Assembly (NCBI GenBank): GCA_018241725.1
Contig: JAFEDI010000008.1
Location: 1-64,000, forward strand
Length of the DNA: 64,000 bases
Direction: 5' to 3'
Source: Pseudomonadota bacterium
Lineage (GTDB): Bacteria > Pseudomonadota > Gammaproteobacteria > Burkholderiales > Rhodocyclaceae
Shown here: piece after piece, positions 1 to 64,000 of the stretch
How positions within the stretch are numbered: position 1 is the stretch's first letter
How the letters are laid out: the number at the start of each line of letters is the position of its first letter
Notes under the pieces: model-generated
Told to the model about the DNA's origin: nothing
What the model saw: the letters and a program-made list of their open reading frames with translations, nothing else
Databases searched by the model: none
Translations under genes and position numbers: made by a program

Positions 1-990
1 GCGGGCATCACGCTGCGGACCTTGCAGCGCTGGAAACGTGAGGACGGCCTCGTGCGCGGGGACCTCAGACCGGCAACGCTGCGCCCCCGGCCTGCCCACG
101 CCCTCACCGAGGCGGAGCGGCGTGCGGTGCTGCAGGTGGCCAACGACGCCCGCTTTGCCGACCTGCCGCCGGCGCGCATCGTTCCGATGCTGGCCGACGA
201 AGGCGTCTATCTGGCCAGCGAATCGACCTTCCACCGTCTCCTGCGCGAAGCGGGCCAGACGACGCATCGGGGGCGCGCCAAAGCCCCCGCAGCCTCCCGC
301 CCGCCGAGCACCCACATCGCCACCGCACCGGGCCAGGTGTGGTGCTGGGACATGACCTATCTGCCGGCCACGGTAGCCGGGCGCTGGTTCCATCTGTATC
401 TGATCCTGGATCTCTACAGCCGCAAGATCGTCGGCTGGGAAGTGCACGGCACCGACGCCGCCGAACACGCTGCGCACCTGGTGCGTCGCACGGCGCTGGC
501 CGAAGGGATTGCCGCCCTGGCGGACAAGCCCATCCTGCACGGCGACAACGGCGCGACGCTCAAGGCCACCACGGTGCTGGCGATGCTCCATTGGCTGGGC
601 ATCAAGCCTTCCTACTCGCGGCCCCGGGTCAGCGATGACAATGCTTACGCTGAAGCGCTGTTCCGCACGGCCAAGTACCGGCCCGAGTTTCCGGCAAGGG
701 GATTCGAGGATCTGGAAGCCGCCCGATCCTGGGCCAGCGGTTTCGTGCAGTGGTACAACGTCGAGCATCGCCACAGCGGCATCCGCTACGTGAGCCCGGC
801 CCAGCGCCATGCGGGCGAGGATCACGCGATCCTGGCGGCGCGTCACGCACTCTATGCCCAGGCCCGAGCGCGCCATCCTGCGCGCTGGACGGGCAACACC
901 CGGGACTGGTCACCCATCACCGTGGTGACTCTCAATCCCGAGCGAGACGTAGTCCTTGCCATGGGGAATAAACAGCAAAGAGCTGCATGA
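1..990 (+). CDS. IS3-family transposase (DDE), 5' end cut by window edge
   Basis: The frame is open from base 1, so the N-terminus lies outside the window. The visible part starts in a helix-turn-helix (GITLRTLQRWK) and continues into an rve/DDE integrase core. The first Asp is in CWDMTY, the second in HGDNG, and the Glu in NAYAE. The IS3-typical WYNxxHRHSGIRYVSP block follows. In IS3 elements this protein cuts and joins the element ends. The stop at 988-990 is followed by sequence with no gene I recognise. Whether it is a fused or frameshifted OrfAB cannot be told from what is visible. It lies outside the large transposon that begins at 2765. Confidence 0.88.
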   Translation, partial: AGITLRTLQRWKREDGLVRGDLRPATLRPRPAHALTEAERRAVLQVANDARFADLPPARIVPMLADEGVYLASESTFHRLLREAGQTTHRGRAKAPAASRPPSTHIATAPGQVWCWDMTYLPATVAGRWFHLYLILDLYSRKIVGWEVHGTDAAEHAAHLVRRTALAEGIAALADKPILHGDNGATLKATTVLAMLHWLGIKPSYSRPRVSDDNAYAEALFRTAKYRPEFPARGFEDLEAARSWASGFVQWYNVEHRHSGIRYVSPAQRHAGEDHAILAARHALYAQARARHPARWTGNTRDWSPITVVTLNPERDVVLAMGNKQQRAA

Positions 991-1275
991 ATCAGGCGAC
1001 AACTAGCTTGACGCGCGCCGCGCCATGCAAGGCAAATGGATCAGGGGTGAGTTATGTGTAAGGGGATGGCCTAAAAGCTCACGTTCAAGGCCATCAAAAC
1101 GGAAACATCGATCTCCCAAACATCCGCGAAGTGCAGGGCTTGCCGCTTGTTTTCGGCTCCGTATTGGTGGCTCGCTATGGGCAGTTCGAGCGCCTACTAC
1201 ATTCCAGTTTCCCTCCACTTCGCGGCTCTGGTCGGCCCGGTCACCAAGCAACGGTCGTGAGGGTGCGCCCGTGAG
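991..1275. other. No gene recognised; sequence between IS3 transposase and attC relic
   Basis: Open frames exist on both strands but none has a convincing start or resembles a known family. Because an attC site follows directly, this stretch may be the body of a decayed gene cassette together with the right end of the IS3 element. I could not place the IS terminal repeat. Confidence 0.4.
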
Positions 1276-1362
1276 ACTTAACCCTGCGCTCAACCCCACT
1301 CCCTTCGGTCGCTGGACGCTGCGCGATAAGGCCGCACAGCGCCGGTTAGCTCCACGTTGAAC
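1276..1362 (+). repeat. Integron attC (59-base element) relic
   Basis: The 87-bp segment has attC architecture. R'' is ACTTAAC at 1276-1282 (consensus RYYYAAC) and R' is GTTGAAC at 1356-1362 (consensus GTTRRRY). Just inside, L'' (GCTCAACC, 1288-1295) pairs with L' (GGTTAGCT, 1344-1351) except for one extra base in L''. That is the extrahelical base that sets strand choice by integron integrases. The centre holds a further imperfect palindrome (GCTGCGCG / CGCACAGC). No integrase gene is visible, so this is a stranded cassette end or part of an array that continues to the left. Confidence 0.7.
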
Positions 1363-1539
1363 GACAGCTTCCCTCAAAGCTCAACGACTGCTTTGGTTCG
1401 GTAGTTGTCTATCAAGTCTTTTGCACTTCGACGACTGCACTCGGCCGAATATTTGTCCAGGGGTCTTTCTTGGTCAGGGAGTTTCGGCAGTACCACTGCG
1501 AATCTGTCGGAACTCATCGGTTTGCACGCCTTTTACTAA

Positions 1540-1690
1540 TCGCAGGGATACCTGCCCGACGAGTATCGGTTTCTCAAGCCCCACGACGCAGAGGAGGTGC
1601 TTTCGGGATGGCTTGGTGGGCATCCCGAATGTCGGCCGATGTTGGCGGCGTGCATGCTGCAGGCCCCCGCCGCCTATTACAGGCTATCTG
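1540..1690 (+). pseudogene. 3' fragment of an accessory-element gene
   Basis: A plus-strand frame entered after a stop at 1537-1539 reads as real protein (LPDEYRFLKPHDAEEVLSG, then HPECRPMLAACMLQAP) but has no start. It overlaps the antisense gene at 1691-1984 if read to its stop at 1746. A diverged relative, broken by a stop, lies at 46277-46440 in the same orientation. The family is not one I can name. It is probably left over from an integrative or genomic-island gene. Confidence 0.45.
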
Positions 1691-1984
1691 TCAGTCGTCC
1701 TGAGCTTGGCGCGTCAGCATGGTCGTCTGCCGATGCATCCGGATAGCCTGCGTCAATTCCCGCGCTTCATCGGCAATCATCGCGCAGGCCCACAGATAGT
1801 GTTCCTGCTGGTCGGCGTTCATGCGTCGGAAGGTGTCGCCGGCGTTGCCGTGGGTCATGGCGAGCAGGGCGTGTAGTTGTGCCTGGCGGGCGGTGAGCTG
1901 ATCGGTGAGGGCCAGGGTGTCCACGTTGTCAGCGAATTGATAGACGGGACTGGCCGGGGCGGGGAATGCCAGGGGCGTGTTCAT
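1691..1984 (-). CDS. Hypothetical small protein of genomic-island type
   Basis: The 97-residue protein starts MNTPLAFPAPASPVYQFADN and is helical and polar after a proline-rich N-terminus, with no signal peptide or membrane segment. I do not recognise a characterised family; it resembles short conserved proteins found in integrative elements. A long, GC-rich, foldable leader precedes it (2054-2220). A degenerate copy of the region encoding its C-terminus lies at about 46460-46545, so the gene was present at least twice around this locus. No function can be assigned. Confidence 0.6.
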   Translation of the reverse strand: MNTPLAFPAPASPVYQFADNVDTLALTDQLTARQAQLHALLAMTHGNAGDTFRRMNADQQEHYLWACAMIADEARELTQAIRMHRQTTMLTRQAQDD

Positions 1985-2053
1985 GGTCGGTACTCCTGTA
2001 GTGCGGTTGTGTACTCCGCGCTCCCGCTGCTAAACGGGGGGCGGAACCGAGCA

Positions 2054-2195
2054 GGGTTAGCAGACCGGCCTACAGGAAACCGGCAGCCCGAAGGCTCCCC
2101 ACACGGCTCCGCCATTGAACAGGCGTGACCATGCTGCCGACGTGAAGATACCGCTTGCGCGGCCATCGGCCTGTAGGTTGCGAGCTGCTAAACCC
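2054..2195 (-). repeat. Long imperfect inverted repeat in the leader of the 1691-1984 gene
   Basis: The arms are 2054-2076 (GGGTTAGCAG plus CCTACAGG) and 2170-2195 (CCTGTAGG plus CTGCTAAACCC). They can pair around a GC-rich loop of about 93 bases. This may form a structured leader RNA or be a relic of a recombination site. It overlaps the hairpin at 2193-2220. Confidence 0.4.
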
Positions 2196-2220
2196 GGTCG
2201 CTGTTGTTGCAGCGACCGGG
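2193..2220. terminator. Perfect 11-bp hairpin, terminator-like
   Basis: The stem CCCGGTCGCTG (2193-2203) pairs with CAGCGACCGGG (2210-2220) around a 6-base loop. It has no strong T-run on either side, so termination is not certain. It lies between the end of the azoR remnant (2304) and the leader of the 1691-1984 gene, where a minus-strand terminator for the azoR transcript would be expected. Confidence 0.5.
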
Positions 2221-2303
2221 GGAGTATCGGGCTGGCATGTAGCAGGCGTCAAGGTCGGAGACGTCTGTGCGGTGGACTGGGGAGGAGGAGATGCCGCCTG
2301 TTC

Positions 2304-2500
2304 TTACAGGGCGAGCGCCCCAACCGCTTTATTCGCTTTTGGCACGGCGTTGGGAGCCAGGGCAGGGATGTTCATTCCTTCGATCCGGATGGTTTGCACA
2401 TCGACGATGCCGATGAACCCCAGGATTTGGCGCAGGTGACCGATCGACTCGTTGAGTCTGCTTCCCGCGGACTGACTTCAATCATAAGGATTTGTTTCAT
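2304..2500 (-). pseudogene. azoR: azoR remnant: FMN-dependent NADH-azoreductase with internal deletion
   Basis: From the ATG at 2500 the frame reads MKQILMIEVSPREADSTSRS, the flavodoxin-like N-terminus of AzoR/AcpD. After about 22 codons it jumps into a different frame encoding the AzoR C-terminus (HLRQILGFIGIVDVQTIRIE, then GMNIPALAP) and stops at 2304-2306. An intact AzoR has about 200 residues, so roughly 130 internal residues are missing and the junction is out of frame. The gene follows the NTF2-like gene and was probably cotranscribed with it under the divergent HxlR regulator. Confidence 0.8.
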
Positions 2501-2547
2501 GGCAGCCTCATTTGATCTTCATCTTCCTCTTCCTCTGACGCGGGGAT

Positions 2548-2764
2548 TCACCGGGTGCGTGCTGTCAATACGTTCCAGGCTGCAAGCGAATCCATGTAGT
2601 CTCGCCAGTGCGCGATTTGCCGGTTTTCGATTCTGATGATCGAGCAGAACCGATTGTCGTATTTCACGCCTGTCGCAAGGATGGTCCCGTGGACTTCGTA
2701 TTCGATGACGACGACACTGCCATTGTCTGTTTTGTGGGTTATCAGCTGATCGGCAGACTGCAGC
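2548..2764 (-). pseudogene. 3' half of NTF2/SnoaL-like gene split by the 42.7-kb transposon
   Basis: This encodes the C-terminal half of an NTF2-like fold: QSADQLITHK, then VVVIEYEVHGTILATG, then RFCSIIRIENRQIAHWRDYM, stop at 2548-2550. It has no start codon. The missing 5' half is at 45436-45653 on the same strand. Joining 45436 to 2764, keeping one TGCAGC copy, gives continuous codons ATC GAG CTG CAG TCT GCC and a 144-residue protein. Proteins of this fold bind small hydrophobic ligands or catalyse isomerisation or hydration; the substrate here is unknown. Confidence 0.88.
2759..2764. repeat. Target-site duplication, left copy (TGCAGC)
   Basis: TGCAGC directly abuts the left transposon end. 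The identical hexamer is at 45430-45435, directly abutting the right end. Keeping one copy restores the NTF2-like reading frame. IS21-family insertions typically duplicate 4-8 bp. Confidence 0.85.
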
Positions 2765-2852
2765 TGGAGATTTCACATCTCTTGAGCACTTCGTCCGGCT
2801 AGACGCGCACCCTGTCCGGGTTTCGTGCGCAGGTGATCCGACAAGGTGATCA
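2765..2852 (+). repeat. Left terminal inverted repeat of the transposon
   Basis: It begins TGGAGATTTC, has GCACTTCGTCCGG at 2786-2798, and ends with GGTGATCA at 2845-2852. These blocks match the right end at the same distance from the tip. The several short repeats per end fit IS21-family ends, which carry multiple transposase-binding sites. Confidence 0.75.
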
Positions 2853-3204
2853 CCCCTTGCAAAGCAAACGCTGTCGTCGACTGAATCTGGCTGTCCAGAG
2901 CAGGAACGAGACTCAAGTGGGGGTATGACCGGGATGAAGGGAAAACATATACATATCCCCTAGAAGTCAATGTTTTAAAAGGATTAAAAAATCATCATTT
3001 TTAATCCATTTGGCATATTTCACGAGCCCACAGACTCACCCACCACCTCACAAGCCTCGCTTTGGCGGCGCGGACAACTCCTGCCAAGGCAGGATCACCG
3101 ATCTCAGTAAGCTGATGGTCCGTCGTAACGGACTTTGCTATGCCCGCAATGCCTAGCAGTTGATGAATACGGGAACGAGGGAATGTGGTGCAGTGGCGGA
3201 AGGG
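2853..3204. other. Left-end non-coding region with AT-rich tract
   Basis: No gene was recognised. The stretch runs from the inner edge of the terminal repeat to the XRE gene. It includes an AT-rich segment at about 2945-3015 that stands out from the GC-rich surroundings and contains the inverted repeat at 2981-3007. Confidence 0.5.
2981..3007. repeat. Perfect 10-bp inverted repeat, 7-bp spacer
   Basis: GGATTAAAAA (2981-2990) and TTTTTAATCC (2998-3007) flank ATCATCA. It is a possible operator or terminator-like hairpin near the left transposon end, and it lies downstream of the minus-strand XRE gene (3205-3438). Confidence 0.5.
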
Positions 3205-3438
3205 TTACGCATCACTTGTTCGGCTCAAACTGACCGACAAGTCCACGCCTAGCACGACAGAAATCCGATGAAGAATCAGCAGCGAGGGATTGGCGACCCC
3301 GCGCTCCAGTTGCGAGACGTAGGTCCGATCCACCTCGGCCTGCAGGGCCAGCGCCTCTTGAGATAGCCCAAGCCGCTTTCGAGATTGTTTGATCTCGGCT
3401 GCAAGGTCGGCACGAAGTTCGTCGAAAGATTTGACCAC
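3205..3438 (-). CDS. XRE-family transcriptional regulator
   Basis: The 77-residue protein is almost entirely one HTH_3 domain: an N-terminal helix (MVKSFDELRADLAAEIKQSR), then LGLSQEALALQAEVDRTYVS with the recognition helix, and QLERGVANPSLLILHRISV. Single-domain XRE proteins commonly repress mobile-element or toxin-antitoxin promoters. It is the first gene inside the left transposon end. Its own upstream region (3440-3589) is shared with the divergent hypothetical gene at 3590, so it may regulate both. Confidence 0.85.
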   Translation of the reverse strand: MVKSFDELRADLAAEIKQSRKRLGLSQEALALQAEVDRTYVSQLERGVANPSLLILHRISVVLGVDLSVSLSRTSDA

Positions 3439-3589
3439 CGACGAACGATGCCGGTGGCGGGATTATCAATCCACGGAATATAATCTACATTCCGTTCGAT
3501 AGTTTCCCCTAGTTTGTTCCAATCCCCTCACTCAGCCATTCGAACCGTGTAAGCGGTGCGATGGCTCTTCGCTGCCATGAGAGAGTCTG

Positions 3590-4039
3590 ATGTTTCTTAC
3601 CGATAACGCCGCCCGTCATCCATTTGCCTCCCAGCTTTATGGTGATGGAATGACCGTCTGGAGAGCGGCCACTTTGGCTACGCTGGATGAATGGTTTTAC
3701 TTGAATTGCTTGGTCAAATCTCCGGAAGGCGAATTCCCGGAGATCATCCTGATCTCCCATCCCTCGCACGATCTGCTGTCGTTTCTCGATCAACGAAAAG
3801 ATGACGTCACGGTTATCGACGTCCAACTCGTTAGCCCGCCGCACTTGAATGGCACACGGCGTTGGAAGATGGAACCACTGGTTCGGATTTGGAGAGATCC
3901 GTCGAACTCCTGGTCTCACCGATACGAGGTCGCAAATGGCAATCGGTACTACTCCATCCAAAACGATAAGGACAGCACCGAATTCGAGCTTTGCCGGGAA
4001 TTCACCTTTACAGACACCGTTGAACCCGCTGCCGCATAG
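3590..4039 (+). CDS. Hypothetical protein, 149 residues
   Basis: The protein (MFLTDNAARHPFASQLYGDG, later RRWKMEPLVRIWRDPSNSW) has no signal peptide, membrane helix or motif I recognise. Aromatic-rich beta-strand-like stretches suggest a globular cytoplasmic protein. It is divergent from the XRE gene and convergent with the CoiA-like gene that ends at 4106. Codon use and GC content fit a real gene, but there is no functional clue. Confidence 0.55.
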   Translation: MFLTDNAARHPFASQLYGDGMTVWRAATLATLDEWFYLNCLVKSPEGEFPEIILISHPSHDLLSFLDQRKDDVTVIDVQLVSPPHLNGTRRWKMEPLVRIWRDPSNSWSHRYEVANGNRYYSIQNDKDSTEFELCREFTFTDTVEPAAA

Positions 4040-4105
4040 ACGAGATGTGGGCTCCGGCTGAATTCCGCGGGGTCAAGGCTTCACATAGCCACTGAGCCCA
4101 AAAGG

Positions 4106-5233
4106 TCAGATGGGCATCGGCGAGGCACCAAACTGCTTACGCAACGCGCCCTCCATGACCCTGCGTTCGGCCTCGATGTCGGTGTTCTCAGGCACCGCGA
4201 TGTTCAGGGACTGTAACTGCTTCAGGATCTTCCAGGCTTCGTAGTCATGGAATGGGTTGAGACCCATGACGTTGCCCAAGTCCTGGTTCGCGCTTCCTAC
4301 CGCGGCCACGATCTTCACGAAATTGGAGATTGCCTTGCCGACGTCCCAGCCCCGAATGAACAGCAGCAGTGCGGAGAACGCCAACACGCTCGCCGTGCCG
4401 GAATCAGCCTTGGCGGCTTTCAACGGCGCGTAGTTGCGGCTGATGAAGTTGGCCAAGGCGCAGGTCTTGTCGTACTCATCGGAAAGCACCGTCGGATCGA
4501 ACACGGAACGTCCCTGGAAGCGCTGCGTCAAGGCCTCGGCACGCTTTCCAGCAGGGCCAAATATGAAGATCCGCTGATCACGGATTACCTTCATGTTTGC
4601 CTCGTACTGCGGGTAGCGCTCCATCACCCGCCGCGCCGCTTCTGCGCGCCAGTCAAACTGCGGCCAGGCGGCAATCTCGGGAGTCAGGAGCACCCCAGCC
4701 GGTAGCGCTCCAGTAGACAAGGAGGCGTTGTTCTGCAGCGCTGTCAGCCAGGGGTAGAGCCGCGGATCGAGTTCAACCACGAAAAGCGACTCAACCTTCG
4801 TATTGAAGAACCACTCGCGCATGTCGCGGATTGAACGTTGGCTGAAGACGCCCTGTTCGATGCCCGTACAGACCAACGCTCTGACCGCCCGGGTGAGATT
4901 CGACTTCGACTCCGTCAACGACACCAGATTTTCAGGAACGGTGTTCGCCGTCTCCGGACTACCGAAGTCGCAGTGGGGTCTGTGGCCCGGCGTGGTGAAT
5001 CTGAAGAAGGCCTGGCGGCTGGCGTTGCCCATTTTCGTTGCCGATCGGACAACCTCAGCCCCGGTCACAAAACAGCTCGGGCATTGCAAATCGTCCCGAA
5101 GATAGGCACGCCAAGCCTCCGGGATGGCACCCACCGAGGTGTAAGGCTGCCCGAACCGAGCGGAGAGCCGGTGCAACGTCTGCTCGACATCAAGCTCACC
5201 AGGATGGGAGATGGAATACGCGGTCAGTGGCAT
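4106..5233 (-). CDS. Uncharacterised protein with CoiA-like zinc motif
   Basis: The protein is about 375 residues from the ATG at 5233, chosen because GAGGG lies 8 bases upstream; an ATG seven codons earlier has none. Residues 51-54 are CPSC and residues 84-88 are HRPHC. This is a CxxC...HxxHC zinc-ribbon-like module of the kind at the N-terminus of CoiA/competence-type predicted nucleases. The remaining 280 residues are not recognisable, and I see no clear PD-(D/E)XK core. It lies downstream of the ParS-type antitoxin gene on the same strand, 154 bp away, so the two could be functionally linked. Confidence 0.6.
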   Translation of the reverse strand: MPLTAYSISHPGELDVEQTLHRLSARFGQPYTSVGAIPEAWRAYLRDDLQCPSCFVTGAEVVRSATKMGNASRQAFFRFTTPGHRPHCDFGSPETANTVPENLVSLTESKSNLTRAVRALVCTGIEQGVFSQRSIRDMREWFFNTKVESLFVVELDPRLYPWLTALQNNASLSTGALPAGVLLTPEIAAWPQFDWRAEAARRVMERYPQYEANMKVIRDQRIFIFGPAGKRAEALTQRFQGRSVFDPTVLSDEYDKTCALANFISRNYAPLKAAKADSGTASVLAFSALLLFIRGWDVGKAISNFVKIVAAVGSANQDLGNVMGLNPFHDYEAWKILKQLQSLNIAVPENTDIEAERRVMEGALRKQFGASPMPI

Positions 5234-5387
5234 GGCGGCGCCCTCATCATTCAATTTGAGTTCGATTGAAAAGCAGGATCAGCAAATGATAGTAAGCTCT
5301 TACAATGAAAAATCTCAATTGAATACTCGGGCTGCCGTGTATCAGCCCTGATGACAATCGGGTTGCCTGGGCAAAGCCGTATCAGCC

Positions 5388-5816
5388 TTACGCAAACACC
5401 CCGGCCTGTACCTGAAAGAGCAGGCTGGAAACCAGCGTCTGTCCCGCCATCGTGTCCATGAAATCGGCTGGCCTCGCACCTCCCAGGGCCGGGATAGGCT
5501 GTTCCAGCCAGTGACCGACCCATCGGGCCGCATCAAATCCCTTCGGATGGCCCGAGCCTTCCACCATGATCGCCACCTGGCCGATCAGTCGTTCCAGCCC
5601 GATGACACGCTCGGCCTGCTCGGTCGAGAGCATCGCTCCTTGATGGATCTTCCGTCTGACGGATGCGTCAGACAGGTTGAGGATGTCCAGCAGGCGTTTT
5701 CGCGAGACATACATCCCCTCCACGAGATCTGCGATGCGAGAAGCTGGCACCCCGTTATGGATGAGGCTCACACGCTCCGCCGGCGATGCTTGATACAGGC
5801 TTCTCGCGAGCGCCAT
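5388..5816 (-). CDS. Xre/MbcA/ParS-type antitoxin-like protein
   Basis: The 142-residue protein has an N-terminal HTH-like half (PASRIADLVEGMYVSRKRLL) followed by the MbcA/ParS C-terminal region, with EQAERVIGLERLIGQVAIMV and FDAARWVGHWLEQPIPALGG. Family members are antitoxins to RES-domain toxins and repress their own operon. The ATG at 5816 has GGAG 9 bases upstream; a TTG five codons earlier is an alternative. The expected RES toxin is not present downstream; the next gene is the CoiA-like protein. Confidence 0.8.
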   Translation of the reverse strand: MALARSLYQASPAERVSLIHNGVPASRIADLVEGMYVSRKRLLDILNLSDASVRRKIHQGAMLSTEQAERVIGLERLIGQVAIMVEGSGHPKGFDAARWVGHWLEQPIPALGGARPADFMDTMAGQTLVSSLLFQVQAGVFA

Positions 5817-6336
5817 CGCGTCGGTCTCCAAGTCTATTTCCTCTGCAGTGAAATCTGTTGCCCGGATGATGCCCCAATAACACCCTTCCGTACCGTGGGG
5901 GCCGCCCAGTCATAGCGCCATGCGAAGAACGCCAGAACAGGGAGCGGACCTCCAGCCGCTGAAGAGAGAAGCCCGTGTCGAGGGGGCATCGATCTGGGCT
6001 AGAACTCCGGATGACGCGTCCGTCCTTAAGGTGTCTCGATATTTCTCCAGGGTGGTGGCCTCGAATGAACGATAGTTCATACCAGGCTCGGTAAGCACGT
6101 ACACCATCGAAATACGATGTGTGATTTCGATAGCGGCTCTAAGGCTAGTTCGCCTAACGCAAACTGCTCGCCAATCTTGGTCATCGACCCTTGCCCTCAC
6201 TCTGACCAGGGCTATCGCACATGAGACTTGAATCGTATAGGTACCTCAGAGTAGGTTTTCTGACGATAACTGAGGTACCGACAAGACCTCCGGGGCTCGA
6301 TATGCTTTGATTTGTCGAAAATACCAAGGACTGAGC
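5817..6336. promoter_or_regulatory. Intergenic region with three inverted repeats
   Basis: This 520-bp stretch has no convincing gene. It separates the divergent antitoxin (minus) and hypothetical (plus) genes. It contains ATGAAC/GTTCAT at 6065-6080, ATCGAAAT/ATTTCGAT at 6106-6113 and 6124-6131, and a perfect 10-bp pair GGTACCTCAG/CTGAGGTACC at 6240-6249 and 6270-6279. The last pair, 58 bp before the start at 6337, is a plausible operator for that gene. Confidence 0.45.
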
Positions 6337-7146
6337 ATGAGCTCATCTCAACCAACGAACCCGCAGCAACTCTGCGAGAACCTTCTTTCGGAAGGAAAGC
6401 GCTACAACATTGAGCACCGCATCCTGACCAGCGAGAACGTAGTTGCGGACCGTCTGCTTGCCCGTGGAATCGAGCTGCAGGATGCCTACGAAGAATTGCA
6501 CGACAAGCTCTACGCCTATTCGCCCGCGGCGCTCCAGGTCTTTCTCGGATTGGTGTTGAGCACGGCCGCATTCTGGAATCCCGAGAAGATGCAGGAGGCG
6601 CGCGCCGCGCGCTGTGATCTCGCCAACGTCAACCAGCACATCGCAAAACTGGCAGCGGAACTGGGAGCGCTGCTTGAACAGCGCTCCGATCTGCACAACA
6701 CCTCCGGCTTCAGCAGCGACACCCACTACCATGTCTGCGACGTGATCGAAGCGGCATCGCAGCACAATTATCTGTTCCAGTCCTACCTCCAGAAAAAACT
6801 GGGAGCCCTTCGCTGTCAGTTCGATCTGAAATATTGGCCCTCCCTGGGCGCACTCTTGCAGGAGCTCGCTTCCGACGCCGAGAAGGCCGTCATGGAGGCC
6901 ACGGATCCGATGACGGCTGCAGCGACATCGGCAACACGGTCGTCCAGGGCCGACTTCTTCAAGGCACTGTTTGCCGCCATTGAGGAAAACGGCGCGAAGA
7001 ACTACGGCCCACTGCCAGCGGGCTTCAAACCTTCCGATCGGACGCTGGCTTCGTTAGCAAACTGCGCCTTGGACCTGGGGCCAGACGAGATGGTTGACGA
7101 CGCGTACATCAAGCGCCTTCGCCAGCGCGAACGCAGCGGAACCTAG
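6337..7146 (+). CDS. Hypothetical cytoplasmic helical protein, 269 residues
   Basis: The start ATG at 6337 has AAGGA upstream. The protein begins MSSSQPTNPQQLCENLLSEG and is predicted mostly helical, with a possible coiled-coil stretch around residues 85-115 (RAARCDLANVNQHIAKLAAE). There is no signal peptide. A hydrophobic segment near residue 70 (LQVFLGLVLSTAAFW) could be buried or a membrane anchor. I do not recognise the family. It is preceded by the 6240-6279 inverted repeat and followed by the convergent copZ gene. Confidence 0.55.
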   Translation: MSSSQPTNPQQLCENLLSEGKRYNIEHRILTSENVVADRLLARGIELQDAYEELHDKLYAYSPAALQVFLGLVLSTAAFWNPEKMQEARAARCDLANVNQHIAKLAAELGALLEQRSDLHNTSGFSSDTHYHVCDVIEAASQHNYLFQSYLQKKLGALRCQFDLKYWPSLGALLQELASDAEKAVMEATDPMTAAATSATRSSRADFFKALFAAIEENGAKNYGPLPAGFKPSDRTLASLANCALDLGPDEMVDDAYIKRLRQRERSGT

Positions 7147-7263
7147 TAACGACACCAGGCCCAACGAAGGGGCCAGGCCCGCTGTTTGCAGGCCGTCCCA
7201 TTCGGATCAAGTGGCAATCCAAGCACCAGCGAAACGGAGAAGACTGTTCCTCAGGAGCAGTGT

Positions 7264-7491
7264 TCAGGATCCTTCCCTCACCGCCGAAACCGCCGTCTGG
7301 ACAGGGGTGTAGCCCGCCTCAACAAGCACTTCCTGAAGTTCGGCCGTGGTCATCGTTTTCGTCTCGATCGAAACCTGATGCTGTTTCAGATCGATCGCGA
7401 CGGTGGCGTCGGGCGCTGCCTCCTTCACCGCCTTGGTGATCGTGCTGGCGCAGTGGCCACAGGTCATGTCTTGAATGTGGAAGGTGATCAT
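7264..7491 (-). CDS. copZ: CopZ-type copper chaperone (HMA domain)
   Basis: The 75-residue protein is a single HMA domain: MITFHIQDMTCGHCASTITK contains the metal-binding MTCGHC at residues 9-14, and QEVLVEAGYTPV forms the last strand. Such proteins carry Cu(I) in the cytoplasm and pass it to CopA. It is transcribed away from copA from its own CueR-like promoter (7539-7563), so chaperone and pump would be induced together. Confidence 0.92.
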   Translation of the reverse strand: MITFHIQDMTCGHCASTITKAVKEAAPDATVAIDLKQHQVSIETKTMTTAELQEVLVEAGYTPVQTAVSAVREGS

Positions 7492-7538
7492 GATGTTCTC
7501 CTTTGAGGGTTGAGAAACGGTTCGTACGAAGCACTCTG

Positions 7539-7563
7539 GACCCTCCCACCGTTGTAAGGTCAA
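7539..7563 (-). promoter_or_regulatory. CueR-type promoter of copZ
   Basis: Read on the minus strand, the -35 TTGACC is followed by CCTTACAACGGTGGGAGGG. This dyad sits in a stretched spacer as in MerR/CueR-controlled promoters. It lies 48 bp upstream of the copZ ATG and closely parallels the copA promoter on the other strand. Confidence 0.75.
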
Positions 7564-7597
7564 GCGCCGCTTCAAGAAATTCAGGTGACGCCAACCC

Positions 7598-7628
7598 TTG
7601 ACCTTCCCACCGTGGGAAACTTCACCAT
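7598..7628 (+). promoter_or_regulatory. CueR-type promoter of copA
   Basis: The -35 TTGACC (7598-7603) is followed by the dyad CCTTCCCACCGTGGGAAAC and a -10-like CACCAT about 19 bp downstream. The long spacer plus dyad is the hallmark of CueR promoters, which CueR-Cu(I) untwists to activate. The copA start is at 7659. Confidence 0.8.
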
Positions 7629-7658
7629 GCAGACACGTCCTTCGTTTTGGAGCGAAAC

Positions 7659-10112
7659 ATGTCTGCATCCCTCTCGATGCCTTCCCTGGTCCAGCATCAC
7701 TTCCGAGTCACTGGAATGACCTGTGCGACGTGCGCCACGCGCATCGAAAAAGCACTCGCTAAACTGCCGAACGTCCAGGCGGTCAGCGTCAATCTCGCCA
7801 CTGAAGAGGCCATCGTCAGTACCGCGGCGACACTCCAGCCTGCTGTTCTCGCCGAGGCCGTCCGTGCTGCGGGCTACGAGGTGGAAACACGTATTTCTGA
7901 ACTGCAGATCGGCGGCATGAGCTGCGCCTCCTGCGTGTCCCGTCTCGAAAAAGCGCTCCTGAAGGTGCCCGGCGTGCTCAGCGCGTCCGTCAATCTCGCC
8001 ACTGAGAAAGCCCGGATCGAGAGCGCCACCTCCATTTCCTATGCCACGCTTGCCGCAGCCGTTGAGGCGGCCGGCTACACCGCATCCCCCGTCGCGCAGG
8101 CTCAGCCATACGCACCGCCGCCTCAACGGCGCCCCGAATGGTGGCCGGTCCTTCTAAGCGCCCTGATGACGCTTCCTCTTGTCGTACCCATGGTGCTACA
8201 GGTCTTGGGATACCACTGGATGCTCAGCGGTGAGTGGCAACTCGCCTTGGCCACACCGGTGCAGTTCTGGCTCGGTTGGCGCTTCTACGTTGCCGGCTGG
8301 AAGGCGCTGAAGGCACGCGCCGGCAACATGGATCTCCTCGTGGCGCTCGGGACCTCCGCGGCTTACGGGCTATCCGTCTATATGCTGCTCCAGCAGGCCG
8401 GCGCGGGGATGCCCCACCTCTACTTCGAAGCCTCCACCGCGGTCATCACGCTGGTGTTGCTGGGCAAGTGGCTGGAGCACCGGGCCAAACGGCAAACCGC
8501 CGATGCGATCCGTGCGCTGAATGCGCTTCGCCCAACGATCGCCCGCGTCTGGATCGACGGTCAAGAAATCGAGACGCCGGTTGAGCAACTGTCGCTGTCG
8601 GACGTCGTGGTGGTTCGCCCGGGCGAGCGGATTCCCGTCGACGGGGAGGTGCTGGAAGGCCAGAGCGATGTCGATGAATCACTGATTACCGGCGAGAGCC
8701 GCCCGGTGCCCAAGTCACCCGGCCAGACGGTCACCGGGGGTGCCATGAATGGCGCCGGCCTCCTGCGCGTCCGCACGACTGCGATCGGCACCGAAACCAC
8801 CTTGGCGCGCATCATCCGGATGGTCGAATCGGCCCAAGCCGCGAAAGCGCCCATTCAGCGGATCGTGGACCGTGTCAGCGCGGTGTTCGTGCCCGTCGTC
8901 CTGCTGATTGCGGCGGCAACCTTCGCCGGTTGGATGCTGGTTTCGGGCAACTGGGAGACGGCCATCCTCAACGCGGTCGCGGTCCTGGTGATTGCCTGTC
9001 CCTGCGCCCTGGGGCTCGCGACCCCCACGTCGATCATGGCCGGGACAGGGGTTGCCGCACGACATGGCATTCTGATCAAGGACGCCACCGCCCTTGAGGT
9101 TGCTCATGCAGTCACCGCCGTTGCGTTTGACAAGACCGGCACCCTGACCGAAGGCAAGCCATCCTTGACGACCCTCATCGCTGCCGAAGGCCTTGATGAG
9201 GCCGACGTGCTCAAGCTGGCGGCGGCCCTCCAGCAAACCAGCGAACATCCCCTTGCTCATGCCGTTCTGGAGGCGGCCCGTGTGCGCAATGTCGCTGTTC
9301 CCGCAGTCCGCGATGCGACCGCCCTGCCAGGACGAGGCATCCAGGGTGTTGTCGGGAACGATGTGTTTGCGCTCGGCAGTGCCCGCCTGATGGCGGAACG
9401 CGGTGCCGATGCCGGCCTTCTTCAGTCACAGGCCCAGCAGTTGGAGGCTGAAGGACAGACCGTGTCGTGGTTGTTGCGTGGCCAGGGCAATGGATGGGAA
9501 GCTCTGGGGGTATTGGCTTTTGGCGATGCGATCAAGCAAGCGTCCTTTGCCGCCATCGAACGGTTGCAGGCCCTGGGCATCAAGACCGTGATGCTCACCG
9601 GGGACAATCGGGGTAGTGCGCAAGCCGTGGCCAGATCCCTGGGCATCGACGACGTGCGGGCCGAGTTGTTGCCCGGGGACAAGGCCTCCATCGTGCAATC
9701 CTTGCGCGAGCAAGGCCACGTCGTGGCCATGGTGGGCGACGGACTGAACGATGCGCCGAGCCTCGTGGCTGCAGACGTCGGGCTCGGTATGTCCACGGGC
9801 ACGGATGTGGCGATGGAAGCCGCTGGAATCACACTCATGCGTGGCGATCCGCGCCTGGTGGCGGACGCCTTCGATGTATCCCGGCGAACCTATTCAAAGA
9901 TCAAGCAAGGCTTGTTCTGGGCCTTTGCCTACAATGCGCTGGGGATTCCGTTGGCGGCCTTGGGCATGTTGAATCCCGTCGTTGCAGGCGGCGCCATGGC
10001 CTTCAGCAGCGTCAGCGTCGTCGCCAACGCATTGCTCTTGCGGCGCTGGCGCGGTGCTTCGGCAGCGCAGCTGCCGAGCACGCCGACAACTCTGGAAGGA
10101 AACGCATCATGA
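7659..10112 (+). CDS. copA: Cu(I)-exporting P1B-type ATPase CopA
   Basis: The 817-residue pump moves Cu(I) from cytoplasm to periplasm. Two N-terminal HMA domains carry GMTCATC (residues 19-25) and GMSCASC (about 86-92). The membrane metal site is CPC in [13 protein letters not shown], the phosphorylated Asp is in DKTGTLTEG, the HP motif is in SEHPLAHAV, and the hinge is [10 protein letters not shown]. The ATG at 7659 has GGAG 6 bases upstream; an in-frame TTG at 7647 is less likely. Its stop overlaps the cueR start (ATGA), so the two are translationally coupled. Confidence 0.97.
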
Positions 10113-10576
10113 ACATCGGTGACGCCGCCAAGGCCTCCGGAATCTCGACCAAGATGATCCGCCACTACGAAGGGGTTCAACTGCTTCCGCCGGCCCAGCG
10201 AACGGAATCCGGATATCGGCAGTACACGGAGAACGACGTGCGTAGCCTCCAGTTCATCCGACGCGCGCGTGACTTGGGCTTCTCGATCGACGAGATCCGC
10301 GATCTGCTCAGTCTCTGGCAGGACCGCAACCGTCCAAGTCGCCAGGTCAAGGCGCTGGCCGCTGTGCATCTCGAAACGCTCGACAAACGCTTGCAGGAAC
10401 TTCAAGCAATGAAATCGGCATTGGAGCATCTGGTTCACTGCTGCCAGGGGAATGATCGCCCCGACTGCCCGATCCTGGAAACTTTGGCGGGCACCGGCAA
10501 CGACGCGTCGGACGCAGACGCATCATCGGCCCAGCGCCATCGCCACGGCCACCGAATCACGGGAGGAGCCGCTTGA
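10109..10576 (+). CDS. cueR: CueR, Cu(I)-responsive MerR-family activator
   Basis: The 155-residue protein has a MerR winged HTH ([20 protein letters not shown]), a long dimerisation helix, and the Cu(I)-binding loop [10 protein letters not shown]. Cys112 and Cys120 sit where E. coli CueR has its two ligands. A His-rich tail (QRHRHGHR) extends beyond the usual length. It overlaps copA by 4 bp. The two CueR-type dyads between copZ and copA are its expected targets. Confidence 0.95.
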
Positions 10577-10611
10577 CGTGGGTTCTCGACAGCCCGGCAC
10601 AGTTCGCCTTC

Positions 10612-10635
10612 ACCTCGGGAGGAAAATCCCGAGGT
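10612..10635 (+). terminator. Hairpin after cueR
   Basis: ACCTCGGGA (10612-10620) and TCCCGAGGT (10627-10635) form a perfect 9-bp stem with a 6-base loop, 36 bp after the cueR stop. No clear T-run follows, so it may be an attenuator or processing hairpin before the 10689 gene. Confidence 0.5.
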
Positions 10636-10688
10636 CATGTATGCTGCTGGCGCGTTCCTTTACCTTTGAATGATGAGGAGAATTCGTA

Positions 10689-10937
10689 ATGCCGAACACG
10701 AAGACGACAGGTGACAACGCTGCGACGGCGGCATCCAAGACCCTGCAAAGCAAGTCGACGGGCGCCAACTCCAAGACGGCTGCGGGAAGTGCCCTCTCAC
10801 AAAAAGACGCACCTAAGAAGCAGACTTCGCCGCAAGCCGCGAAAGCCGCATCGAAGGTTTTGACCGATGGTCGAACCAGCGCCCAGTCGAAATCCGCCGC
10901 AGGGAGTGCGTTGTCTCAATCCAAGGGCAAGAAATGA
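10689..10937 (+). CDS. Small Ala/Ser/Lys-rich two-repeat protein
   Basis: The 82-residue protein has a strong ribosome site (GAGGAG). Two similar units, AASKTL...TGANSKTAAGSALSQ and AASKVL...TSAQSKSAAGSALSQ, are separated by a basic linker. It is very hydrophilic and basic, with no Cys, aromatic residue or signal peptide, so it is probably disordered or a nucleic-acid binder. Similar short repeat proteins occur in proteobacterial genomes without known function. It lies between cueR and a periplasmic His-rich repeat gene. Confidence 0.65.
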   Translation: MPNTKTTGDNAATAASKTLQSKSTGANSKTAAGSALSQKDAPKKQTSPQAAKAASKVLTDGRTSAQSKSAAGSALSQSKGKK

Positions 10938-11082
10938 AGCTCGGGCGAGGATGTCAAACCTGCAGAGTGCCTGACGAGAAGATGACCGAGTTGTAACCGC
11001 CCGGTTCGGGAATGGTAAGGGTCGAAGTCGCATGATGTGTCTGCCAGTTAGTTCATAACAACGGAACCGAAGGAGATACATC

Positions 11083-11448
11083 ATGAAACTGATTTCGACC
11101 CTGTTTGCTGCCCTGATGGTCACCGCCGCAAGTGCCTACGCCGACCCGGGCATCGACAATCATGAAGAAGGCAACGGCCACATGCTGAATGAGGTCCGGA
11201 AGCACAAGCCCACGGCAGCGGAAGTTAAGCAGGAGCGTGAACTGCAGAAAAACCTCGATCGTGACAAGAACAACCATGAGGAAGGCGTGGGCGGCCACGC
11301 ACTTCATGAACTGAAGAAGATGCCGCCTGCCACGAAGGAGAGCCTTGCCAAGCAGCGTGAAGCGGACAAGACCCTGGACCGCGGCAAGGACAATCACGAA
11401 GAAGGCGTAGGTGGCCACGGCCTCTACGAGGCGACCAAGGGCAAGTAA
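11083..11448 (+). CDS. Periplasmic three-repeat HEEG/GGH protein, candidate metal binder
   Basis: The 121-residue protein has a perfect ribosome site (AAGGAG) and a Sec signal peptide (MKLISTLFAALMVTAASAYA, cleavage near residue 20). The mature part carries three copies of a motif: DNHEEGNGHMLNE, NNHEEGVGGHALHE and DNHEEGVGGHGLYE. They are separated by charged helical linkers with Lys-Asp/Arg pairs. Each repeat offers two His and two Glu in a fixed pattern, which suggests metal binding in the periplasm. There is no recognised family name. A strong terminator follows. Confidence 0.75.
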   Translation: MKLISTLFAALMVTAASAYADPGIDNHEEGNGHMLNEVRKHKPTAAEVKQERELQKNLDRDKNNHEEGVGGHALHELKKMPPATKESLAKQREADKTLDRGKDNHEEGVGGHGLYEATKGK

Positions 11449-11472
11449 TCTTCTACAGTCCATCAGAAACAA

Positions 11473-11501
11473 AAAAGCGGCCCGAAGTAACGGCCGCTTT
11501 T
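11473..11501. terminator. Bidirectional Rho-independent terminator
   Basis: AAAAGCGGCC (11473-11482) pairs with GGCCGCTTTT (11492-11501). A-rich and T-rich flanks on each side make it usable by both the 11083 gene (plus) and the convergent lipoprotein gene (minus). Confidence 0.85.
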
Positions 11502-11536
11502 CTGTGCCAGGCAAAGGCGATCAGACGGGCGCAGTG

Positions 11537-12439
11537 CTACGTCCCCATCATCATGCCACTGCCGCTCATCATCTGCCCGGTGGCACCATTGAGCCGGTTC
11601 ATGAGGGGCATGCTTGTCACGCCGGATTTGTTGCGTGCGGAATTCATAAACACGTTCATCGCGCCACTCAAGCCTGCTCTGCCTGCATCCGTCGGCAACT
11701 GAATGTTGCCCGACGCCGTGCTCGTCACGATGGGAGCCCCAAATGCCATTCCATCCATGAGCCCATCGGCAGCATCCATCATGAGTGCCGAGACCATCGA
11801 TGAAGTGGTACTCATGCCTCGAATCTGCGCATACTGCGAGATGGACGCTAAAACCATCCCGTAGTTCTGGGCATCGATACTGGCGTTTGTACCTGACCCC
11901 GCCATCAACGGATTCATCGGCGCGGTGTGCACAATATCGGCGATTGAGAAATAACTGCCCATCGCTGCATTCGCTGCCTGAATATTGGCGTCGTTCATGC
12001 CGCCACTCATGCGCAGCGCAAGCATTTGAGCCATGGACGTCACCGGCGTAACTTGAAGCCCCGACATCCCCCCCTGGCCCACGCTGGACGAGGGCAGCAC
12101 AAGCGTCATGACGTCTCCAGGCGCCATTCCCATGGTCAGTCCGGTCGCTTCATCAACGAAGCTTCCGCCGCTGACCTGCAGCAGCATCGGTCCGGTATAT
12201 CCCCCAACCGTCAGTGAGAATTGCCCCGTAGCGTCGGTCACCGTAGACGCCAACTGATTTCCCATTTGCCCACTGCTGATCGCATAGGCGGTGACGGTGG
12301 CTGCATTCAAGGGCCCCTTGGTCACCACCCCGGAGACGCCTCCGGTACTTTGTGCCGTAGATGATCCGCCGCCACCGCCTCCACATGCGCTCAGTACGGA
12401 GAGCACCAGCGCGGAGAGCAGAATTCGAGTCTTTTTCAT
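11537..12439 (-). CDS. Predicted lipoprotein with N-terminal carboxypeptidase-like repeat domain
   Basis: The start MKKTRILLSALVLSVLSACG at 12439 gives a clean lipobox (LSAC). A poly-Gly/Ser linker and a beta-rich region follow (VSGVVTKGPLNAATVTAYAI, then TDATGQFSLTVGGYTGPMLL), typical of secreted adhesin or carboxypeptidase-regulatory-like domains. The C-terminus is Met-rich (SGQMMSGSGMMMGT), with many Met throughout, suggesting Cu(I)/Ag(I) binding outside the cytoplasm. An upstream ATG at 12478 would spoil the signal peptide. Exact function unknown. Confidence 0.7.
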   Translation of the reverse strand: MKKTRILLSALVLSVLSACGGGGGGSSTAQSTGGVSGVVTKGPLNAATVTAYAISSGQMGNQLASTVTDATGQFSLTVGGYTGPMLLQVSGGSFVDEATGLTMGMAPGDVMTLVLPSSSVGQGGMSGLQVTPVTSMAQMLALRMSGGMNDANIQAANAAMGSYFSIADIVHTAPMNPLMAGSGTNASIDAQNYGMVLASISQYAQIRGMSTTSSMVSALMMDAADGLMDGMAFGAPIVTSTASGNIQLPTDAGRAGLSGAMNVFMNSARNKSGVTSMPLMNRLNGATGQMMSGSGMMMGT

Positions 12440-12611
12440 GGTTCCCGCCTTCATTAAAAGCTCACGAAAAGGACCCATTCCGAATGGGTCCGGACCTCTC
12501 TACGGGCGAACGGACAGGTGATGTTCTTGGCCCTGCTTCTTTGGCAGAGCTTGCTTAATCATAATATTCTAATTTACATATATACGGGGTGATGTGTTGC
12601 TGCAATGGCAG

Positions 12612-13877
<1,266 letters not shown>

Positions 13878-14023
13878 AACTATGAATTTGAATGAGGGAA
13901 TCGAAAAGCATAACACCGACGACATCAGGCCGATATGAAGCACTTGGGATTCGAGTGGGCGCGGTGTTGTCGTAGCCGGCATCGCATGACAACATAACTC
14001 TTCCATCCAAACGGAATGCAGTC

Positions 14024-14209
14024 ATGGACGTCTACGAAGTTGGCGGTAAGCAGTATCAAATCGAGATCACGCAAAAGGGGCACCGGTTTGACTGGTACTT
14101 CATCGATCCCGAGATGCGGATGCATCGCAACATGGATGAAACGGCACCGACCTACGAGATTGCCCTTGCCGAAGCCAAGTTCGCCATTCAACGGCACGGT
14201 CGCAGCTAA
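14024..14209 (+). CDS. Small hypothetical protein, 61 residues
   Basis: MDVYEVGGKQYQIEITQKGH continues with FDWYFIDPEMRMHRNMDE and a short C-terminal helix (YEIALAEAKFAIQRHG). The pattern of beta-strands then helix suggests a compact alpha/beta domain. It is divergent from the nuclease gene. No family recognised. Confidence 0.5.
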   Translation: MDVYEVGGKQYQIEITQKGHRFDWYFIDPEMRMHRNMDETAPTYEIALAEAKFAIQRHGRS

Positions 14210-14277
14210 GTGGGCCCTGTGTGACCAAGGTGCTCCGATCTCGTCCGGCCCACACCGCCGATTGCACGCGACTGTGC

Positions 14278-15567
14278 TCACTTGAAATACTTCAACAGGG
14301 CACCTTGCAAATGATTGCGCAAGATCTCGGGATGGGCTTGGGCGATCGCGGCATACAGATCCGGCGCAATGGCCTGGAATGAGGAGACGATGCGCGGATC
14401 AAAATGACTTCCCGATTCGCGGACAATGATCTGCATCGCCTCCTCGAACCCCATCGGGGATTTGTAGGAACGCTCGGAGGTCAGTGCGTCGAATACATCG
14501 ACGACGGCAAAGATCCGGGCAATCAGCGGAATCTCGTCACCGCGCAAACCATCCGGATAGCCCTTCCCATCCAGGCGTTCATGATGGTGCCGGATGATCA
14601 CCGCAGCCTCCTGCAACCAGGAGTTCCCGGTGACGATTTCTGTACCGAGGACCGGATGGGTCTGCATGATCTGAAGTTCAGCGGGCGTCAAGGCGCCCCC
14701 CTTCAGGAGAATGTGGTCGGGAATGCCTATCTTGCCTACGTCGTGCAGAAAAGCGCCGGCGACCAGATGCGAGATCTCCTCCACCGAGACCTTCATTGCC
14801 TCCGCCAAACCGATCGCGTAGAGGGTGACCCGATAGTTATGGGCATCCGTGCCGGAATCCTTCTTGGCCACAGCATTACCCAGGGAGCGGATCAGTGACA
14901 GGTTCGAGTCGAGCAAGGAACGGGACAGTCCCATGGAGCGCCGCAGCATGGCGAGCATCAGCGGGTACAGCACGAAGGCGGTTGCCAGCACGGCCCCGAC
15001 AGCAGTGAGCGCGCCGGTGCGCACCTGATCCCGCTGGGCCCGGACGGTTTCCGCATCGAGCCGGCTGATCGTTCGCACGTAGCCCACAAGGCGGTCATTG
15101 CTGTCCACGATTGGAACAACCACGTGAATGAGGTGTTCGGCACTGACGTCAAGCCAGGTGCGGTGGATCTGATCGCGTTCGGGGCGTTTCAGCGCCTGGG
15201 GACGAAGCGTGTCGATGAGCGAGGGGTCGCTCGCGCCCCAGTTCTCGTAAACCTGGCGGCCGTCCCGGTCAAACACCTGCAGGCCGACAAAGCGGGTTTT
15301 GTCGAGCAGGCGCTCAAGCCCGTCGTGACCGTCGGACCGACCAGAGCTGACAATCATCTGCATCGCCGGAGTCGCAAAATGACGGGCACTGCGCGTGGCT
15401 TGCTCCAAAGCAGCCCGCTCGGCGCGGTAAGTTCCAATCCAGTAGGCAACACCGCCGGCGATGAGCGCCACCACGAGCGCCGCCAGCGCCAGCCGGATAC
15501 CCAGCATCCAGCGCAACTGACGGGGCGTCTCCGGCAAGGGTTTGCTCACGGCCGCATGCCACTGCAT
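14278..15567 (-). CDS. Membrane HD-GYP domain protein (c-di-GMP phosphodiesterase-like)
   Basis: The 429-residue protein has a TM segment near residues 20-45 (LGIRLALAALVVALIAGGVA), a periplasmic sensor region of about 130 residues, a second TM near 185-205, and a C-terminal HD-GYP domain. The domain contains HDVGKIGIPD, HPVLGTEIV, RHHHERLDGKGYPDGL and DVFDALTSERSYK, so the metal ligands and the GYP motif are intact. Such enzymes hydrolyse c-di-GMP. It is the only signalling protein of this type in the transposon and could link metal or surface stress to biofilm behaviour. No neighbour overlaps it. Confidence 0.88.
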   Translation of the reverse strand: MQWHAAVSKPLPETPRQLRWMLGIRLALAALVVALIAGGVAYWIGTYRAERAALEQATRSARHFATPAMQMIVSSGRSDGHDGLERLLDKTRFVGLQVFDRDGRQVYENWGASDPSLIDTLRPQALKRPERDQIHRTWLDVSAEHLIHVVVPIVDSNDRLVGYVRTISRLDAETVRAQRDQVRTGALTAVGAVLATAFVLYPLMLAMLRRSMGLSRSLLDSNLSLIRSLGNAVAKKDSGTDAHNYRVTLYAIGLAEAMKVSVEEISHLVAGAFLHDVGKIGIPDHILLKGGALTPAELQIMQTHPVLGTEIVTGNSWLQEAAVIIRHHHERLDGKGYPDGLRGDEIPLIARIFAVVDVFDALTSERSYKSPMGFEEAMQIIVRESGSHFDPRIVSSFQAIAPDLYAAIAQAHPEILRNHLQGALLKYFK

Positions 15568-15630
15568 GTTCTGAAGAAATTCGCTCTCATGCTTGACGGG
15601 TCAGGCGCCCCTGAGGCTCGGCTCGGCCCT

Positions 15631-15879
15631 TTACTCCTGTTCGTTCATGATCAGGATGGCCTTCACCGGGTCGATCGGTCCGGTCTCATGCCATTTGCTG
15701 CTGAGCTTTGGCGCTGGTGCCTTGTCCATGCAGCCATGGTTGCACTCCACGATCCAGCGTTTCATCAACACCGCCTGGCAGAACGAAAAGGCGATGGCTT
15801 CAGGCTTGCAGCCGACCGCTTCGGCCAGAATGCGGCACGAACACCGGCTCCCGTGTTCATCGTGGACGTGCGATTTCAT
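15631..15879 (-). CDS. Small Cys/His-rich hypothetical protein
   Basis: The 82-residue protein (MKSHVHDEHGSRCSCRILAE) has seven or more Cys/His positions, including HDEHGSRCSC and CNHGC, which could bind a soft metal. It has no signal peptide. It lies just beyond a terminator-like hairpin (15892-15914) and before HD-GYP on the same strand. The coding assignment rests on the metal-site-like residues and the context, so it is moderate. Confidence 0.45.
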   Translation of the reverse strand: MKSHVHDEHGSRCSCRILAEAVGCKPEAIAFSFCQAVLMKRWIVECNHGCMDKAPAPKLSSKWHETGPIDPVKAILIMNEQE

Positions 15880-15891
15880 TTTGGAAACACC

Positions 15892-15914
15892 GAGGCCCCA
15901 TGTGATGGGGCCTC
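15892..15914 (-). terminator. Terminator of the 15927-16178 gene
   Basis: GAGGCCCCA (15892-15900) and TGGGGCCTC (15906-15914) make a 9-bp stem with a 5-base loop, just past the stop of the small periplasmic gene. A short T-run (GTTTCC) follows on the minus strand. Confidence 0.7.
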
Positions 15915-15926
15915 TGAACGATTAAC

Positions 15927-16178
15927 TTACTTGGCGTCTCGCTGGTGGTTGTGACGCTTCGCATCCTTCGCCGGAGCCGGCTTGTCCGCCGTGGCTTCGG
16001 GCGCCGGAGCCGGCACGCCGGTCTTCTCAGTCATGTGGGAATGGGGCTTCACCTTCTTCGGTGCAGCCTTTTCGGTCTGTTCCGCCGGCGCCTTGTCGGC
16101 ATCTGCGGCCTGCGCGCCAAAGGACAGGGCTGCGACGGTGGCGATCAGCGCGGTCGAAAGGAAGGTATTGAGTTTCAT
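15927..16178 (-). CDS. Small periplasmic Ala/Pro/Lys-rich protein of copper regulon
   Basis: The 83-residue precursor has a Sec signal peptide (MKLNTFLSTALIATVAALSF, cleavage after AQA) and a low-complexity, charged mature chain (DKAPAEQTEKAAPKKVKPHS) ending with scattered His. No fold is expected. A CopR-type box lies upstream at 16283-16298, so it is probably copper-induced with the other periplasmic genes. Function unknown; weak metal buffering is possible. Confidence 0.65.
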   Translation of the reverse strand: MKLNTFLSTALIATVAALSFGAQAADADKAPAEQTEKAAPKKVKPHSHMTEKTGVPAPAPEATADKPAPAKDAKRHNHQRDAK

Positions 16179-16272
16179 GGCAGCTTCTCCAAAAGTGGGT
16201 ATCCAAAAAATTCGTGAAGCCGGTGGGCGAGTCCGACATGCCCAGTGTGTGCTTTTCTAGCCGTCAGGGACA

Positions 16273-16298
16273 TGACCCAACGATTACATTCTTGTAAG
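16273..16298 (-). promoter_or_regulatory. CopR/CusR-type box with TGACCCA element
   Basis: ATTACA-TTC-TTGTAA (16283-16297) preceded, exactly 3 bases away, by TGACCCA (16273-16279). The same composite occurs at 17086, 27925 and 32011. It lies about 105 bp upstream of the 15927-16178 gene. Confidence 0.7.
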
Positions 16299-16318
16299 GT
16301 TTTCGGATGACCTCACGG

Positions 16319-16609
16319 TCAGTCGCGCTTTGGAAACGCAGCCAGGAAGGCTTTCTGAAACTCCAGTGTGCAGGACAGCAGCGCCGTCCAGTGATCCACG
16401 GCAATCCGACCCTTTTCCGGGAATACGGAGAAGTCCCCGTGTATCAGCGCCTCGGCATCGTGATCCGCCTGGCGCACCCACTTCTGCACGGCCTCAGTGG
16501 ATAACGTGGCGACTTGCTCGCCGTAAGTAAAACCCAGCCGGCACAAACCCGCGGCTAGGTCCAACTGGGCCTGCAGGCGCTCCCGCAGGTCTTCGTTCGA
16601 TTCTTGCAT
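16319..16609 (-). CDS. Hypothetical phasin-like helical protein
   Basis: The 96-residue all-helical protein (MQESNEDLRERLQAQLDLAA) has heptad-like Leu/Ala spacing and the pattern QKWVRQADHDAEALI. This resembles short phasin-family or stress-associated helical proteins, but the match is loose. It is downstream of the lipoprotein gene at 16667-17026 on the same strand (57-bp gap), so the two are probably cotranscribed from the box at 17086-17111. Confidence 0.5.
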   Translation of the reverse strand: MQESNEDLRERLQAQLDLAAGLCRLGFTYGEQVATLSTEAVQKWVRQADHDAEALIHGDFSVFPEKGRIAVDHWTALLSCTLEFQKAFLAAFPKRD

Positions 16610-16666
16610 GGTCTTCCCCCTCGCTTTCGATGACCCCGCCGCACCTCCCGCCGGGGCACCATGCCC

Positions 16667-17026
16667 TCATTGGCTCAGACTGGCCGCCGCGTCGCGATGT
16701 GCCTTTTCCAGCACTCGGGCCTCCTGGGCCGCTTCCTTGAGCTTCAGCCTCAAGGCACTGCAGTGAGAGGCCCACAGCCCGGCGTCGCCCTTGGGACGCC
16801 CCGAATACGCGACAGCCATCCTGTCGTGTTGCTTCGCTTCGGCGTCGTAGCCCGCCGCCTTCTTCGCAAAGTAATCGGCGATGCGTTGATGATCCGCCGG
16901 CGTGGACGCGTTCGAGATGAACTCGGGCAGCTCCGCGACAGGGGGCGTGATCGGCGTCGAAGAACAGGCGCCCAGTGACAGGACCAGTGCGACACCCGCG
17001 AGTGTCATGCCAAGACTGCGTTTCAT
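16667..17026 (-). CDS. Small lipoprotein, copper-regulon candidate
   Basis: The 119-residue precursor has the lipobox LGAC after MKRSLGMTLAGVALVLSLGA. The mature protein is helical (ADHQRIADYFAKKAAGYDAE), with a single further Cys in WASHCSALRLK. Similar helical lipoproteins occur near copper and silver gene clusters, but their role is not established. A degenerate CopR-type box lies 60-85 bp upstream. Confidence 0.65.
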   Translation of the reverse strand: MKRSLGMTLAGVALVLSLGACSSTPITPPVAELPEFISNASTPADHQRIADYFAKKAAGYDAEAKQHDRMAVAYSGRPKGDAGLWASHCSALRLKLKEAAQEARVLEKAHRDAAASLSQ

Positions 17027-17085
17027 GATGTCACCTCCGTATGAATGTGCAGGATCAGTATGCGACTGGCCGGCTGACGCTGGCG

Positions 17086-17111
17086 TGACCCAAGCATTAC
17101 ATCGCTGTCCT
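17086..17111 (-). promoter_or_regulatory. CopR/CusR-type box, degenerate right half
   Basis: TGACCCA (17086-17092), 3 bases, then ATTACA (17096-17101). The second half-site reads CTGTCC instead of TTGTAA. It is upstream of the lipoprotein gene that starts at 17026. Confidence 0.55.
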
Positions 17112-17118
17112 CGAAATG

Positions 17119-19482
17119 TCAGGAAGACTGCGGGCCTGTCTCCGCGCTCCAGAGGCGCAAGGCATTCCCCACTACGCTGGCCGACGACAAACTCATCGCC
17201 AGCGCCGCGATCATCGGCGAGAGCACCAGCCCATAGGCTGGATAGAGCACGCCCGCGGCAATCGGGATGCCGAGGGCGTTGTAGAGAAACGCGAAGGCCA
17301 GGTTCTGCCGCATGTTGCGGACGGTGGCCGTTGATAGCGCACGGGCCCGGGCAATACCTCGCAGGTCGCCTTTGACGAGGGTCAGCTGTGCGCTGTTCAT
17401 CGCTACATCCGTGCCGGTCCCCATGGCGATGCCGACATCCGCCTTGGCGAGGGCTGGTGCGTCGTTGATACCGTCGCCGGCCATCGCCACGACATGTCCT
17501 TCCTGCTGCAGTCTTTCCACCAGGGCGAGCTTGTCGGCCGGCTTGACCTCTCCGTAGACTTCGTCGATCCCAAGCTGCTGCCCCACTGCGCGTGCGGTGG
17601 TGAAACCGTCACCGGTCGCCATCACCACGCGCAGTCCGGCGGCCCGCAGGTTCGCCAGGGCTTCCGGTGTACTCGCCTTGATCGGGTCGGAAATGGCCAG
17701 CAGTCCGATTAAATGCCCGTCGCGTGCAAGATGGATCACGCTGGCTCCCCGTTGGCGAAGTGGATTGAGCTCGGCGGTGGAGTTGAGCGCCACGCCCTCC
17801 TGTGCCATCAACGCCGCATTGCCAAGTGCCAGGCGACGGCCTCCCACGATACCCTGGACGCCGATGCCGCTCGATGACTCGAACGCATCGACCTTATCGA
17901 GCGTCAGTCCCCGCTCGCGGGCCGCTCGCACGATGGCATCGGCCAGCGGGTGCTCGCTGCCCTGGTCGAGGCTGGCCGCAAGGCGAAGGATCTCGTCCTC
18001 GCCCATGCCTTGCAAAGCGATGGCCCGCTCGAAGGCGGGACGCCCTTCGGTCAGCGTGCCGGTCTTGTCGACGATCAGCGTGTCGATCCGGCGCAGATGC
18101 TCGATGGCCGCCGCATCGCGGAACAGGATGCCCTGGGTGGCGGCTTTGCCCGTGGCCACCATGATCGACATCGGCGTCGCCAGCCCGAGGGCGCAGGGAC
18201 ACGCGATGATCAGTACCGACACCGCACTGATGAGCCCGAAGACCCAGCCTTGCTGCCCCCCGAACAGCCCCCAGGCAAAAAAGCTGGCGACGGCGATGGT
18301 GACCACGGCCAGCACGAAGTAGCCGGCCACGCTGTCGGCCAGCCGCTGCATCGGCGCACGGGAGCGCTGGGCCTGCGCCACCATCTGGACGATCTGTGCC
18401 AGCATGGTCTGGGCACCGACCTTCTCCGAGCGAATGACGAGACTGCCCGAGGTGTTCAGCGTCGCCCCGATCACCGTGTCCGCCACGCGCTTGCTGACCG
18501 GCAACGGCTCACCGGTGAGCATCGACTCATCGACCGCACTGCTACCTTCCACCACCACGCCATCGACCGGGACCTTTTCACCCGGTCGGACTCTCAACAG
18601 ATCACCCACATGGACGTGGTTGAGGGGAATGTCCTCCTCGGTACCGTCGGCCCGGATGCGTCTTGCGGTCTTCGGAGCCAGGCCCAGCAGGGACTTGATC
18701 GCCGCCGAGGTCTGCGAGCGGGCGCGCAGCTCCAGCATCTGCCCCAGCAGCGTCAGCGAGATGATGACGGCGGCCGCTTCGAAGTACACGCCGATCCGAC
18801 CATGGACCATGAAGGACTCCGGAAAGAGCCCAGGCGCCAGCGTGGCGACAACACTGTAAAGAAAGGCTGCGCCGGTACCGAGGCTGATCAGCGTCCACAT
18901 GTTTGGACTGCGATGGAGCACCGACTGCGCTCCCCGCACGAAGAAGGGCCAACCGGCCCACAGGACGACAGGAACGCTCAATCCCATCTCCACGCCGCTA
19001 CGCACCGCGGGCGATACGCCGCTCAGCTGATGTCCCGCCATCGCCAGCACGACCACCACCAGGGTGAGCGGCAGGCTGAACCAGAAGCGGCGCCGGAAAT
19101 CCTCGTACTCGCCCGTGTCGTCTTCTGACGCCAGGTCCGGCATCACCGGTTCGAGCGCCATCCCGCATTTCGGACAATTGCCGGGCCCGATCTGGCGGAC
19201 TTCCGGGTGCATCGGGCAGGTGTATTCCGCGTCGGGATCCGCCTTCGGCGCCGAAACCTGCGGCTGGACGTAGCGCGGTGGATCGGAATCGAACTGGGCT
19301 TTGCAGTGACTGCTGCAGAACCGGTAGGTCGCGCCCGCAAATTCGCTCTGAAAGGCCGACTCGGGTTTGACCTTCATTCCGCAGACGGGATCTGTCGCTG
19401 TCTCCGGCCCCGTAGCGTGGGGACCGGAGGGGGAATGAGAGTGGGCATGGTCGTGACGATGCCCGGAAGCGGCGGAGGTCAT
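17119..19482 (-). CDS. copF: CopF/SilP-like P1B copper or silver ATPase with YHS domain
   Basis: The 787-residue pump begins with a His-rich stretch ([15 protein letters not shown]), a YHS domain ([12 protein letters not shown]...YRFCSSHC) and a heavy-metal-binding domain (YTCPMHPEV...[10 protein letters not shown]). The ATPase core follows: [33 protein letters not shown] and [20 protein letters not shown]. It lacks HMA domains, in line with CopF/SilP rather than CopA. Start supported by AAGGAG. It is the last gene of the long minus-strand copper block. Confidence 0.93.
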
Positions 19483-19510
19483 GGCAGCTCCTTATGTGTG
19501 TGCGTCGAAT

Positions 19511-20161
19511 TCAGTTGGGGGACCGACGCTCCTTGAAAGCCGGCCACCATCCGGGGGTTCTGCGCATGTAGTCGCGATACGCATCGCCGAAAGTCTCCAG
19601 CGCCTGTGATTCCTCCCGCTTGGCAAGACGGACATAGGTCACGAGCAAGACGGGAAAGAGAATCAGCGTCAGCAGAGTCGGCCACTGAAACAGAAAGCCG
19701 ATCATGATCAGGATGAAGGCGACGTACTGGGGATGGCGGATGCGCCCATATGGCCCCGTGGTCGCCAGTCTCCCCGTCCTTTGGGCCTCGTAGAGCACAG
19801 GCCAGGCGTCGGCGAGCAGCCAGAAACCGCCGATGATGAAGAGGCTGGACAGAATGTGGAAAGGACCGAAGTGGGGATTGGCCTTCCACCCGAAAATCAT
19901 TTCCGGCAGATGCCCCGCATCATGGGAGAGCCAGTTGATCCCTGGGAAATGTTCCGTGAGCCACCCGGAGAGCAGGTAGATGGTCAGCGGAAAACCATAC
20001 ATCTCGGTAAACAGCGCGACGACAAACGCCGAGAACAGGCCCAGCGTGCGCCAGTCCTGTTTGCTCTTCGGCTTGAAGTAGCTCGCGGCAAACAGGATGA
20101 AGAAAAGCGAATTGATGACGACCAGCGTCCACAATCCATAATCACCGTCATGGCTGTTCAT
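19511..20161 (-). CDS. Isoprenylcysteine carboxyl methyltransferase-like membrane protein
   Basis: The protein is 216 residues from MNSHDGDYGL (GGGAG upstream). Five or so TM segments are visible (LWTLVVINSLFFILFAASYF, FSAFVVALFTEM, ILSSLFIIGGFWLL, YVAFILIMIGFLF, LLTLILFPVLLVTYV). The ICMT signature GPYGRIRHPQYVAFIL and a C-terminal E-E-x(8)-Y motif are present. Members of this family are common in copper-resistance islands, but their substrate there is unknown. It overlaps the DUF2933 gene start region by 14 bp. Confidence 0.85.
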   Translation of the reverse strand: MNSHDGDYGLWTLVVINSLFFILFAASYFKPKSKQDWRTLGLFSAFVVALFTEMYGFPLTIYLLSGWLTEHFPGINWLSHDAGHLPEMIFGWKANPHFGPFHILSSLFIIGGFWLLADAWPVLYEAQRTGRLATTGPYGRIRHPQYVAFILIMIGFLFQWPTLLTLILFPVLLVTYVRLAKREESQALETFGDAYRDYMRRTPGWWPAFKERRSPN

Positions 20162-20414
20162 GGTGATCTCCCTTGTCTTCGGCCGCATGGTCATGCTTGT
20201 GGCCATGGTGCCCATGCATGAAGCGGTGCATCAGGGGGCACGCCAGCACCAGCAGATAGGGCAGAACGCCGAACAGATGGGCGCGGTGCTCCGCCAACAG
20301 GTAGAACAGGGCCATCGCGGCAAACAGCCACCACATCCATCGACCGCGGCGGTGATGGACGTGGGCATGGGCATCCGTTCCAGTTTGAGACGATTCACGG
20401 GAGTCGATCATCAC
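20148..20414 (-). CDS. DUF2933 small membrane protein
   Basis: The 88-residue protein has a His-rich N-terminus (DAHAHVHHRRGR), two TM helices (WMWWLFAAMALFYLLAEHRA and LFGVLPYLLVLACPLMHRFM) and a His-rich tail (HGHHGHKHDHAAEDKGDHHE). The CPLMHxFMHGHHGHxH pattern is typical of DUF2933 proteins in copper/silver clusters. It is probably an inner-membrane metal-associated accessory. Its 3' end overlaps the methyltransferase-like gene. Confidence 0.88.
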   Translation of the reverse strand: MMIDSRESSQTGTDAHAHVHHRRGRWMWWLFAAMALFYLLAEHRAHLFGVLPYLLVLACPLMHRFMHGHHGHKHDHAAEDKGDHHEQP

Positions 20415-20438
20415 GGCCTCCTAAAGTGAAGGACACAC

Positions 20439-20927
20439 TCAGCGCGGCGTTGGCGGCCGGTTGCAGCAAGCCTGAGGCCCGCTGCGGGCCGCGTTCTGCA
20501 GTTCGTTGTGCTCGGTGAAGCGCCACAGGCTACGGCGCAGTGCGTGTAGGCCACCTTTCAGGACGATGCCTGCCGCCTGTATTTCCGCTTCGAGCTGGGA
20601 AAGGGACACCTGGCGCAGGTCGTAGTCGACATGCAGTCGATTTGCTTCCGCCTGCACCGACGTCACGCCCATCATCGCCCGTAGGCGGCGGCAAGCCTCG
20701 TCAAGCGCCGCACCCGTCGAGATCCTCAGCACGTGGCTTTTGGGCATGGCCTTGACGTCCTCTCGGCGGACTGCACCGGCATATAAGGCCGGTGCTTCCA
20801 GAAAGTGCGCCAGGCACTGGGCCGAGCAGAAATGAAAGGTCACCGCATGGTAGACCGTGGTGTGAGCGCTATCACTCACCGTCATGCCGCACACTGGGTC
20901 CCGTTGGGTTTGCGTGCGCGAGTTCAT
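20439..20927 (-). CDS. YHS-domain protein with HMA-like C-terminal part
   Basis: The protein is 162 residues from MNSRTQTQRDPVCGMTVSDS (AAGGAGG upstream). The YHS domain contains DPVCGM and FHFCSAQC. The second half (HVLRISTGAALDEACRRLRA...VTSVQAEANRLHVDYDLRQV) has the beta-alpha-beta spacing of an HMA fold but lacks its CxxC. A C-terminal CC pair occurs in PQACCNRPP. It is possibly a cytoplasmic metal carrier linked to CusA and CopF. It begins 20 bp after cusA ends. Confidence 0.75.
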   Translation of the reverse strand: MNSRTQTQRDPVCGMTVSDSAHTTVYHAVTFHFCSAQCLAHFLEAPALYAGAVRREDVKAMPKSHVLRISTGAALDEACRRLRAMMGVTSVQAEANRLHVDYDLRQVSLSQLEAEIQAAGIVLKGGLHALRRSLWRFTEHNELQNAARSGPQACCNRPPTPR

Positions 20928-20947
20928 CTCTGCCTCCTTGTTTGTGG

Positions 20948-23900
20948 CTACCCCTCCAGCCCGCGTCCCAGCCGCCATTGCTTGACCAACGCGTAGATGG
21001 CCGGGATCACGGCGAGGGTCAGGATCGTCGAGGAGATCATCCCGCCGACCATCGGCGCCGCGATGCGGCTCATGACCTCCGAACCGGTGCCGGTACCCCA
21101 CATGATTGGCAAGAGGCCGGCCATGATGGCGACGACGGTCATCATCTTCGGGCGCACGCGCTCGACGGCGCCTTCCATCACCGCTTCGTACAGGTCGCCA
21201 ACGTGGGGCGTCCGTCCTTCCGTACGGCATTTGGCCTTCACGGCTTCCCAAGCGTGATCCAGGTAGATCAGCATCACCACACCGGTTTCCGCCGCCACGC
21301 CGGCCAGCGCGATGAAGCCGACCGCCACCGCGACAGACAGGTTGTAGCCGAGCAGCCACATGAGCCACACGCCACCGACCAGCGCGAAGGGCACCGACAG
21401 CATGACGATCAGGGTCTCCGTCAGGCGCTTGAAATTCAGGTAGAGCAACAGGAAGATCGTCAGCAAGGTCACCGGAATGACGATTTTCATTTTCTCGACG
21501 GCGCGCTCCATGAACTCGAACTGGCCGCTCCAGGTCACGTAGTAGCCCGGTGGGAACTTGATCTGCTCGGCGACGGCCTTCTTGGCGTCGGCCACGTAGC
21601 CGCCGATATCCCGATCCCGGATATCCACGAAGATATAGGCCGACAACAAGGCATTCTCAGTGCGAATACCCGGCGTACCTTTTGCGACCGAGACCTTTGC
21701 CAACTGCCCCAGCGGCACCATCGTGCCCCCCATCGTCGGCACCAGCACCTGGCTGGCGATCTGCTGGGGATCAGAGCGCAGCTCGCGCGGGTAGCGTACG
21801 GTCACGCCAAAGCGCTCGCGCCCTTCGACGGTGGTGGTGACCATCTCGCCGCCCAGCGCACTACCGATCACATCCTGCAGGTCGCCGACGGCCAGGCCGT
21901 AGCGGGCCAGCTGTTCCCGGTCTGGCTCGATGTTGAGGTAGAAGCCACCCGTGATGCGTTCGGCAAAAGCGCTGGTGGTGCCGGGCACCGCCTTCACAAC
22001 AGCCTCGATCTCTTTGGCCAGCTTCTCCATCTCGTCCAGGTCCTTGCCGAAGACCTTGATGCCGATCGGCGTGCGGATGCCGGTGGACAGCATGTCGGTG
22101 CGGGCCTTGATCGGCATCGTCCAGGCATTGGCGACGCCCGGAAACTGCAGGGCCTGGTCCAGCTCGGCGATCAGCTTGTCGGTCGTCATGCCGGAGCGCC
22201 ATTCGGATTGGGGCTTGAGGTTGATGACGGTCTCGAACATCTCCGTCGGCGCCGGATCGGTCGCCGTGTTGGCGCGGCCGGCCTTGCCGAACACCGATTC
22301 CACTTCCGGGAAACTCTTGATGATTTTGTCCTGGGTCTGCATCAGCTCGGCAGCCTTGGTGATCGACATGCCCGGCAGGGAGGCTGGCATGTAGAGCAAG
22401 GTGCCTTCGTTTAAGGTCGGCATGAACTCCGAGCCGAGACGCGAAGCCGGATAGATCGACACGCCCAAGGCAAGCATTGCCAGCACGATGGTCAGCTTCT
22501 TCCAGCGCATCACGGCAGCAATGATCGGCCGGTACAGCCAGATCAGGACCCGGTTCACCGGGTTCTTGGCCTCCGGCATGATCCTGCCGCGGATGAACAG
22601 CAGCATCAGCACCGGCACCAAGGTGACGGACAAGAACGCGGCGCCAGCCATCGAGAAGGTCTTGGTATAGGCCAGCGGCGAGAACAGCCGGCCTTCCTGG
22701 CCTTCCAGCGTGAACACCGGCAGGAAGGAGACGGTGATGATTAACAGCGAGAAGAACAGCGCCGGGCCGACCTCCTTGCAGGCGGCCAGCATGGCTTCGA
22801 AGCGCTCGTTGGTGGTGTGGCCTTCCGGCAGGCGCTCCAGGTGCTTGTGGGCGTTCTCGATCATCACGATGGCGGCGTCGATCATCGCGCCGATTGCAAT
22901 GGCGATGCCGCCCAGGCTCATCAGGTTGGAGTTCATGCCCAACAGGCGCATTGCGATGAAAGCCATCAGCACGCCCACCGGCAGCATCAGGATCGCCACC
23001 AGCGCGCTGCGTACGTGGAGCAGGAAGACCACGCAGACCAGCGCGACGATCAGCGACTCCTCGATCAGCGTGCTTTTGAGGGTTTCGATGGCCCGGTGGA
23101 TCAGCTCGGAGCGGTCGTAGACCGTCTGCACCGACACGCCCTCCGGCAGGCCGGGGCCGATCTCGGCGATCTTGTCCTTCAGGTTGTGGATGACCTCCAG
23201 CGCGTTCTGGCCGTAGCGGGCCATCGCGATGCCGGCCACCACCTCGCCGTCGCCGTTGAGTTCGGTGAGCCCGCGGCGTTCGTCCGGTGCCAGCTCCACC
23301 CGCGCGATGTCCCGGATCAGTACCGGCGTGCCCTTGTCAGCCTTGACGACCAGCAGCTCGATGTCGTCCTTGCCGCGCAGGTAGCCCTTGCCGCGCACCA
23401 TGTATTCGGTCTCGGCCATCTCCACCACGCGGCCGCCGACGTCCCGGTTCGAGTCGCGGATTGTCTGGGCGACTTTCATCAGCGGGATGCCGTAGGCGCG
23501 CAGCTTCACCGGATCGACGGTGACCTGGTAGGTCTGCACGAAGCCGCCGATGGAGGCGACCTCGGCGACGCCATGAGCCTTGGCGAGCTGGTAGCGCAGA
23601 TACCAGTCCTGGATGGTGCGCAGCTCGGCGAGGGTCTTCTCCTTGGCGATCAGCGCGTATTGATAGACCCAGCCGACGCCGGTGGCGTCTGGCCCGATCT
23701 GCGGCGTCACGCCCTTGGGCATGCGGCCGGCGGCGAAGTTGAGGTATTCGAGGACCCGCGAACGGGCCCAGTAGATATCGGTGCCATCTTCAAAAATGAT
23801 GTAGACGAAGGAAGCACCGAAGAAGGAGAAGCCGCGCACGACCTTCGACTTGGGCACCGACAGCATGGCCGTGGTGAGCGGATAGGTGACCTGGTCTTCG

Positions 23901-24082
23901 ACTACCTGCGGCGCCTGGCCGGGATATTCGGTGTAGACGATGACCTGCACGTCGGAGAGATCGGGCAGCGCGTCGATGGGCGTACGCAGCACCGCAAACA
24001 CCCCGGCCGCGAGAATGAAGAGCGTGGCAAGCAGAACCAGGAAGCGGTTCCGGCCCGACCAGTCGATGATTTTGGCCAGCAT
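20948..24082 (-). CDS. cusA: CusA/SilA-type RND metal efflux pump
   Basis: The protein is 1044 residues from MLAKIIDWSGRNRFLVLLAT, close to E. coli CusA. Features of heavy-metal RND pumps are visible: YTEYPGQAPQVVEDQVTYPL early in the first periplasmic loop, TM4 region with GGIAIAIGAMIDAAIVMIEN, and GVAAETGVVMLIYLDHAWEA late. CusA drives Cu(I)/Ag(I) from periplasm across the outer membrane with CusB and CusC. A longer N-terminal extension to 24202 overlaps cusB and is an artefact. A weak ribosome site suggests coupling to cusB, whose stop is 13 bp upstream. Confidence 0.95.
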   Translation of the reverse strand: MLAKIIDWSGRNRFLVLLATLFILAAGVFAVLRTPIDALPDLSDVQVIVYTEYPGQAPQVVEDQVTYPLTTAMLSVPKSKVVRGFSFFGASFVYIIFEDGTDIYWARSRVLEYLNFAAGRMPKGVTPQIGPDATGVGWVYQYALIAKEKTLAELRTIQDWYLRYQLAKAHGVAEVASIGGFVQTYQVTVDPVKLRAYGIPLMKVAQTIRDSNRDVGGRVVEMAETEYMVRGKGYLRGKDDIELLVVKADKGTPVLIRDIARVELAPDERRGLTELNGDGEVVAGIAMARYGQNALEVIHNLKDKIAEIGPGLPEGVSVQTVYDRSELIHRAIETLKSTLIEESLIVALVCVVFLLHVRSALVAILMLPVGVLMAFIAMRLLGMNSNLMSLGGIAIAIGAMIDAAIVMIENAHKHLERLPEGHTTNERFEAMLAACKEVGPALFFSLLIITVSFLPVFTLEGQEGRLFSPLAYTKTFSMAGAAFLSVTLVPVLMLLFIRGRIMPEAKNPVNRVLIWLYRPIIAAVMRWKKLTIVLAMLALGVSIYPASRLGSEFMPTLNEGTLLYMPASLPGMSITKAAELMQTQDKIIKSFPEVESVFGKAGRANTATDPAPTEMFETVINLKPQSEWRSGMTTDKLIAELDQALQFPGVANAWTMPIKARTDMLSTGIRTPIGIKVFGKDLDEMEKLAKEIEAVVKAVPGTTSAFAERITGGFYLNIEPDREQLARYGLAVGDLQDVIGSALGGEMVTTTVEGRERFGVTVRYPRELRSDPQQIASQVLVPTMGGTMVPLGQLAKVSVAKGTPGIRTENALLSAYIFVDIRDRDIGGYVADAKKAVAEQIKFPPGYYVTWSGQFEFMERAVEKMKIVIPVTLLTIFLLLYLNFKRLTETLIVMLSVPFALVGGVWLMWLLGYNLSVAVAVGFIALAGVAAETGVVMLIYLDHAWEAVKAKCRTEGRTPHVGDLYEAVMEGAVERVRPKMMTVVAIMAGLLPIMWGTGTGSEVMSRIAAPMVGGMISSTILTLAVIPAIYALVKQWRLGRGLEG

Positions 24083-24095
24083 GATGGATCCTGTG

Positions 24096-25715
24096 TCAGT
24101 GGCCTGCGTGGGGATTGGCCGCCGGCGCCGAGGCGGCCGCCTTGCCGGCCGGGGCCGCCGAGGTGATGACCCATTCGCCGGGCTGGCGCTCGACGAATTC
24201 AACCTCCACCTTGGCCCCTGGCTTCAGGGCCTGGAGCAGCGATGGATTGGCCACCTTGAACTCCATGGTCATCGCCGGCCACTTGAGGCTGGCGACCGGG
24301 CCGTGACTCAGGCTGACCGTCCCGTCCTTGGCATCAACACTGTCCACCGTCCCTTCGGCCCGGTGTCCAGCCGCTGGGGGTGCCCCCGCAGGCTTCTCGC
24401 CGTCCTTTCCGGACTTTGGCGCACCGCCATGGCCGGAGTGCCCGAAGCCACCAACTGCCGCCTTCAGGTTGCTTTCCGCATCGATTAGGAAGTTGGCGGC
24501 GACAACCACCTGTTCGCCGGCCTTGATGCCTTCCTTCACTTCGATGTGGTTCTCGCTACGACCACCCAGCTTCACGTCCCGCGGCTCGAAACGGCCTTCG
24601 CCGTGCGCGACAAGAACGATCTGGCGGGTGCCACTGTCGATGACCGCCGAGTTCGGCACGGTCACGACCTGACCCTTGCCCCCCACCGGCACTTCCACTT
24701 GGGCAAACATCGCCGGTTTCAACAGCTGCCCCGGGTTTGGCAACTCCACCCGAACCGCGACCGTTCGCGTTTCCGCATTCAAGGTCGGATAGACATAGCT
24801 CACCTTGCCCTCGAAGACCTTGTCCGGATAGGCATTGATGCGCACCTTGGCCAGCGCGCCGCTACGCACCAGGCCGATGTCCTGCTCGAAGACGTCGGCG
24901 ACGATCCATACCGACGACAGGTCGGCGACCTGGTACAAGGTGTCGCCGGGCATGAAGCGCATCCCTTGCAAAGCCTTCTTCTCGGTGACGATACCGGCCA
25001 CCGGCGAGCGGAAGGTCAGCGTGCGCTTGGTGGCACCGGACTTGGCGAGGGCACGGATCTGCTCTTCCGAGATGTCCCAGTTGCGCAGGCGCAGCAGGCT
25101 GGATTCGGCAAGCTGCTTCATGCCGCTCTGCGCTTCGCTGCCGGCGCCCTTCAGCGCTTCGACGCCCTGGGCGGCGATGGCGTATTCGCGCTGGGCGGAC
25201 ACTAGTTCCGGACTGTAGACCTCGAACAGTGGCTGCCCCTTGGCGACTGGCTGGCCGGTCACGTTCACATGCAGGTGTTCGACGTAGCCCTCGAACTTAG
25301 GCGAGATTGCAAAGCTGCGCCGTTCGTCGATTTCCACGCGGCCCGCGGCGCGCACCGTGCGGTCGAGGCTGTGCAGTTCGGCCGCTTCGGTGCGCACGCC
25401 AAGCTTCTGGACCTTGTCGGTGCTGATCTTGATCGCGTTGGCCGCCGCGGGTTCGTCATCCGCTTCGCCTTCATAGACCGGGATGTAGTCCATCCCCATC
25501 GGGTCCTTCTTGGGCGTCGGCGAGGTATCGGGCAGGCCCATCGGGTTGCGGTAGTACAGCAGCTTGCGCTCCTTCTTTGCGCCCTCTGCCGGTGCCGCAG
25601 CGACCGGGCTCGCAGCATGCTCATGATTTGCCGACGGGCGCTGGCCCAGCCAGTAGCCGCCACCGGCAGCCAACGCAACAGCAAGGCCGACCACAATGCC
25701 TGCGCCTGTTTTCAT
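24096..25715 (-). CDS. cusB: CusB/SilB-type adaptor with fused CusF-like domain
   Basis: The 539-residue membrane-fusion protein has an N-terminal TM/signal (GIVVGLAVALAAGGGYWLGQ), a metal-binding N-terminal stretch (YYRNPMGLPDTSPTPKKDPM), a barrel-sandwich and helical hairpin region, and a C-terminal extension after a Gly-rich linker. The extension reads VDSVDAKDGTVSLSHGPVAS, then LKWPAMTMEFKV, which is a CusF fold with its WPAMTM metal site. The adaptor thus carries its own chaperone domain in addition to the separate CusF gene. It overlaps cusC by 4 bp (ATGA). Confidence 0.94.
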   Translation of the reverse strand: MKTGAGIVVGLAVALAAGGGYWLGQRPSANHEHAASPVAAAPAEGAKKERKLLYYRNPMGLPDTSPTPKKDPMGMDYIPVYEGEADDEPAAANAIKISTDKVQKLGVRTEAAELHSLDRTVRAAGRVEIDERRSFAISPKFEGYVEHLHVNVTGQPVAKGQPLFEVYSPELVSAQREYAIAAQGVEALKGAGSEAQSGMKQLAESSLLRLRNWDISEEQIRALAKSGATKRTLTFRSPVAGIVTEKKALQGMRFMPGDTLYQVADLSSVWIVADVFEQDIGLVRSGALAKVRINAYPDKVFEGKVSYVYPTLNAETRTVAVRVELPNPGQLLKPAMFAQVEVPVGGKGQVVTVPNSAVIDSGTRQIVLVAHGEGRFEPRDVKLGGRSENHIEVKEGIKAGEQVVVAANFLIDAESNLKAAVGGFGHSGHGGAPKSGKDGEKPAGAPPAAGHRAEGTVDSVDAKDGTVSLSHGPVASLKWPAMTMEFKVANPSLLQALKPGAKVEVEFVERQPGEWVITSAAPAGKAAASAPAANPHAGH

Positions 25716-26989
25716 AGGTCTTCTCCGAGAATGCGTTCGATGTCGGCCAGGCGGATCTGTGCTTCGGCCTGGGCCTTGATTTGAGATTGCCGGGCTTGGC
25801 GAATCTGCCGCTGGGCGTCGAGCAAGGTGGCGAAGTCCACCTTGCCGGTCTCATAGCCGGCCAGGGCCGCCTTGAAAGTGAGTTCAGATTGCGGCAAGAG
25901 GCTCGTTGAGGCCAGGTTCTCGGTCCGGCGAGCCGCATCGAAACCGGACAGGTTCTCGGCCAGATCACCCAGCACCTGATTGGCGGTCGCGTCGCGGCGG
26001 GCCTTGGCGGCAGACAGCATGGCCTCGGACTCCCGCTCCTGGGCCCGGCGGCTGCCCTGCTGTAGCGGCAGGTTCAGTTCCACCATCAATTCCCATTCAC
26101 GCACCGCGCCCTGGTACTGGATTGGCGAGACACCGAGCGTGAAGTCGGGGTAGCGGTTCTTGTAAGTGAGTTCGCGACTCTTCTCCGCCGAGCGAATGCG
26201 GGCTTCGTCGGCAAAGATCTGTGGGTTCTTCGTCCGTGCCCGCTCTTCCAGGGTCGTCGGATCGAGTTGAGCGGGCGCGGGCAGTGTCCGCAGGCGCTCC
26301 GGGGCCGCCAAGGGAGAGGAAGTCGGCCTTGCAAGAAGGGCATTCAGGCGCGCCTGCAGTTGCCGACGTTCGTTCTGCAGGGCGATCAACTCATTTTTCA
26401 TGCCGGTCTGTTCGACCTGGGCGCGGATCACGTCCTGCTGAGCAGCCAGACCGCCGGCGTAGCGCACCTGGGCGATCTTTTCGAGACGCACCATCAGGTC
26501 GAGGATTTCGCGGGTCAGCTGCTCGTTGCGATAGACGTACTGGAGCTGCGAATAGGCAGTCTTGATGCGGGCGGCCAGTTCCGCCCAGGTGCCGCTGGCA
26601 CGCCCTTCGGCGCCGCGGGCATCGAGCTCAGCGATCTCCCGCTTGAGGTCCCGCTTGCCGAGCCAGGGCACGTCCTGCATCAGCAGGTAGCGCGTGCTGC
26701 CGACCTGGGCCGGCAGCAGCGCCGGATTCTGTTCGCCCATGCGCGTGATGTCGCGCAGCTCGGTGCGGAACTTCGGGTCAGGCAGCGCACCCGCCGGAAC
26801 GACGCGCTCTGCCGCGGCGTCGGCCTCGTGGCGCATGGCCGCGTAGTCTGGATTGCGCGTACGGGCGTAGTTGAGCAACGACTCCACATCGGCGCCGATC
26901 AGCGCTTCCTGCGCCTGCGCGCTGATACCGAAGGCGCACAGCAGCGCGGCAAGAAGGTGTGTTGCGCGACATGGCACTCGCGTTCTCAT
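25712..26989 (-). CDS. cusC: CusC/SilC-type outer-membrane factor (TolC family)
   Basis: The protein is 425 residues from MRTRVPCRATHLLAALLCAF, with a Sec signal ending at SAQA. Long amphipathic helices (ERRQLQARLNALLARPTSS, RQIRQARQSQIKAQAEAQIR) and two TolC-type repeats are visible. It would form the outer-membrane channel of the CusCBA complex. It has no lipobox, unlike the second OMF gene at 30155-31597. It is 74 bp downstream of cusF. Confidence 0.9.
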   Translation of the reverse strand: MRTRVPCRATHLLAALLCAFGISAQAQEALIGADVESLLNYARTRNPDYAAMRHEADAAAERVVPAGALPDPKFRTELRDITRMGEQNPALLPAQVGSTRYLLMQDVPWLGKRDLKREIAELDARGAEGRASGTWAELAARIKTAYSQLQYVYRNEQLTREILDLMVRLEKIAQVRYAGGLAAQQDVIRAQVEQTGMKNELIALQNERRQLQARLNALLARPTSSPLAAPERLRTLPAPAQLDPTTLEERARTKNPQIFADEARIRSAEKSRELTYKNRYPDFTLGVSPIQYQGAVREWELMVELNLPLQQGSRRAQERESEAMLSAAKARRDATANQVLGDLAENLSGFDAARRTENLASTSLLPQSELTFKAALAGYETGKVDFATLLDAQRQIRQARQSQIKAQAEAQIRLADIERILGEDL

Positions 26990-27063
26990 TGTGTGCTCCC
27001 TGAACTTCCCGTGGGTTGGCCGCTCCGGCATTTCCCGCATTTGGGCCATGCCGGAGGGGGCTG

Positions 27064-27405
27064 TCATTTGCGCTTCAACTCGACGACGGTCATCGCACCG
27101 TTCACCTGATCCGCCGCGAAGAGGATCGGGTCGCCGGCCTTCAGCTGATCGAGCCAGGCCGGGTCTTTCACACGGAACACCATGGTCATCGCCGGCATGC
27201 CGTTCGGCAGCGGGCCGTGGGACAGCGTGAGCTTGCCCGCCGATTTATCCACTTTCTTGACCACCGCCTCGGTCAGGGTCGAGGTGGCCATGCCGTGACC
27301 AGCATGGTTGTGGGCCGCCGCATCGGGCGTTTCATTATCCGCAAAGGCCGGCAGGCTCACGGTACCGACAAGGGCTGCAAGGACGATTCCAAGGGTGGTT
27401 TTCAT
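27064..27405 (-). CDS. cusF: CusF-like periplasmic Cu/Ag chaperone
   Basis: The 113-residue precursor has a signal peptide (MKTTLGIVLAALVGTVSLPA), a His pair region (AAAHNHAGHGM) and a CusF OB-fold: KVDKSAGKLTLSHGPLPNGM then PAMTMVFRV. The position equivalent to the CusF metal-site Trp is an Asn-Gly-Met segment (PNGMPAMTM), whereas the CusB-fused domain has WPAMTM. It probably hands metal to CusB. Confidence 0.88.
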   Translation of the reverse strand: MKTTLGIVLAALVGTVSLPAFADNETPDAAAHNHAGHGMATSTLTEAVVKKVDKSAGKLTLSHGPLPNGMPAMTMVFRVKDPAWLDQLKAGDPILFAADQVNGAMTVVELKRK

Positions 27406-27435
27406 GATTTGATCCAGATGAACGCAATTGAATGA

Positions 27436-27867
27436 TCAGTGGCGTGCAAACACGCGGCTGGAGCCATCGGTACGCACGAGCAGCGTCTCGTAAGGCATTG
27501 GCCGGTCGCTCTCCATCCCTGGGGAGCCCGGCGGCATCGACGGCACGGCAAGACCAATGGCTTGCGGCTTCTCTTTCAGCAAGCGCTCGACGTCAGCCGC
27601 CGGGACATGCCCCTCGATGAGGTAGTTGCCGACTTTGGCCGTATGGCACGAGCCGTAGGCTTCCGGCATGCCGAGCTTCTTGCGCTGCCCCGGAACGTCG
27701 GCGACGTCGTGGGTCCTGACCTCGAAGCCCCGGGCGCGCAGGTGTTCCACCCATTTCCCGCAGCAACCGCAGTACGGACTTTTGTACACATCGACCGGCG
27801 CTCCAGCCAGTACCGAGCCTGCCATCAGGCTCAGGACGGAGGACACGATCAGTGCCTGCAGTTTCAT
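27436..27867 (-). CDS. DUF411 periplasmic metal-binding protein
   Basis: The protein is 143 residues from MKLQALIVSSVLSLMAGSVL (signal peptide). The mature protein has YKSPYCGCCGKWVEHLRARG and GSCHTAKVGNYLIEGHVPA, the two conserved Cys-containing motifs of DUF411, a thioredoxin-like fold found in copper clusters. It is the first gene of the DUF411-cusFCBA-YHS-DUF2933 unit and lies 58 bp downstream of a CopR-type box. Confidence 0.9.
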   Translation of the reverse strand: MKLQALIVSSVLSLMAGSVLAGAPVDVYKSPYCGCCGKWVEHLRARGFEVRTHDVADVPGQRKKLGMPEAYGSCHTAKVGNYLIEGHVPAADVERLLKEKPQAIGLAVPSMPPGSPGMESDRPMPYETLLVRTDGSSRVFARH

Positions 27868-27924
27868 GGCGATTCCTTGGGTGATGGGATGACTCATTTT
27901 GGCAAGCGCTCCCCGACGGGAAGC

Positions 27925-27950
27925 TGTCCCAAAAATTACATTTCGGTAAT
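27925..27950 (-). promoter_or_regulatory. CopR/CusR-type box upstream of DUF411-cus genes
   Basis: TGTCCCA (27925-27931), 3 bases, ATTACA (27935-27940), 3 bases, CGGTAAT (27944-27950). It sits just upstream of the DUF411 start at 27867 and presumably controls the whole cus unit. Confidence 0.72.
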
Positions 27951-27962
27951 CTTGGCGTGGCG

Positions 27963-28679
27963 TCAGTGGTTATGCTTGAAGCCGGGCGGATGGGTATGGC
28001 CCTTTTTCTCCTTGGGCGGCGCCGATGTCGGCGCTTCCGCATGAGGGTCAGCATGGTCGACGTGGTCTGGACCGTCGTGATCATGATGACCATGGTCGTC
28101 GCCATGCGCGTGCCCATCGTGATGCCCATCGAGCCCACCATGGCTGTGCCCCTCGCTGGAAGCAACCAGGGTCCGATAATCGGCAGCGGTCAGCCCGGGG
28201 AGCTTCTGAACGAACGCGACCAGATCCCAGATCGCCTCATCTTCCATCCCGCCCTTGGACCAGGCCGGCATCCCGGAGGCTTTGATTCCGTGCTTGATGA
28301 TCCAGAACTGGCGCGCCTCGGCAAATTGCGGATCGAGCGCGGCAGCCGGCTTCTCAGCCAACCTGGGCGGCGTCGGATACAGCCCCTTGCGGATTTCCGA
28401 ATCGTCCGCATCCGGAGACAGGTGGCATCCCACGCACATCGCGTCGTAGTTGCCGGAGCCGCGGCGAACGCGTTCCGAATTGGCCAGATCGATGGGCGGC
28501 TTGATGTCTCCTGCCCGAACGGCGATGGAGCGCTCCCTGGCAAATTCCAGCAAACGGTAGGTCAGCGGGTGATGCGGCTCATCGGCCGCGATGTTGATGG
28601 CGCCGGCGTAAAAGGCGACGGCGCCTGAGGCCGCGCCCACGGCAGCCAGCGCCGCAACGGTGATCAGGGTCTTGTTCAT
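27963..28679 (-). CDS. Cytochrome c with His-rich C-terminal tail
   Basis: The 238-residue protein has an N-terminal anchor or signal (MNKTLITVAALAAVGAASGA), one haem site MCVGCH, and a distal Met in KASGMPAWSK. The last 65 residues are extraordinarily His/Asp-rich (HSHGGLDGHHDGHAHGDDHG and more), a likely copper or zinc sink. Such c-type cytochromes accompany the multicopper oxidase in copper islands and may accept its electrons. It ends 13 bp before the CopR box of the cus unit. It is probably cotranscribed with the oxidase. Confidence 0.88.
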   Translation of the reverse strand: MNKTLITVAALAAVGAASGAVAFYAGAINIAADEPHHPLTYRLLEFARERSIAVRAGDIKPPIDLANSERVRRGSGNYDAMCVGCHLSPDADDSEIRKGLYPTPPRLAEKPAAALDPQFAEARQFWIIKHGIKASGMPAWSKGGMEDEAIWDLVAFVQKLPGLTAADYRTLVASSEGHSHGGLDGHHDGHAHGDDHGHHDHDGPDHVDHADPHAEAPTSAPPKEKKGHTHPPGFKHNH

Positions 28680-28716
28680 GATGGGGCTCCTCAGTTCGAG
28701 CTATGGTGAGTGGGAT

Positions 28717-30138
28717 TCAGTGCCCCGTATGCGGACCGGGCTTGCGGATGTGCACGTCGGTTGCAGCCGGCTTACCCTGCGCGGGCATGGACTGCCCTCC
28801 CTGGGTGTTTGCACGGGGAGGCTCGGCGGCTGGCCCCGTCCATTCGTAGGCACGCGTCCCGGGCGGTTGCTTGTACCAGCCGGGATCCGAGTAATCGCCG
28901 GCCTTCTGCTCGGCACGGACCTTCAGGACGGAGAACATGCCGCCCATTTCCACCGCGCCATAGGGGCCTTGGCCTGTCATCATCGGAAGCGTGTTGTCTG
29001 GAAGCGGCATTTCCATTTCACCCATGTCGGCCATGCCGCGCTCACCCATCACCATGTAATCAGGGACGAGGTCGGTGATCTGTTTGGCGGCCTCCCGGTG
29101 ATCGACACCGATCATCGTCGGCACGTCATGCCCCATCGCATTCATCGTGTGGTGGCTCTTGTGACAATGGAACGCCCAGTCCCCCGGTTCGTTGGCAATG
29201 AATTCGACCTGGCGCATCTGCCCGACAGCAATGTCGGTGGTCACTTCCGGCCAGCGGGCGCCCTTGGGGGTCGGGCCACCATCCGTGCCGGTCACCGTGA
29301 ATTCATGGCCATGCAGGTGAATCGGATGATTCGTCATCGTCAGGTTGCCCACGCGGATCCGCACGCGATCGTTCTGGCGCACGTTGAGGGAATCGATGCC
29401 CGGGAAGGCCCGGCTGTTGAAGGTCCACAAGTTGAAGTCGAGCATCGTGTTCACCTTGGGCGTATAGCTGCCCGGATCGATGTCGTAGGCGTTCAGGAGA
29501 AAACAGAAGTCCCGGTCTACGTCATCGATGAGCGGATGGCGGTCCTTCGGATGGGTGACCCAGAAGCCCATCATGCCCATCGCCATCTGGGTCATCTCAT
29601 CCGCGTGGGGGTGATACATGAAGGTACCCGGGCGGCGTGCCACGAACTCGTAGACGAAGGTCTTGCCCGGCGGGATCTGAGGCTGGGTGAGCCCGCCGAC
29701 ACCATCCATTCCATTGGGCAGGCGCTGTCCGTGCCAATGGATGGTGGTGTGCTCGGGCAGGCGGTTGGTGACGAAAATGCGGACCCGATCGCCTTCGACC
29801 ACTTCAATGGTAGGGCCGGGGCTTTGTCCGTTGTAACCCCATAGGTGGGCATTCATCCCGGGGGCGATCTCGCGCACAACCGGTTCGGCTACGAGGTGAA
29901 ACTCCTTGACCCCCTTGTTCATGCGCCATGGCAGGGTCCAACCATTGAGGGTAACCACCGGGTTGTAGGGCCGGCCTGCGCCAGTGACGCCGCGGGGAAG
30001 ATGCGGCGGTGCCGTGTTTGGATCATTCTTCGTGATCAGTTCCGGCAAGGCGGCCATGGCCACCGGACTCACCGAAGCCGCGGCAACGGCACCTCCGGTC
30101 AGCCCCAGACTTTGGATAAATGCGCGACGTGATGTCAT
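28717..30138 (-). CDS. CopA-type periplasmic multicopper oxidase
   Basis: The 473-residue protein starts with a Tat-like signal (MTSRRAFIQSLGLTGGAVAA). All four copper motifs are present: HWHGQ, HPHADE, HPIHLHGH and HCHKSHH; the last includes the type-1 copper Cys. The C-terminal region is Met-rich (MGERGMADMGEMEMPLPDN, later MMTGQG). It probably oxidises Cu(I) to the less toxic Cu(II) in the periplasm. It is shorter than the 600-residue Pseudomonas CopA. I leave the symbol blank to avoid confusion with the ATPase copA at 7659. Confidence 0.93.
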   Translation of the reverse strand: MTSRRAFIQSLGLTGGAVAAASVSPVAMAALPELITKNDPNTAPPHLPRGVTGAGRPYNPVVTLNGWTLPWRMNKGVKEFHLVAEPVVREIAPGMNAHLWGYNGQSPGPTIEVVEGDRVRIFVTNRLPEHTTIHWHGQRLPNGMDGVGGLTQPQIPPGKTFVYEFVARRPGTFMYHPHADEMTQMAMGMMGFWVTHPKDRHPLIDDVDRDFCFLLNAYDIDPGSYTPKVNTMLDFNLWTFNSRAFPGIDSLNVRQNDRVRIRVGNLTMTNHPIHLHGHEFTVTGTDGGPTPKGARWPEVTTDIAVGQMRQVEFIANEPGDWAFHCHKSHHTMNAMGHDVPTMIGVDHREAAKQITDLVPDYMVMGERGMADMGEMEMPLPDNTLPMMTGQGPYGAVEMGGMFSVLKVRAEQKAGDYSDPGWYKQPPGTRAYEWTGPAAEPPRANTQGGQSMPAQGKPAATDVHIRKPGPHTGH

Positions 30139-30154
30139 CGGATGTCCTTTCGGT

Positions 30155-31597
30155 TCAGTGATCCGGACGGCCGGTGCTGGCCGGTGCGGTGCGTGCGGCA
30201 GGAGCCAGGGACGGCTTACCGATCAGGGCCATCTGCAGATCGCTTTGGGCGATCCAGTAGTCACGCAAGGACTCGATGTAGCTGTTCACGCTGGTGATCT
30301 GGGAACGGGCGTCGGCCAACAGATCGAACACCCCGATCAGCATGCCGTTGTAGCGCAGCAGGTTCTCTTCGGCGATCCGCTTGTTGAGCGGTACGATTTC
30401 GTCCCGGTAGTGCTTGGCGATATCGAAGCTGCTGCGGTACGCCGAGTAGGCTTCGCGGACTTCCGAACGGGCATTGATTGCCGCCTCGGCCGCGCGTTCG
30501 ATTGCTTGCCCATAGATGGCTTCGGCCTTGGCGACCTTGCTGCCGCCAAAATCGAAGAGTGGGAGCTCGAAACTCACTTCGTAGCCGCGTTTGTAGCCAC
30601 TGTCCCGCGTCCCCTCCAGGACGCGCGCCGGACCGAACTCCAGCACGTTGATGAAGCGCGTGGCCTGGGTAAGGCCAAGGTTCTTGGCCAGCGCTTCCGT
30701 TTCGAGACGGACGGCCTGGAGATCCAGGCGCTGATCAAGCGCGGTCTGTTCAACGGCCGGCTGTTCGTCGGGGGCCTTGGGCAGATCCGGCAGGCGCTCG
30801 GGGAGCTGAATCGACTGTGGCGACGGCAGACCGAGCAGCTTGGTCAAGCGTTCCCGCGCCGCGATATGGGCTTGCTCTGCGCGAGCCAGATCGAGAGCGG
30901 CTGAGGCATAGAAGCCTTGCTCACGCGCCTGCTGCAAGCGATTGAAATTACCGACCTCGGCCATCTTGCGAGCCAGTCCGGCACCCGCTTCTGCAGCTTG
31001 CCTGACTTTCCGGAGGTAACGCACCGACTCCTCCGCGGCGATCGCACCGAAGTAGGCTTTGCGCGTCTCCGAGGCCACCCGGGCAACCTCCAGCGCCGTC
31101 ATGCGCTGGGTCTGGGCGAAATTCCGCTTCTCGACCTCAACGGCCATGGGCATCGTGATCAGCGCAAACAGGTTGAAGGTCAGTACCTGTTCGATCTTGA
31201 ACTCGCGCACACCATTCTCGGCTCGACTGGCACGCAGCATGGAGAAATGGGGGTTGGGCAGCCGCCCGGCCTGGACCATTTCAGCTTCGCTGATGCCAAG
31301 CTCGTAGAACGACGCGCGCAGCCCGCGGTTGTTATAGATGGCGACCTGAACCGCGTCCTCCACCGTCAGCGGCTTGGTCAGCAATTCGGCGACGCGGGCA
31401 TCGACCTCCTTGCGGTCCGCATCGTCTCTGGCCCAGCGGGCATCGGCGCCGATTCGGGCACGGGTCGTATCCCGGACCGTGCCGAAGCCTCCGTCCGCAG
31501 AAAAGCTGGCACAGCCGCTGAGGGTCAGCGTGCCGAGCACCAGCACGGTCAGGGTCTTGATCAGCCCCAGGGGGCGTACGGATAGGTATGAGCGCAT
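30155..31597 (-). CDS. TolC-family outer-membrane lipoprotein
   Basis: The 480-residue protein has a lipobox (TLTLSGCAS) after a basic start (MRSYLSVRPLGLIKTLTVLV), an NodT/CusC-like OMF fold with helical repeats (YDSQAIERAAEAAINARSEV region, RYNGMLIGVFDLLADARSQI), and no obvious RND partner beside it. It sits between a small periplasmic gene and the oxidase, an arrangement of the copA-copB type seen in copper islands. Start supported by GGAGG. Confidence 0.88.
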   Translation of the reverse strand: MRSYLSVRPLGLIKTLTVLVLGTLTLSGCASFSADGGFGTVRDTTRARIGADARWARDDADRKEVDARVAELLTKPLTVEDAVQVAIYNNRGLRASFYELGISEAEMVQAGRLPNPHFSMLRASRAENGVREFKIEQVLTFNLFALITMPMAVEVEKRNFAQTQRMTALEVARVASETRKAYFGAIAAEESVRYLRKVRQAAEAGAGLARKMAEVGNFNRLQQAREQGFYASAALDLARAEQAHIAARERLTKLLGLPSPQSIQLPERLPDLPKAPDEQPAVEQTALDQRLDLQAVRLETEALAKNLGLTQATRFINVLEFGPARVLEGTRDSGYKRGYEVSFELPLFDFGGSKVAKAEAIYGQAIERAAEAAINARSEVREAYSAYRSSFDIAKHYRDEIVPLNKRIAEENLLRYNGMLIGVFDLLADARSQITSVNSYIESLRDYWIAQSDLQMALIGKPSLAPAARTAPASTGRPDH

Positions 31598-31606
31598 GGC
31601 GGCCTC

Positions 31607-31924
31607 CTAATGATGATGGCCGGCAGGCGGCATGGCCGGCGGCGTCGGCGCCGCATCGCCCTTTTTCTGCAAAGCCTCACGGGCTTCACGAGCCTCAGCG
31701 GGCTGGTCAGGCGTAGAGGGGGCTGCATGTGCATCCATTCCGCGCTGGACCGATTCATTGGCGGCGCGCCACGGCCCGACCGGCGGTTCCGACCAGGCGT
31801 GGTAATCCGACAGGGAGGACACATACGGGGACGGGCTGGAGCTCGTCTCCAGCAAAGGCGGCGTAGCCGCCCAGACGCTGTTCATCATGGCCAGCGCCGA
31901 TAGCCCGAGCAAATAGGATCGCAT
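31607..31924 (-). CDS. Small secreted protein with HHH terminus
   Basis: The 105-residue precursor (MRSYLLGLSALAMMNSVWAA, cleaved after VWA) is Pro/Ala/Ser-rich and ends PAMPPAGHHH. It is the first gene of the unit that runs through the OMF, oxidase and cytochrome genes, downstream of the CopR box at 32011-32036. It has a strong ribosome site (GGAGA). Family unknown; a periplasmic copper-binding role is plausible. Confidence 0.65.
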   Translation of the reverse strand: MRSYLLGLSALAMMNSVWAATPPLLETSSSPSPYVSSLSDYHAWSEPPVGPWRAANESVQRGMDAHAAPSTPDQPAEAREAREALQKKGDAAPTPPAMPPAGHHH

Positions 31925-32010
31925 CGGTCTTCTCCATGGGGTCAAAAGGTAGGCTGGGAATCTGGCGTTCCCATGGCGAGCAGTGTGCGGCGCAAAAACC
32001 GACAGGAGAC

Positions 32011-32036
32011 TGACCCACGAATTACATCTTTGTAAT
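32011..32036. promoter_or_regulatory. CopR/CusR box between minus-strand copper operon and copRS
   Basis: TGACCCA (32011-32017), 3 bases, ATTACA-TCT-TTGTAAT (32021-32035 plus T). It is the best-conserved of the four boxes. Its orientation matches the minus-strand gene at 31924; it may also autoregulate the divergent copR gene (start 32105). Confidence 0.78.
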
Positions 32037-32104
32037 CTTGGGAAAAACGGAAGTGCGTTGCGCCACACTAGCGCCAGCCGTATGAGCAGGAAGCGAGGAA
32101 GACC

Positions 32105-32788
32105 ATGAAAATACTGATCGTCGAGGACGAACCCAAAACCGGGGACTACCTTAAGCAGGGGCTGGTCGAGGCCGGCTTCAATGTGGATTTGGTCCGGGAT
32201 GGCATGGACGGGCTGCATTGCGGCATGACCGAAGCCTACGACCTCATCGTGCTCGACGTGATGTTGCCGGGGCTCGATGGCTGGCGCGTCCTGCAGGCCC
32301 TGCGCAAGGCTGGCAAGGAGATGCCGATCTTGTTTCTGACCGCCAAAGACAGCGTTGATGACCGGGTCAAGGGGCTGGAGCTGGGCGCTGACGATTACCT
32401 CGTGAAGCCCTTCGCCTTCTCGGAGCTCCTGGCCCGAGTGCGCACACTGCTACGCCGTGGTGTGAAGAACAAGGAAGTCGATGCCTTGCGAGCAGCCGAC
32501 CTCGAACTGGATCTCCCGCGTCGGCGTGTCACCCGAGCAGGTCGGCGGATTGATCTGACCGCCAAGGAGTTTGCCCTCCTTGAACTGTTGTTACGACGAC
32601 GTGGCGAAGTGCTCCCGCGCTCGTTGATCGCATCGCAGGTATGGGACATGAACTTTGACAGCGACACCAACGTGATCGAAGTGGCCGTGCGCCGCCTTCG
32701 CGCCAAGATCGACGACGGCTTCGAGCCCAAGCTGATTCGCACTGTGCGGGGCATGGGCTATGTGCTGGAAGAACAGGAGAGCGAATAG
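32105..32788 (+). CDS. copR: CopR/CusR response regulator (OmpR family)
   Basis: The 227-residue protein has a receiver domain ([20 protein letters not shown]) with phosphoacceptor Asp51 in [14 protein letters not shown], followed by an OmpR winged-helix DNA-binding domain ([32 protein letters not shown]). It is expected to bind the ATTACA-type boxes at 16.3, 17.1, 27.9 and 32.0 kb. The copS start overlaps its stop by one base. Confidence 0.95.
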
Positions 32789-34212
32789 TGCGCACGAGCA
32801 TCCGCCGCAAGTCCCTGACCTTCCGCCTGACCCTTCTCTTCGCGGCGGCATCGACGGCCGTGTTACTGGTTTTGGGTTTGATCGTGGCCCAGTCCGTCGA
32901 ACATCACTTCGAAGAACAGGACATGGAGGCCCTGACCGGCAAGCTCGAGCTGATTCGCCATGCCATGGCGAAGGTCCGCTCACCCGCGGATCTGGCGGCC
33001 ATTCCCCAGCAGATGGATGACTCGCTGATCGGACATCACGGCCTGGTCGTCGCACTCAAGGGACCGGATGGGCGCACCCTGTTTGCAACCGAAGGCGCAC
33101 CTTTCCCTCAACCGCTGCTGGATCGGGTCAAGACGGCCGCCGGGGCCAATCACCCTTACGTCTGGCAGGTGGATGGACAAATGCCTTTCCGGGGCATTGC
33201 GGCGGAGGTGCCGACCGGGGTGCCGTCGTGGCCGCCGGCCGTTGTCGCTGTCGCGACGGATATCTCCCATCACCGTAATTTCATGGACTCGTTCATGACG
33301 ACCCTGTGGCTCGTCATCGTAGGCGGAACGGCCGCAACGGGCCTGCTGGGCTGGTTCGTCGCTCGCCGGGGCTTGGCGCCGCTTCGCGAGATGAGGCGCA
33401 GGGCAACGGAAGTGAGCGCCCAACACCTTGATCAGCGTCTGCCCGTCGATACCGTCCCGGTCGAACTGGCGGAACTGGCCGAATCCCTCAATGACATGCT
33501 GGCTCGGCTGGAAGAGTCCTTCACGCGTCTCTCGGACTTCTCATCCGATCTGGCCCACGAACTCCGCACACCGGTCAGTAACCTGATGACCCAAACCCAG
33601 GTGGCACTCTCGAAGACCCGAACGTCGGGCGAGTACCGGGAAGTGCTGGAGTCCAACGCCGAGGAGTTCGAACGCCTGTCGCGCATGATCTCGGACATGC
33701 TGTTCCTCGCCAAGTCGGAAAACGGTCTCATCGTGCCAGGCCAGGAAACCTTTGATCTGGCAGATGAGGTGACTGCCCTGTTCGATTTCTACGGGGCCCT
33801 GGCCGAGGAGAACGGCGTGACCCTCAAGCTGGAGGGATCGGGACGGGTGACCGGGGACCGGCTTATGCTCCGGCGCGCCATCGGCAACCTGTTGTCCAAT
33901 GCACTTCGCTACACTCCATCGGGTGGAGATATCGTCGTGAAGGTCAGCGCCGACACCGAAACCGCGCGCCTCTCCGTAGAGAACTCCGGAGAGCCCATCC
34001 CGGCAGAACACCTGTCACGTCTCTTCGATCGCTTCTACCGCGTCGATGCATCGCGTCGCCATTCGGGCGATGGCGCCGGACTCGGTCTTGCTATCACCCG
34101 TTCCATCCTCCGTGCACACCGGGGCGACATCGCGGGACGGACGGGAGAAGGCAGCAACACTTTCGAGATGTGGATACCGACATCGATCGTCACGCCCCAC
34201 GGCACGGACTGA
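32788..34212 (+). CDS. copS: CopS/CusS sensor histidine kinase
   Basis: The protein is 474 residues, with GTG start overlapping the copR stop. Layout: TM1 near residues 13-35, a periplasmic sensor of about 130 residues, TM2 near 170-190, HAMP, dimerisation helix with His in SSDLAHELRTPVSNLM, N box RRAIGNLLSNALRYTPSGGD, and G box [14 protein letters not shown]. It senses periplasmic Cu(I)/Ag(I) in the CusS family and phosphorylates CopR. Confidence 0.94.
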   Translation: MRTSIRRKSLTFRLTLLFAAASTAVLLVLGLIVAQSVEHHFEEQDMEALTGKLELIRHAMAKVRSPADLAAIPQQMDDSLIGHHGLVVALKGPDGRTLFATEGAPFPQPLLDRVKTAAGANHPYVWQVDGQMPFRGIAAEVPTGVPSWPPAVVAVATDISHHRNFMDSFMTTLWLVIVGGTAATGLLGWFVARRGLAPLREMRRRATEVSAQHLDQRLPVDTVPVELAELAESLNDMLARLEESFTRLSDFSSDLAHELRTPVSNLMTQTQVALSKTRTSGEYREVLESNAEEFERLSRMISDMLFLAKSENGLIVPGQETFDLADEVTALFDFYGALAEENGVTLKLEGSGRVTGDRLMLRRAIGNLLSNALRYTPSGGDIVVKVSADTETARLSVENSGEPIPAEHLSRLFDRFYRVDASRRHSGDGAGLGLAITRSILRAHRGDIAGRTGEGSNTFEMWIPTSIVTPHGTD

Positions 34213-34233
34213 TCCGTTTGCAGGCTCACGGCC

Positions 34234-34626
34234 ATGATCTGCTCAGATGCATTCTCTTCCCCAAACGACCTTTTGCTTGAAGCGACGAGTCGTCGCCTGA
34301 AGGCCCTTGGACTGCAAACGCTCCAGGCGACGGGTTCGGGAGACGCCGAGACGGTCATGGCCTTGTTTGCCCAGTTCATCGACTGCGCGTATCGCAGCTA
34401 CGCGTTAGAGGAGCGCTGGCTCAAGGCCTGTGCGAGCCCTGATCGGGAAGCCCATCTTCGGGAACACACCTACCTGATCGAACTGACCGCCGAGCTCTAC
34501 ATGAACCTCATGGACGATGACCGACGGACCTGCGCTTCAATACGTCAGGTACTGCTGGAGGCCTTCATGCCGCACATTACCGCCTGGGACCACACGCTCA
34601 TACTGAACCACCACACTGTGGCTTGA
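34234..34626 (+). CDS. Hemerythrin-like protein, incomplete metal ligands
   Basis: The 130-residue protein follows the bacteriohemerythrin helical layout. H74-x3-H78 (REAHLREHTYLI) and H114-x4-D119 (MPHITAWDH) match the second half of the di-iron site. The region where H58-x3-E62 is expected reads YRSYALEE, with Glu but no His, and the N-terminal His is absent. It therefore may bind a different metal or have lost oxygen binding. It starts 21 bp after copS on the same strand, so it is probably in the copRS transcript. Confidence 0.7.
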   Translation: MICSDAFSSPNDLLLEATSRRLKALGLQTLQATGSGDAETVMALFAQFIDCAYRSYALEERWLKACASPDREAHLREHTYLIELTAELYMNLMDDDRRTCASIRQVLLEAFMPHITAWDHTLILNHHTVA

Positions 34627-34692
34627 TGAGCGAAGTGTGCTTGCTGCTGGATAGTATCCATTGCACACCTTCTCTTTTTTGATCTAGTATCC

Positions 34693-34722
34693 GAATGCTT
34701 TCCCATCGCGTGGAAGGCATTC
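34693..34722. promoter_or_regulatory. Imperfect palindrome upstream of the GNAT gene pair
   Basis: GAATGCTTTCC (34693-34703) and GGAAGGCATTC (34712-34722) form 10 or so pairs around an 8-base centre. It is 21 bp upstream of the start at 34743 and could be the operator of the two-gene unit. Confidence 0.5.
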
Positions 34723-34742
34723 TTACGTACGGTGCCTTTACC

Positions 34743-34952
34743 ATGAAACACTCTGCCCGCAGCCTTCTTATGAAGAAACACGCTTCGTCCCTCAAGGCGA
34801 AGAAGCGGCTTGTCGTGTCCGTGGAGTCTGTCCGGCCGACTCAGGCTGTTCAGGAGCGCGCGGTACATCTGGCCGCTGCGGCTCGGCGCGCCAAAGAAGC
34901 CCACTTCCTCGACAAGTACCGGATCGCGCTGCCCCCGGCTGATGCTGCCTGA
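34743..34952 (+). CDS. Small basic protein, candidate antitoxin partner of GNAT
   Basis: The 69-residue protein (MKHSARSLLMKKHASSLKAK) has a basic N-terminus and a helical C-terminus (AVHLAAAARRAKEAHFLDKY). It overlaps the GNAT start by 11 bp. GNAT toxins of the TacT type are preceded by RHH (DUF1778) antitoxins of about 90 residues; this protein is smaller and I do not see a clear RHH motif. It could be a novel antitoxin type, or a plain gene upstream. Confidence 0.5.
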   Translation: MKHSARSLLMKKHASSLKAKKRLVVSVESVRPTQAVQERAVHLAAAARRAKEAHFLDKYRIALPPADAA

Positions 34953-35505
34953 AGAGGGGTATGGCTACCTCCCGATCACGGAGGTGGAGCCCGCGACCCT
35001 TGGTGCATTCGCCTGCGGAAAGCCCCGGCTGGACGAGTTCCTGACCACACAGGCGCGGGTCTTGCATGAAGCCAGACTGGGCTTCACCAACGTGGTTTTT
35101 CATCAGCAGTTTGAAGGCCCGGTTGGGTATTTCACCCTCGCTAACGACGCGATCAAGCTCAATACCTCAGAGAAGTTCGACTTGGGGGTCGATGAGTACG
35201 TCGAACTTGCTGCCTTTCCCGCGGTGAAGGTTGGACGACTTGCGGTCCATCAGGACCTGCAGCGTATGGGGGTCGGCGCCGCCTTGATGGCGCTCCTGCT
35301 CGGTGACATTCTCAATACGGCAGGCTTGTCCGCTGCACGATTGATCGTTGTCGATGCGGACAACGACGACGCGGTTCTCCGCTTCTACGAAAAGCTTGGG
35401 TTCGAGACCAGCCTGTGGGCGGAAGACATGGCGAAGAACCATACCAAGAAGGGCGCTCGGCCCGCTACGATCAAGATGCACCGGGACGTTTTCAAGGACC
35501 TCTGA
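34942..35505 (+). CDS. GNAT acetyltransferase, TacT toxin-like
   Basis: The 187-residue protein has the pattern of the tRNA-acetylating toxin group: FACGKPRLDEFLTTQARVLH early and VGYFTLANDAIKL, followed by the acetyl-CoA loop QRMGVGAAL (residues 107-115) and FYEKLGFETSLW near the end. The TacT group acetylates aminoacyl-tRNA and halts translation. Substrate here is inferred from family only. It overlaps the upstream small gene, a typical toxin-antitoxin layout. Confidence 0.75.
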   Translation: MLPEEGYGYLPITEVEPATLGAFACGKPRLDEFLTTQARVLHEARLGFTNVVFHQQFEGPVGYFTLANDAIKLNTSEKFDLGVDEYVELAAFPAVKVGRLAVHQDLQRMGVGAALMALLLGDILNTAGLSAARLIVVDADNDDAVLRFYEKLGFETSLWAEDMAKNHTKKGARPATIKMHRDVFKDL

Positions 35506-35510
35506 GCGCG

Positions 35511-36227
35511 TCAGCTAGGGCCAACAGGTTGCCCTCTCCCGTGAAAGGCCTCCAGGTAGGCTGACCATACGCCGTTGAGGAGTTGCCGGTAGCGATGTAT
35601 GTCGCCCGGACGAACGAAAAGGTCCTGCCCGAAGAGCGGCGTCCCGATGTCCGGTTTATGGACAATGACCGTCGGGTCATCGAGCGCATCCTGCTCCCAA
35701 TCAGCCAGAAACAGATGAGGCGCTGCCGCATAGAGTTCTTGAGCCGACGTGCCATCTCCGTGTTTGACGGTATTGGCCAGCAGACGGAGTTCATCCAGGC
35801 CAGAGCGCTGATCCATGGTCAGTGCCGGATCCGGAAGAGCCTTGTCCCACGCTTTGAGCACATCGGGCCCGAACTTGAGCGGCTTTTGGTGTAGGACTCG
35901 AACGTGGAACGCCCGGACTTGCTGCTCAAACAGGTGGTAGAGACTGACCGCGAACATGTTCTGAAGCCCCTGGCGCAAATCGAGAACGATGTCGAAATGC
36001 GCTAACGACGCTTCGAAAGCAGCCTCATGAGCCATTTGCGGATCGAGCCAGTTGCCATCGTTGGCACAGTCACGGCTCGCTCGGTACGCCTCCTGTTGAA
36101 GCGCCTCGACTTCCGCGTGTACGGAGTCAAAGGTCGGCAGGAGGCGCACCGTCAAGGTCTCGACAAGTCGGTCAATCTGATTGCGGTACAGCTGTCGGTA
36201 ATGTTCCAGTTCCCAGTGAGTCAGCAT
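35511..36227 (-). CDS. Hypothetical protein, possible HEPN-like
   Basis: The 238-residue helical protein (MLTHWELEHYRQLYRNQIDR) contains the motif LRLLANTVKHGDGTSAQELY near residue 150. It resembles the RxxxxH-bearing stretch of HEPN-type proteins but with a longer spacing (R-x7-H). It has no signal or TM segment. It is convergent with the GNAT gene, which ends 5 bp away. The HEPN reading is tentative; without it the gene is simply uncharacterised. Confidence 0.5.
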   Translation of the reverse strand: MLTHWELEHYRQLYRNQIDRLVETLTVRLLPTFDSVHAEVEALQQEAYRASRDCANDGNWLDPQMAHEAAFEASLAHFDIVLDLRQGLQNMFAVSLYHLFEQQVRAFHVRVLHQKPLKFGPDVLKAWDKALPDPALTMDQRSGLDELRLLANTVKHGDGTSAQELYAAAPHLFLADWEQDALDDPTVIVHKPDIGTPLFGQDLFVRPGDIHRYRQLLNGVWSAYLEAFHGRGQPVGPS

Positions 36228-36269
36228 CGCCGTCCTGTCCTCGCCAAAGGCCGGGGGACAACGACGTTA

Positions 36270-38198
36270 TCACGATTGCGTGGCGGCCCGTTGCGACCTC
36301 AAATTGTAGGCGACGCTTGCCACAATAATGAGCAGGATCAGGACCTGTGCGGTAACGGTCTGGATCGACGGGTAAACGCCAAGAACATCGATGCGCGGTA
36401 TCGAGATAGGCGTGATCTGCAGGATGCCGACCTTTTGCAGTGCGGCCACACCTTTGCCCATCAGAACGACGGCGAGCACCCCCACGAGGGCTGAACTGAA
36501 GGCAAAGAACTGGCTGATCGGCAGACGTGCCGCGGAGCGCAGGAGTACCGCTGCGACCGCCGCCAGGATGACGATGCCGGAGGCGAGGCCGGCAAGCAGA
36601 TAGACGCCATTGTCCTGGGTCCAGAGCGCCGCATAGAAGAGGACCGTTTCAAAGACTTCGCGATAGACGGTGACGAACGACAGTACGAACAGCATCAGCG
36701 CCGATTTCTTGCTCAGCGCGGACGACAGTTTTTCCTTCACGTAGGTTTGCCAACGGCCTGCAAGACTCTTCTGGTGCATCCACATGCCCACGGCCAGGAG
36801 CACAACGGCGGCAAACACGGCGGAAACGCCCTCCGTCATCTCGCGGCTGGCGCCGCTCACATCCACGACATAGGTGGCCACCAACCAGGTCAGGCCCCCG
36901 GCGGCGAGCGCTGTCATCCATCCCGCATGTACATAGGGCAGTACATCGGTCCGGTCCGCTTTTTTCAGGAATGCCATCATTGCGACGACCACCAGCAAGG
37001 CTTCCAGGCCTTCCCGCAGCAGGATGGTCAATGCGCCAAGGAAGGTCGAGAGGGCGTCTTTGGTGCCCCCCAAGGCCTCCTGCGCTTCATCGAGCTGGGC
37101 TTGCAGTTGCTGGGCAATGTCGTGGGCACGCTCGACCTGCCCGGCAGTCAGTGCATTGCGGTAGAGCCCCATCGTCTTTTCGATGACGTGGAAAAGCGCT
37201 TGATTCTTGGCGGCCAGCGCCGGCTCGACGGGCTCGAAGCCATCCAGATAGGCCGACAATGCCAGCTGCGAGGCCAAGCGTTCGTTTCCGTTGTCCAGCG
37301 CGACAACGCTCTCCCTCAGCTTGTCTTTCGCGATCTGTATGCTGCCCGTGTTTGACGTTGCGAGTAACTGGGGCGTGCTCCGTAGGTAGGCGGTGAGCTG
37401 GCGAGCGGCATCGGCGCCGACGGTCTTGGCGAGCGCTGCCTCGGAATGCTGGCTCAGCGTCGCCAGGGTCGGCACGGCCTCACGGAGGGCAGGTTGCGCG
37501 GCCCACAATTTGGCCCCTGCCTGCTGATCAGCCTCGGAGTACGACAGCGTCGAGGCGAAGTAGGCCAGTGCCCAGCGGTCTTCGTCCGAGAGCTGTACGA
37601 ATCCCGGCATGGACGTTCCCGCCACACCCCGCGTGATGATCTGCTGAAGCGCAAACACACTGCGCTCCCGGGCGCGTTCGTGGTCGGCCAGCGCGATGGG
37701 AGGTGGGTTCAGCTTGGCAGCGAGCGGGCCGTCTGCATGCCCGGAAACACCGTGGCACGAGGCACACTGGCTTTGATAGAGCGTGGCGCCCCGTTGTAGA
37801 TCGGGCAACTTGCCGGGGGCCATCGAGACCGGATAGGCCGCGATGAGTCCGCCTGCCAATTTGCGTGCCTGTTCTCCCACAGATGCGGCCGAAGCCTTTT
37901 GTGCGATGAGCGCACGTAGCGCCGCTGCATCGCTCGCCAGGGTCGGAGCGGCCGGCACCGCTGGCAATTCGGCCAACTGTCGTTCTGCGGCCTGTGCGAA
38001 CTCCTGCATCTCGGCATACTCGGCTTCGCTGGCGACCTGTCCCTCCTTGACGGAACGGCCATAGTCGACGGCAAGGTAGTCCAGCAGCTGCCAGATCTGC
38101 TTGGTCTTGTCTTGCGTCGCTTGAGGCGCAACTTGTGCGATCGAGACCGTCGCAATCAAAGAAAACAGAACGATTGAAAGGAGACGCAGGGCTTGCAT
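36270..38198 (-). CDS. Cytochrome c-FTR1 fusion permease (PbrT/EfeU-like)
   Basis: The protein is 642 residues from MQALRLLSIVLFSLIATVSI (signal peptide). The N-terminal periplasmic half has a haem-c site (YQSQCASCHGVSGHADGPLA) and a downstream Met-bearing segment (TSMPGFVQ). The C-terminal half is an FTR1 iron permease with seven TM helices and two REGLE-type motifs: REGLEAL and REVFET. It fits PbrT of lead operons and the FTR1/EfeU iron importers. A Fur-box-like sequence at 38241-38260 suggests iron control, so its substrate is uncertain. Confidence 0.88.
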   Translation of the reverse strand: MQALRLLSIVLFSLIATVSIAQVAPQATQDKTKQIWQLLDYLAVDYGRSVKEGQVASEAEYAEMQEFAQAAERQLAELPAVPAAPTLASDAAALRALIAQKASAASVGEQARKLAGGLIAAYPVSMAPGKLPDLQRGATLYQSQCASCHGVSGHADGPLAAKLNPPPIALADHERARERSVFALQQIITRGVAGTSMPGFVQLSDEDRWALAYFASTLSYSEADQQAGAKLWAAQPALREAVPTLATLSQHSEAALAKTVGADAARQLTAYLRSTPQLLATSNTGSIQIAKDKLRESVVALDNGNERLASQLALSAYLDGFEPVEPALAAKNQALFHVIEKTMGLYRNALTAGQVERAHDIAQQLQAQLDEAQEALGGTKDALSTFLGALTILLREGLEALLVVVAMMAFLKKADRTDVLPYVHAGWMTALAAGGLTWLVATYVVDVSGASREMTEGVSAVFAAVVLLAVGMWMHQKSLAGRWQTYVKEKLSSALSKKSALMLFVLSFVTVYREVFETVLFYAALWTQDNGVYLLAGLASGIVILAAVAAVLLRSAARLPISQFFAFSSALVGVLAVVLMGKGVAALQKVGILQITPISIPRIDVLGVYPSIQTVTAQVLILLIIVASVAYNLRSQRAATQS

Positions 38199-38236
38199 GA
38201 GGGGTCTTACCGTGGAATGTCTTTTTTTGATTCTGC

Positions 38237-38260
38237 GTGCAAATGAGAATGAGTGCAATT
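38237..38260 (-). promoter_or_regulatory. Fur-box-like sequence upstream of the FTR1 gene
   Basis: AAATGAGAATGAGTGCAATT (38241-38260) resembles GATAATGATAAT-type Fur sites (AATGAGAAT core), with GTGC just before. It lies about 40-60 bp upstream of the FTR1 start. It would imply iron repression. Confidence 0.45.
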
Positions 38261-38369
38261 CCTTTTCTCATGCGCAATCCTTCCCAACGCGAATCGCGTC
38301 GCTTCACGACACCTCACGCCTGAGACGCGGCAGATGATGGCCTGGGGTTGCGCAAGGCACCTTCAACCA

Positions 38370-38861
38370 TCACGCGCCGCCTCCCTGTCTTGGGGGCACA
38401 TGCTGTCGCCCACCGGCATGCGTGGCGGCGAGATGGCTCTCCGATGCGGCGGGCGTGGTGAGCTCTGCCCCTCCATGGGATAGTTCGTTCAAGATCCCGC
38501 ACTCGGCCGCTTGCCGGCCTTCCTCACAACATGCGCGCAACACCTGAAGCTGCGTTTCCAACTGCTGCAACTCCCGTATCCGCTCGGCAACGTGGCCGAT
38601 ATGGGCATCGAGCAACGCGTTGACGTCTTCGCAACTCTCCGACGGAGTGTCCCTGAAACGCAGGAGCACCCGGATTTCGTCCTGCGTCATGTCAAGGGAG
38701 CGACATCGCCGAATGAAGGCGAGGCGTTCGAGATGAACGGCATCGTAGATCCGATAGTTGCCTTCCGTCCGCGCAGCACGCGGGAGCAACCCTTCGCGCT
38801 CGTAGTAACGAATGGTGTCCACCGGCGTACCTGTCTGCTGAGCGAGCTGACCGATTTTCAT
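38370..38861 (-). CDS. pbrR: PbrR/CadR, MerR-family Pb(II)/Cd(II) regulator
   Basis: The protein is 163 residues from MKIGQLAQQTGTPVDTIRYY. It has a MerR HTH, then Cys77 (SESCEDVNALL), Cys111-Cys112 (RACCEEGRQ) and Cys121. This matches the three-Cys site of CadR/PbrR (77, 112, 119) that binds Pb(II) or Cd(II). It is divergent from pbrA, whose promoter has a matching dyad. An upstream in-frame ATG at 38891 is less likely. Confidence 0.93.
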   Translation of the reverse strand: MKIGQLAQQTGTPVDTIRYYEREGLLPRAARTEGNYRIYDAVHLERLAFIRRCRSLDMTQDEIRVLLRFRDTPSESCEDVNALLDAHIGHVAERIRELQQLETQLQVLRACCEEGRQAAECGILNELSHGGAELTTPAASESHLAATHAGGRQHVPPRQGGGA

Positions 38862-38923
38862 TGCAAGGCCTGAAGCCCGGCGTGGGCTCAAGAGGGATCG
38901 AGGAAGGTCGTCACCTTACCTGC

Positions 38924-38954
38924 TTGACTCTGGAGTTACTACAGGGTTTCCAAT
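38924..38954 (+). promoter_or_regulatory. PbrR/CadR operator and pbrA promoter
   Basis: -35 TTGACT (38924-38929) is followed by the dyad ACTCTGGAGTTACTACAGGGT (38927-38947; 21 bp) and a -10-like TCCAAT at 38949-38954. The long spacer is typical of MerR-type promoters. pbrA starts at 38975. Confidence 0.75.
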
Positions 38955-38974
38955 GGCGGCAACCGGAGATCACC

Positions 38975-41230
38975 ATGAAACCCCTGCCCATCAGCCTGCG
39001 ATCCGAGACCCAGCCCTCATCCTGCGGGTGTAGCGGCACGTGTCACGCCCCGGAGGTGCCTTCCACGAATACGCCTCCACAAGCCGACAGTACGAAAGGC
39101 GGCTTGCTGCTTCGCATTCCGGGCATGGACTGCCCCACTGAAGAGAGTGAGATCCGCCGGGCGGTCGAGCACATCGGGGCGATCGGTGGGCTTCGTTTTG
39201 ATCTATCGGCCCGCACCCTGAGCATCGATGCGCCCGATGATGCGCTGCCGAGCATCATCGACGCCATCCGCAAGGCCGGCTTTGCCTCATCGCCGGTTGA
39301 GCCGGATGCGCCGGTGGACACGGGGCACGATGGAATTTTCCGCGGTACCGCGTTTCTCGCAACGGCACTCGTTCTAGCGCTGGGGGCAGAAGTCCTGGCC
39401 TCTGTGATGCCCAACGATCTGCTGGCCAAGATTGCCGGGATGGGCTTGGCTGCCACTGCGATCGCGATGGCGGGGTTTTCCACCTATCGCAAGGGACTGG
39501 CGGCCCTGTCCCAGGGCCGTCTGAACATCAATGCCTTGATGTCGGTTGCGGTGACCGGTGCCTTTGCCATTGGGCAATGGCCCGAGGCCGCCATGGTGAT
39601 GGCCCTGTATGCCATTGCAGAACTGATCGAAGCCAGGTCGGTCGATCGGGCACGGAATGCGATCAAGGGCCTGCTCGCGCTTACGCCCGAAACCGCCGAG
39701 GCAAAGCAGCCCGATGGCAGCTGGCGTGCGCAGGCCTCCCGCGATGTCGCGCTCGCTACCGTCATCAGGGTCAAGCCCGGGGTCCGTATCCCTCTGGATG
39801 GCGTCGTGACGGCGGGGAACAGCGCGGTCAATCAGGCACCCATCACCGGTGAGAGCCTGCCCGTAGACAAGACCGTCGGCGACCCCGTCTTTGCGGGCAC
39901 GATCAACGAATCGGGGCTATTGGAATTCAAGGTGACGGCGCGATCCAGCGATACCACGCTGGCCCGGATCATCCATGCGGTTGAAACGGCGCAAGGCAGC
40001 AAGGCGCCCATGCAGCGCTTTGTCGATCGTTTCGCGACACTCTACACGCCGGCCGTCTTCGTGATCGCACTGGCCGTGGCGCTGCTCACTCCATGGCTAT
40101 TGGGATGGAGCTGGACTCAATCCTTTTACAAGGCCTTGGTTCTCCTTGTGATCGCTTGCCCCTGCGCCTTGGTGATTGCAACCCCCGTCACGGTCGTGAG
40201 CGGACTCGCCGCTGCAGCGCGCCGGGGGATCTTGATCAAAGGCGGCGTCTTCCTTGAAGAAGCGCGCAAGCTCAAAGTCATCGCTCTCGACAAGACAGGG
40301 ACGATCACCGAAGGCAAACCGAAACTGGTTGCCACCGACATCGTGGACCCGACCGTGTCCGAAAAGCAGATTTTGGAGTGGGCCGGTAGCCTGGCCGCCC
40401 ACTCCGATCATCCCGTTTCGAAAGCCATTTCAAGCGCACTGACGCCAAGCTCAAACACGACCGACCATTTCACAGCGTTGCCAGGGCGTGGTGTCCAAGG
40501 GCGTATCGATGGCCAAGACCTGATTCTCGGCAACCACCGCTTGATCGAAGAGCGGAAGCTGTGCGATCCCGCTGTCGAGGCCCGACTCCTTGCGCACGAG
40601 GCGCAAGGCCGCACGATGACACTCCTGGCCAACGAACGGGGTGTTCTGGCGATATTTGCCGTCGCCGACACGATCAAACCCCACGCCCAGGAGGCCATCT
40701 CGGCTTTGCACGCCTTGGGCGTGAAGTCGATCATGCTGTCCGGCGACAACCAGGCGACGGCCAAAGCGGTCGCCATGCAGGCCGGTGTGGACGACGCACG
40801 CGGCAACCTGTTGCCTGACGACAAGCTCAAAGCCATTGAGGCTTTGCAAAAAGAACATGGTCCCACGGCGATGACCGGTGACGGGATCAACGATGCGCCT
40901 GCCTTGGCACGCGCCGATATCGGCATTGCGATGGGGGCTGCAGGAACGGATACCGCCATGGAGGCCGCCGACATCGTGATCATGAACGATGATCTGCGCC
41001 GGATTCCCGAAGCCATTCGGCTCTCGCGCACGACACACCGGGTACTCTGGCAGAACATCTTTCTGGCGCTGGGAATCAAGGCGGCTTTTCTGGTCCTGGC
41101 CCTGCTGGGCAGCGCCACCATGTGGATGGCCGTGTTCGCCGATATGGGGGCGAGCCTGCTGGTCGTGGGCAATGGGTTGCGATTGTTGCGCCTTCAGCCA
41201 CTTAACGATCATCACCCCGCCAAACCTTGA
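38975..41230 (+). CDS. pbrA: PbrA/CadA-type P1B ATPase (Pb/Cd/Zn)
   Basis: The protein is 751 residues from MKPLPISLRSETQPSSCGCS. The N-terminus has a Cys-rich stretch (CGCSGTCHAPE) and an HMA domain with the Pb/Cd-type motif GMDCPTEE. The membrane CPC is in IACPCALVIATPV. DKTGTITEGKP is the phosphorylation loop, SDHPVSKAI the HP motif and [14 protein letters not shown] the hinge. It exports divalent soft metals. It is the divergent partner of pbrR; with the FTR1 gene the arrangement resembles pbrT-pbrR-pbrA. Confidence 0.95.
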   Translation: MKPLPISLRSETQPSSCGCSGTCHAPEVPSTNTPPQADSTKGGLLLRIPGMDCPTEESEIRRAVEHIGAIGGLRFDLSARTLSIDAPDDALPSIIDAIRKAGFASSPVEPDAPVDTGHDGIFRGTAFLATALVLALGAEVLASVMPNDLLAKIAGMGLAATAIAMAGFSTYRKGLAALSQGRLNINALMSVAVTGAFAIGQWPEAAMVMALYAIAELIEARSVDRARNAIKGLLALTPETAEAKQPDGSWRAQASRDVALATVIRVKPGVRIPLDGVVTAGNSAVNQAPITGESLPVDKTVGDPVFAGTINESGLLEFKVTARSSDTTLARIIHAVETAQGSKAPMQRFVDRFATLYTPAVFVIALAVALLTPWLLGWSWTQSFYKALVLLVIACPCALVIATPVTVVSGLAAAARRGILIKGGVFLEEARKLKVIALDKTGTITEGKPKLVATDIVDPTVSEKQILEWAGSLAAHSDHPVSKAISSALTPSSNTTDHFTALPGRGVQGRIDGQDLILGNHRLIEERKLCDPAVEARLLAHEAQGRTMTLLANERGVLAIFAVADTIKPHAQEAISALHALGVKSIMLSGDNQATAKAVAMQAGVDDARGNLLPDDKLKAIEALQKEHGPTAMTGDGINDAPALARADIGIAMGAAGTDTAMEAADIVIMNDDLRRIPEAIRLSRTTHRVLWQNIFLALGIKAAFLVLALLGSATMWMAVFADMGASLLVVGNGLRLLRLQPLNDHHPAKP

Positions 41231-41507
41231 CCCGCTTGGGCAATGTTGACGACTGCCAATGTGGACGCTACGAAGAGTCCTTCATACGGCCGGTGGCCGA
41301 TGAACTCCGGCGTACTCCAAAGCATCCCCTTCCACATGGTCGTAAATCTGGACTGAAGCCACGTGTACTACATCCGACAGGTTCCCACCGATTATCGGAA
41401 CGCCCCCGAACTGACCCATGGCATCCCGTTCACCATGTCGCTCAGAAACGCCGTGATCCACGCGAGGAAATGATTTTTCAGCTGAACTGCGCGATGCAAC
41501 GCGGAGG
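41231..41507. other. Gene-poor gap with a coding remnant at 41357-41473
   Basis: A 38-codon plus-strand stretch after a stop (SHVYYIRQVPTDYRNAPELT, ending MSLRNAVIHARK) reads like protein and ends at a stop at 41471. It has no start and may be the 3' end of a truncated gene. No family recognised. The rest shows nothing. Confidence 0.4.
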
Positions 41508-42353
41508 TCAGCTACCGTCGTCCTGGCGTATCGATGGATCGGCATCGTCCAGCGGCATGTTTGAATTCTGAGGGGCTGACTTAGACTCCGACATCTCGCT
41601 TTCCCTCAACCATCTCTCCCGCTCCGCCTGGACGCCTTGCCAAAAGATCACCACATCCATTCGCTGATTCGGGGCCAAGTACACCCAGTGCTTGAATCGC
41701 TGATCAATGAATGTAAAAAGCTCCGGGTAGAAGGGGGCCAACTCACGGGTCTCCATAAGCCCAGCCTGCAGGTTCAAATAGAGTTGCAATCCCCTTTCAT
41801 GGAGCTCACGGGAAGCGATCTCTTCCGCCTGAGCTACAAGCAGTGACATCGCAACCAGTGCCTCGAAGTTGCACATAGCCAAAAGGGCGCGTTCCTCCGC
41901 CTCCTCGAAGGTCTTGAATCGCGGTTCCTTCTCCTCACCTCGAAGCTCAGCCTCAAAAAGCAGCGCACGCACCTGCGGAGACAGTGCTCGCATCTCCGCT
42001 TCGATAGCGCGACGATCAAGCGACTCCCGCTTCAGCAGGCGCCAGATTGGGCTGCGGAACCAGACCGCCGTACCAGGGTAGTGCGCTTCGGCCTGCTCGA
42101 TGAAATTTCTCGCCCCCGGCTTGTCCTGAGGAACTTTGGTGCCTTTCTTGTATTGGTCCCATTTGCGCGGTCGTGAAACGTCCGACTCGCGCTTACGTAC
42201 GCGCTCGCCATCGAGAGCCATCTCGATCGCGTATGCAGAAGATAAGCCCGACTGTAGTTGGACCACGTGAAACCACAGGCGCGTCCTCAGTCTGTCGATT
42301 GGGTCAGTGGGAGGGCGGCCGCGGCCTCGGGGGTTTATAAGCGGCTTTGTCAT
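41508..42353 (-). CDS. Uncharacterised cargo protein with AT-hook-like start
   Basis: The protein is 281 residues from MTKPLINPRGRGRPPTDPID. The RGRGRPP segment is an AT-hook-like DNA-contact motif. The remainder is helical and charged (RALLFEAELRGEEKEPRFKT, ALVAMSLLVAQAEEIASREL). No enzyme motif is visible. It is divergent from the small gene at 42464 with a 110-bp gap and lies next to istAB, so it may be a DNA-binding accessory of the transposon. I do not recognise the family. Confidence 0.55.
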   Translation of the reverse strand: MTKPLINPRGRGRPPTDPIDRLRTRLWFHVVQLQSGLSSAYAIEMALDGERVRKRESDVSRPRKWDQYKKGTKVPQDKPGARNFIEQAEAHYPGTAVWFRSPIWRLLKRESLDRRAIEAEMRALSPQVRALLFEAELRGEEKEPRFKTFEEAEERALLAMCNFEALVAMSLLVAQAEEIASRELHERGLQLYLNLQAGLMETRELAPFYPELFTFIDQRFKHWVYLAPNQRMDVVIFWQGVQAERERWLRESEMSESKSAPQNSNMPLDDADPSIRQDDGS

Positions 42354-42463
42354 ATGACATCGTCTCTGGAGTACCAAAAATCGGATTATGAGAGCGGGTG
42401 GAGAAAATTGCGACAAACATGAACACTGCGTGACATCGCGCTTCCGTACGCTGTTCTTCCACC

Positions 42464-42754
42464 ATGACACCAATCATCGATAACGATTCGCCCGATGTCT
42501 GCGATCCACTTCGCCGGCAGTTGCGAGAATCCTTGCTGCGTTTGCATGGACCTCTGATGGGGGGGCAGGCGTTGATGACTGCACTAGGGCATAAATCTGC
42601 AGCCTCCATGCGACAAGCAAAGCGACGCGGGCAGATCAGTGTTGTCCTGTTCCCGGTCCCGAACCGCCGAGGCCTGTTTGCGCTCACTCAGGACGTTGCT
42701 GACTGGCTAGCGCGTATGCGTTGCCAGCCCATCAAAGAGGACCCCGCTATCTAG
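42464..42754 (+). CDS. Small probable DNA-binding protein
   Basis: The 96-residue protein (MTPIIDNDSPDVCDPLRRQL) has a segment GGQALMTALGHKSAASMRQA-KRRGQISVVLFPVPNRRGLF that suggests a helix-turn-helix followed by a beta-wing, as in small phage or plasmid regulators. It is divergent from the AT-hook-like gene and 227 bp upstream of istA, behind a terminator. Role possibly regulation of the neighbours or of istAB. Confidence 0.55.
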   Translation: MTPIIDNDSPDVCDPLRRQLRESLLRLHGPLMGGQALMTALGHKSAASMRQAKRRGQISVVLFPVPNRRGLFALTQDVADWLARMRCQPIKEDPAI

Positions 42755-42781
42755 AGCTTCTTTTACCCATCCTGAAACGCA

Positions 42782-42809
42782 AACGCCCGAGGAGGCTGCC
42801 TCGGGCGTT
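42782..42809. terminator. Strong hairpin terminator
   Basis: AACGCCCGAGG (42782-42792) pairs with CCTCGGGCGTT (42799-42809), an 11-bp perfect stem with a 6-base loop. It ends the 42464-42754 transcript before the istA leader. Confidence 0.8.
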
Positions 42810-42934
42810 GCGCATGCTACTTACTACTGTGAGTCTTGGCCGACTACCGCAGTAGTATCGGCGGCGCTCGTCCTGTCGTCAAGGTCGAATATGACCTCGG
42901 CTATTGTGGGCGTACGTGCGGGAGGGCCACGTCC

Positions 42935-42959
42935 ACACCCGACCAGACCTGTCGGGTGT
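42935..42959 (+). promoter_or_regulatory. istA leader hairpin
   Basis: ACACCCGAC (42935-42943) and GTCGGGTGT (42951-42959) form a perfect 9-bp hairpin 22 bp before the istA start. It could limit read-through or translation from external promoters, as in other IS elements. Confidence 0.5.
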
Positions 42960-42980
42960 TTCCAAAAAAGGAAATCCGCC

Positions 42981-44525
42981 ATGCGGCTCCCGGTACATCA
43001 GCAGCGAGACATCGCGCGCATGCACTACTACGATCCGACGCAGTCCCATCGAGCAATTGCGCGTGGGCTTGCTCTATCACCTAACACCGTCGGTGCACTT
43101 CGAAAAAAAATTGTGGAGTCCGGGCTCAACTGGAACGAACTCCGGGACTTGGATGACGATGCGTGGATCTCTGCGCTTGATACAAAAGACCATTCGATCG
43201 CACAGCGTAAGTTGGCGCCAGATTGGGAATGGGTCGATCAGCAAATGCAAGCAGACGATGCTACCCTGAATCAAGTTTGGCTTGAGTGGCGAGCGCAATC
43301 CCCGAATGGCATCGGCCTGACCCAGTTTTGCGTGCGTTACAAAGATTGGACGCGCGCCCAACATATCGTGATGCGCCAGGTACACGAGCCTGGCAACAGT
43401 CTGTTTGTTGACTTTGCCGGGCGAACGGTCGAGATCCGGGATCCAAACGGAGGGCCATCCATGTATGCACAGATATTTGTGGCGGCCCTGGGGTATTCAA
43501 GTTTGACCTACATCCAAGCTGTGCCATCTCAAAGCACCGAGGATTGGATTAGATGCCACATTGACTGCTTTGCGTACTTGGGTGGTGTTCCAGAATGGGT
43601 TGTTCCAGATAATCTCAAGGCTGCTGTATTACGCCGTACGCGCGATGAAATCGTAATCAATCCTGCCTACCGCCGTTGTCTTGATTACTACTCCACAGCG
43701 GCAAGGCCAACCGGTGTGCGAAAGCCCAAGCATAAATCCAAGGCCGAAGTAGCGGTTAAAATTTTCCAAAGAGGGATCATGTTTCCTCTTCGTAATCATG
43801 TCTTTTTCAGCTTGGAGGAACTGAATACAGAACTTCGGAAAGGTATGGAGGCGCTGAACCGACATCCGTTCAAGAGTATGCCGGGCTCTCGATTTGAGCG
43901 CTTCAACGAAGTGGAAAAGCACAAACTCAAGCCCCTTCCCGATTCCGCATACGAGCTTTGCAACTGGCGTTATCGCGTCCGGGCGGGAGATGATTATCAC
44001 GTTGAACATGGTCGAAACCATTACTCCGTTCCGCACACCTTGCGCGGCGAATACGTAGATCTGAGGTATACCGCAACGATATTGGAAATAATGCATCGCA
44101 ATCGGAGAGTGGCATTGCACGAATTACTCAAGGAACCCGGCGGGGTATCGACAAAAGATGAACACAGACCGATCGCTCACAGTCGCGTTCTTGAGGGCGA
44201 ACCAAAAGCACTATTGGAATGGGCCACCTCGGTTGGTGGAAAGACGGAAGAGATGATTCGCTATCATCTAGAATCCCGAAAAGACATGACCAATGGTCTA
44301 AAAGCTGCACGACGGATTCGCAGTCTTGCTCATCTGCACGGAGAATCACGAATCCAGGAGGTGTGCACTTACGCACTCTCGTTGAATCTGACGGCGCTGC
44401 GCAGCATCGAATCGATTATCAAGCAGTCCGCAGACAAGCAAGTACCTGCCGGCGAAAATCCTACCAACTCGCTTCCAGTTCATGAAAACGTTCGTGGTGG
44501 CGATTATTTCGGGGTGCAATCATGA
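42981..44525 (+). CDS. istA: IS21-family transposase IstA
   Basis: The protein is 514 residues from MRLPVHQQRDIARMHYYDPT. N-terminal HTH (HRAIARGLALSPNTVGALRK), then an rve/DDE core: the first Asp in SLFVDFAGRTVEIR, the second in PEWVVPDNLKAAV, and Glu in a helix (KAEVAVKIF). A Mu-transposase-like C-terminal domain follows (YHVEHGRNHYSVPHTLRGEY). It overlaps istB by 4 bp (ATGA). An upstream extension to 42891 is not supported by a ribosome site. It would pair the ends at 2765 and 45429. Confidence 0.95.
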   Translation: MRLPVHQQRDIARMHYYDPTQSHRAIARGLALSPNTVGALRKKIVESGLNWNELRDLDDDAWISALDTKDHSIAQRKLAPDWEWVDQQMQADDATLNQVWLEWRAQSPNGIGLTQFCVRYKDWTRAQHIVMRQVHEPGNSLFVDFAGRTVEIRDPNGGPSMYAQIFVAALGYSSLTYIQAVPSQSTEDWIRCHIDCFAYLGGVPEWVVPDNLKAAVLRRTRDEIVINPAYRRCLDYYSTAARPTGVRKPKHKSKAEVAVKIFQRGIMFPLRNHVFFSLEELNTELRKGMEALNRHPFKSMPGSRFERFNEVEKHKLKPLPDSAYELCNWRYRVRAGDDYHVEHGRNHYSVPHTLRGEYVDLRYTATILEIMHRNRRVALHELLKEPGGVSTKDEHRPIAHSRVLEGEPKALLEWATSVGGKTEEMIRYHLESRKDMTNGLKAARRIRSLAHLHGESRIQEVCTYALSLNLTALRSIESIIKQSADKQVPAGENPTNSLPVHENVRGGDYFGVQS

Positions 44526-45277
44526 CCGGCATTGCAAGCCGCACCCTCTCCCAACTTCGCGCATTGAAAATGAATTCAATGGCTGCGGCCTATGAACACC
44601 AACTTCAACAGCCAAAGCTGCATGAAATTGGCTTTGACGATCGTTTTGCGCTGTTGGTCGATCAGGAGGTAAATGAGCGCGAATCGAGGAAACTAACCCG
44701 CTTTGTGAAGGAGGCAGGATTTCCTGATAGAGCAAACCTCGAAGACATCGAGTATCGTCCTGAGCGAGGCCTCGAAAAGCAGAGAGTCGTGTCACTCGCA
44801 ACTTGCGAATGGATCCGAAAACAGCTCAATGTAATCATTCTTGGTTCGACAGGGGTTGGCAAGACTTGGCTTGCATGTGCGTTTGGCACACAAGCGTGCC
44901 GTCTTGGATTATCTGTCGCGTTCATTCGCGCAAGTGATTTGTATGAACAAATATCCATCGCCATCCTTGACGGGTCCTTGGCCAAGCTACGGCAAACGCT
45001 GCAAAAGCCATCGTTACTCATCATTGATGATTTCGGGTTAGGGCAACTCACGTTACAGGTAGCCCAAGTGCTGCTTGACGTTATCGATCATCGTGTACGC
45101 AAAGGATCACTGCTTATTACGAGCCAATTCCCCACTACGCAATGGCACGATCTCTTACCTGATAAAACAGTTGCAGATGCAATCCTCGATCGCATCGTCC
45201 ACCAGTCGCATTGCCTTACTTTGAAGGGGGAATCGATGCGGAAGGTAAACGGACGTAAGCGTTTGGAGGCTACATGA
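44522..45277 (+). CDS. istB: IS21-family helper ATPase IstB
   Basis: The 251-residue DnaC/IstB-type AAA+ protein has Walker A GSTGVGKTWLAC (about residues 104-115), Walker B SLLIIDDFGL (about 163-172), and the N-terminal region MTGIASRTLSQLRALKMNSM typical of IstB. IstB helps IstA choose and capture target DNA. Its stop lies 152 bp from the right transposon tip. Confidence 0.95.
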   Translation: MTGIASRTLSQLRALKMNSMAAAYEHQLQQPKLHEIGFDDRFALLVDQEVNERESRKLTRFVKEAGFPDRANLEDIEYRPERGLEKQRVVSLATCEWIRKQLNVIILGSTGVGKTWLACAFGTQACRLGLSVAFIRASDLYEQISIAILDGSLAKLRQTLQKPSLLIIDDFGLGQLTLQVAQVLLDVIDHRVRKGSLLITSQFPTTQWHDLLPDKTVADAILDRIVHQSHCLTLKGESMRKVNGRKRLEAT

Positions 45278-45342
45278 TCATGGTGCCGTAGCGTATGCGC
45301 ATGACACCGTAGCCTGTGCGCACGATGCCGGTCCGGTGTTCA

Positions 45343-45429
45343 TGATCACCGTTGGACGTGATCAGTCGCTATCAAAGTGCCTGATCACGTCCTACCGGAC
45401 GGAATGCGCATGACTACCCGTAATCTGCA
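45343..45429 (-). repeat. Right terminal inverted repeat of the transposon
   Basis: Reading inward from 45429 on the minus strand: TGCAGATTAC, then GCATTCCGTCCGGTAGGACG (45407-45388), then GGTGATCA (45350-45343). Further inside, a unit like CCGTAGC-x3-TGCGCA repeats twice between 45287 and 45325, typical of multi-repeat IS21 ends. Confidence 0.75.
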
Positions 45430-45435
45430 TGCAGC
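45430..45435. repeat. Target-site duplication, right copy (TGCAGC)
   Basis: Identical to 2759-2764 and directly flanking the right transposon end. It falls at codons 73-75 of the split NTF2-like gene. Confidence 0.85.
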
Positions 45436-45653
45436 TCGATACTCTCGCAATAGCCCTTGAAGCGGGCCATCAGATCGGCCCGCCCTGGAATCACGCGCGG
45501 CCAACCAGGCATGTCGTAGAGAACTTCGTAGATGATGTCGTCAGCGACAATGTCGAAGAAATGTTCTCCATCGACGAGATCGCCCAGTGCTTCCCGCACC
45601 AGTTTGAAGTAAGGATCGGCTGCCTTGTAGGCGGCATATTTCGGATTCGGCAT
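45430..45653 (-). pseudogene. 5' half of the split NTF2/SnoaL-like gene
   Basis: From the ATG at 45653 it reads MPNPKYAAYKAADPYFKLVR, then DGEHFFDIVADDIIYEVLYD, and continues to CESIEL. After that the frame enters the transposon end and stops at 45414. It is the N-terminal half of an NTF2/SnoaL-like fold. The other half is at 2548-2764. It is divergent from the HxlR gene. Confidence 0.88.
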
Positions 45654-45703
45654 CTTGGACTCTCTGGGCGTTTGGAACGATTGCTTGAAAGTGAGAGACC
45701 AAT

Positions 45704-45726
45704 ATATCCAGGAAGCTTCTTGATAT
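45704..45726. promoter_or_regulatory. Imperfect palindrome, candidate HxlR operator
   Basis: A 23-bp palindrome, ATATCCAGGAAG/CTTCTTGATAT, pairs at 8 of 11 positions. It lies between the divergent NTF2-like and hxlR-type starts (45653 and 45770), the usual site of HxlR operators. Confidence 0.55.
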
Positions 45727-45769
45727 GAAGAAGGCACTTTTAAATCAGTAACTAACCTCAAGGTAAGCC

Positions 45770-46165
45770 ATGCATAAACCTGGCAAGGCCGGTCCGCTGG
45801 ACCCGGCCGCAATCTGCAGAAGTTCGGACCCGATGGCCGTTCGGGAGTTGCTGACGAAGATTGGTGACAAATGGACGATCTTTGTCGTTCTTTCACTCGA
45901 CCTGCTCGGAGGGCGTGCCCGATTCTCCGAACTCGAACGCGCGGTTCCAGGCATCTCGCAGCGGCTGCTGTCCTCAACCCTGAAGAATCTTGAGCGCGAC
46001 GGCATGGTTGTCCGGGAGGTCTTTCCCGAAGTGCCGCCCCGCGTGGAATACGAGCTGACGGATCTGGGACGGAGCCTGCTGCTCCCCACGCAAGGATTGG
46101 TGGATTGGGCAAAGACAAATTGGGAGCAGGTCAGAGAGGCGCAGTCCAGATACGATGCAAGATAG
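45770..46165 (+). CDS. HxlR-family transcriptional regulator
   Basis: The 131-residue winged-helix protein has DKWTIFVVLSLDLLGGRARF and SELERAVPGISQRLLSSTLK (recognition helix), with GMVVREVFPEVPPRVEYELT as the wing. HxlR proteins often control adjacent reductases such as azoreductases in response to quinones or aldehydes. Its divergent target was probably the NTF2-like/azoR pair, now broken by the transposon and by a deletion in azoR. Confidence 0.9.
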   Translation: MHKPGKAGPLDPAAICRSSDPMAVRELLTKIGDKWTIFVVLSLDLLGGRARFSELERAVPGISQRLLSSTLKNLERDGMVVREVFPEVPPRVEYELTDLGRSLLLPTQGLVDWAKTNWEQVREAQSRYDAR

Positions 46166-46276
46166 TCGCCAGAGCGGTACGGGGGAATGGGGTGTTGCTC
46201 ATAAGGCCCGCCTGGATGTGTTCCGGTGGGATCGGAGGCGTGTGAATGCGGCCGCGCGGCGACGCATGTGCATGTC

Positions 46277-46545
46277 ATGAGTGCCGGGGAGTCCGCGCAC
46301 GAGCAATACTTTCTCACGCGCGACGATCCACAGGAAATGCTTTTCGGGATGATCGGATGAACGTCCCGGACATTGTCGATGGTGGCAACACGCATGGTGC
46401 ATGCGCCGCTGTCTCGAGCAGGCTGCCGGTCAATCGACTTGTACTTGGCGCATCGGTATGTCTGCCTGCCGATGCATACGGATAGCATTGCTCAATTCCC
46501 GCGCTTCGTCGGCAATCATCGTGCAGGCCCACAGGTACGCATCGA
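46277..46545. pseudogene. Degenerate copies of the left-flank accessory genes
   Basis: Plus-strand 46277-46440 contains a 27-codon piece (MSAGESAHEQYFLTRDDPQE, then MLFGMIG and a stop) and in-frame continuation (MVATRMVHAP) that align with the 1540-1690 fragment. About 46460-46545 aligns with the DNA of the 1691-1984 gene 3' part (shared CAATTCCCGCGCTTC and GGCAATCATCG). Both are in the same order and orientation as on the left. They are not functional. Confidence 0.55.
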
Positions 46546-46660
46546 ACATCATCCGGATACTCGCGTCCCCAGCTCGGCCTCCGAGTAAGGGAATATCAGG
46601 CTTGAATATGTAGCCGCCACGCCCAAAGAGTGATCGATTACCGTTCGAGAGCGAAGTGAC

Positions 46661-46901
46661 ACACAGTTTTACTGACAGGCAGGGCCATTACGGGGAGTAT
46701 GTTGGCGTGCATTGCCAGCAATGCTGAGGGCGCGGCTACTATTATTTTTGCCATTTATCATGAGCAAATGATAGCTCCGCCGGGGGGCGCGCATGTTCGG
46801 TGCTTACAGAATGGTGTTGGTCCTGAGATGGTTGCTTTATCGCATATAGGAGGCGCTTGGGGCTTGGGGGCTTACACCGTCTTTGGCTCTTTTGGTCTAA
46901 G
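46661..46901 (+). repeat. Direct repeat copy 1: truncated 5' region of acyltransferase
   Basis: This segment starts CACACAGTTTTACTGACAGG, includes AATGATAGCTCC upstream of the start and the first about 35 codons of the acyltransferase, and ends at CTAAG. It is closely similar to 48921-49155. A base insertion after TCCTGA disrupts the frame in this copy, so it is a dead fragment. Confidence 0.8.
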
Positions 46902-47048
46902 AAGATCAAAAAATAAGGCTACAGGCAGCTGAAGACTGCTTCGTATCGTCAATACACTTTGATCAATTTTTTGGTGGGTAGATAGCGGCCCAGCGCGCGA
47001 TAGGCGTTCTTATTGTCTGCATAGATGTTTGTTTTTTGGAAAACTATA

Positions 47049-48635
47049 ATGCATGAACGCAGTAATTTCATCTTCCGATGGGCCCTTGTACCATCGGCAC
47101 TGATCATTGGTGCTTCACTCCTCAGCGCATTCACGGCTCCTCTAGGGGTTTATGATGAGGGGTTTTCCATGACGAATGCGGCGAGAATTATAAATGGCGA
47201 GATTCCACATTTGGATTATTGGACTGCCTACCCCCCGGGTACATCTCTGACTCTTTCGTTGTTTTTTGCAATTCTTGAACCGAGCCTTGTCGTAGCCAGA
47301 GTTGTTAATTTGCTCTGGTCATGCCTTCTGATCGGCTCTGTATTTTATTTCGTCAGGGCATTCTCGGATCGGCTTGGCGCTGCTTTTGCTGCTACTCTTG
47401 CCAGCCTTTGGTTAGGCTCAGCCCTTTATCCTTCTTATTCCGCAACGCCGGCGTTGGCTTTGATTTTTTTGTCAATCGCATTGATTGCTCACGAAACGAA
47501 GCGAGGCAGGACTGGGATTATGCCTTTGGCGGGAGTAGTTGCTGGCTTCGTTACTATATTCCGACATGACTTTGCGGCTTATTTCTTTGCGTCTACGCTA
47601 GGAAGTTTTTTGGTTTTAATCGGTCTGCGTAGATTGGTTGAAATTGATAACCGCTATTTAAGTTCAGTCGCCTTGTTTCTTCGCGTTTTTTTGGGGGTAT
47701 CTCTTTTTTTATTGGTCATAACTGCTGCGAGAGGCGGTGTCGAGAATTTTATAGAGCAAGAAATTGTTTTTCCGGCAACCGGAATGAGAGAATACCGGCT
47801 GTTGCCCGTTCCTGGATTCCTGGAACTTTTCTTGATGTGGGACTTGAAGTGGGTATTAAGATGGGTGTTGGCATGGGGGGGAATTGTTTTTCCCCTTGCT
47901 GGGTTGGCGCTGACGACGAAGAATCATATCAAGGCATTTCCAAGGAATTTCATTGCGGAATTTTTTTGCGCATCAATGACGATGATTTTAACCGTGCAGT
48001 CGCACAATCGTTTTGACTTGGCGCACACAGCACCATCCATGCTATTCCTGTTGTGCTTTGCTTCTATTGTTTCGGCACGGAAGTCGGACGCAGCAGGATA
48101 CGTGGGAAAGTCGCTTCAAGTCTTTATATTGATGGCGGCTACGTTGATGTCCATATATGCCGCGCCGTCTTATGGGAAGCTAAAAGATGTCTCAAAATGC
48201 ATGCTTGGTCGTTCTCTGGATGATTGCATCCCAATGTATCAAGATCAAATGGGTGTCGTGAACTACATAAATAAAAAATACCCTGACGTTGACTATGTTT
48301 TTGTTGGAAATACTCATCATGACATGATCTTTTTCAACGATTCGTCCATGTATTTTTTGTTGAAAAAGCACATTCCCGTGGCGTGGAGTGAAATGCATCC
48401 AGGGATTGTCACAACAAGACAAGTCCAGGAAAAAATGATCGATCAGCTCATTATGCACAACGTAAGTCTTGTCGTATTGGTCGACGTTGACTACTCGTTG
48501 GAGAAAAACAGCAGCGCTATTTCAAGTGGCGTATTTGTTCTCGATGAGTTCATTTCAAATAATTTTTCGACTGCTTATAAGGTAGGGCGCTATTCCGTAC
48601 TGGAGCGCAAAAAGGATTACTTGACGAGAAATTGA
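47049..48635 (+). CDS. Membrane glycosyltransferase-like protein (GT-C/PMT type)
   Basis: The protein is 528 residues from MHERSNFIFRWALVPSALII. At least ten TM segments lie in the first 380 residues. The first luminal loop has the acidic motif YDEGFSMTNAARIINGEIPH and the LDYWTAYPPGT stretch, typical of GT-C enzymes that use polyprenyl-phosphate sugars. The last 130 residues are soluble. GC content is clearly lower than in neighbours, so it was acquired. It lies between the two acyltransferase direct repeats. Sugar and acceptor are unknown. Confidence 0.72.
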   Translation: MHERSNFIFRWALVPSALIIGASLLSAFTAPLGVYDEGFSMTNAARIINGEIPHLDYWTAYPPGTSLTLSLFFAILEPSLVVARVVNLLWSCLLIGSVFYFVRAFSDRLGAAFAATLASLWLGSALYPSYSATPALALIFLSIALIAHETKRGRTGIMPLAGVVAGFVTIFRHDFAAYFFASTLGSFLVLIGLRRLVEIDNRYLSSVALFLRVFLGVSLFLLVITAARGGVENFIEQEIVFPATGMREYRLLPVPGFLELFLMWDLKWVLRWVLAWGGIVFPLAGLALTTKNHIKAFPRNFIAEFFCASMTMILTVQSHNRFDLAHTAPSMLFLLCFASIVSARKSDAAGYVGKSLQVFILMAATLMSIYAAPSYGKLKDVSKCMLGRSLDDCIPMYQDQMGVVNYINKKYPDVDYVFVGNTHHDMIFFNDSSMYFLLKKHIPVAWSEMHPGIVTTRQVQEKMIDQLIMHNVSLVVLVDVDYSLEKNSSAISSGVFVLDEFISNNFSTAYKVGRYSVLERKKDYLTRN

Positions 48636-48639
48636 TTCT

Positions 48640-48920
48640 GACCCCAGCCCCAGACAGTGCGGGCATCGATACCCGGATGTACCTGACGCCATCGACGTTG
48701 GCATTTATTCGCCTTCGCCCAGGAACTTGAGCGGTGCTGTTGACTGGCGGGTCCAGTGCCGTCGTGCTGGGCTGGTAGGGTAGTTTGACGCTTGACTTCT
48801 TGATGCTCAGGCAGAACGGGATGGCCGCATCGGAGAAAGTCGGTTGGCTGCCACGCTTGCCGGTGGCCGGGGCGTACTACTGCATGTCAGTGTCCAGCCA
48901 CACCGTCAGCGAACCTCTGG
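48640..48920 (-). pseudogene. IS5-family transposase remnant
   Basis: Minus strand contains RGSLTVWLDTDMQ, a stop, YAPATGKRGSQPTFSDAAIP and FCLSIK, the conserved N-terminus of IS5-group transposases. It jumps to LPYQPSTTALDPPVNSTA and FLGEGE from later in such proteins. Internal deletions and stops make it non-functional. It lies between the glycosyltransferase-like gene and the second acyltransferase repeat, so it may have mediated the rearrangement. Confidence 0.72.
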
Positions 48921-49155
48921 CACACAGTTTTACTGACAGGCAAGGCCATGGCCGGGAGTATGTTGGTGTGCTGCTCGCGCTGATGGCGATGCGGCTGCTA
49001 TTATTTTTGCCGTCGATCATGAACAAATGATAGCTCCCGGGGACGCGTATGTTTGGTGCTTACAGAATGGTGTTGGCCCTGATGGTTGCCTTGTCGCATA
49101 TAGGGGGCGCCTGGGGCTTGGGGGCCTACGCCGTTTTTGGCTTCTTTGTTCTAAG
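48921..49155 (+). repeat. Direct repeat copy 2: intact 5' region of acyltransferase
   Basis: It matches 46661-46901 in sequence and orientation and runs into the intact acyltransferase gene (start 49049). The two copies bracket a 2.0-kb insert. Confidence 0.8.
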
Positions 49156-50038
49156 CGGCTATTTGATGACGCATATCATGCACCGGACCTACGGTTTCAC
49201 CGCATCGGGGATCGGTCGCTATGTATTGAACCGATTTCTGCGGATCTACCCCATGTACTGGCTGGCCTGCCTGGTTTCGGCCGGGGCGGTTATTGCGGCC
49301 GATCCGGAGATTACGGATTCGCTGGCAAAAGGCATGGGACTTCCCATCGCGCTGGGTGGATGGGTGCAAAACCTGCTGCTGGTACTCTTCTCCGGGAGCA
49401 AGCCCGTTCTCATTTATCCGGCGTGGGCGCTGACGCTGGAACTGTTCTTTTATGTGGCCATTGCGTTTTCTGTGTCACGAACGCGACTCGGTACGGGAAT
49501 CTGGTTTGTGCTTGGGCTGGGATACGCGTTGGTCGTCAATGTCCTGGGGCTGGACTGGAAATACAAATATTTCTCCGTGTTTGCCGCTTCGCTTCCGTTT
49601 TCCGTGGGGGCGCTTATCTTTCATTATCGGGATGCGCTGTCCGGACGGCTCGCTTTCTTGAACAGCCATCCTGTTCGTTTTGGCATCGCTTCCCTGTTGT
49701 TTGTTAACTGGATCTTGTCGAAGATCTGGCCGTCAATTTATCAGCCTTTGTTTTATAGCAATCTCCTCATTCACGTCCTGATTATCGTGTCCTTGCTCGA
49801 TATGCCAGAAACCGGATGGCTCACACGGAAGTGGGATAGCTGGCTGGGCAATTTCAGCTACCCCATCTATTTGATCCACATGCCGGTCGGCGTGCTCGCC
49901 GTGGCGATGGGCAGCCCTTTCACGCAGCCCTCGCCAGGACTGTTTGTCTTGTCTTTTCCTCTTCTTGCATTGATCTCGTGGGGCATGATCATCTGCCTCG
50001 AAAACCCTATCGACCGCCTTCGGATGCGTTTCAAGTGA
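49049..50038 (+). CDS. Acyltransferase 3 family membrane protein
   Basis: The 329-residue protein has about ten TM helices. It starts MFGAYRMVLALMVALSHIGG with the catalytic-His region (LSHIGGAWGLGAYAVFGFFV) and FVLSGYLMTHIMHRTYGFTA, both characteristic of the family. Later YVLNRFLRIYPMYWLACLVS is visible. Such enzymes add acyl groups to O-antigens, exopolysaccharides or lipids. The start MFGAYRM has GGGGAC just upstream. It follows a non-functional 5' copy of itself at 46.7 kb. Confidence 0.88.
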   Translation: MFGAYRMVLALMVALSHIGGAWGLGAYAVFGFFVLSGYLMTHIMHRTYGFTASGIGRYVLNRFLRIYPMYWLACLVSAGAVIAADPEITDSLAKGMGLPIALGGWVQNLLLVLFSGSKPVLIYPAWALTLELFFYVAIAFSVSRTRLGTGIWFVLGLGYALVVNVLGLDWKYKYFSVFAASLPFSVGALIFHYRDALSGRLAFLNSHPVRFGIASLLFVNWILSKIWPSIYQPLFYSNLLIHVLIIVSLLDMPETGWLTRKWDSWLGNFSYPIYLIHMPVGVLAVAMGSPFTQPSPGLFVLSFPLLALISWGMIICLENPIDRLRMRFK

Positions 50039-50128
50039 GTTTGCGCGGCCGTGGGACTCAACTGACCAGGGCGTCGACATCGTTCTGCTAGACTCGTCCA
50101 TCCCCAGTCTCAAAGAAAGCGCGGCAAA

Positions 50129-50719
50129 GTGATTTTGTCCGACCTGGAACGGCAACTGGCTTTCCTCAAGGAAATCGATCGGCTCAAGAGCGTCGTGCGT
50201 CTGTCGCCGCTCATCGACCGTTCGCGCCGCGAGAACAGCGCCGAACATTCATGGCATCTGGCGATGTATGCGCTGGTGCTGGCCGAGCATGCGGCCGGAA
50301 CCGTCGATGTGCTGCGCGTGGTGAAGATGCTGCTGATCCACGACATCGTCGAGATCGACGCCGGAGACGTGCCTTTTCATATGCCGGCGACGCATGTCGG
50401 GCAGGACGAGCGCGAGCGACTCGCCGCCGAGCGTCTGTTTGGCCTGCTGCCCGATGCGCAGGCGACCGAATTCCGGGAGCTGTGGTTCGAGTTCGAGGCG
50501 GCGCAAAGCGACGATGCGAAGTTCGCCAAGGCCCTCGACCGTTTCCAGCCGATGCTGCACAACGCGGCGACGGACGGCGGTACGTGGGTGGAGTGCGAGG
50601 TGACGTTGGAACAGATCAAGTCGCGCTGCCAGCCTCCGATCGAACGCGGCGCCCCCGCACTGTGGGAGGCCGCTGCCGGGATGGCCGAAGCGCACTACCG
50701 CAAGCGCGCCACGGATTGA
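50129..50719 (+). CDS. HD-domain phosphohydrolase (YfbR/HDDC2-like)
   Basis: The 196-residue protein starts at GTG (MILSDLERQLAFLKEIDRLK). HD motifs: RRENSAEHSWHLAMYALVLA, LLIHDIVEIDAGD, and a later D in KALDRFQPMLHN. The family includes 5'-deoxynucleotidases and related hydrolases. It is followed 15 bp later by the SDR gene, so they are likely an operon. Confidence 0.85.
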   Translation: MILSDLERQLAFLKEIDRLKSVVRLSPLIDRSRRENSAEHSWHLAMYALVLAEHAAGTVDVLRVVKMLLIHDIVEIDAGDVPFHMPATHVGQDERERLAAERLFGLLPDAQATEFRELWFEFEAAQSDDAKFAKALDRFQPMLHNAATDGGTWVECEVTLEQIKSRCQPPIERGAPALWEAAAGMAEAHYRKRATD

Positions 50720-50734
50720 ACTGACGGAGGGGAC

Positions 50735-51484
50735 ATGAACAGGAAGATCATCCTCATCACCGGCGCTTCCCGCGGGATCGGCGCCAGCATTGCGCGGCTG
50801 GCTGCGGAGCGGGGCTACGGAGTGTGCTTGTCGTTCATGAAGGACAGTTTGGCGGCGGATGCCCTGGTCGCGGAGATCGGGGCATCCGGCGGGCTGGCGC
50901 TGGCCGTGCAGGCCGACGTGTCCCGCGAGGAAGATGTGTTGCGTCTGTTTGCGGCGCTCGATGGCCGTTTCGGGCGGCTGGATGGGCTGGTGAACAACGC
51001 GGGCGTGCTGGATGTGCAGATGCGCGTCGAGGACATGAACGCCAGCCGGATACGGCGTGTCTTCGAGACCAACGTGCTGGGCAGCTTTCTGTGCGCGCGG
51101 GAAGCGGTGCGGCGGATGAGTACGCGCCATGGTGGTGCCGGTGGGGCGATCGTCAATCTGTCGTCCCGCGCGGCGCGCCTCGGTTCGCCCGGCGAGTACG
51201 TGGATTACGCCGCCTCGAAGGCGGCCGTCGAGACGCTGACCCTCGGCCTCGCCAAGGAGGTGGCGGCCGAGGGAATCCGCGTGAATGCGGTGGCGCCGGG
51301 GATCATCGATACCGACATCCATGCCTCGGGCGGTGACCCCGAACGGGTCGAACGCCTCAAGAGCGGCATCCCGATGCAGCGCGGCGGCTCGCCGGACGAA
51401 GTGGCACGGGCCGTGTTGTGGTTGTTGTCCGGGGAGGCGTCGTATACGACCGGCGCCGTTCTCGATGTGGCCGGTGGGCGGTAA
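50735..51484 (+). CDS. Short-chain dehydrogenase/reductase (SDR)
   Basis: The 249-residue protein has the NAD(P) motif TGASRGIG (9-16), NNAG (about 90-93), catalytic Ser in NLSSRAAR, and Y-x3-K in YVDYAASKAAV. Closing region LLSGEASYTTGAVLDVAGGR is typical of FabG-like classical SDRs. The substrate is not evident. GGAGGGG ribosome site at 50727 region. Confidence 0.9.
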   Translation: MNRKIILITGASRGIGASIARLAAERGYGVCLSFMKDSLAADALVAEIGASGGLALAVQADVSREEDVLRLFAALDGRFGRLDGLVNNAGVLDVQMRVEDMNASRIRRVFETNVLGSFLCAREAVRRMSTRHGGAGGAIVNLSSRAARLGSPGEYVDYAASKAAVETLTLGLAKEVAAEGIRVNAVAPGIIDTDIHASGGDPERVERLKSGIPMQRGGSPDEVARAVLWLLSGEASYTTGAVLDVAGGR

Positions 51485-51592
51485 GCAGCCTTCCAAAGTG
51501 TGTGCCGGGTGATCGGTTGCTTGATCGAGCACGGTGCGGGATTGCTGTAGATGCCCTATGAAAGCCACTGTCTGAATGTTGGCACGATAGTT

Positions 51593-51619
51593 GTATGATC
51601 ATTTTTAAAATGATCATAC
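51593..51619. promoter_or_regulatory. Perfect 27-bp palindrome upstream of TonB receptor
   Basis: Arms GTATGATCATTTT (51593-51605) and its complement (51607-51619) flank one T. It is AT-rich in a GC-rich area and overlaps the likely promoter of the receptor gene (start 51683). GTATGA-n15-TCATAC resembles NikR boxes (GTATGA-n16-TCATAC) but is one base shorter. Confidence 0.75.
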
Positions 51620-51682
51620 ATGTGCGCGATGCAGGCCTGCCGTGGTTTCCGCGGCGGCCGGGCGTCGTGGCAAGCCTTCCCG

Positions 51683-53782
51683 ATGACGTCCGGTAAACGC
51701 AAAGAACAAAACTGTTTCAGGCAATTCCTCCTCATCTCCGCCTGTGCGGGGGCGTCCGTGGCCTACGCAGGCGGCATCCAGACGCTGGATGTCGTCGAGG
51801 TGAGCGCCAGCGATGCGCAGGACCTGGTTGGCGTCGCGAGTGCGGCATCCGAGGGCAATGTGACCGCGCGGCAATTGGAGAACCGTCCGTTGCTGCGTCC
51901 GGCGGAGGTGCTGGAGGTCGTGCCGGGCTTGATCGTTTCCCAGCACAGCGGCGACGGCAAGGCCAACCAGTACTATCTGCGCGGCTTCAACCTGGACCAC
52001 GGCACCGATTTCGCGACCAGCCTGCTGGGCATGCCGGTGAACATGCCGACCCATGCGCATGGGCAGGGCTACGCGGACCTGCAGTTCCTGATTCCAGAGC
52101 TGGTGGACCGCATGCAGTACCGCAAGGGGCCTTACGCGGTCGACGCGGGGGACTTCGCTTCGGCGGGATCGGCCGCTATCGACTACGCGCGCAAGCTGGA
52201 GCAGGACTTCGTCGACCTGTCTGTCGGCTCCCATGGCTATCGCCGTGCGCTGCTGGCAGGCTCGCCCACAGTTGGCGACGGCAATCTGCTCTACGCGCTG
52301 GAATGGGCCGGAAACAATGGCCCATGGTCGATGCCGGAGGACCTCGACAAGCTCAACGGGTTGCTGCGCTATTCGCAGGGGACCCGTGCCAACGGCTGGT
52401 CGGTGGCGGCGATGGCTTACACCGCCAAATGGGCTTCGACGGATCAGGTGCCGCTGCGCGCGGTGGAAGCCGGCTTGATCTCCCGCTACGGTAATCTGGA
52501 CCCCAGCGATGGTGGCCGAACCCATCGCTACAGCCTGTCCGGCGAGTGGTCGCGCAGGGATGAGCGCGGCTGGCTGCGCGGTAATGCATACGCGATGGAT
52601 TACGGCCTCAATCTGTGGTCCAACTTCACCTATTGCACCCTCGGCTGCAATCCGGGCCCCGGCGACCAGTTCGAGCAGGAGGACCGGCGCAAGGTGTATG
52701 GCTTCAACCTGGCGCAGACCTGGTTCGGCGACTGGATTGCCCGCGGCGCGGACTTCACCTTGGGCCTGCAGTCCCGCCTCGACGACATCGGCAAGCTGGG
52801 CCTGTACACGACGACCGCCCGCCAGCGTTGGGGCACGGTGGCGCAGGACCGCGTGCGGGAAAGGAGCGTCAGCCTCTACGCGGAGAGCCAGGTGCAGTGG
52901 CTGGATACGCTGCGCAGCGTCGTCGGTTGGCGCAAGGATTTCTACAGCTTCGACGTCAGCGCCGATACGCCGGCCAATTCCGGCAAGGCGGACGCGAGCA
53001 TCGGCAGCCCGAAGCTGTCCCTCATCCTTGGGCCGTGGAACAGGACCGAGTACTACCTGAACATGGGCTACGGCTTCCACAGCAACGACGCCCGCGGCAT
53101 TACCGTGAAGACCAACCCGGATTTCCGTGATCCGGCCTACGGCACGCCGGTGGCGGGTTCGACGCCGCTGGTGCGCACCAAGGGTTACGAAGTGGGCGTG
53201 CGCAGCGCGCTGATCCCTGGCCTGCAGAGTTCCCTGTCCCTGTGGCGGCTGGACATCGCGTCGGAGTTGGTGTTCTCCGGTGATGCCGGCACGACGGAGC
53301 CGAGCTTTCCGAGCCGGCGGACGGGGATCGAGTGGGCCAACTACTGGATGCCGAACCCGGCGACCATCGTCGATGCGGACCTGTCGCTGTCCAAGGCCCG
53401 CTACACGCGGGCGGACGAGAGCGTGTCGGGCGATGAGGTTCCCGGTGCGATCCGCAAGGTGGCATCGGTGGGGGTGAGCTACGACGCCGGCGGCAAGTGG
53501 TCGGGTGGGGTGCGCCTGCGCTATTTCGGTCCGCGTCCGCTGATCGAGGACGATTCGGTGCGCTCGAAGGGCTCGACGCTGGTCAATCTGCGCGGCAGCT
53601 ACCGGATCGATCCGCGCGTGAAGCTGTCTGTCGATGTGCTCAATGCGTTCAATCGCAAGGTCAGCGACATCGACTATTACTACAGCTCACAGCTGAGCGG
53701 CGAGAGCGCCCCGGTGAATGACATCCACACCCATCCGGCGGAACCCCGGACCTTCCGGCTGTCGCTGCGGGTAGGCTTCTGA
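51683..53782 (+). CDS. TonB-dependent outer-membrane receptor
   Basis: The protein is 699 residues from MTSGKRKEQNCFRQFLLISA (signal ends near AYAG). TonB box candidate LDVVEVSAS, plug domain with LRPAEVLEVVPGLIVSQHSG and QYYLRGFNLDHGTDF, then a long beta-barrel ending FRLSLRVGF with terminal Phe. A surface loop has CTLGC. Ligand unknown; the operator-like palindrome suggests metal regulation. An upstream ATG at 51620 has no ribosome site. Confidence 0.9.
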   Translation: MTSGKRKEQNCFRQFLLISACAGASVAYAGGIQTLDVVEVSASDAQDLVGVASAASEGNVTARQLENRPLLRPAEVLEVVPGLIVSQHSGDGKANQYYLRGFNLDHGTDFATSLLGMPVNMPTHAHGQGYADLQFLIPELVDRMQYRKGPYAVDAGDFASAGSAAIDYARKLEQDFVDLSVGSHGYRRALLAGSPTVGDGNLLYALEWAGNNGPWSMPEDLDKLNGLLRYSQGTRANGWSVAAMAYTAKWASTDQVPLRAVEAGLISRYGNLDPSDGGRTHRYSLSGEWSRRDERGWLRGNAYAMDYGLNLWSNFTYCTLGCNPGPGDQFEQEDRRKVYGFNLAQTWFGDWIARGADFTLGLQSRLDDIGKLGLYTTTARQRWGTVAQDRVRERSVSLYAESQVQWLDTLRSVVGWRKDFYSFDVSADTPANSGKADASIGSPKLSLILGPWNRTEYYLNMGYGFHSNDARGITVKTNPDFRDPAYGTPVAGSTPLVRTKGYEVGVRSALIPGLQSSLSLWRLDIASELVFSGDAGTTEPSFPSRRTGIEWANYWMPNPATIVDADLSLSKARYTRADESVSGDEVPGAIRKVASVGVSYDAGGKWSGGVRLRYFGPRPLIEDDSVRSKGSTLVNLRGSYRIDPRVKLSVDVLNAFNRKVSDIDYYYSSQLSGESAPVNDIHTHPAEPRTFRLSLRVGF

Positions 53783-53907
53783 TCTTGACTCGCTCCAGTC
53801 CCTGGCCGAAGAATGGGCGCTCAGCCGAATTGATCCAGTGAAGTCTTCGGCCCAGGCCTGCGGGCATGCAATCGCCCGCTGGATACCTTCCGGATAGGTC
53901 CGCCCCC

Positions 53908-56900
53908 ATGAAATTTGCCGAGCTTGTTGACGTCCAGCAGTTGAAGGCGCTGTGCGAGAGCTTCACGGCGGCGACGGGTGCCGTCACCGCGATTCTCGAA
54001 CTCGATGGCGTAGTGCTGGTGGCAACCGGCTGGCAGGATGTCTGCACGAAGTTCCATCGCTGCAATTCGGGGACGGCACAGCGCTGCCTCGAGAGCGACA
54101 CCATTCTGGCGGGCCGGTTGAAGGAGGGCGAGGCCTACAATGTCTACAATTGCCGCAACGGGCTGGTGGATGTTGCGGTGCCCATCACCGTTGCCGGCCA
54201 GCATGTGGCCAATCTGTTCACTGGCCAGTTCTTCTTCGAGACGCCGGACCTGCCGTATTTCATCCGTCAGGCCCGCGAGTTTGGCATCGAGGAGGAGGGC
54301 TATCTCGATGCGCTGAAGAAGACACCAGTCTTTTCCCGCGAAAAAGTGCGGTCGATCCTGGCCTTTCTGACCGACCTGGCCAAGATCATGGGGGAGATGG
54401 GGTTGGCCCGCTTGCAGATGCACGAGGCCAACCAGGCGTTGCAGAGTGCCGCGGCGATCATCAGTTCGTCCAGGGATGCGATCATCGGCAAGATGCTGGA
54501 CGGCACCGTTACCAGCTGGAATCCGGCGGCGGAGACGATCTTCGGCTACTCGGCCGGGGAGGCGGTGGGGCAGTCCGCCCGCATGCTGTTTCCGCCGGAC
54601 CTGCAGGGTGGGGTCGAGGCGATCCTGTCCCATATCCGCTCCGGCGAGACTGTGAGCAATCACGAGACGCGGGGGCGTTGCAAGGACGGCACGATCATCC
54701 ATGTGTCGGTGACGATTTCGCCGATCCGGGATGCCGATGGGAGCATCGTCGGGGCGTCGACGATCGCCCGCGACATCACGCCGCAGGTGATCGCCAAGCG
54801 GGAGCTGTCGAATGAACGCAGTTTTTTGCGCACGTTGATCGACACGCTCCCCGATCTCGTCTGGCTGAAGGATCCGGATGGCGTCTATCTGCGCTGTAAC
54901 CAGCGCTTCGAGCAGTTCGTCGGGGCCACGGAGCAGGCAGTCATCGGCAAGACCGATTACGACTTCGTCGACAAGGCGCTGGCCGACTTCTTCCGCGAGC
55001 ATGACCGGCGGGCCATGGAAAGGAACGGGCCGAGCGTCAACGAGGAGGAGATCAGCTTTGCATCGGACGGGCATAGGGAAATCCTCGAAACCACCAAGAT
55101 CCCGATGCTCGACGAGCATGGCGGTCTGATCGGCGTGCTGGGCATCGGCCACGACATCACGCAGCGCAAGCTTTCCCAGCTGGCGCTGGAAAACAGCGAG
55201 AAGCAGCTGCGTTTCGTGCTGGAAGGGGCTGAGCTCGGCTTCTGGGACTGGAATCTGGAAGCCGGTACGGTCGAGCGGAACAGGCAGTGGGCCGTGATGC
55301 TGGGTTATACCCATGAGGAGATCCAGCGGACGACCCAGCAGTGGACCGATTTCATCTACCCCGAAGATCGCCAGCGCGCGTGGGACTCCATCGACGCCGT
55401 CCTCAAGGGGCACGCCGAGATGCACAAGATCGAGTACCGGATGCTCCACAAGGACGGGAGCGTGAAGTGGATTCTCGATCAGGCCCGGGTGATGCAGCGG
55501 GACGGGGACGGCCGGCCGCTGCGCATGTGCGGCACGCACACCGACATCACGCCGCGCAAGCAGGCGGAGGCCATCCTCGAGCAGCGGGAGGCACGCTATC
55601 GCCACCTGGTGGAGAGTCTGCCGGACATTGCATATACCTATTCCGTGCTGCGTGGGGGCATTTACTACTACTCGCCGCGTGCAGTGGATGTTTTCGGCCA
55701 TTCGATGGAATACCTGCTGGCCCATCCTTTCCTGTGGGCCGAATCGATCCATCCGGAGGACCAGCCGTGCGTCGGGGCGGCCATTGCCCGTCTGCTCGCC
55801 GAGCAGACGCCTTTCAGCCTGGAATACCGCATCCGCGACAGCGAAGGCCGCTGGCGATGGTTCTTCGACCGTTCCATCGGGATCCGGCTTGAAGAGGGCG
55901 ATATCCTCATCGATGGGCTGGCGATGGACATTACCGAGACGAAGGCGATCCAGCATGAGCTCGCGGAGCACCGCAACCATCTTGAGCGGCTCGTCGAGGA
56001 GCGTACTCAGGAGCTGACCTGGGCCAAGAACCAGGCGGAGACGGCGAACGTGGCGAAGAGCGCCTTCCTTGCCAACATGAGCCACGAGATCCGGACGCCA
56101 CTGAACGCCATCATCGGCATGGCGCATGTCCTGCGCCGCAGTGGCGCGACGCCGTCGCAGATCAACAAGCTGGACAAGATCGAAGCAGCCGGCGCTCACC
56201 TGCTTGACGTCGTCAATGTGATCCTCGATCTGTCGAAGATCGAGGCCGGCAAGTTCGAATTGGATGAGGCCTGGCTGAGTGTCGAGGAGCTGACGGATAA
56301 TGTTGTCAGCATGATCGGAGGGCGAGTCAAGGCCAAGGGGCTACGGCTCGAAACCGACATCCCGCCGATGCCCCGCGGGTTGCTCGGCGACCGCACGCGC
56401 CTGCAGCAGGCGCTGCTCAACTATCTCGGTAATGCGGTGAAGTTCACCGAAGCCGGCCGCATTCTCCTGCGGGCCAGCCTCGTCGAGGACGGGCCGGAGC
56501 ATAGCCTGCTGTGCTTCGAGGTCAGCGACACCGGCACCGGCATCGCGCCGGATGTCATCCCGCGCCTGTTCTCCGCCTTCGAGCAGGCCGACAACTCGAT
56601 CAGCCGCAAGCACGGCGGGACTGGCCTCGGGCTCGCGATCACCCGGCGCGTGGTCGAGCTGATGGGGGGTGAAACCGGGGTGACGAGCGAGCTTGGCAAG
56701 GGCAGTACCTTCTGGCTGACGGCGCGCCTGCGCAAGTCTGCGCAAGTGTGCCGTCCGGGCGCCAGCTACGGGGCGAGCGATGCCGAGCGGATCCTGCGGC
56801 GGGACTTTGCGGGCACGCGCGTGCTGCTGGCGGAGGACGATCCGGTCAATCGCGAGGTGTCCCTGTCGATGCTGGAGGACGTTGGCCTGCAGGCCGACGT

Positions 56901-57216
56901 GGCAGAGGACGGTGCCGAGGCCCTGAACCGCGTCTGCAGCCAGGACTATGCGCTGATCCTGATGGACATGCAGATGCCGAATATGGATGGCCTCGAAGCG
57001 ACACGGCGCATCCGGCTGCTGACGGAGGGAAAGCGCGTTCCCATCCTGGCCTTGACCGCCAACGCCTTTGCGGAAGACCGGCTGCGCTGCGCGGAGGCGG
57101 GCATGGATGGATTTGTCGCCAAGCCCGTGGACCCGGAGACGCTGTTCTCTGCACTGCTGGAGTGGTTGCGGAAGTCGGCCTCCGGGGCCGTGGTGCCCGA
57201 AACGCCAAATCCTTGA
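53908..57216 (+). CDS. Hybrid histidine kinase with PocR and multiple PAS domains
   Basis: The protein is 1102 residues from [20 protein letters not shown]. The N-terminal PocR domain (about 5-165) has Cys in [13 protein letters not shown] and YNCRNG and may bind small hydrocarbons or haem. Four PAS/PAC modules follow ([63 protein letters not shown]). The kinase has [18 protein letters not shown], then DTGTGIAP and [14 protein letters not shown] receiver follows ([18 protein letters not shown]; Asp in [13 protein letters not shown]). There is no TM segment, so it is cytoplasmic. Confidence 0.9.
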
Positions 57217-57244
57217 GGCGTGCGCCTGAGGTAGTGCGGTACGT

Positions 57245-57859
57245 TCAGCTTTCTCCCTGGGCCCGGGCTTCCAGCCGGCGGCGCGCGGCTTCGTCCAGCG
57301 CCCGCCCGCGCCAGGGGATCAGGGCCGGCACGATGCGGCGATAGGCGGCGTACGAATCCGGGTGGCGGCGTAGGAGACGCTTTTCCTCGATGCGACTGCC
57401 GACCACCAGGTAGGCGCTGATGCACAGCGCGGAGACCAGCCAGGGGGCGCTCATCTGCCGCGTCCAGATGAATACCAGCATCAGGAAGTACCACGGGTGC
57501 CGCACCCGGCAGTGCCACGGGCTGAAGGTGAGCGGCCAGGTTTCCTGGCGCAGGCCGAGGAAGGCCGGCATCGAGTAGAACTTCAGCGTGTGCATGAAGC
57601 CCAGCACCGCGGCGGCGCCGAGGCCCTGGTGGAGCCAGCGCAGCCAGGCGGGCTCGTCGAACAGCGGTGTGGCGGGCAGGCTGGAGAGGAGCGCCAGCGG
57701 CGCGGCCACCGTGACGACGGCGAGAACGTTGAAGGCGAGTCGCCCGTGGCGGCCGAGCCGGCGTTCGAGGGTCGCCCCAGCCAGCAGGCTGTGGAGGGCG
57801 CCGAACAGCAGCCAGCTGGTGGCCAGCAACAACAGGCGGGGCAGGTCCGTATCGTTCAT
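57245..57859 (-). CDS. NnrU/methyltransferase-like membrane protein
   Basis: The protein is about 204 residues from MNDTDLPRLLLLATSWLLFG (an alternative ATG is 5 codons earlier). Five or six TM helices are visible, with HCRVRHPWYFLMLVFIWTRQ resembling the ICMT/NnrU RHPxY motif and YAAYRRIVPALIP at the end. Members of this broad family act as membrane methyltransferases or are uncharacterised. It is convergent with the sensor kinase gene. No operon partner. Confidence 0.65.
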   Translation of the reverse strand: MNDTDLPRLLLLATSWLLFGALHSLLAGATLERRLGRHGRLAFNVLAVVTVAAPLALLSSLPATPLFDEPAWLRWLHQGLGAAAVLGFMHTLKFYSMPAFLGLRQETWPLTFSPWHCRVRHPWYFLMLVFIWTRQMSAPWLVSALCISAYLVVGSRIEEKRLLRRHPDSYAAYRRIVPALIPWRGRALDEAARRRLEARAQGES

Positions 57860-57994
57860 GGGCGCATGGTGCATCAGATTGTGCGGTGCTGAGCACGCAA
57901 GGACTGACGGCGGCGACTTTTTGTTATGCTGCCGCTCTCTTTTCGGCCGGCCTCGCAGCTCGGCCTAATCACCTTATTTGACGGAGTGGCGCAG

Positions 57995-58531
57995 ATGGCG
58001 TCTTTGCAGGAACAGTTCTTGAAGGCCGGTCTGGTGGACCAGAAGAAGGCCAAGAAGGTCCACCAGGACAAGGCGCGGCAGCAGAAGATCGAGCGGCGCA
58101 CCGGCACCGAGAGTGTCGACGAGGCGCGTTTGGCCGCCCAGGAAGCCCAGCGCAAGAACGCCGAGCGGGCCCGCGAGCTCAACGCCCAGCGCGATGCGGC
58201 GGCGACCCAGAAGGCGATTGCTGCACAGATCGCCCAGATGGTGCAGCAGAACCGTCAGCACAAGGGCGGCGGCGACATCGCCTATAACTTCACGCACGAT
58301 AACAAGATCAAGCGGGTGTATGTGTCGGCCAAGGTGCGTGACCATATCGTCGCCGGACATCTGGTGATCATCTGCCGCGGCGATGTGACCGAGCTGGTGC
58401 CGAAGGTCATCGCCGACAAGATCGCCGAGCGCGATCCGTCCATCGTCGTGCAGATCAAGCGCGCTACCACGGAGGTCGCGGAGGACGATCCGTACGCCGA
58501 CTTCAAGGTGCCGGACGACCTGATGTGGTGA
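57995..58531 (+). CDS. DUF2058 family protein
   Basis: The protein is 178 residues from MASLQEQFLKAGLVDQKKAK. A basic coiled-coil N-terminal half (KARQQKIERRTGTESVDEAR, AERARELNAQRDAAATQKAI) is followed by a compact alpha/beta C-terminal domain (IAYNFTHDNKIKRVYVSAKV, LVIICRGDVTELVPKVIADK) ending PYADFKVPDDLMW. This matches DUF2058 (E. coli YaiL), a nucleoid- or RNA-associated protein of unclear role. The in-frame extension upstream to 57926 has no ribosome site. Confidence 0.88.
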   Translation: MASLQEQFLKAGLVDQKKAKKVHQDKARQQKIERRTGTESVDEARLAAQEAQRKNAERARELNAQRDAAATQKAIAAQIAQMVQQNRQHKGGGDIAYNFTHDNKIKRVYVSAKVRDHIVAGHLVIICRGDVTELVPKVIADKIAERDPSIVVQIKRATTEVAEDDPYADFKVPDDLMW

Positions 58532-58608
58532 TCTCCGGGGTGGCCGGCAGGGCGGTTTAGCGGTCCCGTCGGCGGTGCCCGGTTCGCAGCACCCGCTCGT
58601 CCTCACGC

Positions 58609-58614
58609 TATAAT
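58609..58614 (+). promoter_or_regulatory. -10 element TATAAT upstream of hss
   Basis: A perfect TATAAT lies 28 bp before the hss start. The -35 region is weak (TTCGCA at 58583-58588). It suggests that hss and the genes after it start here. Confidence 0.55.
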
Positions 58615-58641
58615 CCGCGCGTCATTTTTACGGGCGGTGCG

Positions 58642-59997
58642 GTGCGTATCCTCTTGATCGGCTTCGGCAGTATCGGACAGGCGCTGCTGCCATTGTTGCT
58701 GCGGCACTCCGGAGGAGTGGTGGCGAACATCGCGGCGATTGCCGCAGACGAGCGCGGCCGGCCGGTGGCCGACGCTTTCGGCATCCGCCTCGAAAACCGG
58801 CCGCTCACACCGGACAATCATCGCGAGGTCCTGCACGGCCGTCTGCGGCCGGGGGATGTGTTGCTCAACCTTTCCGTCGAGGTGTCGTCGCTGGCCTTGA
58901 TGGGCTGGTGCCGTGAGCACGGGGTGCTTTACCTCGATACATGCATCGAGCCCTGGGCCGGAGGTTATGCCGCGGCGGACGCGAGCACGACCAACCACGC
59001 ACTGCGCAAGGCCGCGCTGGAGATGCATGTGCCTGGCGCACCGACAGCCGTGATTGCCCATGGGGCCAATCCGGGGCTGATCAGCCATCTGGCCAAGGAG
59101 GGGCTGCTGGCGCTGGCGGCGATCCGCGGCATCCCGATCGAGACGCGTCCTTCCTGGGCTGGGCTGGCGCACGCGTTGGGCATCCGGGTCGTGCAGATCG
59201 CCGAGCGGGATACCCAGCATGCCGGCACGGTGCTGCCAGCCGGGGGCTTCCATAACACGTGGTCGGTGGACGGTTTTCTGTCCGAAGCCTGGCAATGCGC
59301 GGAACTCGGCTGGGGCAGCCATGAGCCCTGTCTGCCGTCGGATGCCCACCGGATGGCGGATGAGTCGGGAGCAATCCATCTGGATGCCCATGGCGCGGAG
59401 GTTCGCGTGAGGTCCTGGCTGCCGTCCTGCGGTGAGCAGCAGGCCTGGCTGATCACCCATCACGAAGCCCTGTCCCTGGCCGCCTTGCTGACCCTGCGGA
59501 ACGACGCCGGCAGGACCGTCCATCGTCCGACCGTCTATTACGCCTATCGGCCGTGTCCTGCAGCGGTCCGTTCGCTGGGGTTCTGGGTGGCCGGTGGCTT
59601 CGTGCCGCCACGCCACAAGCGGGTGCTGGGGGATGAACTCACGAATGGCTTCGATCAGTTGGGTGTCCTGTTCGTCTTCGATGGTGGGGCTTACTGGTAC
59701 GGCTCTACCCTCGGCCTTCACGAGGCCCGCACGCTGGCGCCCCACAACACGGCCACGTCCCTGCAGGTGGTGGCCGGCATTCTCGGTGCGTTGGACTGGA
59801 TGCTGGCGCATCCGGCTGCGGGCGTGGTCGAGGCCGAGTCGATGGATCACGCCCGCGTGCTGGCGGTGGCCCGTCCATACCTAGGAACGGTATCCGGTGT
59901 GCTGACAGACTGGCAGCCCGGCCCGGCGGGGGCGTTGTCATTCAAGAATTTCAGGCTGTCTTCGGCCATGAGGGAGCACGAACTTGAAGCGGTCTAA
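58642..59997 (+). CDS. hss: Homospermidine synthase
   Basis: The 451-residue NAD-dependent enzyme starts at GTG (MRILLIGFGSIGQALLPLLL) with a Rossmann GxGxxG. Motifs: LNLSVEVSSLALMGWCREHG, YLDTCIEPWAGGY, AHGANPGLISHLAKEGLL, NTWSVDGFLSEAWQCAELGW, and the active-site region HHEALSLAALLTL. It condenses two putrescines into homospermidine. It heads a run of four overlapping genes (hss, YgiB-like, YgiC-like, DUF350). Confidence 0.93.
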   Translation: MRILLIGFGSIGQALLPLLLRHSGGVVANIAAIAADERGRPVADAFGIRLENRPLTPDNHREVLHGRLRPGDVLLNLSVEVSSLALMGWCREHGVLYLDTCIEPWAGGYAAADASTTNHALRKAALEMHVPGAPTAVIAHGANPGLISHLAKEGLLALAAIRGIPIETRPSWAGLAHALGIRVVQIAERDTQHAGTVLPAGGFHNTWSVDGFLSEAWQCAELGWGSHEPCLPSDAHRMADESGAIHLDAHGAEVRVRSWLPSCGEQQAWLITHHEALSLAALLTLRNDAGRTVHRPTVYYAYRPCPAAVRSLGFWVAGGFVPPRHKRVLGDELTNGFDQLGVLFVFDGGAYWYGSTLGLHEARTLAPHNTATSLQVVAGILGALDWMLAHPAAGVVEAESMDHARVLAVARPYLGTVSGVLTDWQPGPAGALSFKNFRLSSAMREHELEAV

Positions 59998-60400
59998 GAG
60001 AATTCCCCTGTTGGTGATCGGCACCGCTGGCCTGATTGCCGGCTGTGACGGCGGCGGCGACGTGCAGGAACTCAAGCAGGACTTCTATGCCGGTCGGGAG
60101 GCTTGCGAGAGGGACTGGGGGCGCGATCCCCGCAACTGCCAGGAGGACGGTGGCGCCGGCGGTGGTCATGGCAGCGGTTCGGGTGCCCGTGGCAGCAGTT
60201 CGACCTATGCGGGGCCCCGCTACTACTGGGACCGTTCGGCGGGGCATCCGGTCGCCGTTTCTCCGTCGGGGGAAACGCGGATCGTCAGCGATTCCTACCT
60301 CAGCCGCGGCGCGCCGTCGACGGCGCGCGGAACGGTGGTCAGCTCGGTGAGCCGCGGCGGCTTCGGCAGCTCTGCTCACGGCTTCTCGGCGGGGGGCTGA
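59984..60400 (+). CDS. YgiB-like (DUF1190) lipoprotein
   Basis: The 138-residue protein starts at TTG with GGGAG 7 bases upstream, inside the 3' end of hss (14-bp overlap). Lipobox LIAGC after MKRSKRIPLLVIGTAG. DUF1190-like stretch: KQDFYAGREACERDWGRDPR and NCQEDGG, then a Gly/Ser-rich region with YAGPRYYWDRSAGHPVAVSP. Its stop overlaps the next start (TGATG). YgiB is the neighbour of YgiC in E. coli, and the same order is seen here. Confidence 0.8.
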   Translation: MKRSKRIPLLVIGTAGLIAGCDGGGDVQELKQDFYAGREACERDWGRDPRNCQEDGGAGGGHGSGSGARGSSSTYAGPRYYWDRSAGHPVAVSPSGETRIVSDSYLSRGAPSTARGTVVSSVSRGGFGSSAHGFSAGG

Positions 60401-61521
60401 TGACGATGGAACGTCTGCCCATTTCACCGCGTCCCGATTTCGGGCGGCGGCTGGAGGCCGTCGGCCTGTCTTTCCATTCGTGGGATAACTACTGGAAGGA
60501 AGATGTCTGCTACCGCTTTACGGCGGCTCAGGTGGACGAGATCGAGGCCGCTACGCAGGAACTGCACGCCATGTGCGTGGCTGCCGCCCGCCGCGCCGTT
60601 GCCGATGGGCGCCTGGCGCAGTTGGGCATTCCGGAGGCTTTCCACAAGGCCGTGGCGGATTCGTTGGCGCAGGACGAATTCAGCCTTTACGGCCGTTTCG
60701 ATCTGGCCTACGACGGTGTGAATCCGCCGCAGCTGCTGGAGTACAACGCCGATACGCCAACCTCCCTGCTCGAATCGGCGGTGGCCCAGTGGTACTGGCT
60801 GGAGGACTGCCGGCCGGATGCGGACCAGTTCAACTCGCTTCACGAACGCCTGGTGGCGCAATGGCAGCATCTGCCAGGCACGGGGGTAGTCCACCTGGCC
60901 TCCCTGCGGGGCAACGAGGAGGACTGGGTGTGCACCACCTACATGCAGGATGTGGTGGTGCAGGCCGGGCGCGAGGCACGGCACATCCATGTCGAGGATA
61001 TCGGCTGGGATGCCGTGCGCCGGCGCTTCGTCGATCTGGACGGACAGCCGATCGACACCCTGTTCAAGCTCTATCCGTGGGAGTGGCTGATGCGCGAGGA
61101 CTTTGGTCGCCACATCGTTGGCGGCGGCACGCGCTTCGTCGAGCCGATCTGGAAGTCCGTGCTGGCCTGCAAGGGCCTGCTGCCGTTGCTGTGGGAAATG
61201 TATCCCGGGCATCCCAACCTGCTGCCGGCTTATTTCGAGCCGGGACGCCTCCAGTCCTACGCGCGCAAGCCTTTGTATTCACGCGAGGGAGCCAATGTGG
61301 CGCTCTACGCCGACGGGCGTCTGCTGGCCCAGGATGCCGGCCCCTATGGCGCGGAGGGCTTCGTCTACCAGGGGCTGGCGGTCATTCCCGAGTTCGACGG
61401 CAAGTATCCGGTGCTCGGTGCCTGGATCGTCGGCGGCGAGCCGGCGGGCATGTGCATCCGTGAGGACGTTTCGCCGATCACCACCAACATGAGCAACTTC
61501 GTGCCCCATTACTTCGAATAA
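60400..61521 (+). CDS. ygiC: Glutathionylspermidine synthase-family ligase (YgiC/YjfC-like)
   Basis: The protein is 373 residues from MTMERLPISPRPDFGRRLEA. ATP-grasp-like GSP synthetase domain without the amidase half: DLAYDGVNPPQLLEYNADTP (substrate/ATP region), LFKLYPWEWLMREDFGRHIV and YYSREGANVALY-type loop (SREGANVALYADG), ending SNFVPHYFE. The E. coli family member YgiC lacks the amidase too. Next to hss it could join a peptide or glutathione to homospermidine; the actual substrate is not proven. Confidence 0.85.
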   Translation: MTMERLPISPRPDFGRRLEAVGLSFHSWDNYWKEDVCYRFTAAQVDEIEAATQELHAMCVAAARRAVADGRLAQLGIPEAFHKAVADSLAQDEFSLYGRFDLAYDGVNPPQLLEYNADTPTSLLESAVAQWYWLEDCRPDADQFNSLHERLVAQWQHLPGTGVVHLASLRGNEEDWVCTTYMQDVVVQAGREARHIHVEDIGWDAVRRRFVDLDGQPIDTLFKLYPWEWLMREDFGRHIVGGGTRFVEPIWKSVLACKGLLPLLWEMYPGHPNLLPAYFEPGRLQSYARKPLYSREGANVALYADGRLLAQDAGPYGAEGFVYQGLAVIPEFDGKYPVLGAWIVGGEPAGMCIREDVSPITTNMSNFVPHYFE

Positions 61522-61530
61522 GGACGAGCC

Positions 61531-61908
61531 GTGAGCGCCTTTCTCGCATTCATCAGCTATTTCGCCGCAGCGCTTGTCCTGCTGGCGGTGTTCGTGGTGG
61601 TCTATGTCCACCTCACGCCCTACAGGGAGTTCGAACTGATCCGCCGCAACAACCAGGCTGCGGCGATCTCCCTGTCGGGGGCGATCCTGGGTTTCACCTT
61701 CCCGCTGCTGTCCTCGATCTACTACACCCAGAGCCTGCCGGAGATGGCCCTGTGGGCGGCCATCACCGGCGTGGTGCAGTTCGCCGTCTTCCTGGTGCTG
61801 CGGAGCAAGGCGGCGCAGATCGAGGCCGGTGACACCGCGCCGGCGATCCTGCTGGCGACGCTCTCCATCGCCGTGGGCCTGATCAACGCGTTGTGCATCA
61901 GCCATTAG
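61531..61908 (+). CDS. DUF350 (YjfL-like) membrane protein
   Basis: The 125-residue protein starts at GTG (MSAFLAFISYFAAALVLLAV) with four TM helices: AALVLLAVFVVVYVHL, AAAISLSGAILGFTFPLLS, AITGVVQFAVFLVL and AILLATLSIAVGLINAL. The acidic/basic loop YREFELIRRNNQAAAI is the DUF350 signature. YjfL accompanies YjfC in E. coli, consistent with a linked process. It overlaps the convergent fsr gene by 4 bp. Confidence 0.85.
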   Translation: MSAFLAFISYFAAALVLLAVFVVVYVHLTPYREFELIRRNNQAAAISLSGAILGFTFPLLSSIYYTQSLPEMALWAAITGVVQFAVFLVLRSKAAQIEAGDTAPAILLATLSIAVGLINALCISH

Positions 61909-63116
61909 GGCTTGGTTGTGACGTGCGGGCTCTTCGGCAGCAACGCCACGACGATACCGAGCAGCGGCAGGTAGGCGATGGCGTGGTAGACGGCATCGAT
62001 GCTGGTCCGGTCGGCGAGCAGGCCCAGCACGGCGGCGCCCAGGCCGCCCATGCCGAAGGCGAAGCCGAAGAACAGGCCGGACACCATGCCGACCTTGCCG
62101 GGCATGAGTTCCTGCGCATAGACGAGGATTGCGGAGAAGGCTGACGACAGCACCAGACCAATGATGATGGTCAGCACCGTGGTCCAGAACAGGTCGGCGT
62201 GGGGCAGGATCAGCGCGAAGGGGGCGACGCCGAGGATCGACGCCCAGATCACCGGCTTGCGGCCGACGCGGTCGCCGATCGGGCCGCCGAGAATGGTGCC
62301 GGCCGCCGATGCGAACAGGAAGGCGAACAGGTGCACCTGGGCGCTCTGCACCGACAGGCCGAACTTCTCGATCAGGTAGAAGGTGTAGAAGCTGCTCAGG
62401 CCGGCGATGTAGAAGTACTTCGAGAAGATCAGCACCAGCAGCACTGCTACGGCGCCGAGCACCACCTTGCGTGGATAGGGCGACGCCACCGGCGTGCGGC
62501 TGCGTGCGGCGCCGGCGATGTGGTGGGTGGCGTACCAGCGGCTGACCTGCACCAGCAGCACGATGCCGAGTACCGCCGCGAGGCCGAACCAGGCCACGCT
62601 GTGCTGGCCGAAGGGCACGATGACGGCAGCCGCCACCAGCGGGCCGACGGCGCTGCCGGTGTTGCCGCCGACCTGGAAGACCGACTGGGCCAGCCCGTGC
62701 CGCCCGCCCGAGGCCAGGCGGGCGATGCGCGAGGATTCCGGGTGGAAGATCGCCGAGCCGGTGCCGACGAAGGCGGCGGCGAGCAGCACGATCTCGTAGC
62801 TCGGTGCGTAGGCGAGCAGTAGCAGACCGAGGAGGGTCGCGGCCATGCCGAAGGGCAGGGAATAGGGCTGCGGCTTCTTGTCGGTGTACAGGCCGATCAG
62901 CGGTTGCAGCAGCGAGGCGGTCAGCTGGTAGGTGAGGGTGATCAGGCCGATCTGCCCGAAGCTGAGGTGGAATTCACCCTTCAAAAGCGGATACATGGCG
63001 AGGATCAGCGACTGCATCATGTCGTTGATGAAGTGCGAGGTGCTGATGGCCCCGAGGATGCCGAAGGCGGCTTCGCCGTGGCGCGCCTGCAAGGGCAAGG
63101 CGGTGGGTTTCGTCAT
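61905..63116 (-). CDS. fsr: MFS transporter, fosmidomycin-resistance (Fsr) type
   Basis: The 403-residue protein has twelve TM helices. It has HFINDMMQSLILAMYPLLKG and FGQIGLITLTYQLTASLLQP in helices 1-2, GLYTDKKPQPYSLPFGMAAT between 2 and 3, and GTGSAIFHPESSRIARLASG, a signature of Fsr/YfnC-type exporters. The second half has GPIGDRVGRKPVIWASILGV. It is divergent from an AraC regulator over a 161-bp gap, suggesting specific regulation. Confidence 0.9.
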   Translation of the reverse strand: MTKPTALPLQARHGEAAFGILGAISTSHFINDMMQSLILAMYPLLKGEFHLSFGQIGLITLTYQLTASLLQPLIGLYTDKKPQPYSLPFGMAATLLGLLLLAYAPSYEIVLLAAAFVGTGSAIFHPESSRIARLASGGRHGLAQSVFQVGGNTGSAVGPLVAAAVIVPFGQHSVAWFGLAAVLGIVLLVQVSRWYATHHIAGAARSRTPVASPYPRKVVLGAVAVLLVLIFSKYFYIAGLSSFYTFYLIEKFGLSVQSAQVHLFAFLFASAAGTILGGPIGDRVGRKPVIWASILGVAPFALILPHADLFWTTVLTIIIGLVLSSAFSAILVYAQELMPGKVGMVSGLFFGFAFGMGGLGAAVLGLLADRTSIDAVYHAIAYLPLLGIVVALLPKSPHVTTKP

Positions 63117-63277
63117 GGTGCGGGCTCTCTGTGCGGCGCCGCCCCTTCGTCGATCAGGGGCCGGCTGCGTGTTGGTATGTCTCGACGTCTGCCGATTCTA
63201 GAAATACGATGCATGCCTGTCTCACGCCATTCGGCCGTGGGGTTGCTAGAAAAAGACATTGTTCGACGTAGGCCTTC
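63117..63277. promoter_or_regulatory. Divergent promoter region fsr/araC-type gene
   Basis: A 161-bp intergenic gap between divergent genes, where the AraC protein would bind. I see no strong palindrome. GTCTCACGCCATTCGG and AGAAAAAGACATTGTT are AT-mixed blocks near the AraC start. Confidence 0.45.
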
Positions 63278-64000
63278 ATGACGGTGAAACCCCTTTCCGA
63301 GGCGCTCGCCGAGATCGACGCCAGCACTGCGCCGGTGAGTTGCCGGGCGACCGACTACCCCGCAGGTTGGGAGGTGGCGCCCCACGCCCATGGCAAGCAT
63401 CAGCTGATCTATGCCGTGCATGGCGTGATGGCGGTGAAGGCTGACGCCGGGCAGTGGGTGGTGCCGCCGACGCGGGGAATCTGGATGCCGGCGGGCATGT
63501 CCCACGCCATCCAGTGCGTCGGCGTGGTCAATATGCGCAGCCTGTTCATCCTGCCGGGGGCTGTGGCGAGTCTGCCGGTCGAATCCTGCGTGGTGGGCAT
63601 CTCGGCCCTGCTGCGCGAGCTGATCCGCGCGGCGGCGGACGTGCAGACACCCTATGCGTCCAACTCCCGTGACGGCCGCCTGATGCGCCTGATGCTCGAC
63701 GAGCTGCGCACGCTGCCGGTGTTGCCGCTGCACTTGCCGATGCCGCTGGAGCCGCGCCTGCTGGAGATCTGCACGCGCCTGCAACAGCGCCTGGACGATG
63801 CGTCCACGCTGGGGGACTGGGCCGCCCACCTGGGTGTGGACGTGAAGACCATCCAGCGTCTGTTCCAGCGGGAGACCGGCATGACCTTTGGCAAATGGCG
63901 CCAGCAGGCACGCTTGCTGCGGGCACTGGAGCTGCTCGCAGGCGGCGAGCGGGTCGTCGATATCGCGCTGGCCCTCGGCTATGACAGCCCGAGCGCCTTC
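63278..64000 (+). CDS. AraC-family regulator with cupin sensor, 3' end cut by window
   Basis: The frame runs open to the window edge (241 codons seen). N-terminal cupin-like sensor (YPAGWEVAPHAHGKHQLIYA, PPTRGIWMPAGMSHAIQCVG) and C-terminal AraC HTH pair: TLGDWAAHLGVDVKTIQRLF and VVDIALALGYDSPSAF. The layout matches NimR/YdiP-type AraC regulators that sense drugs or small aromatics. It is divergent from fsr, its likely target. The final few residues of the HTH lie outside the window. Confidence 0.9.
   Translation, partial: MTVKPLSEALAEIDASTAPVSCRATDYPAGWEVAPHAHGKHQLIYAVHGVMAVKADAGQWVVPPTRGIWMPAGMSHAIQCVGVVNMRSLFILPGAVASLPVESCVVGISALLRELIRAAADVQTPYASNSRDGRLMRLMLDELRTLPVLPLHLPMPLEPRLLEICTRLQQRLDDASTLGDWAAHLGVDVKTIQRLFQRETGMTFGKWRQQARLLRALELLAGGERVVDIALALGYDSPSAF

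What the first reader, a model, noticed from the sequence alone, without database searches (positions are those of the whole stretch)
2765..45429. A 42.7-kb IS21-type transposon defined by ends, target duplication and gene restoration
Seen directly: both ends start with TG and share TGSAGATTWC, a 15/20 block around CGTCCGG and GGTGATCA at equal offsets; a 6-bp TGCAGC duplication flanks both ends; istAB lies just inside the right end, with no second left end near it. Known: IS21 elements use multi-repeat TG...CA ends and make 4-8-bp duplications, but are usually only about 2-2.5 kb. Inference: istAB moves the whole metal-resistance block as a unit, an IS21-type transposon far larger than the usual members I know of.
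Basis: partly seen in the sequence, partly recalled or inferred. Interest (0 to 1): 0.95.

Follow-up and report, generated by a model that had tools for sequence, protein, structure and literature searches.

The report
A 42.7-kb IS21-type copper-resistance transposon
A transposase pair normally found in small 2-3-kb jumping elements here appears to move a 42.7-kb block of predicted copper-resistance genes, and it belongs to a lineage of such large elements, most of which also carry two unexplained helper genes.

Summary
The block 2765-45429 starts TGGAGATTTC, ends AATCTGCA, and is flanked by a 6-bp TGCAGC duplication. Another Zoogloea holds the uninterrupted locus at 93% identity, and no second left end was found in the 3 kb before istA. 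The predicted cargo is copper resistance.

It is not a freak. I found both ends at 23 of 36 istAB loci examined for distant ends: 9.2 to 42.7 kb, this one the largest, 22 with a 4-7-bp duplication. A near-identical 12-kb unit sits at four unlike sites with four different duplications, so whole units move. Two Thauera elements share a 411-bp left end and a 3.9-kb right module but carry different cargo. In the IstA tree, 19 large and 9 small (2.7-kb) rows need only two changes.

Unlike textbook IS21 (istA and istB only), 18 of the 23 carry a divergent gene pair before istA: a ~280-aa protein of no known family and a small winged-helix-like protein. Homologues of the pair lie beside Tn7-like (TniB/TniQ-type) transposases. 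Three other large elements have a different divergent gene there.

Verdict: a new variant of a known kind. Whole-unit transposition is strongly inferred; the helper pair's role is open.

The parts
2759..2764 (.). target-site duplication, left copy (TGCAGC)
2765..2894 (+). left end of the transposon, TG start, with repeated GTGATC(A/C) and (C/T)GTCCGG motifs
   Evidence: 50 of 60 bases identical to the left end of the G190 element
2548..2764 (-). 3' part of the interrupted host NTF2-like gene
7647..10112 (+). cargo: copper P-type ATPase (CopA type)
   Evidence: above cut-off of the copper-translocating ATPase model
10109..10576 (+). cargo: CueR-type copper regulator
   Evidence: above curated cut-off
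17119..19482 (-). cargo: heavy-metal P-type ATPase (copper type)
   Evidence: above cut-off
20948..24202 (-). cargo: CusA/CzcA family RND metal efflux pump
   Evidence: above cut-off
24096..25715 (-). cargo: RND adaptor, CusB-like, with a CusF-like C-terminal stretch
   Evidence: above cut-off for RND adaptor only
25712..27067 (-). cargo: outer-membrane efflux subunit
   Evidence: below curated cut-off
28717..30138 (-). cargo: multicopper-oxidase-like protein
   Evidence: below curated cut-off
30155..31597 (-). cargo: TolC/IhpA-like outer-membrane protein
   Evidence: below curated cut-off
32105..32788 (+). cargo: CopR/SilR-type response regulator
   Evidence: above cut-off
32788..34212 (+). 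cargo: CopS/SilS-type sensor kinase
   Evidence: above cut-off
36270..38258 (-). cargo: Ftr1/EfeU-like permease fusion
   Evidence: below curated cut-off
38861..41230 (+). cargo: heavy-metal P-type ATPase (Zn/Cd type)
41508..42353 (-). conserved accessory gene 'MINUS', 281 aa, no known family, divergent from the next gene
42464..42754 (+). conserved accessory gene 'HTH', 96 aa, winged-helix-like by eye, no family hit
42981..44525 (+). istA, DDE transposase (D144, D210, E256)
44522..45277 (+). istB, AAA+ helper, overlaps istA; Walker A GSTGVGKT
45278..45429 (-). right end of the transposon with repeated TGATCA motifs, terminal CA
45430..45435 (.). target-site duplication, right copy (TGCAGC)
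45436..45653 (-). 5' part of the interrupted host NTF2-like gene

Best explanation
The block 2765-45429 is one transposon of an IS21-type lineage that carries cargo. IstA recognises the multi-repeat ends at 2765 and 45429. With IstB capturing target DNA, it inserts the whole unit with a short (4-7 bp) target duplication. The transposition genes form a fixed module at the right end (MINUS, HTH, istA, istB, right end, about 3.9-4.2 kb). The left end is a short stretch far away, and cargo between them is exchanged or grows over time. Shown here: ends, duplication, empty site, near-identical whole units at different sites in relatives, module constancy with cargo exchange. Inferred: that IstA/IstB are the active enzymes (from family knowledge and because ends and istA stay together). 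Most likely for the helper pair, but only inferred: the small winged-helix-like protein binds the divergent promoter region and/or the ends, and the 280-aa partner acts with it to regulate transposition or to help pair the distant ends. I hold this last step at about 0.4.
For: Exact ends and duplication. Empty site in Zoogloea sp. LCSB751. The same ends with a different duplication (AGGAG) around a 27.3-kb element in that genome. Both ends found at 23 of 36 istAB loci examined for distant ends, 22 with a duplication; G012 cannot be tested because its contig equals the element. A 12-kb unit 98.9-99.9% identical in G311, G314/G315, G324 and as the right part of G310, with duplications TTTGG, CCCCAGT, AACAACC and GATGG; 400-bp flanks unlike except G314 with G315. 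Second empty site: the joined flanks of the Azospira pAZI09 element match 49 plasmid records, 47 over at least 80% of the query, 48 at 99% identity or more. Thauera K11 and T. propionica share the first 411 bp (99.5%) and last 3,901 bp (99.87%) with different cargo; T. terpenica has that 3,901-bp module with two different right flanks. IstA: NCBIfam IS21 model 234.8 bits (cut-off 160), IstB 252.4 (cut-off 200); the IstA profile matches solved IS5376 transposase at 1.9e-21. IstA tree: 19 large and 9 small rows need 2 changes; 0 of 500 shuffles as low.
Against: No movement was observed. At 13 of 36 loci the second end was not found: G212, G250, G316 and G322 run into contig edges, but G263 has 55.8 kb upstream in hand, G072 54 kb, G325 40 kb and G317 13.6 kb, and the Citrobacter, P. 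fluorescens, P. syringae, Acinetobacter and E. coli plasmid stretches gave none convincing. The ends of G081, G239 and pNY8709 were ranked by a search that already required a duplication, so each is weaker alone. In pNY8709 istA is in two pieces, so that unit looks inactive. G081 has the helper pair but an IstA on the small-element side of the tree. The frame-restoration control was mixed: 10 of 16 exact joins beat both shifted joins, the window's own did not. The tree is a quick one with weak deep branches and 27 unlabelled rows.
Confidence: 0.93

Rival explanations
1. istAB is an ordinary small IS21 that inserted next to or into an unrelated metal-resistance island; the far left match and duplication are coincidence.
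For: Ordinary IS21 elements of about 2.7 kb with proximal left ends are common in the same bacterial family (9 clear cases among the 31 loci, one of which had no istB to test).
Against: No left end in the 3 kb before istA; the joint match occurs once, 0 of 60 shuffles; exact empty site; the left end is conserved in an independent insertion.
Confidence: 0.02
2. A pseudo left end was used once: a small IS21-type element captured neighbouring DNA by joining its right end to a cryptic TG-start sequence, giving one-off large units.
For: The 9.8-kb G312/G313 element has a 10-bp end-like start, no internal repeats visible at its left, and shares only the 4.2-kb module with its near relatives.
Against: For the window the left end has internal repeats and is 50 of 60 identical to the left end of another large element; the Thauera pair shares 411 bp of left end. 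So capture may explain how cargo is gained, not what the window element is.
Confidence: 0.04
3. A genomic island moved by another enzyme (integrase, Tn7-like or Tn402-like machinery), with istAB as a passenger at its edge.
For: The helper pair is shared with Tn7-like TniB/TniQ-type loci.
Against: No TniQ match on the window's contig (own-genome hits only on contigs C95 and C4); the module with istA and the right end is the constant part between close relatives with different cargo. I did not search the cargo for integrases of every kind.
Confidence: 0.02

Closest known systems
IS21 family insertion sequences (IS21, IS5376)
   Same: IstA DDE transposase, IstB AAA+ helper in overlapping genes, TG...CA ends with several internal repeats, short target duplications
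   Different: IS21 members are described as two genes between two ends (PMC10122671, introduction read); here 9-43 kb with cargo and usually two extra conserved genes, left end up to 40 kb from istA
Tn7-like transposons with a Mu/TnsB-type transposase, TniB and TniQ
   Same: cargo transposons with a DDE transposase and AAA+ partner; in five loci here a MINUS-like gene is divergent from the transposase gene, three of them also with an HTH homologue
   Different: the window has IstA instead, no TnsA domain matched in IstA, and no TniQ match on its contig
Transposable modules (TMos) and composite transposons
   Same: an insertion-sequence enzyme moving extra DNA
   Different: a TMo is one IS copy that mobilises an adjacent segment (PMC3281130, passages); composite units need two IS copies. 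Here one istAB and two lineage-conserved ends
Tn402/Tn5053 mercury-resistance family (recalled, from no call)
   Same: cargo transposons with an AAA+ partner of a DDE transposase
   Different: TniA/TniB/TniQ and a resolvase, not IstA/IstB

Membership tests
IS21 family | IstA-type DDE transposase | tested here: met
   NCBIfam IS21 model above cut-off; D144, D210, E256 invariant in the 9 aligned sequences; IS5376 structures matched
IS21 family | IstB AAA+ helper | tested here: met
   Walker A
IS21 family | TG...CA ends with multiple internal repeats on both sides | tested here: met
IS21 family | short target duplication (4-8 bp, recalled) | tested here: met
   6 bp in the window; 4-7 bp in 22 of 23 elements with both ends
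IS21 family | only istA and istB between the ends (PMC10122671) | tested here: not met
   42.7 kb with cargo and two accessory genes
IS21 family | transposition by IstA and IstB shown | not testable with these tools
   no bench work possible
Tn7-like transposons | TniQ/TnsD target selector | tested here: not met
   own-genome PF06527 hits lie on contigs C95 and C4, none on C140
Tn7-like transposons | TnsA nuclease or TnsAB fusion | tested here: not met
   IstA matched no TnsA domain in Pfam; a separate TnsA gene in the cargo was not searched for
Composite transposon | two flanking copies of one IS | tested here: not met
   one close istA in the genome assembly, the other match 25% identical on another contig

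The most novel reading that the evidence does not exclude
MINUS+HTH is a portable helper module that lets Mu/Tn7/IS21-superfamily transposases run as large cargo transposons, for example by helping distant ends pair, by regulating the operon, or by choosing targets; it has been gained by at least two IstA lineages and by Tn7-like transposons. It would be the first conserved non-istAB component of IS21-type transposition.
Probability: 0.4. Interest if true: 0.85.

Novelty: new variant of a known kind. Interest (0 to 1): 0.72.

Why it matters
IS21 is a structural model for AAA+-assisted transposition. The texts seen here describe it as a minimal element of two genes between two ends (PMC10122671, introduction), as an example of elements holding only transposition proteins (PMC11208146, passages), and as not reported with a target selector (PMC10293859, passages). 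A lineage in Beta- and Gammaproteobacteria in which the same enzymes move 9-43 kb of metal-resistance, efflux, secretion or catabolic genes, on chromosomes and plasmids, would mean that annotations reading 'IS21 family transposase' can hide large mobile units. The extra gene pair, shared with Tn7-like loci, gives a concrete test of what a two-gene element needs to become a cargo transposon.

Tried and rejected
Rejected: small IS21 beside an island; composite transposon; Tn7-like or integrase-moved island (see rivals). MINUS as a TniQ homologue: the MINUS profile found no match among 12 TniQ-locus proteins (best E 0.16), and MINUS-like genes coexist with TniQ in Tn7-like loci. MINUS and HTH have no Pfam or NCBIfam family (only sub-threshold chance hits) and no credible solved-structure match (the HTH profile's best hit, glutamate racemase at 0.01, I take as chance). 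Megablast of 8 kb of window cargo in plasmids: no match. A 4-kb cargo piece in 23 genus genomes: two stretches recur separately in 9 of the 22 other genomes. Structure prediction of MINUS never finished, so no fold comparison was made. Paper searches for earlier descriptions (10 searches) showed me no paper on cargo-carrying IS21 transposons, but I saw listings and passages, searches listed only 20 of 302 and 10 of 16 papers, and only open-licence papers are held. The two papers that use 'IS21 family transposon' mean a two-gene istA-istB element (PMC8411920, passages) or cite that (PMC12030098, passages). PMC7371123 (passages) names a Ralstonia transposon, Tn6770, that contains an IS21 family transposase among other genes; I did not examine it. 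The 2005 paper on Rms149 'multiple large insertions' (title seen in a reference list) is not held, so I cannot say whether its authors already described the Rms149 unit as a transposon; likewise the 2001 IS21 review.
Full report
WHAT IS THERE. The window lies on contig C140 (96,314 bp) of a genome whose nearest named relatives in these searches are Zoogloea. The block 2765-45429 begins TGGAGATTTC and ends AATCTGCA, with TGCAGC on both sides. In the first 42.9 kb of the window, TGCAGC occurs 18 times and a position resembling the right end at 8 of 10 bases occurs 8 times; the two coincide once, at 2765, and in none of 60 shuffles. In the 3 kb before istA no position qualifies as a second left end. 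Joining the flanks with one TGCAGC gives an NTF2-like frame of 144 aa. In the same-genus genome G190 (Zoogloea sp. LCSB751) the locus is uninterrupted: 388 bp match as one piece at 93% (1 of the 22 other genus genomes searched had it, the other 21 had no match at all). G190 carries its own element elsewhere, 27,264 bp, duplication AGGAG, IstA 89% identical; identity between the two elements switches on and off exactly at the proposed borders.

THE CARGO. By homology, copper and related metal resistance: CueR and a copper P-type ATPase, a second copper P-type ATPase, a CusA/CzcA pump with CusB-like and outer-membrane partners, CopRS, a multicopper-oxidase-like protein, an Ftr1-like permease and a Zn/Cd-type P-type ATPase (several are below the curated cut-offs of the named models, so those names are family level). 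Five of the 20 cargo proteins scanned had no NCBIfam match at 1e-5 (4106-5254, 6307-7146, 11537-12478, 12612-14006, 35511-36227). The cargo is a mosaic: two stretches of about 1.2 kb within 12.6-15.6 kb recur at 78-97% in 9 of 22 other Zoogloea genomes, nearly always away from the contigs that hold istA matches (in G261 both lie on contig C9, about 38 kb apart).

A LINEAGE, NOT A FREAK. I looked for distant ends at 36 istAB loci and found both at 23. These 36 were chosen for IstA similarity, for the helper pair, or as named plasmid hits; other istA loci were tested only for close ends or not at all, so 23 of 36 is not a frequency in nature. Lengths: 9,157 to 42,665 bp. Duplications of 4-7 bp at 22 of 23; the remaining one (G012) is a 14,576-bp contig that starts at the left terminus and ends at the right terminus. 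G312/G313 and G314/G315 are the same sites, so 20 distinct sites. istA is unbroken in 22 of 23; in pNY8709 it is in two pieces. The 13 loci without both ends are G212, G250, G316, G322 (contig edges), G317, G263, G325, G072, and the Citrobacter, P. fluorescens, Acinetobacter, P. syringae and E. coli plasmid stretches. Named members: Thauera sp. K11 pTX1, Thauera propionica, Candidatus Accumulibacter 66-26, Azospira pAZI09, Zoogloea UWPOB_ZOOG1, Limnohabitans, Herbaspirillum, and among Gammaproteobacteria the P. aeruginosa plasmids Rms149, pNY8709-IMP and p4782_002.

WHOLE UNITS MOVE. The elements of G311, G314, G315 and G324 are 98.9-99.9% identical over about 12 kb, and the same 12 kb forms the right part of the 24.8-kb G310 element. 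Their duplications are TTTGG, CCCCAGT (G314 and G315, one site), AACAACC and GATGG, and 400-bp flanks are unlike except within that one shared site. Azospira: the joined flanks of its 22.3-kb element match 49 plasmid records, 47 over at least 80%. Removing elements restores longer reading frames than both frame-shifted joins at 10 of 16 sites; six sites, including the window's, do not discriminate.

HOW IT IS BUILT. The constant part is the right-hand 3.9-4.2 kb: MINUS gene (minus strand), HTH gene, istA, istB, right end. Thauera K11 and T. propionica share 411 bp at the left (99.5%) and 3,901 bp at the right (99.87%) and nothing else that blastn reports. T. terpenica has the 3,901-bp module as one contig with two different right flanks, which I read as two copies. 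G310 shows growth: 12.8 kb inserted just behind the left end. G312 shows a left end without visible internal repeats, which looks like capture through a cryptic end. In the seven elements examined the ends carry repeated motifs: TGATCA in the window, G190 and Thauera K11, TGACCA in G310, G239 and Rms149, TGGACA in G323.

THE EXTRA PAIR. MINUS and HTH homologues are found in 15 of the first 18 elements with both ends (seven of these share a nearly identical core, so they are not 15 independent cases) and in three of the five added later (G081, Rms149, pNY8709): 18 of 23. G112 and G321/G323 have other divergent proteins with zinc-finger-like motifs (by eye) at the same place; p4782_002 has an annotated divergent gene that does not match MINUS, and G239 has no match. 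In 297 family genomes the MINUS profile gives 9 matches stronger than 1e-100, all beside istA (one search compared), and 8 weaker matches in 7 genomes. I fetched those weaker places: five loci (L132-L135, L137) hold an 878-934-aa transposase with integrase-core and Mu C-terminal matches beside the MINUS-like gene, two of them (L133, L137) with a sub-threshold TnsA-like N-terminal match; a TniB-type ATPase was identified in three (L132, L133, L137) and TniQ in four (L132, L134, L135, L137); HTH homologues were found in three (L132-L134) of the four of these tested. Calling them TnsAB fusions is therefore partly inference. The other two (L136, L138) were not resolved. In a class-wide sample MINUS is rare: 2 of 369 genomes including the window's own, at 1e-6. 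Six of eight gammaproteobacterial plasmid stretches tested have MINUS (1e-16 to 1e-27) and HTH (1e-21 to 1e-28) before istA. Ordinary small IS21 elements (nine clear cases, about 2.7 kb) have no room for the pair. In an IstA tree of 55 rows, 19 large and 9 small labelled rows need two changes, against a shuffled mean of 7.8; 27 rows were unlabelled, the quick method was used, and the deep branches are weak. The second change is G081: its IstA is on the small side, yet it has MINUS+HTH and a 9.2-kb element.

HOW IT MOST LIKELY WORKS. From IS21 biochemistry (PMC10122671, introduction; PMC11208146, passages): IstA pairs the ends, IstB captures the target. IstA here keeps D144, D210 and E256, and IstB its Walker A motif. 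I infer the same chemistry with distant ends. The role of MINUS+HTH is open: regulation or end-pairing seem likeliest; target selection is possible, but the duplications share no evident sequence and MINUS-like genes coexist with TniQ elsewhere.

KNOWN OR NEW. [quoted passage not shown] it works like one and is related to one. PMC10293859 (passages) says IS21 has not been reported with a target selector. Ten paper searches showed me no description of such units (listings and passages only), but closed papers, the Rms149 paper above all, could not be read.

Noticed in passing
L147:5996-17747 (NZ_OX638702.1, P. aeruginosa plasmid p4782_002): An 11.75-kb unit of the same kind, ends matching at 10 of 10 with a GCGC duplication, carries a TetR regulator and a tripartite RND efflux system about 81% identical in DNA to TMexCD-type systems; in this collection only this one record covers at least 80% of the unit.
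   Followed up: partly
L131 (NC_007100.1, Rms149): The plasmid Rms149 holds a 20.5-kb unit with duplication GCGCCT, type I secretion genes and a 9.2-kb gene for a calcium-binding protein, next to the same MINUS-HTH-istA-istB module.
   Followed up: partly
L132-L135, L137: Tn7-like loci (TniB and/or TniQ found in each) carry a divergent MINUS-like gene, in three cases with HTH; an accessory module of Tn7-like transposons for which I found no family name.
   Followed up: partly
window 12611-13855 and 14341-15566: These two stretches recur at 78-97% in 9 of 22 other Zoogloea genomes, more than once in G287 and G306 and at contig edges in G306; they may be a mobile or duplicated unit of their own.
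   Followed up: no
window 2281-2520: The azoR-like gene beside the left end lacks roughly 430 bp compared with the G190 locus L060, so it looks internally deleted (by eye).
   Followed up: no
NZ_AP021845.1 position 1: The deposited circular plasmid pAZI09 is opened exactly at the left terminus of its element, which puts the two copies of the target duplication at different places of the record.
   Followed up: yes
L115 / L079 (uncultured Aquabacterium): The MINUS gene is split by about 1.4 kb of other DNA, as if another element had inserted.
   Followed up: no
window 41508-45429: The transposition module has 53.6% G+C against 61.4% for the cargo and about 62% for both flanks, as if of different origin.
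   Followed up: no
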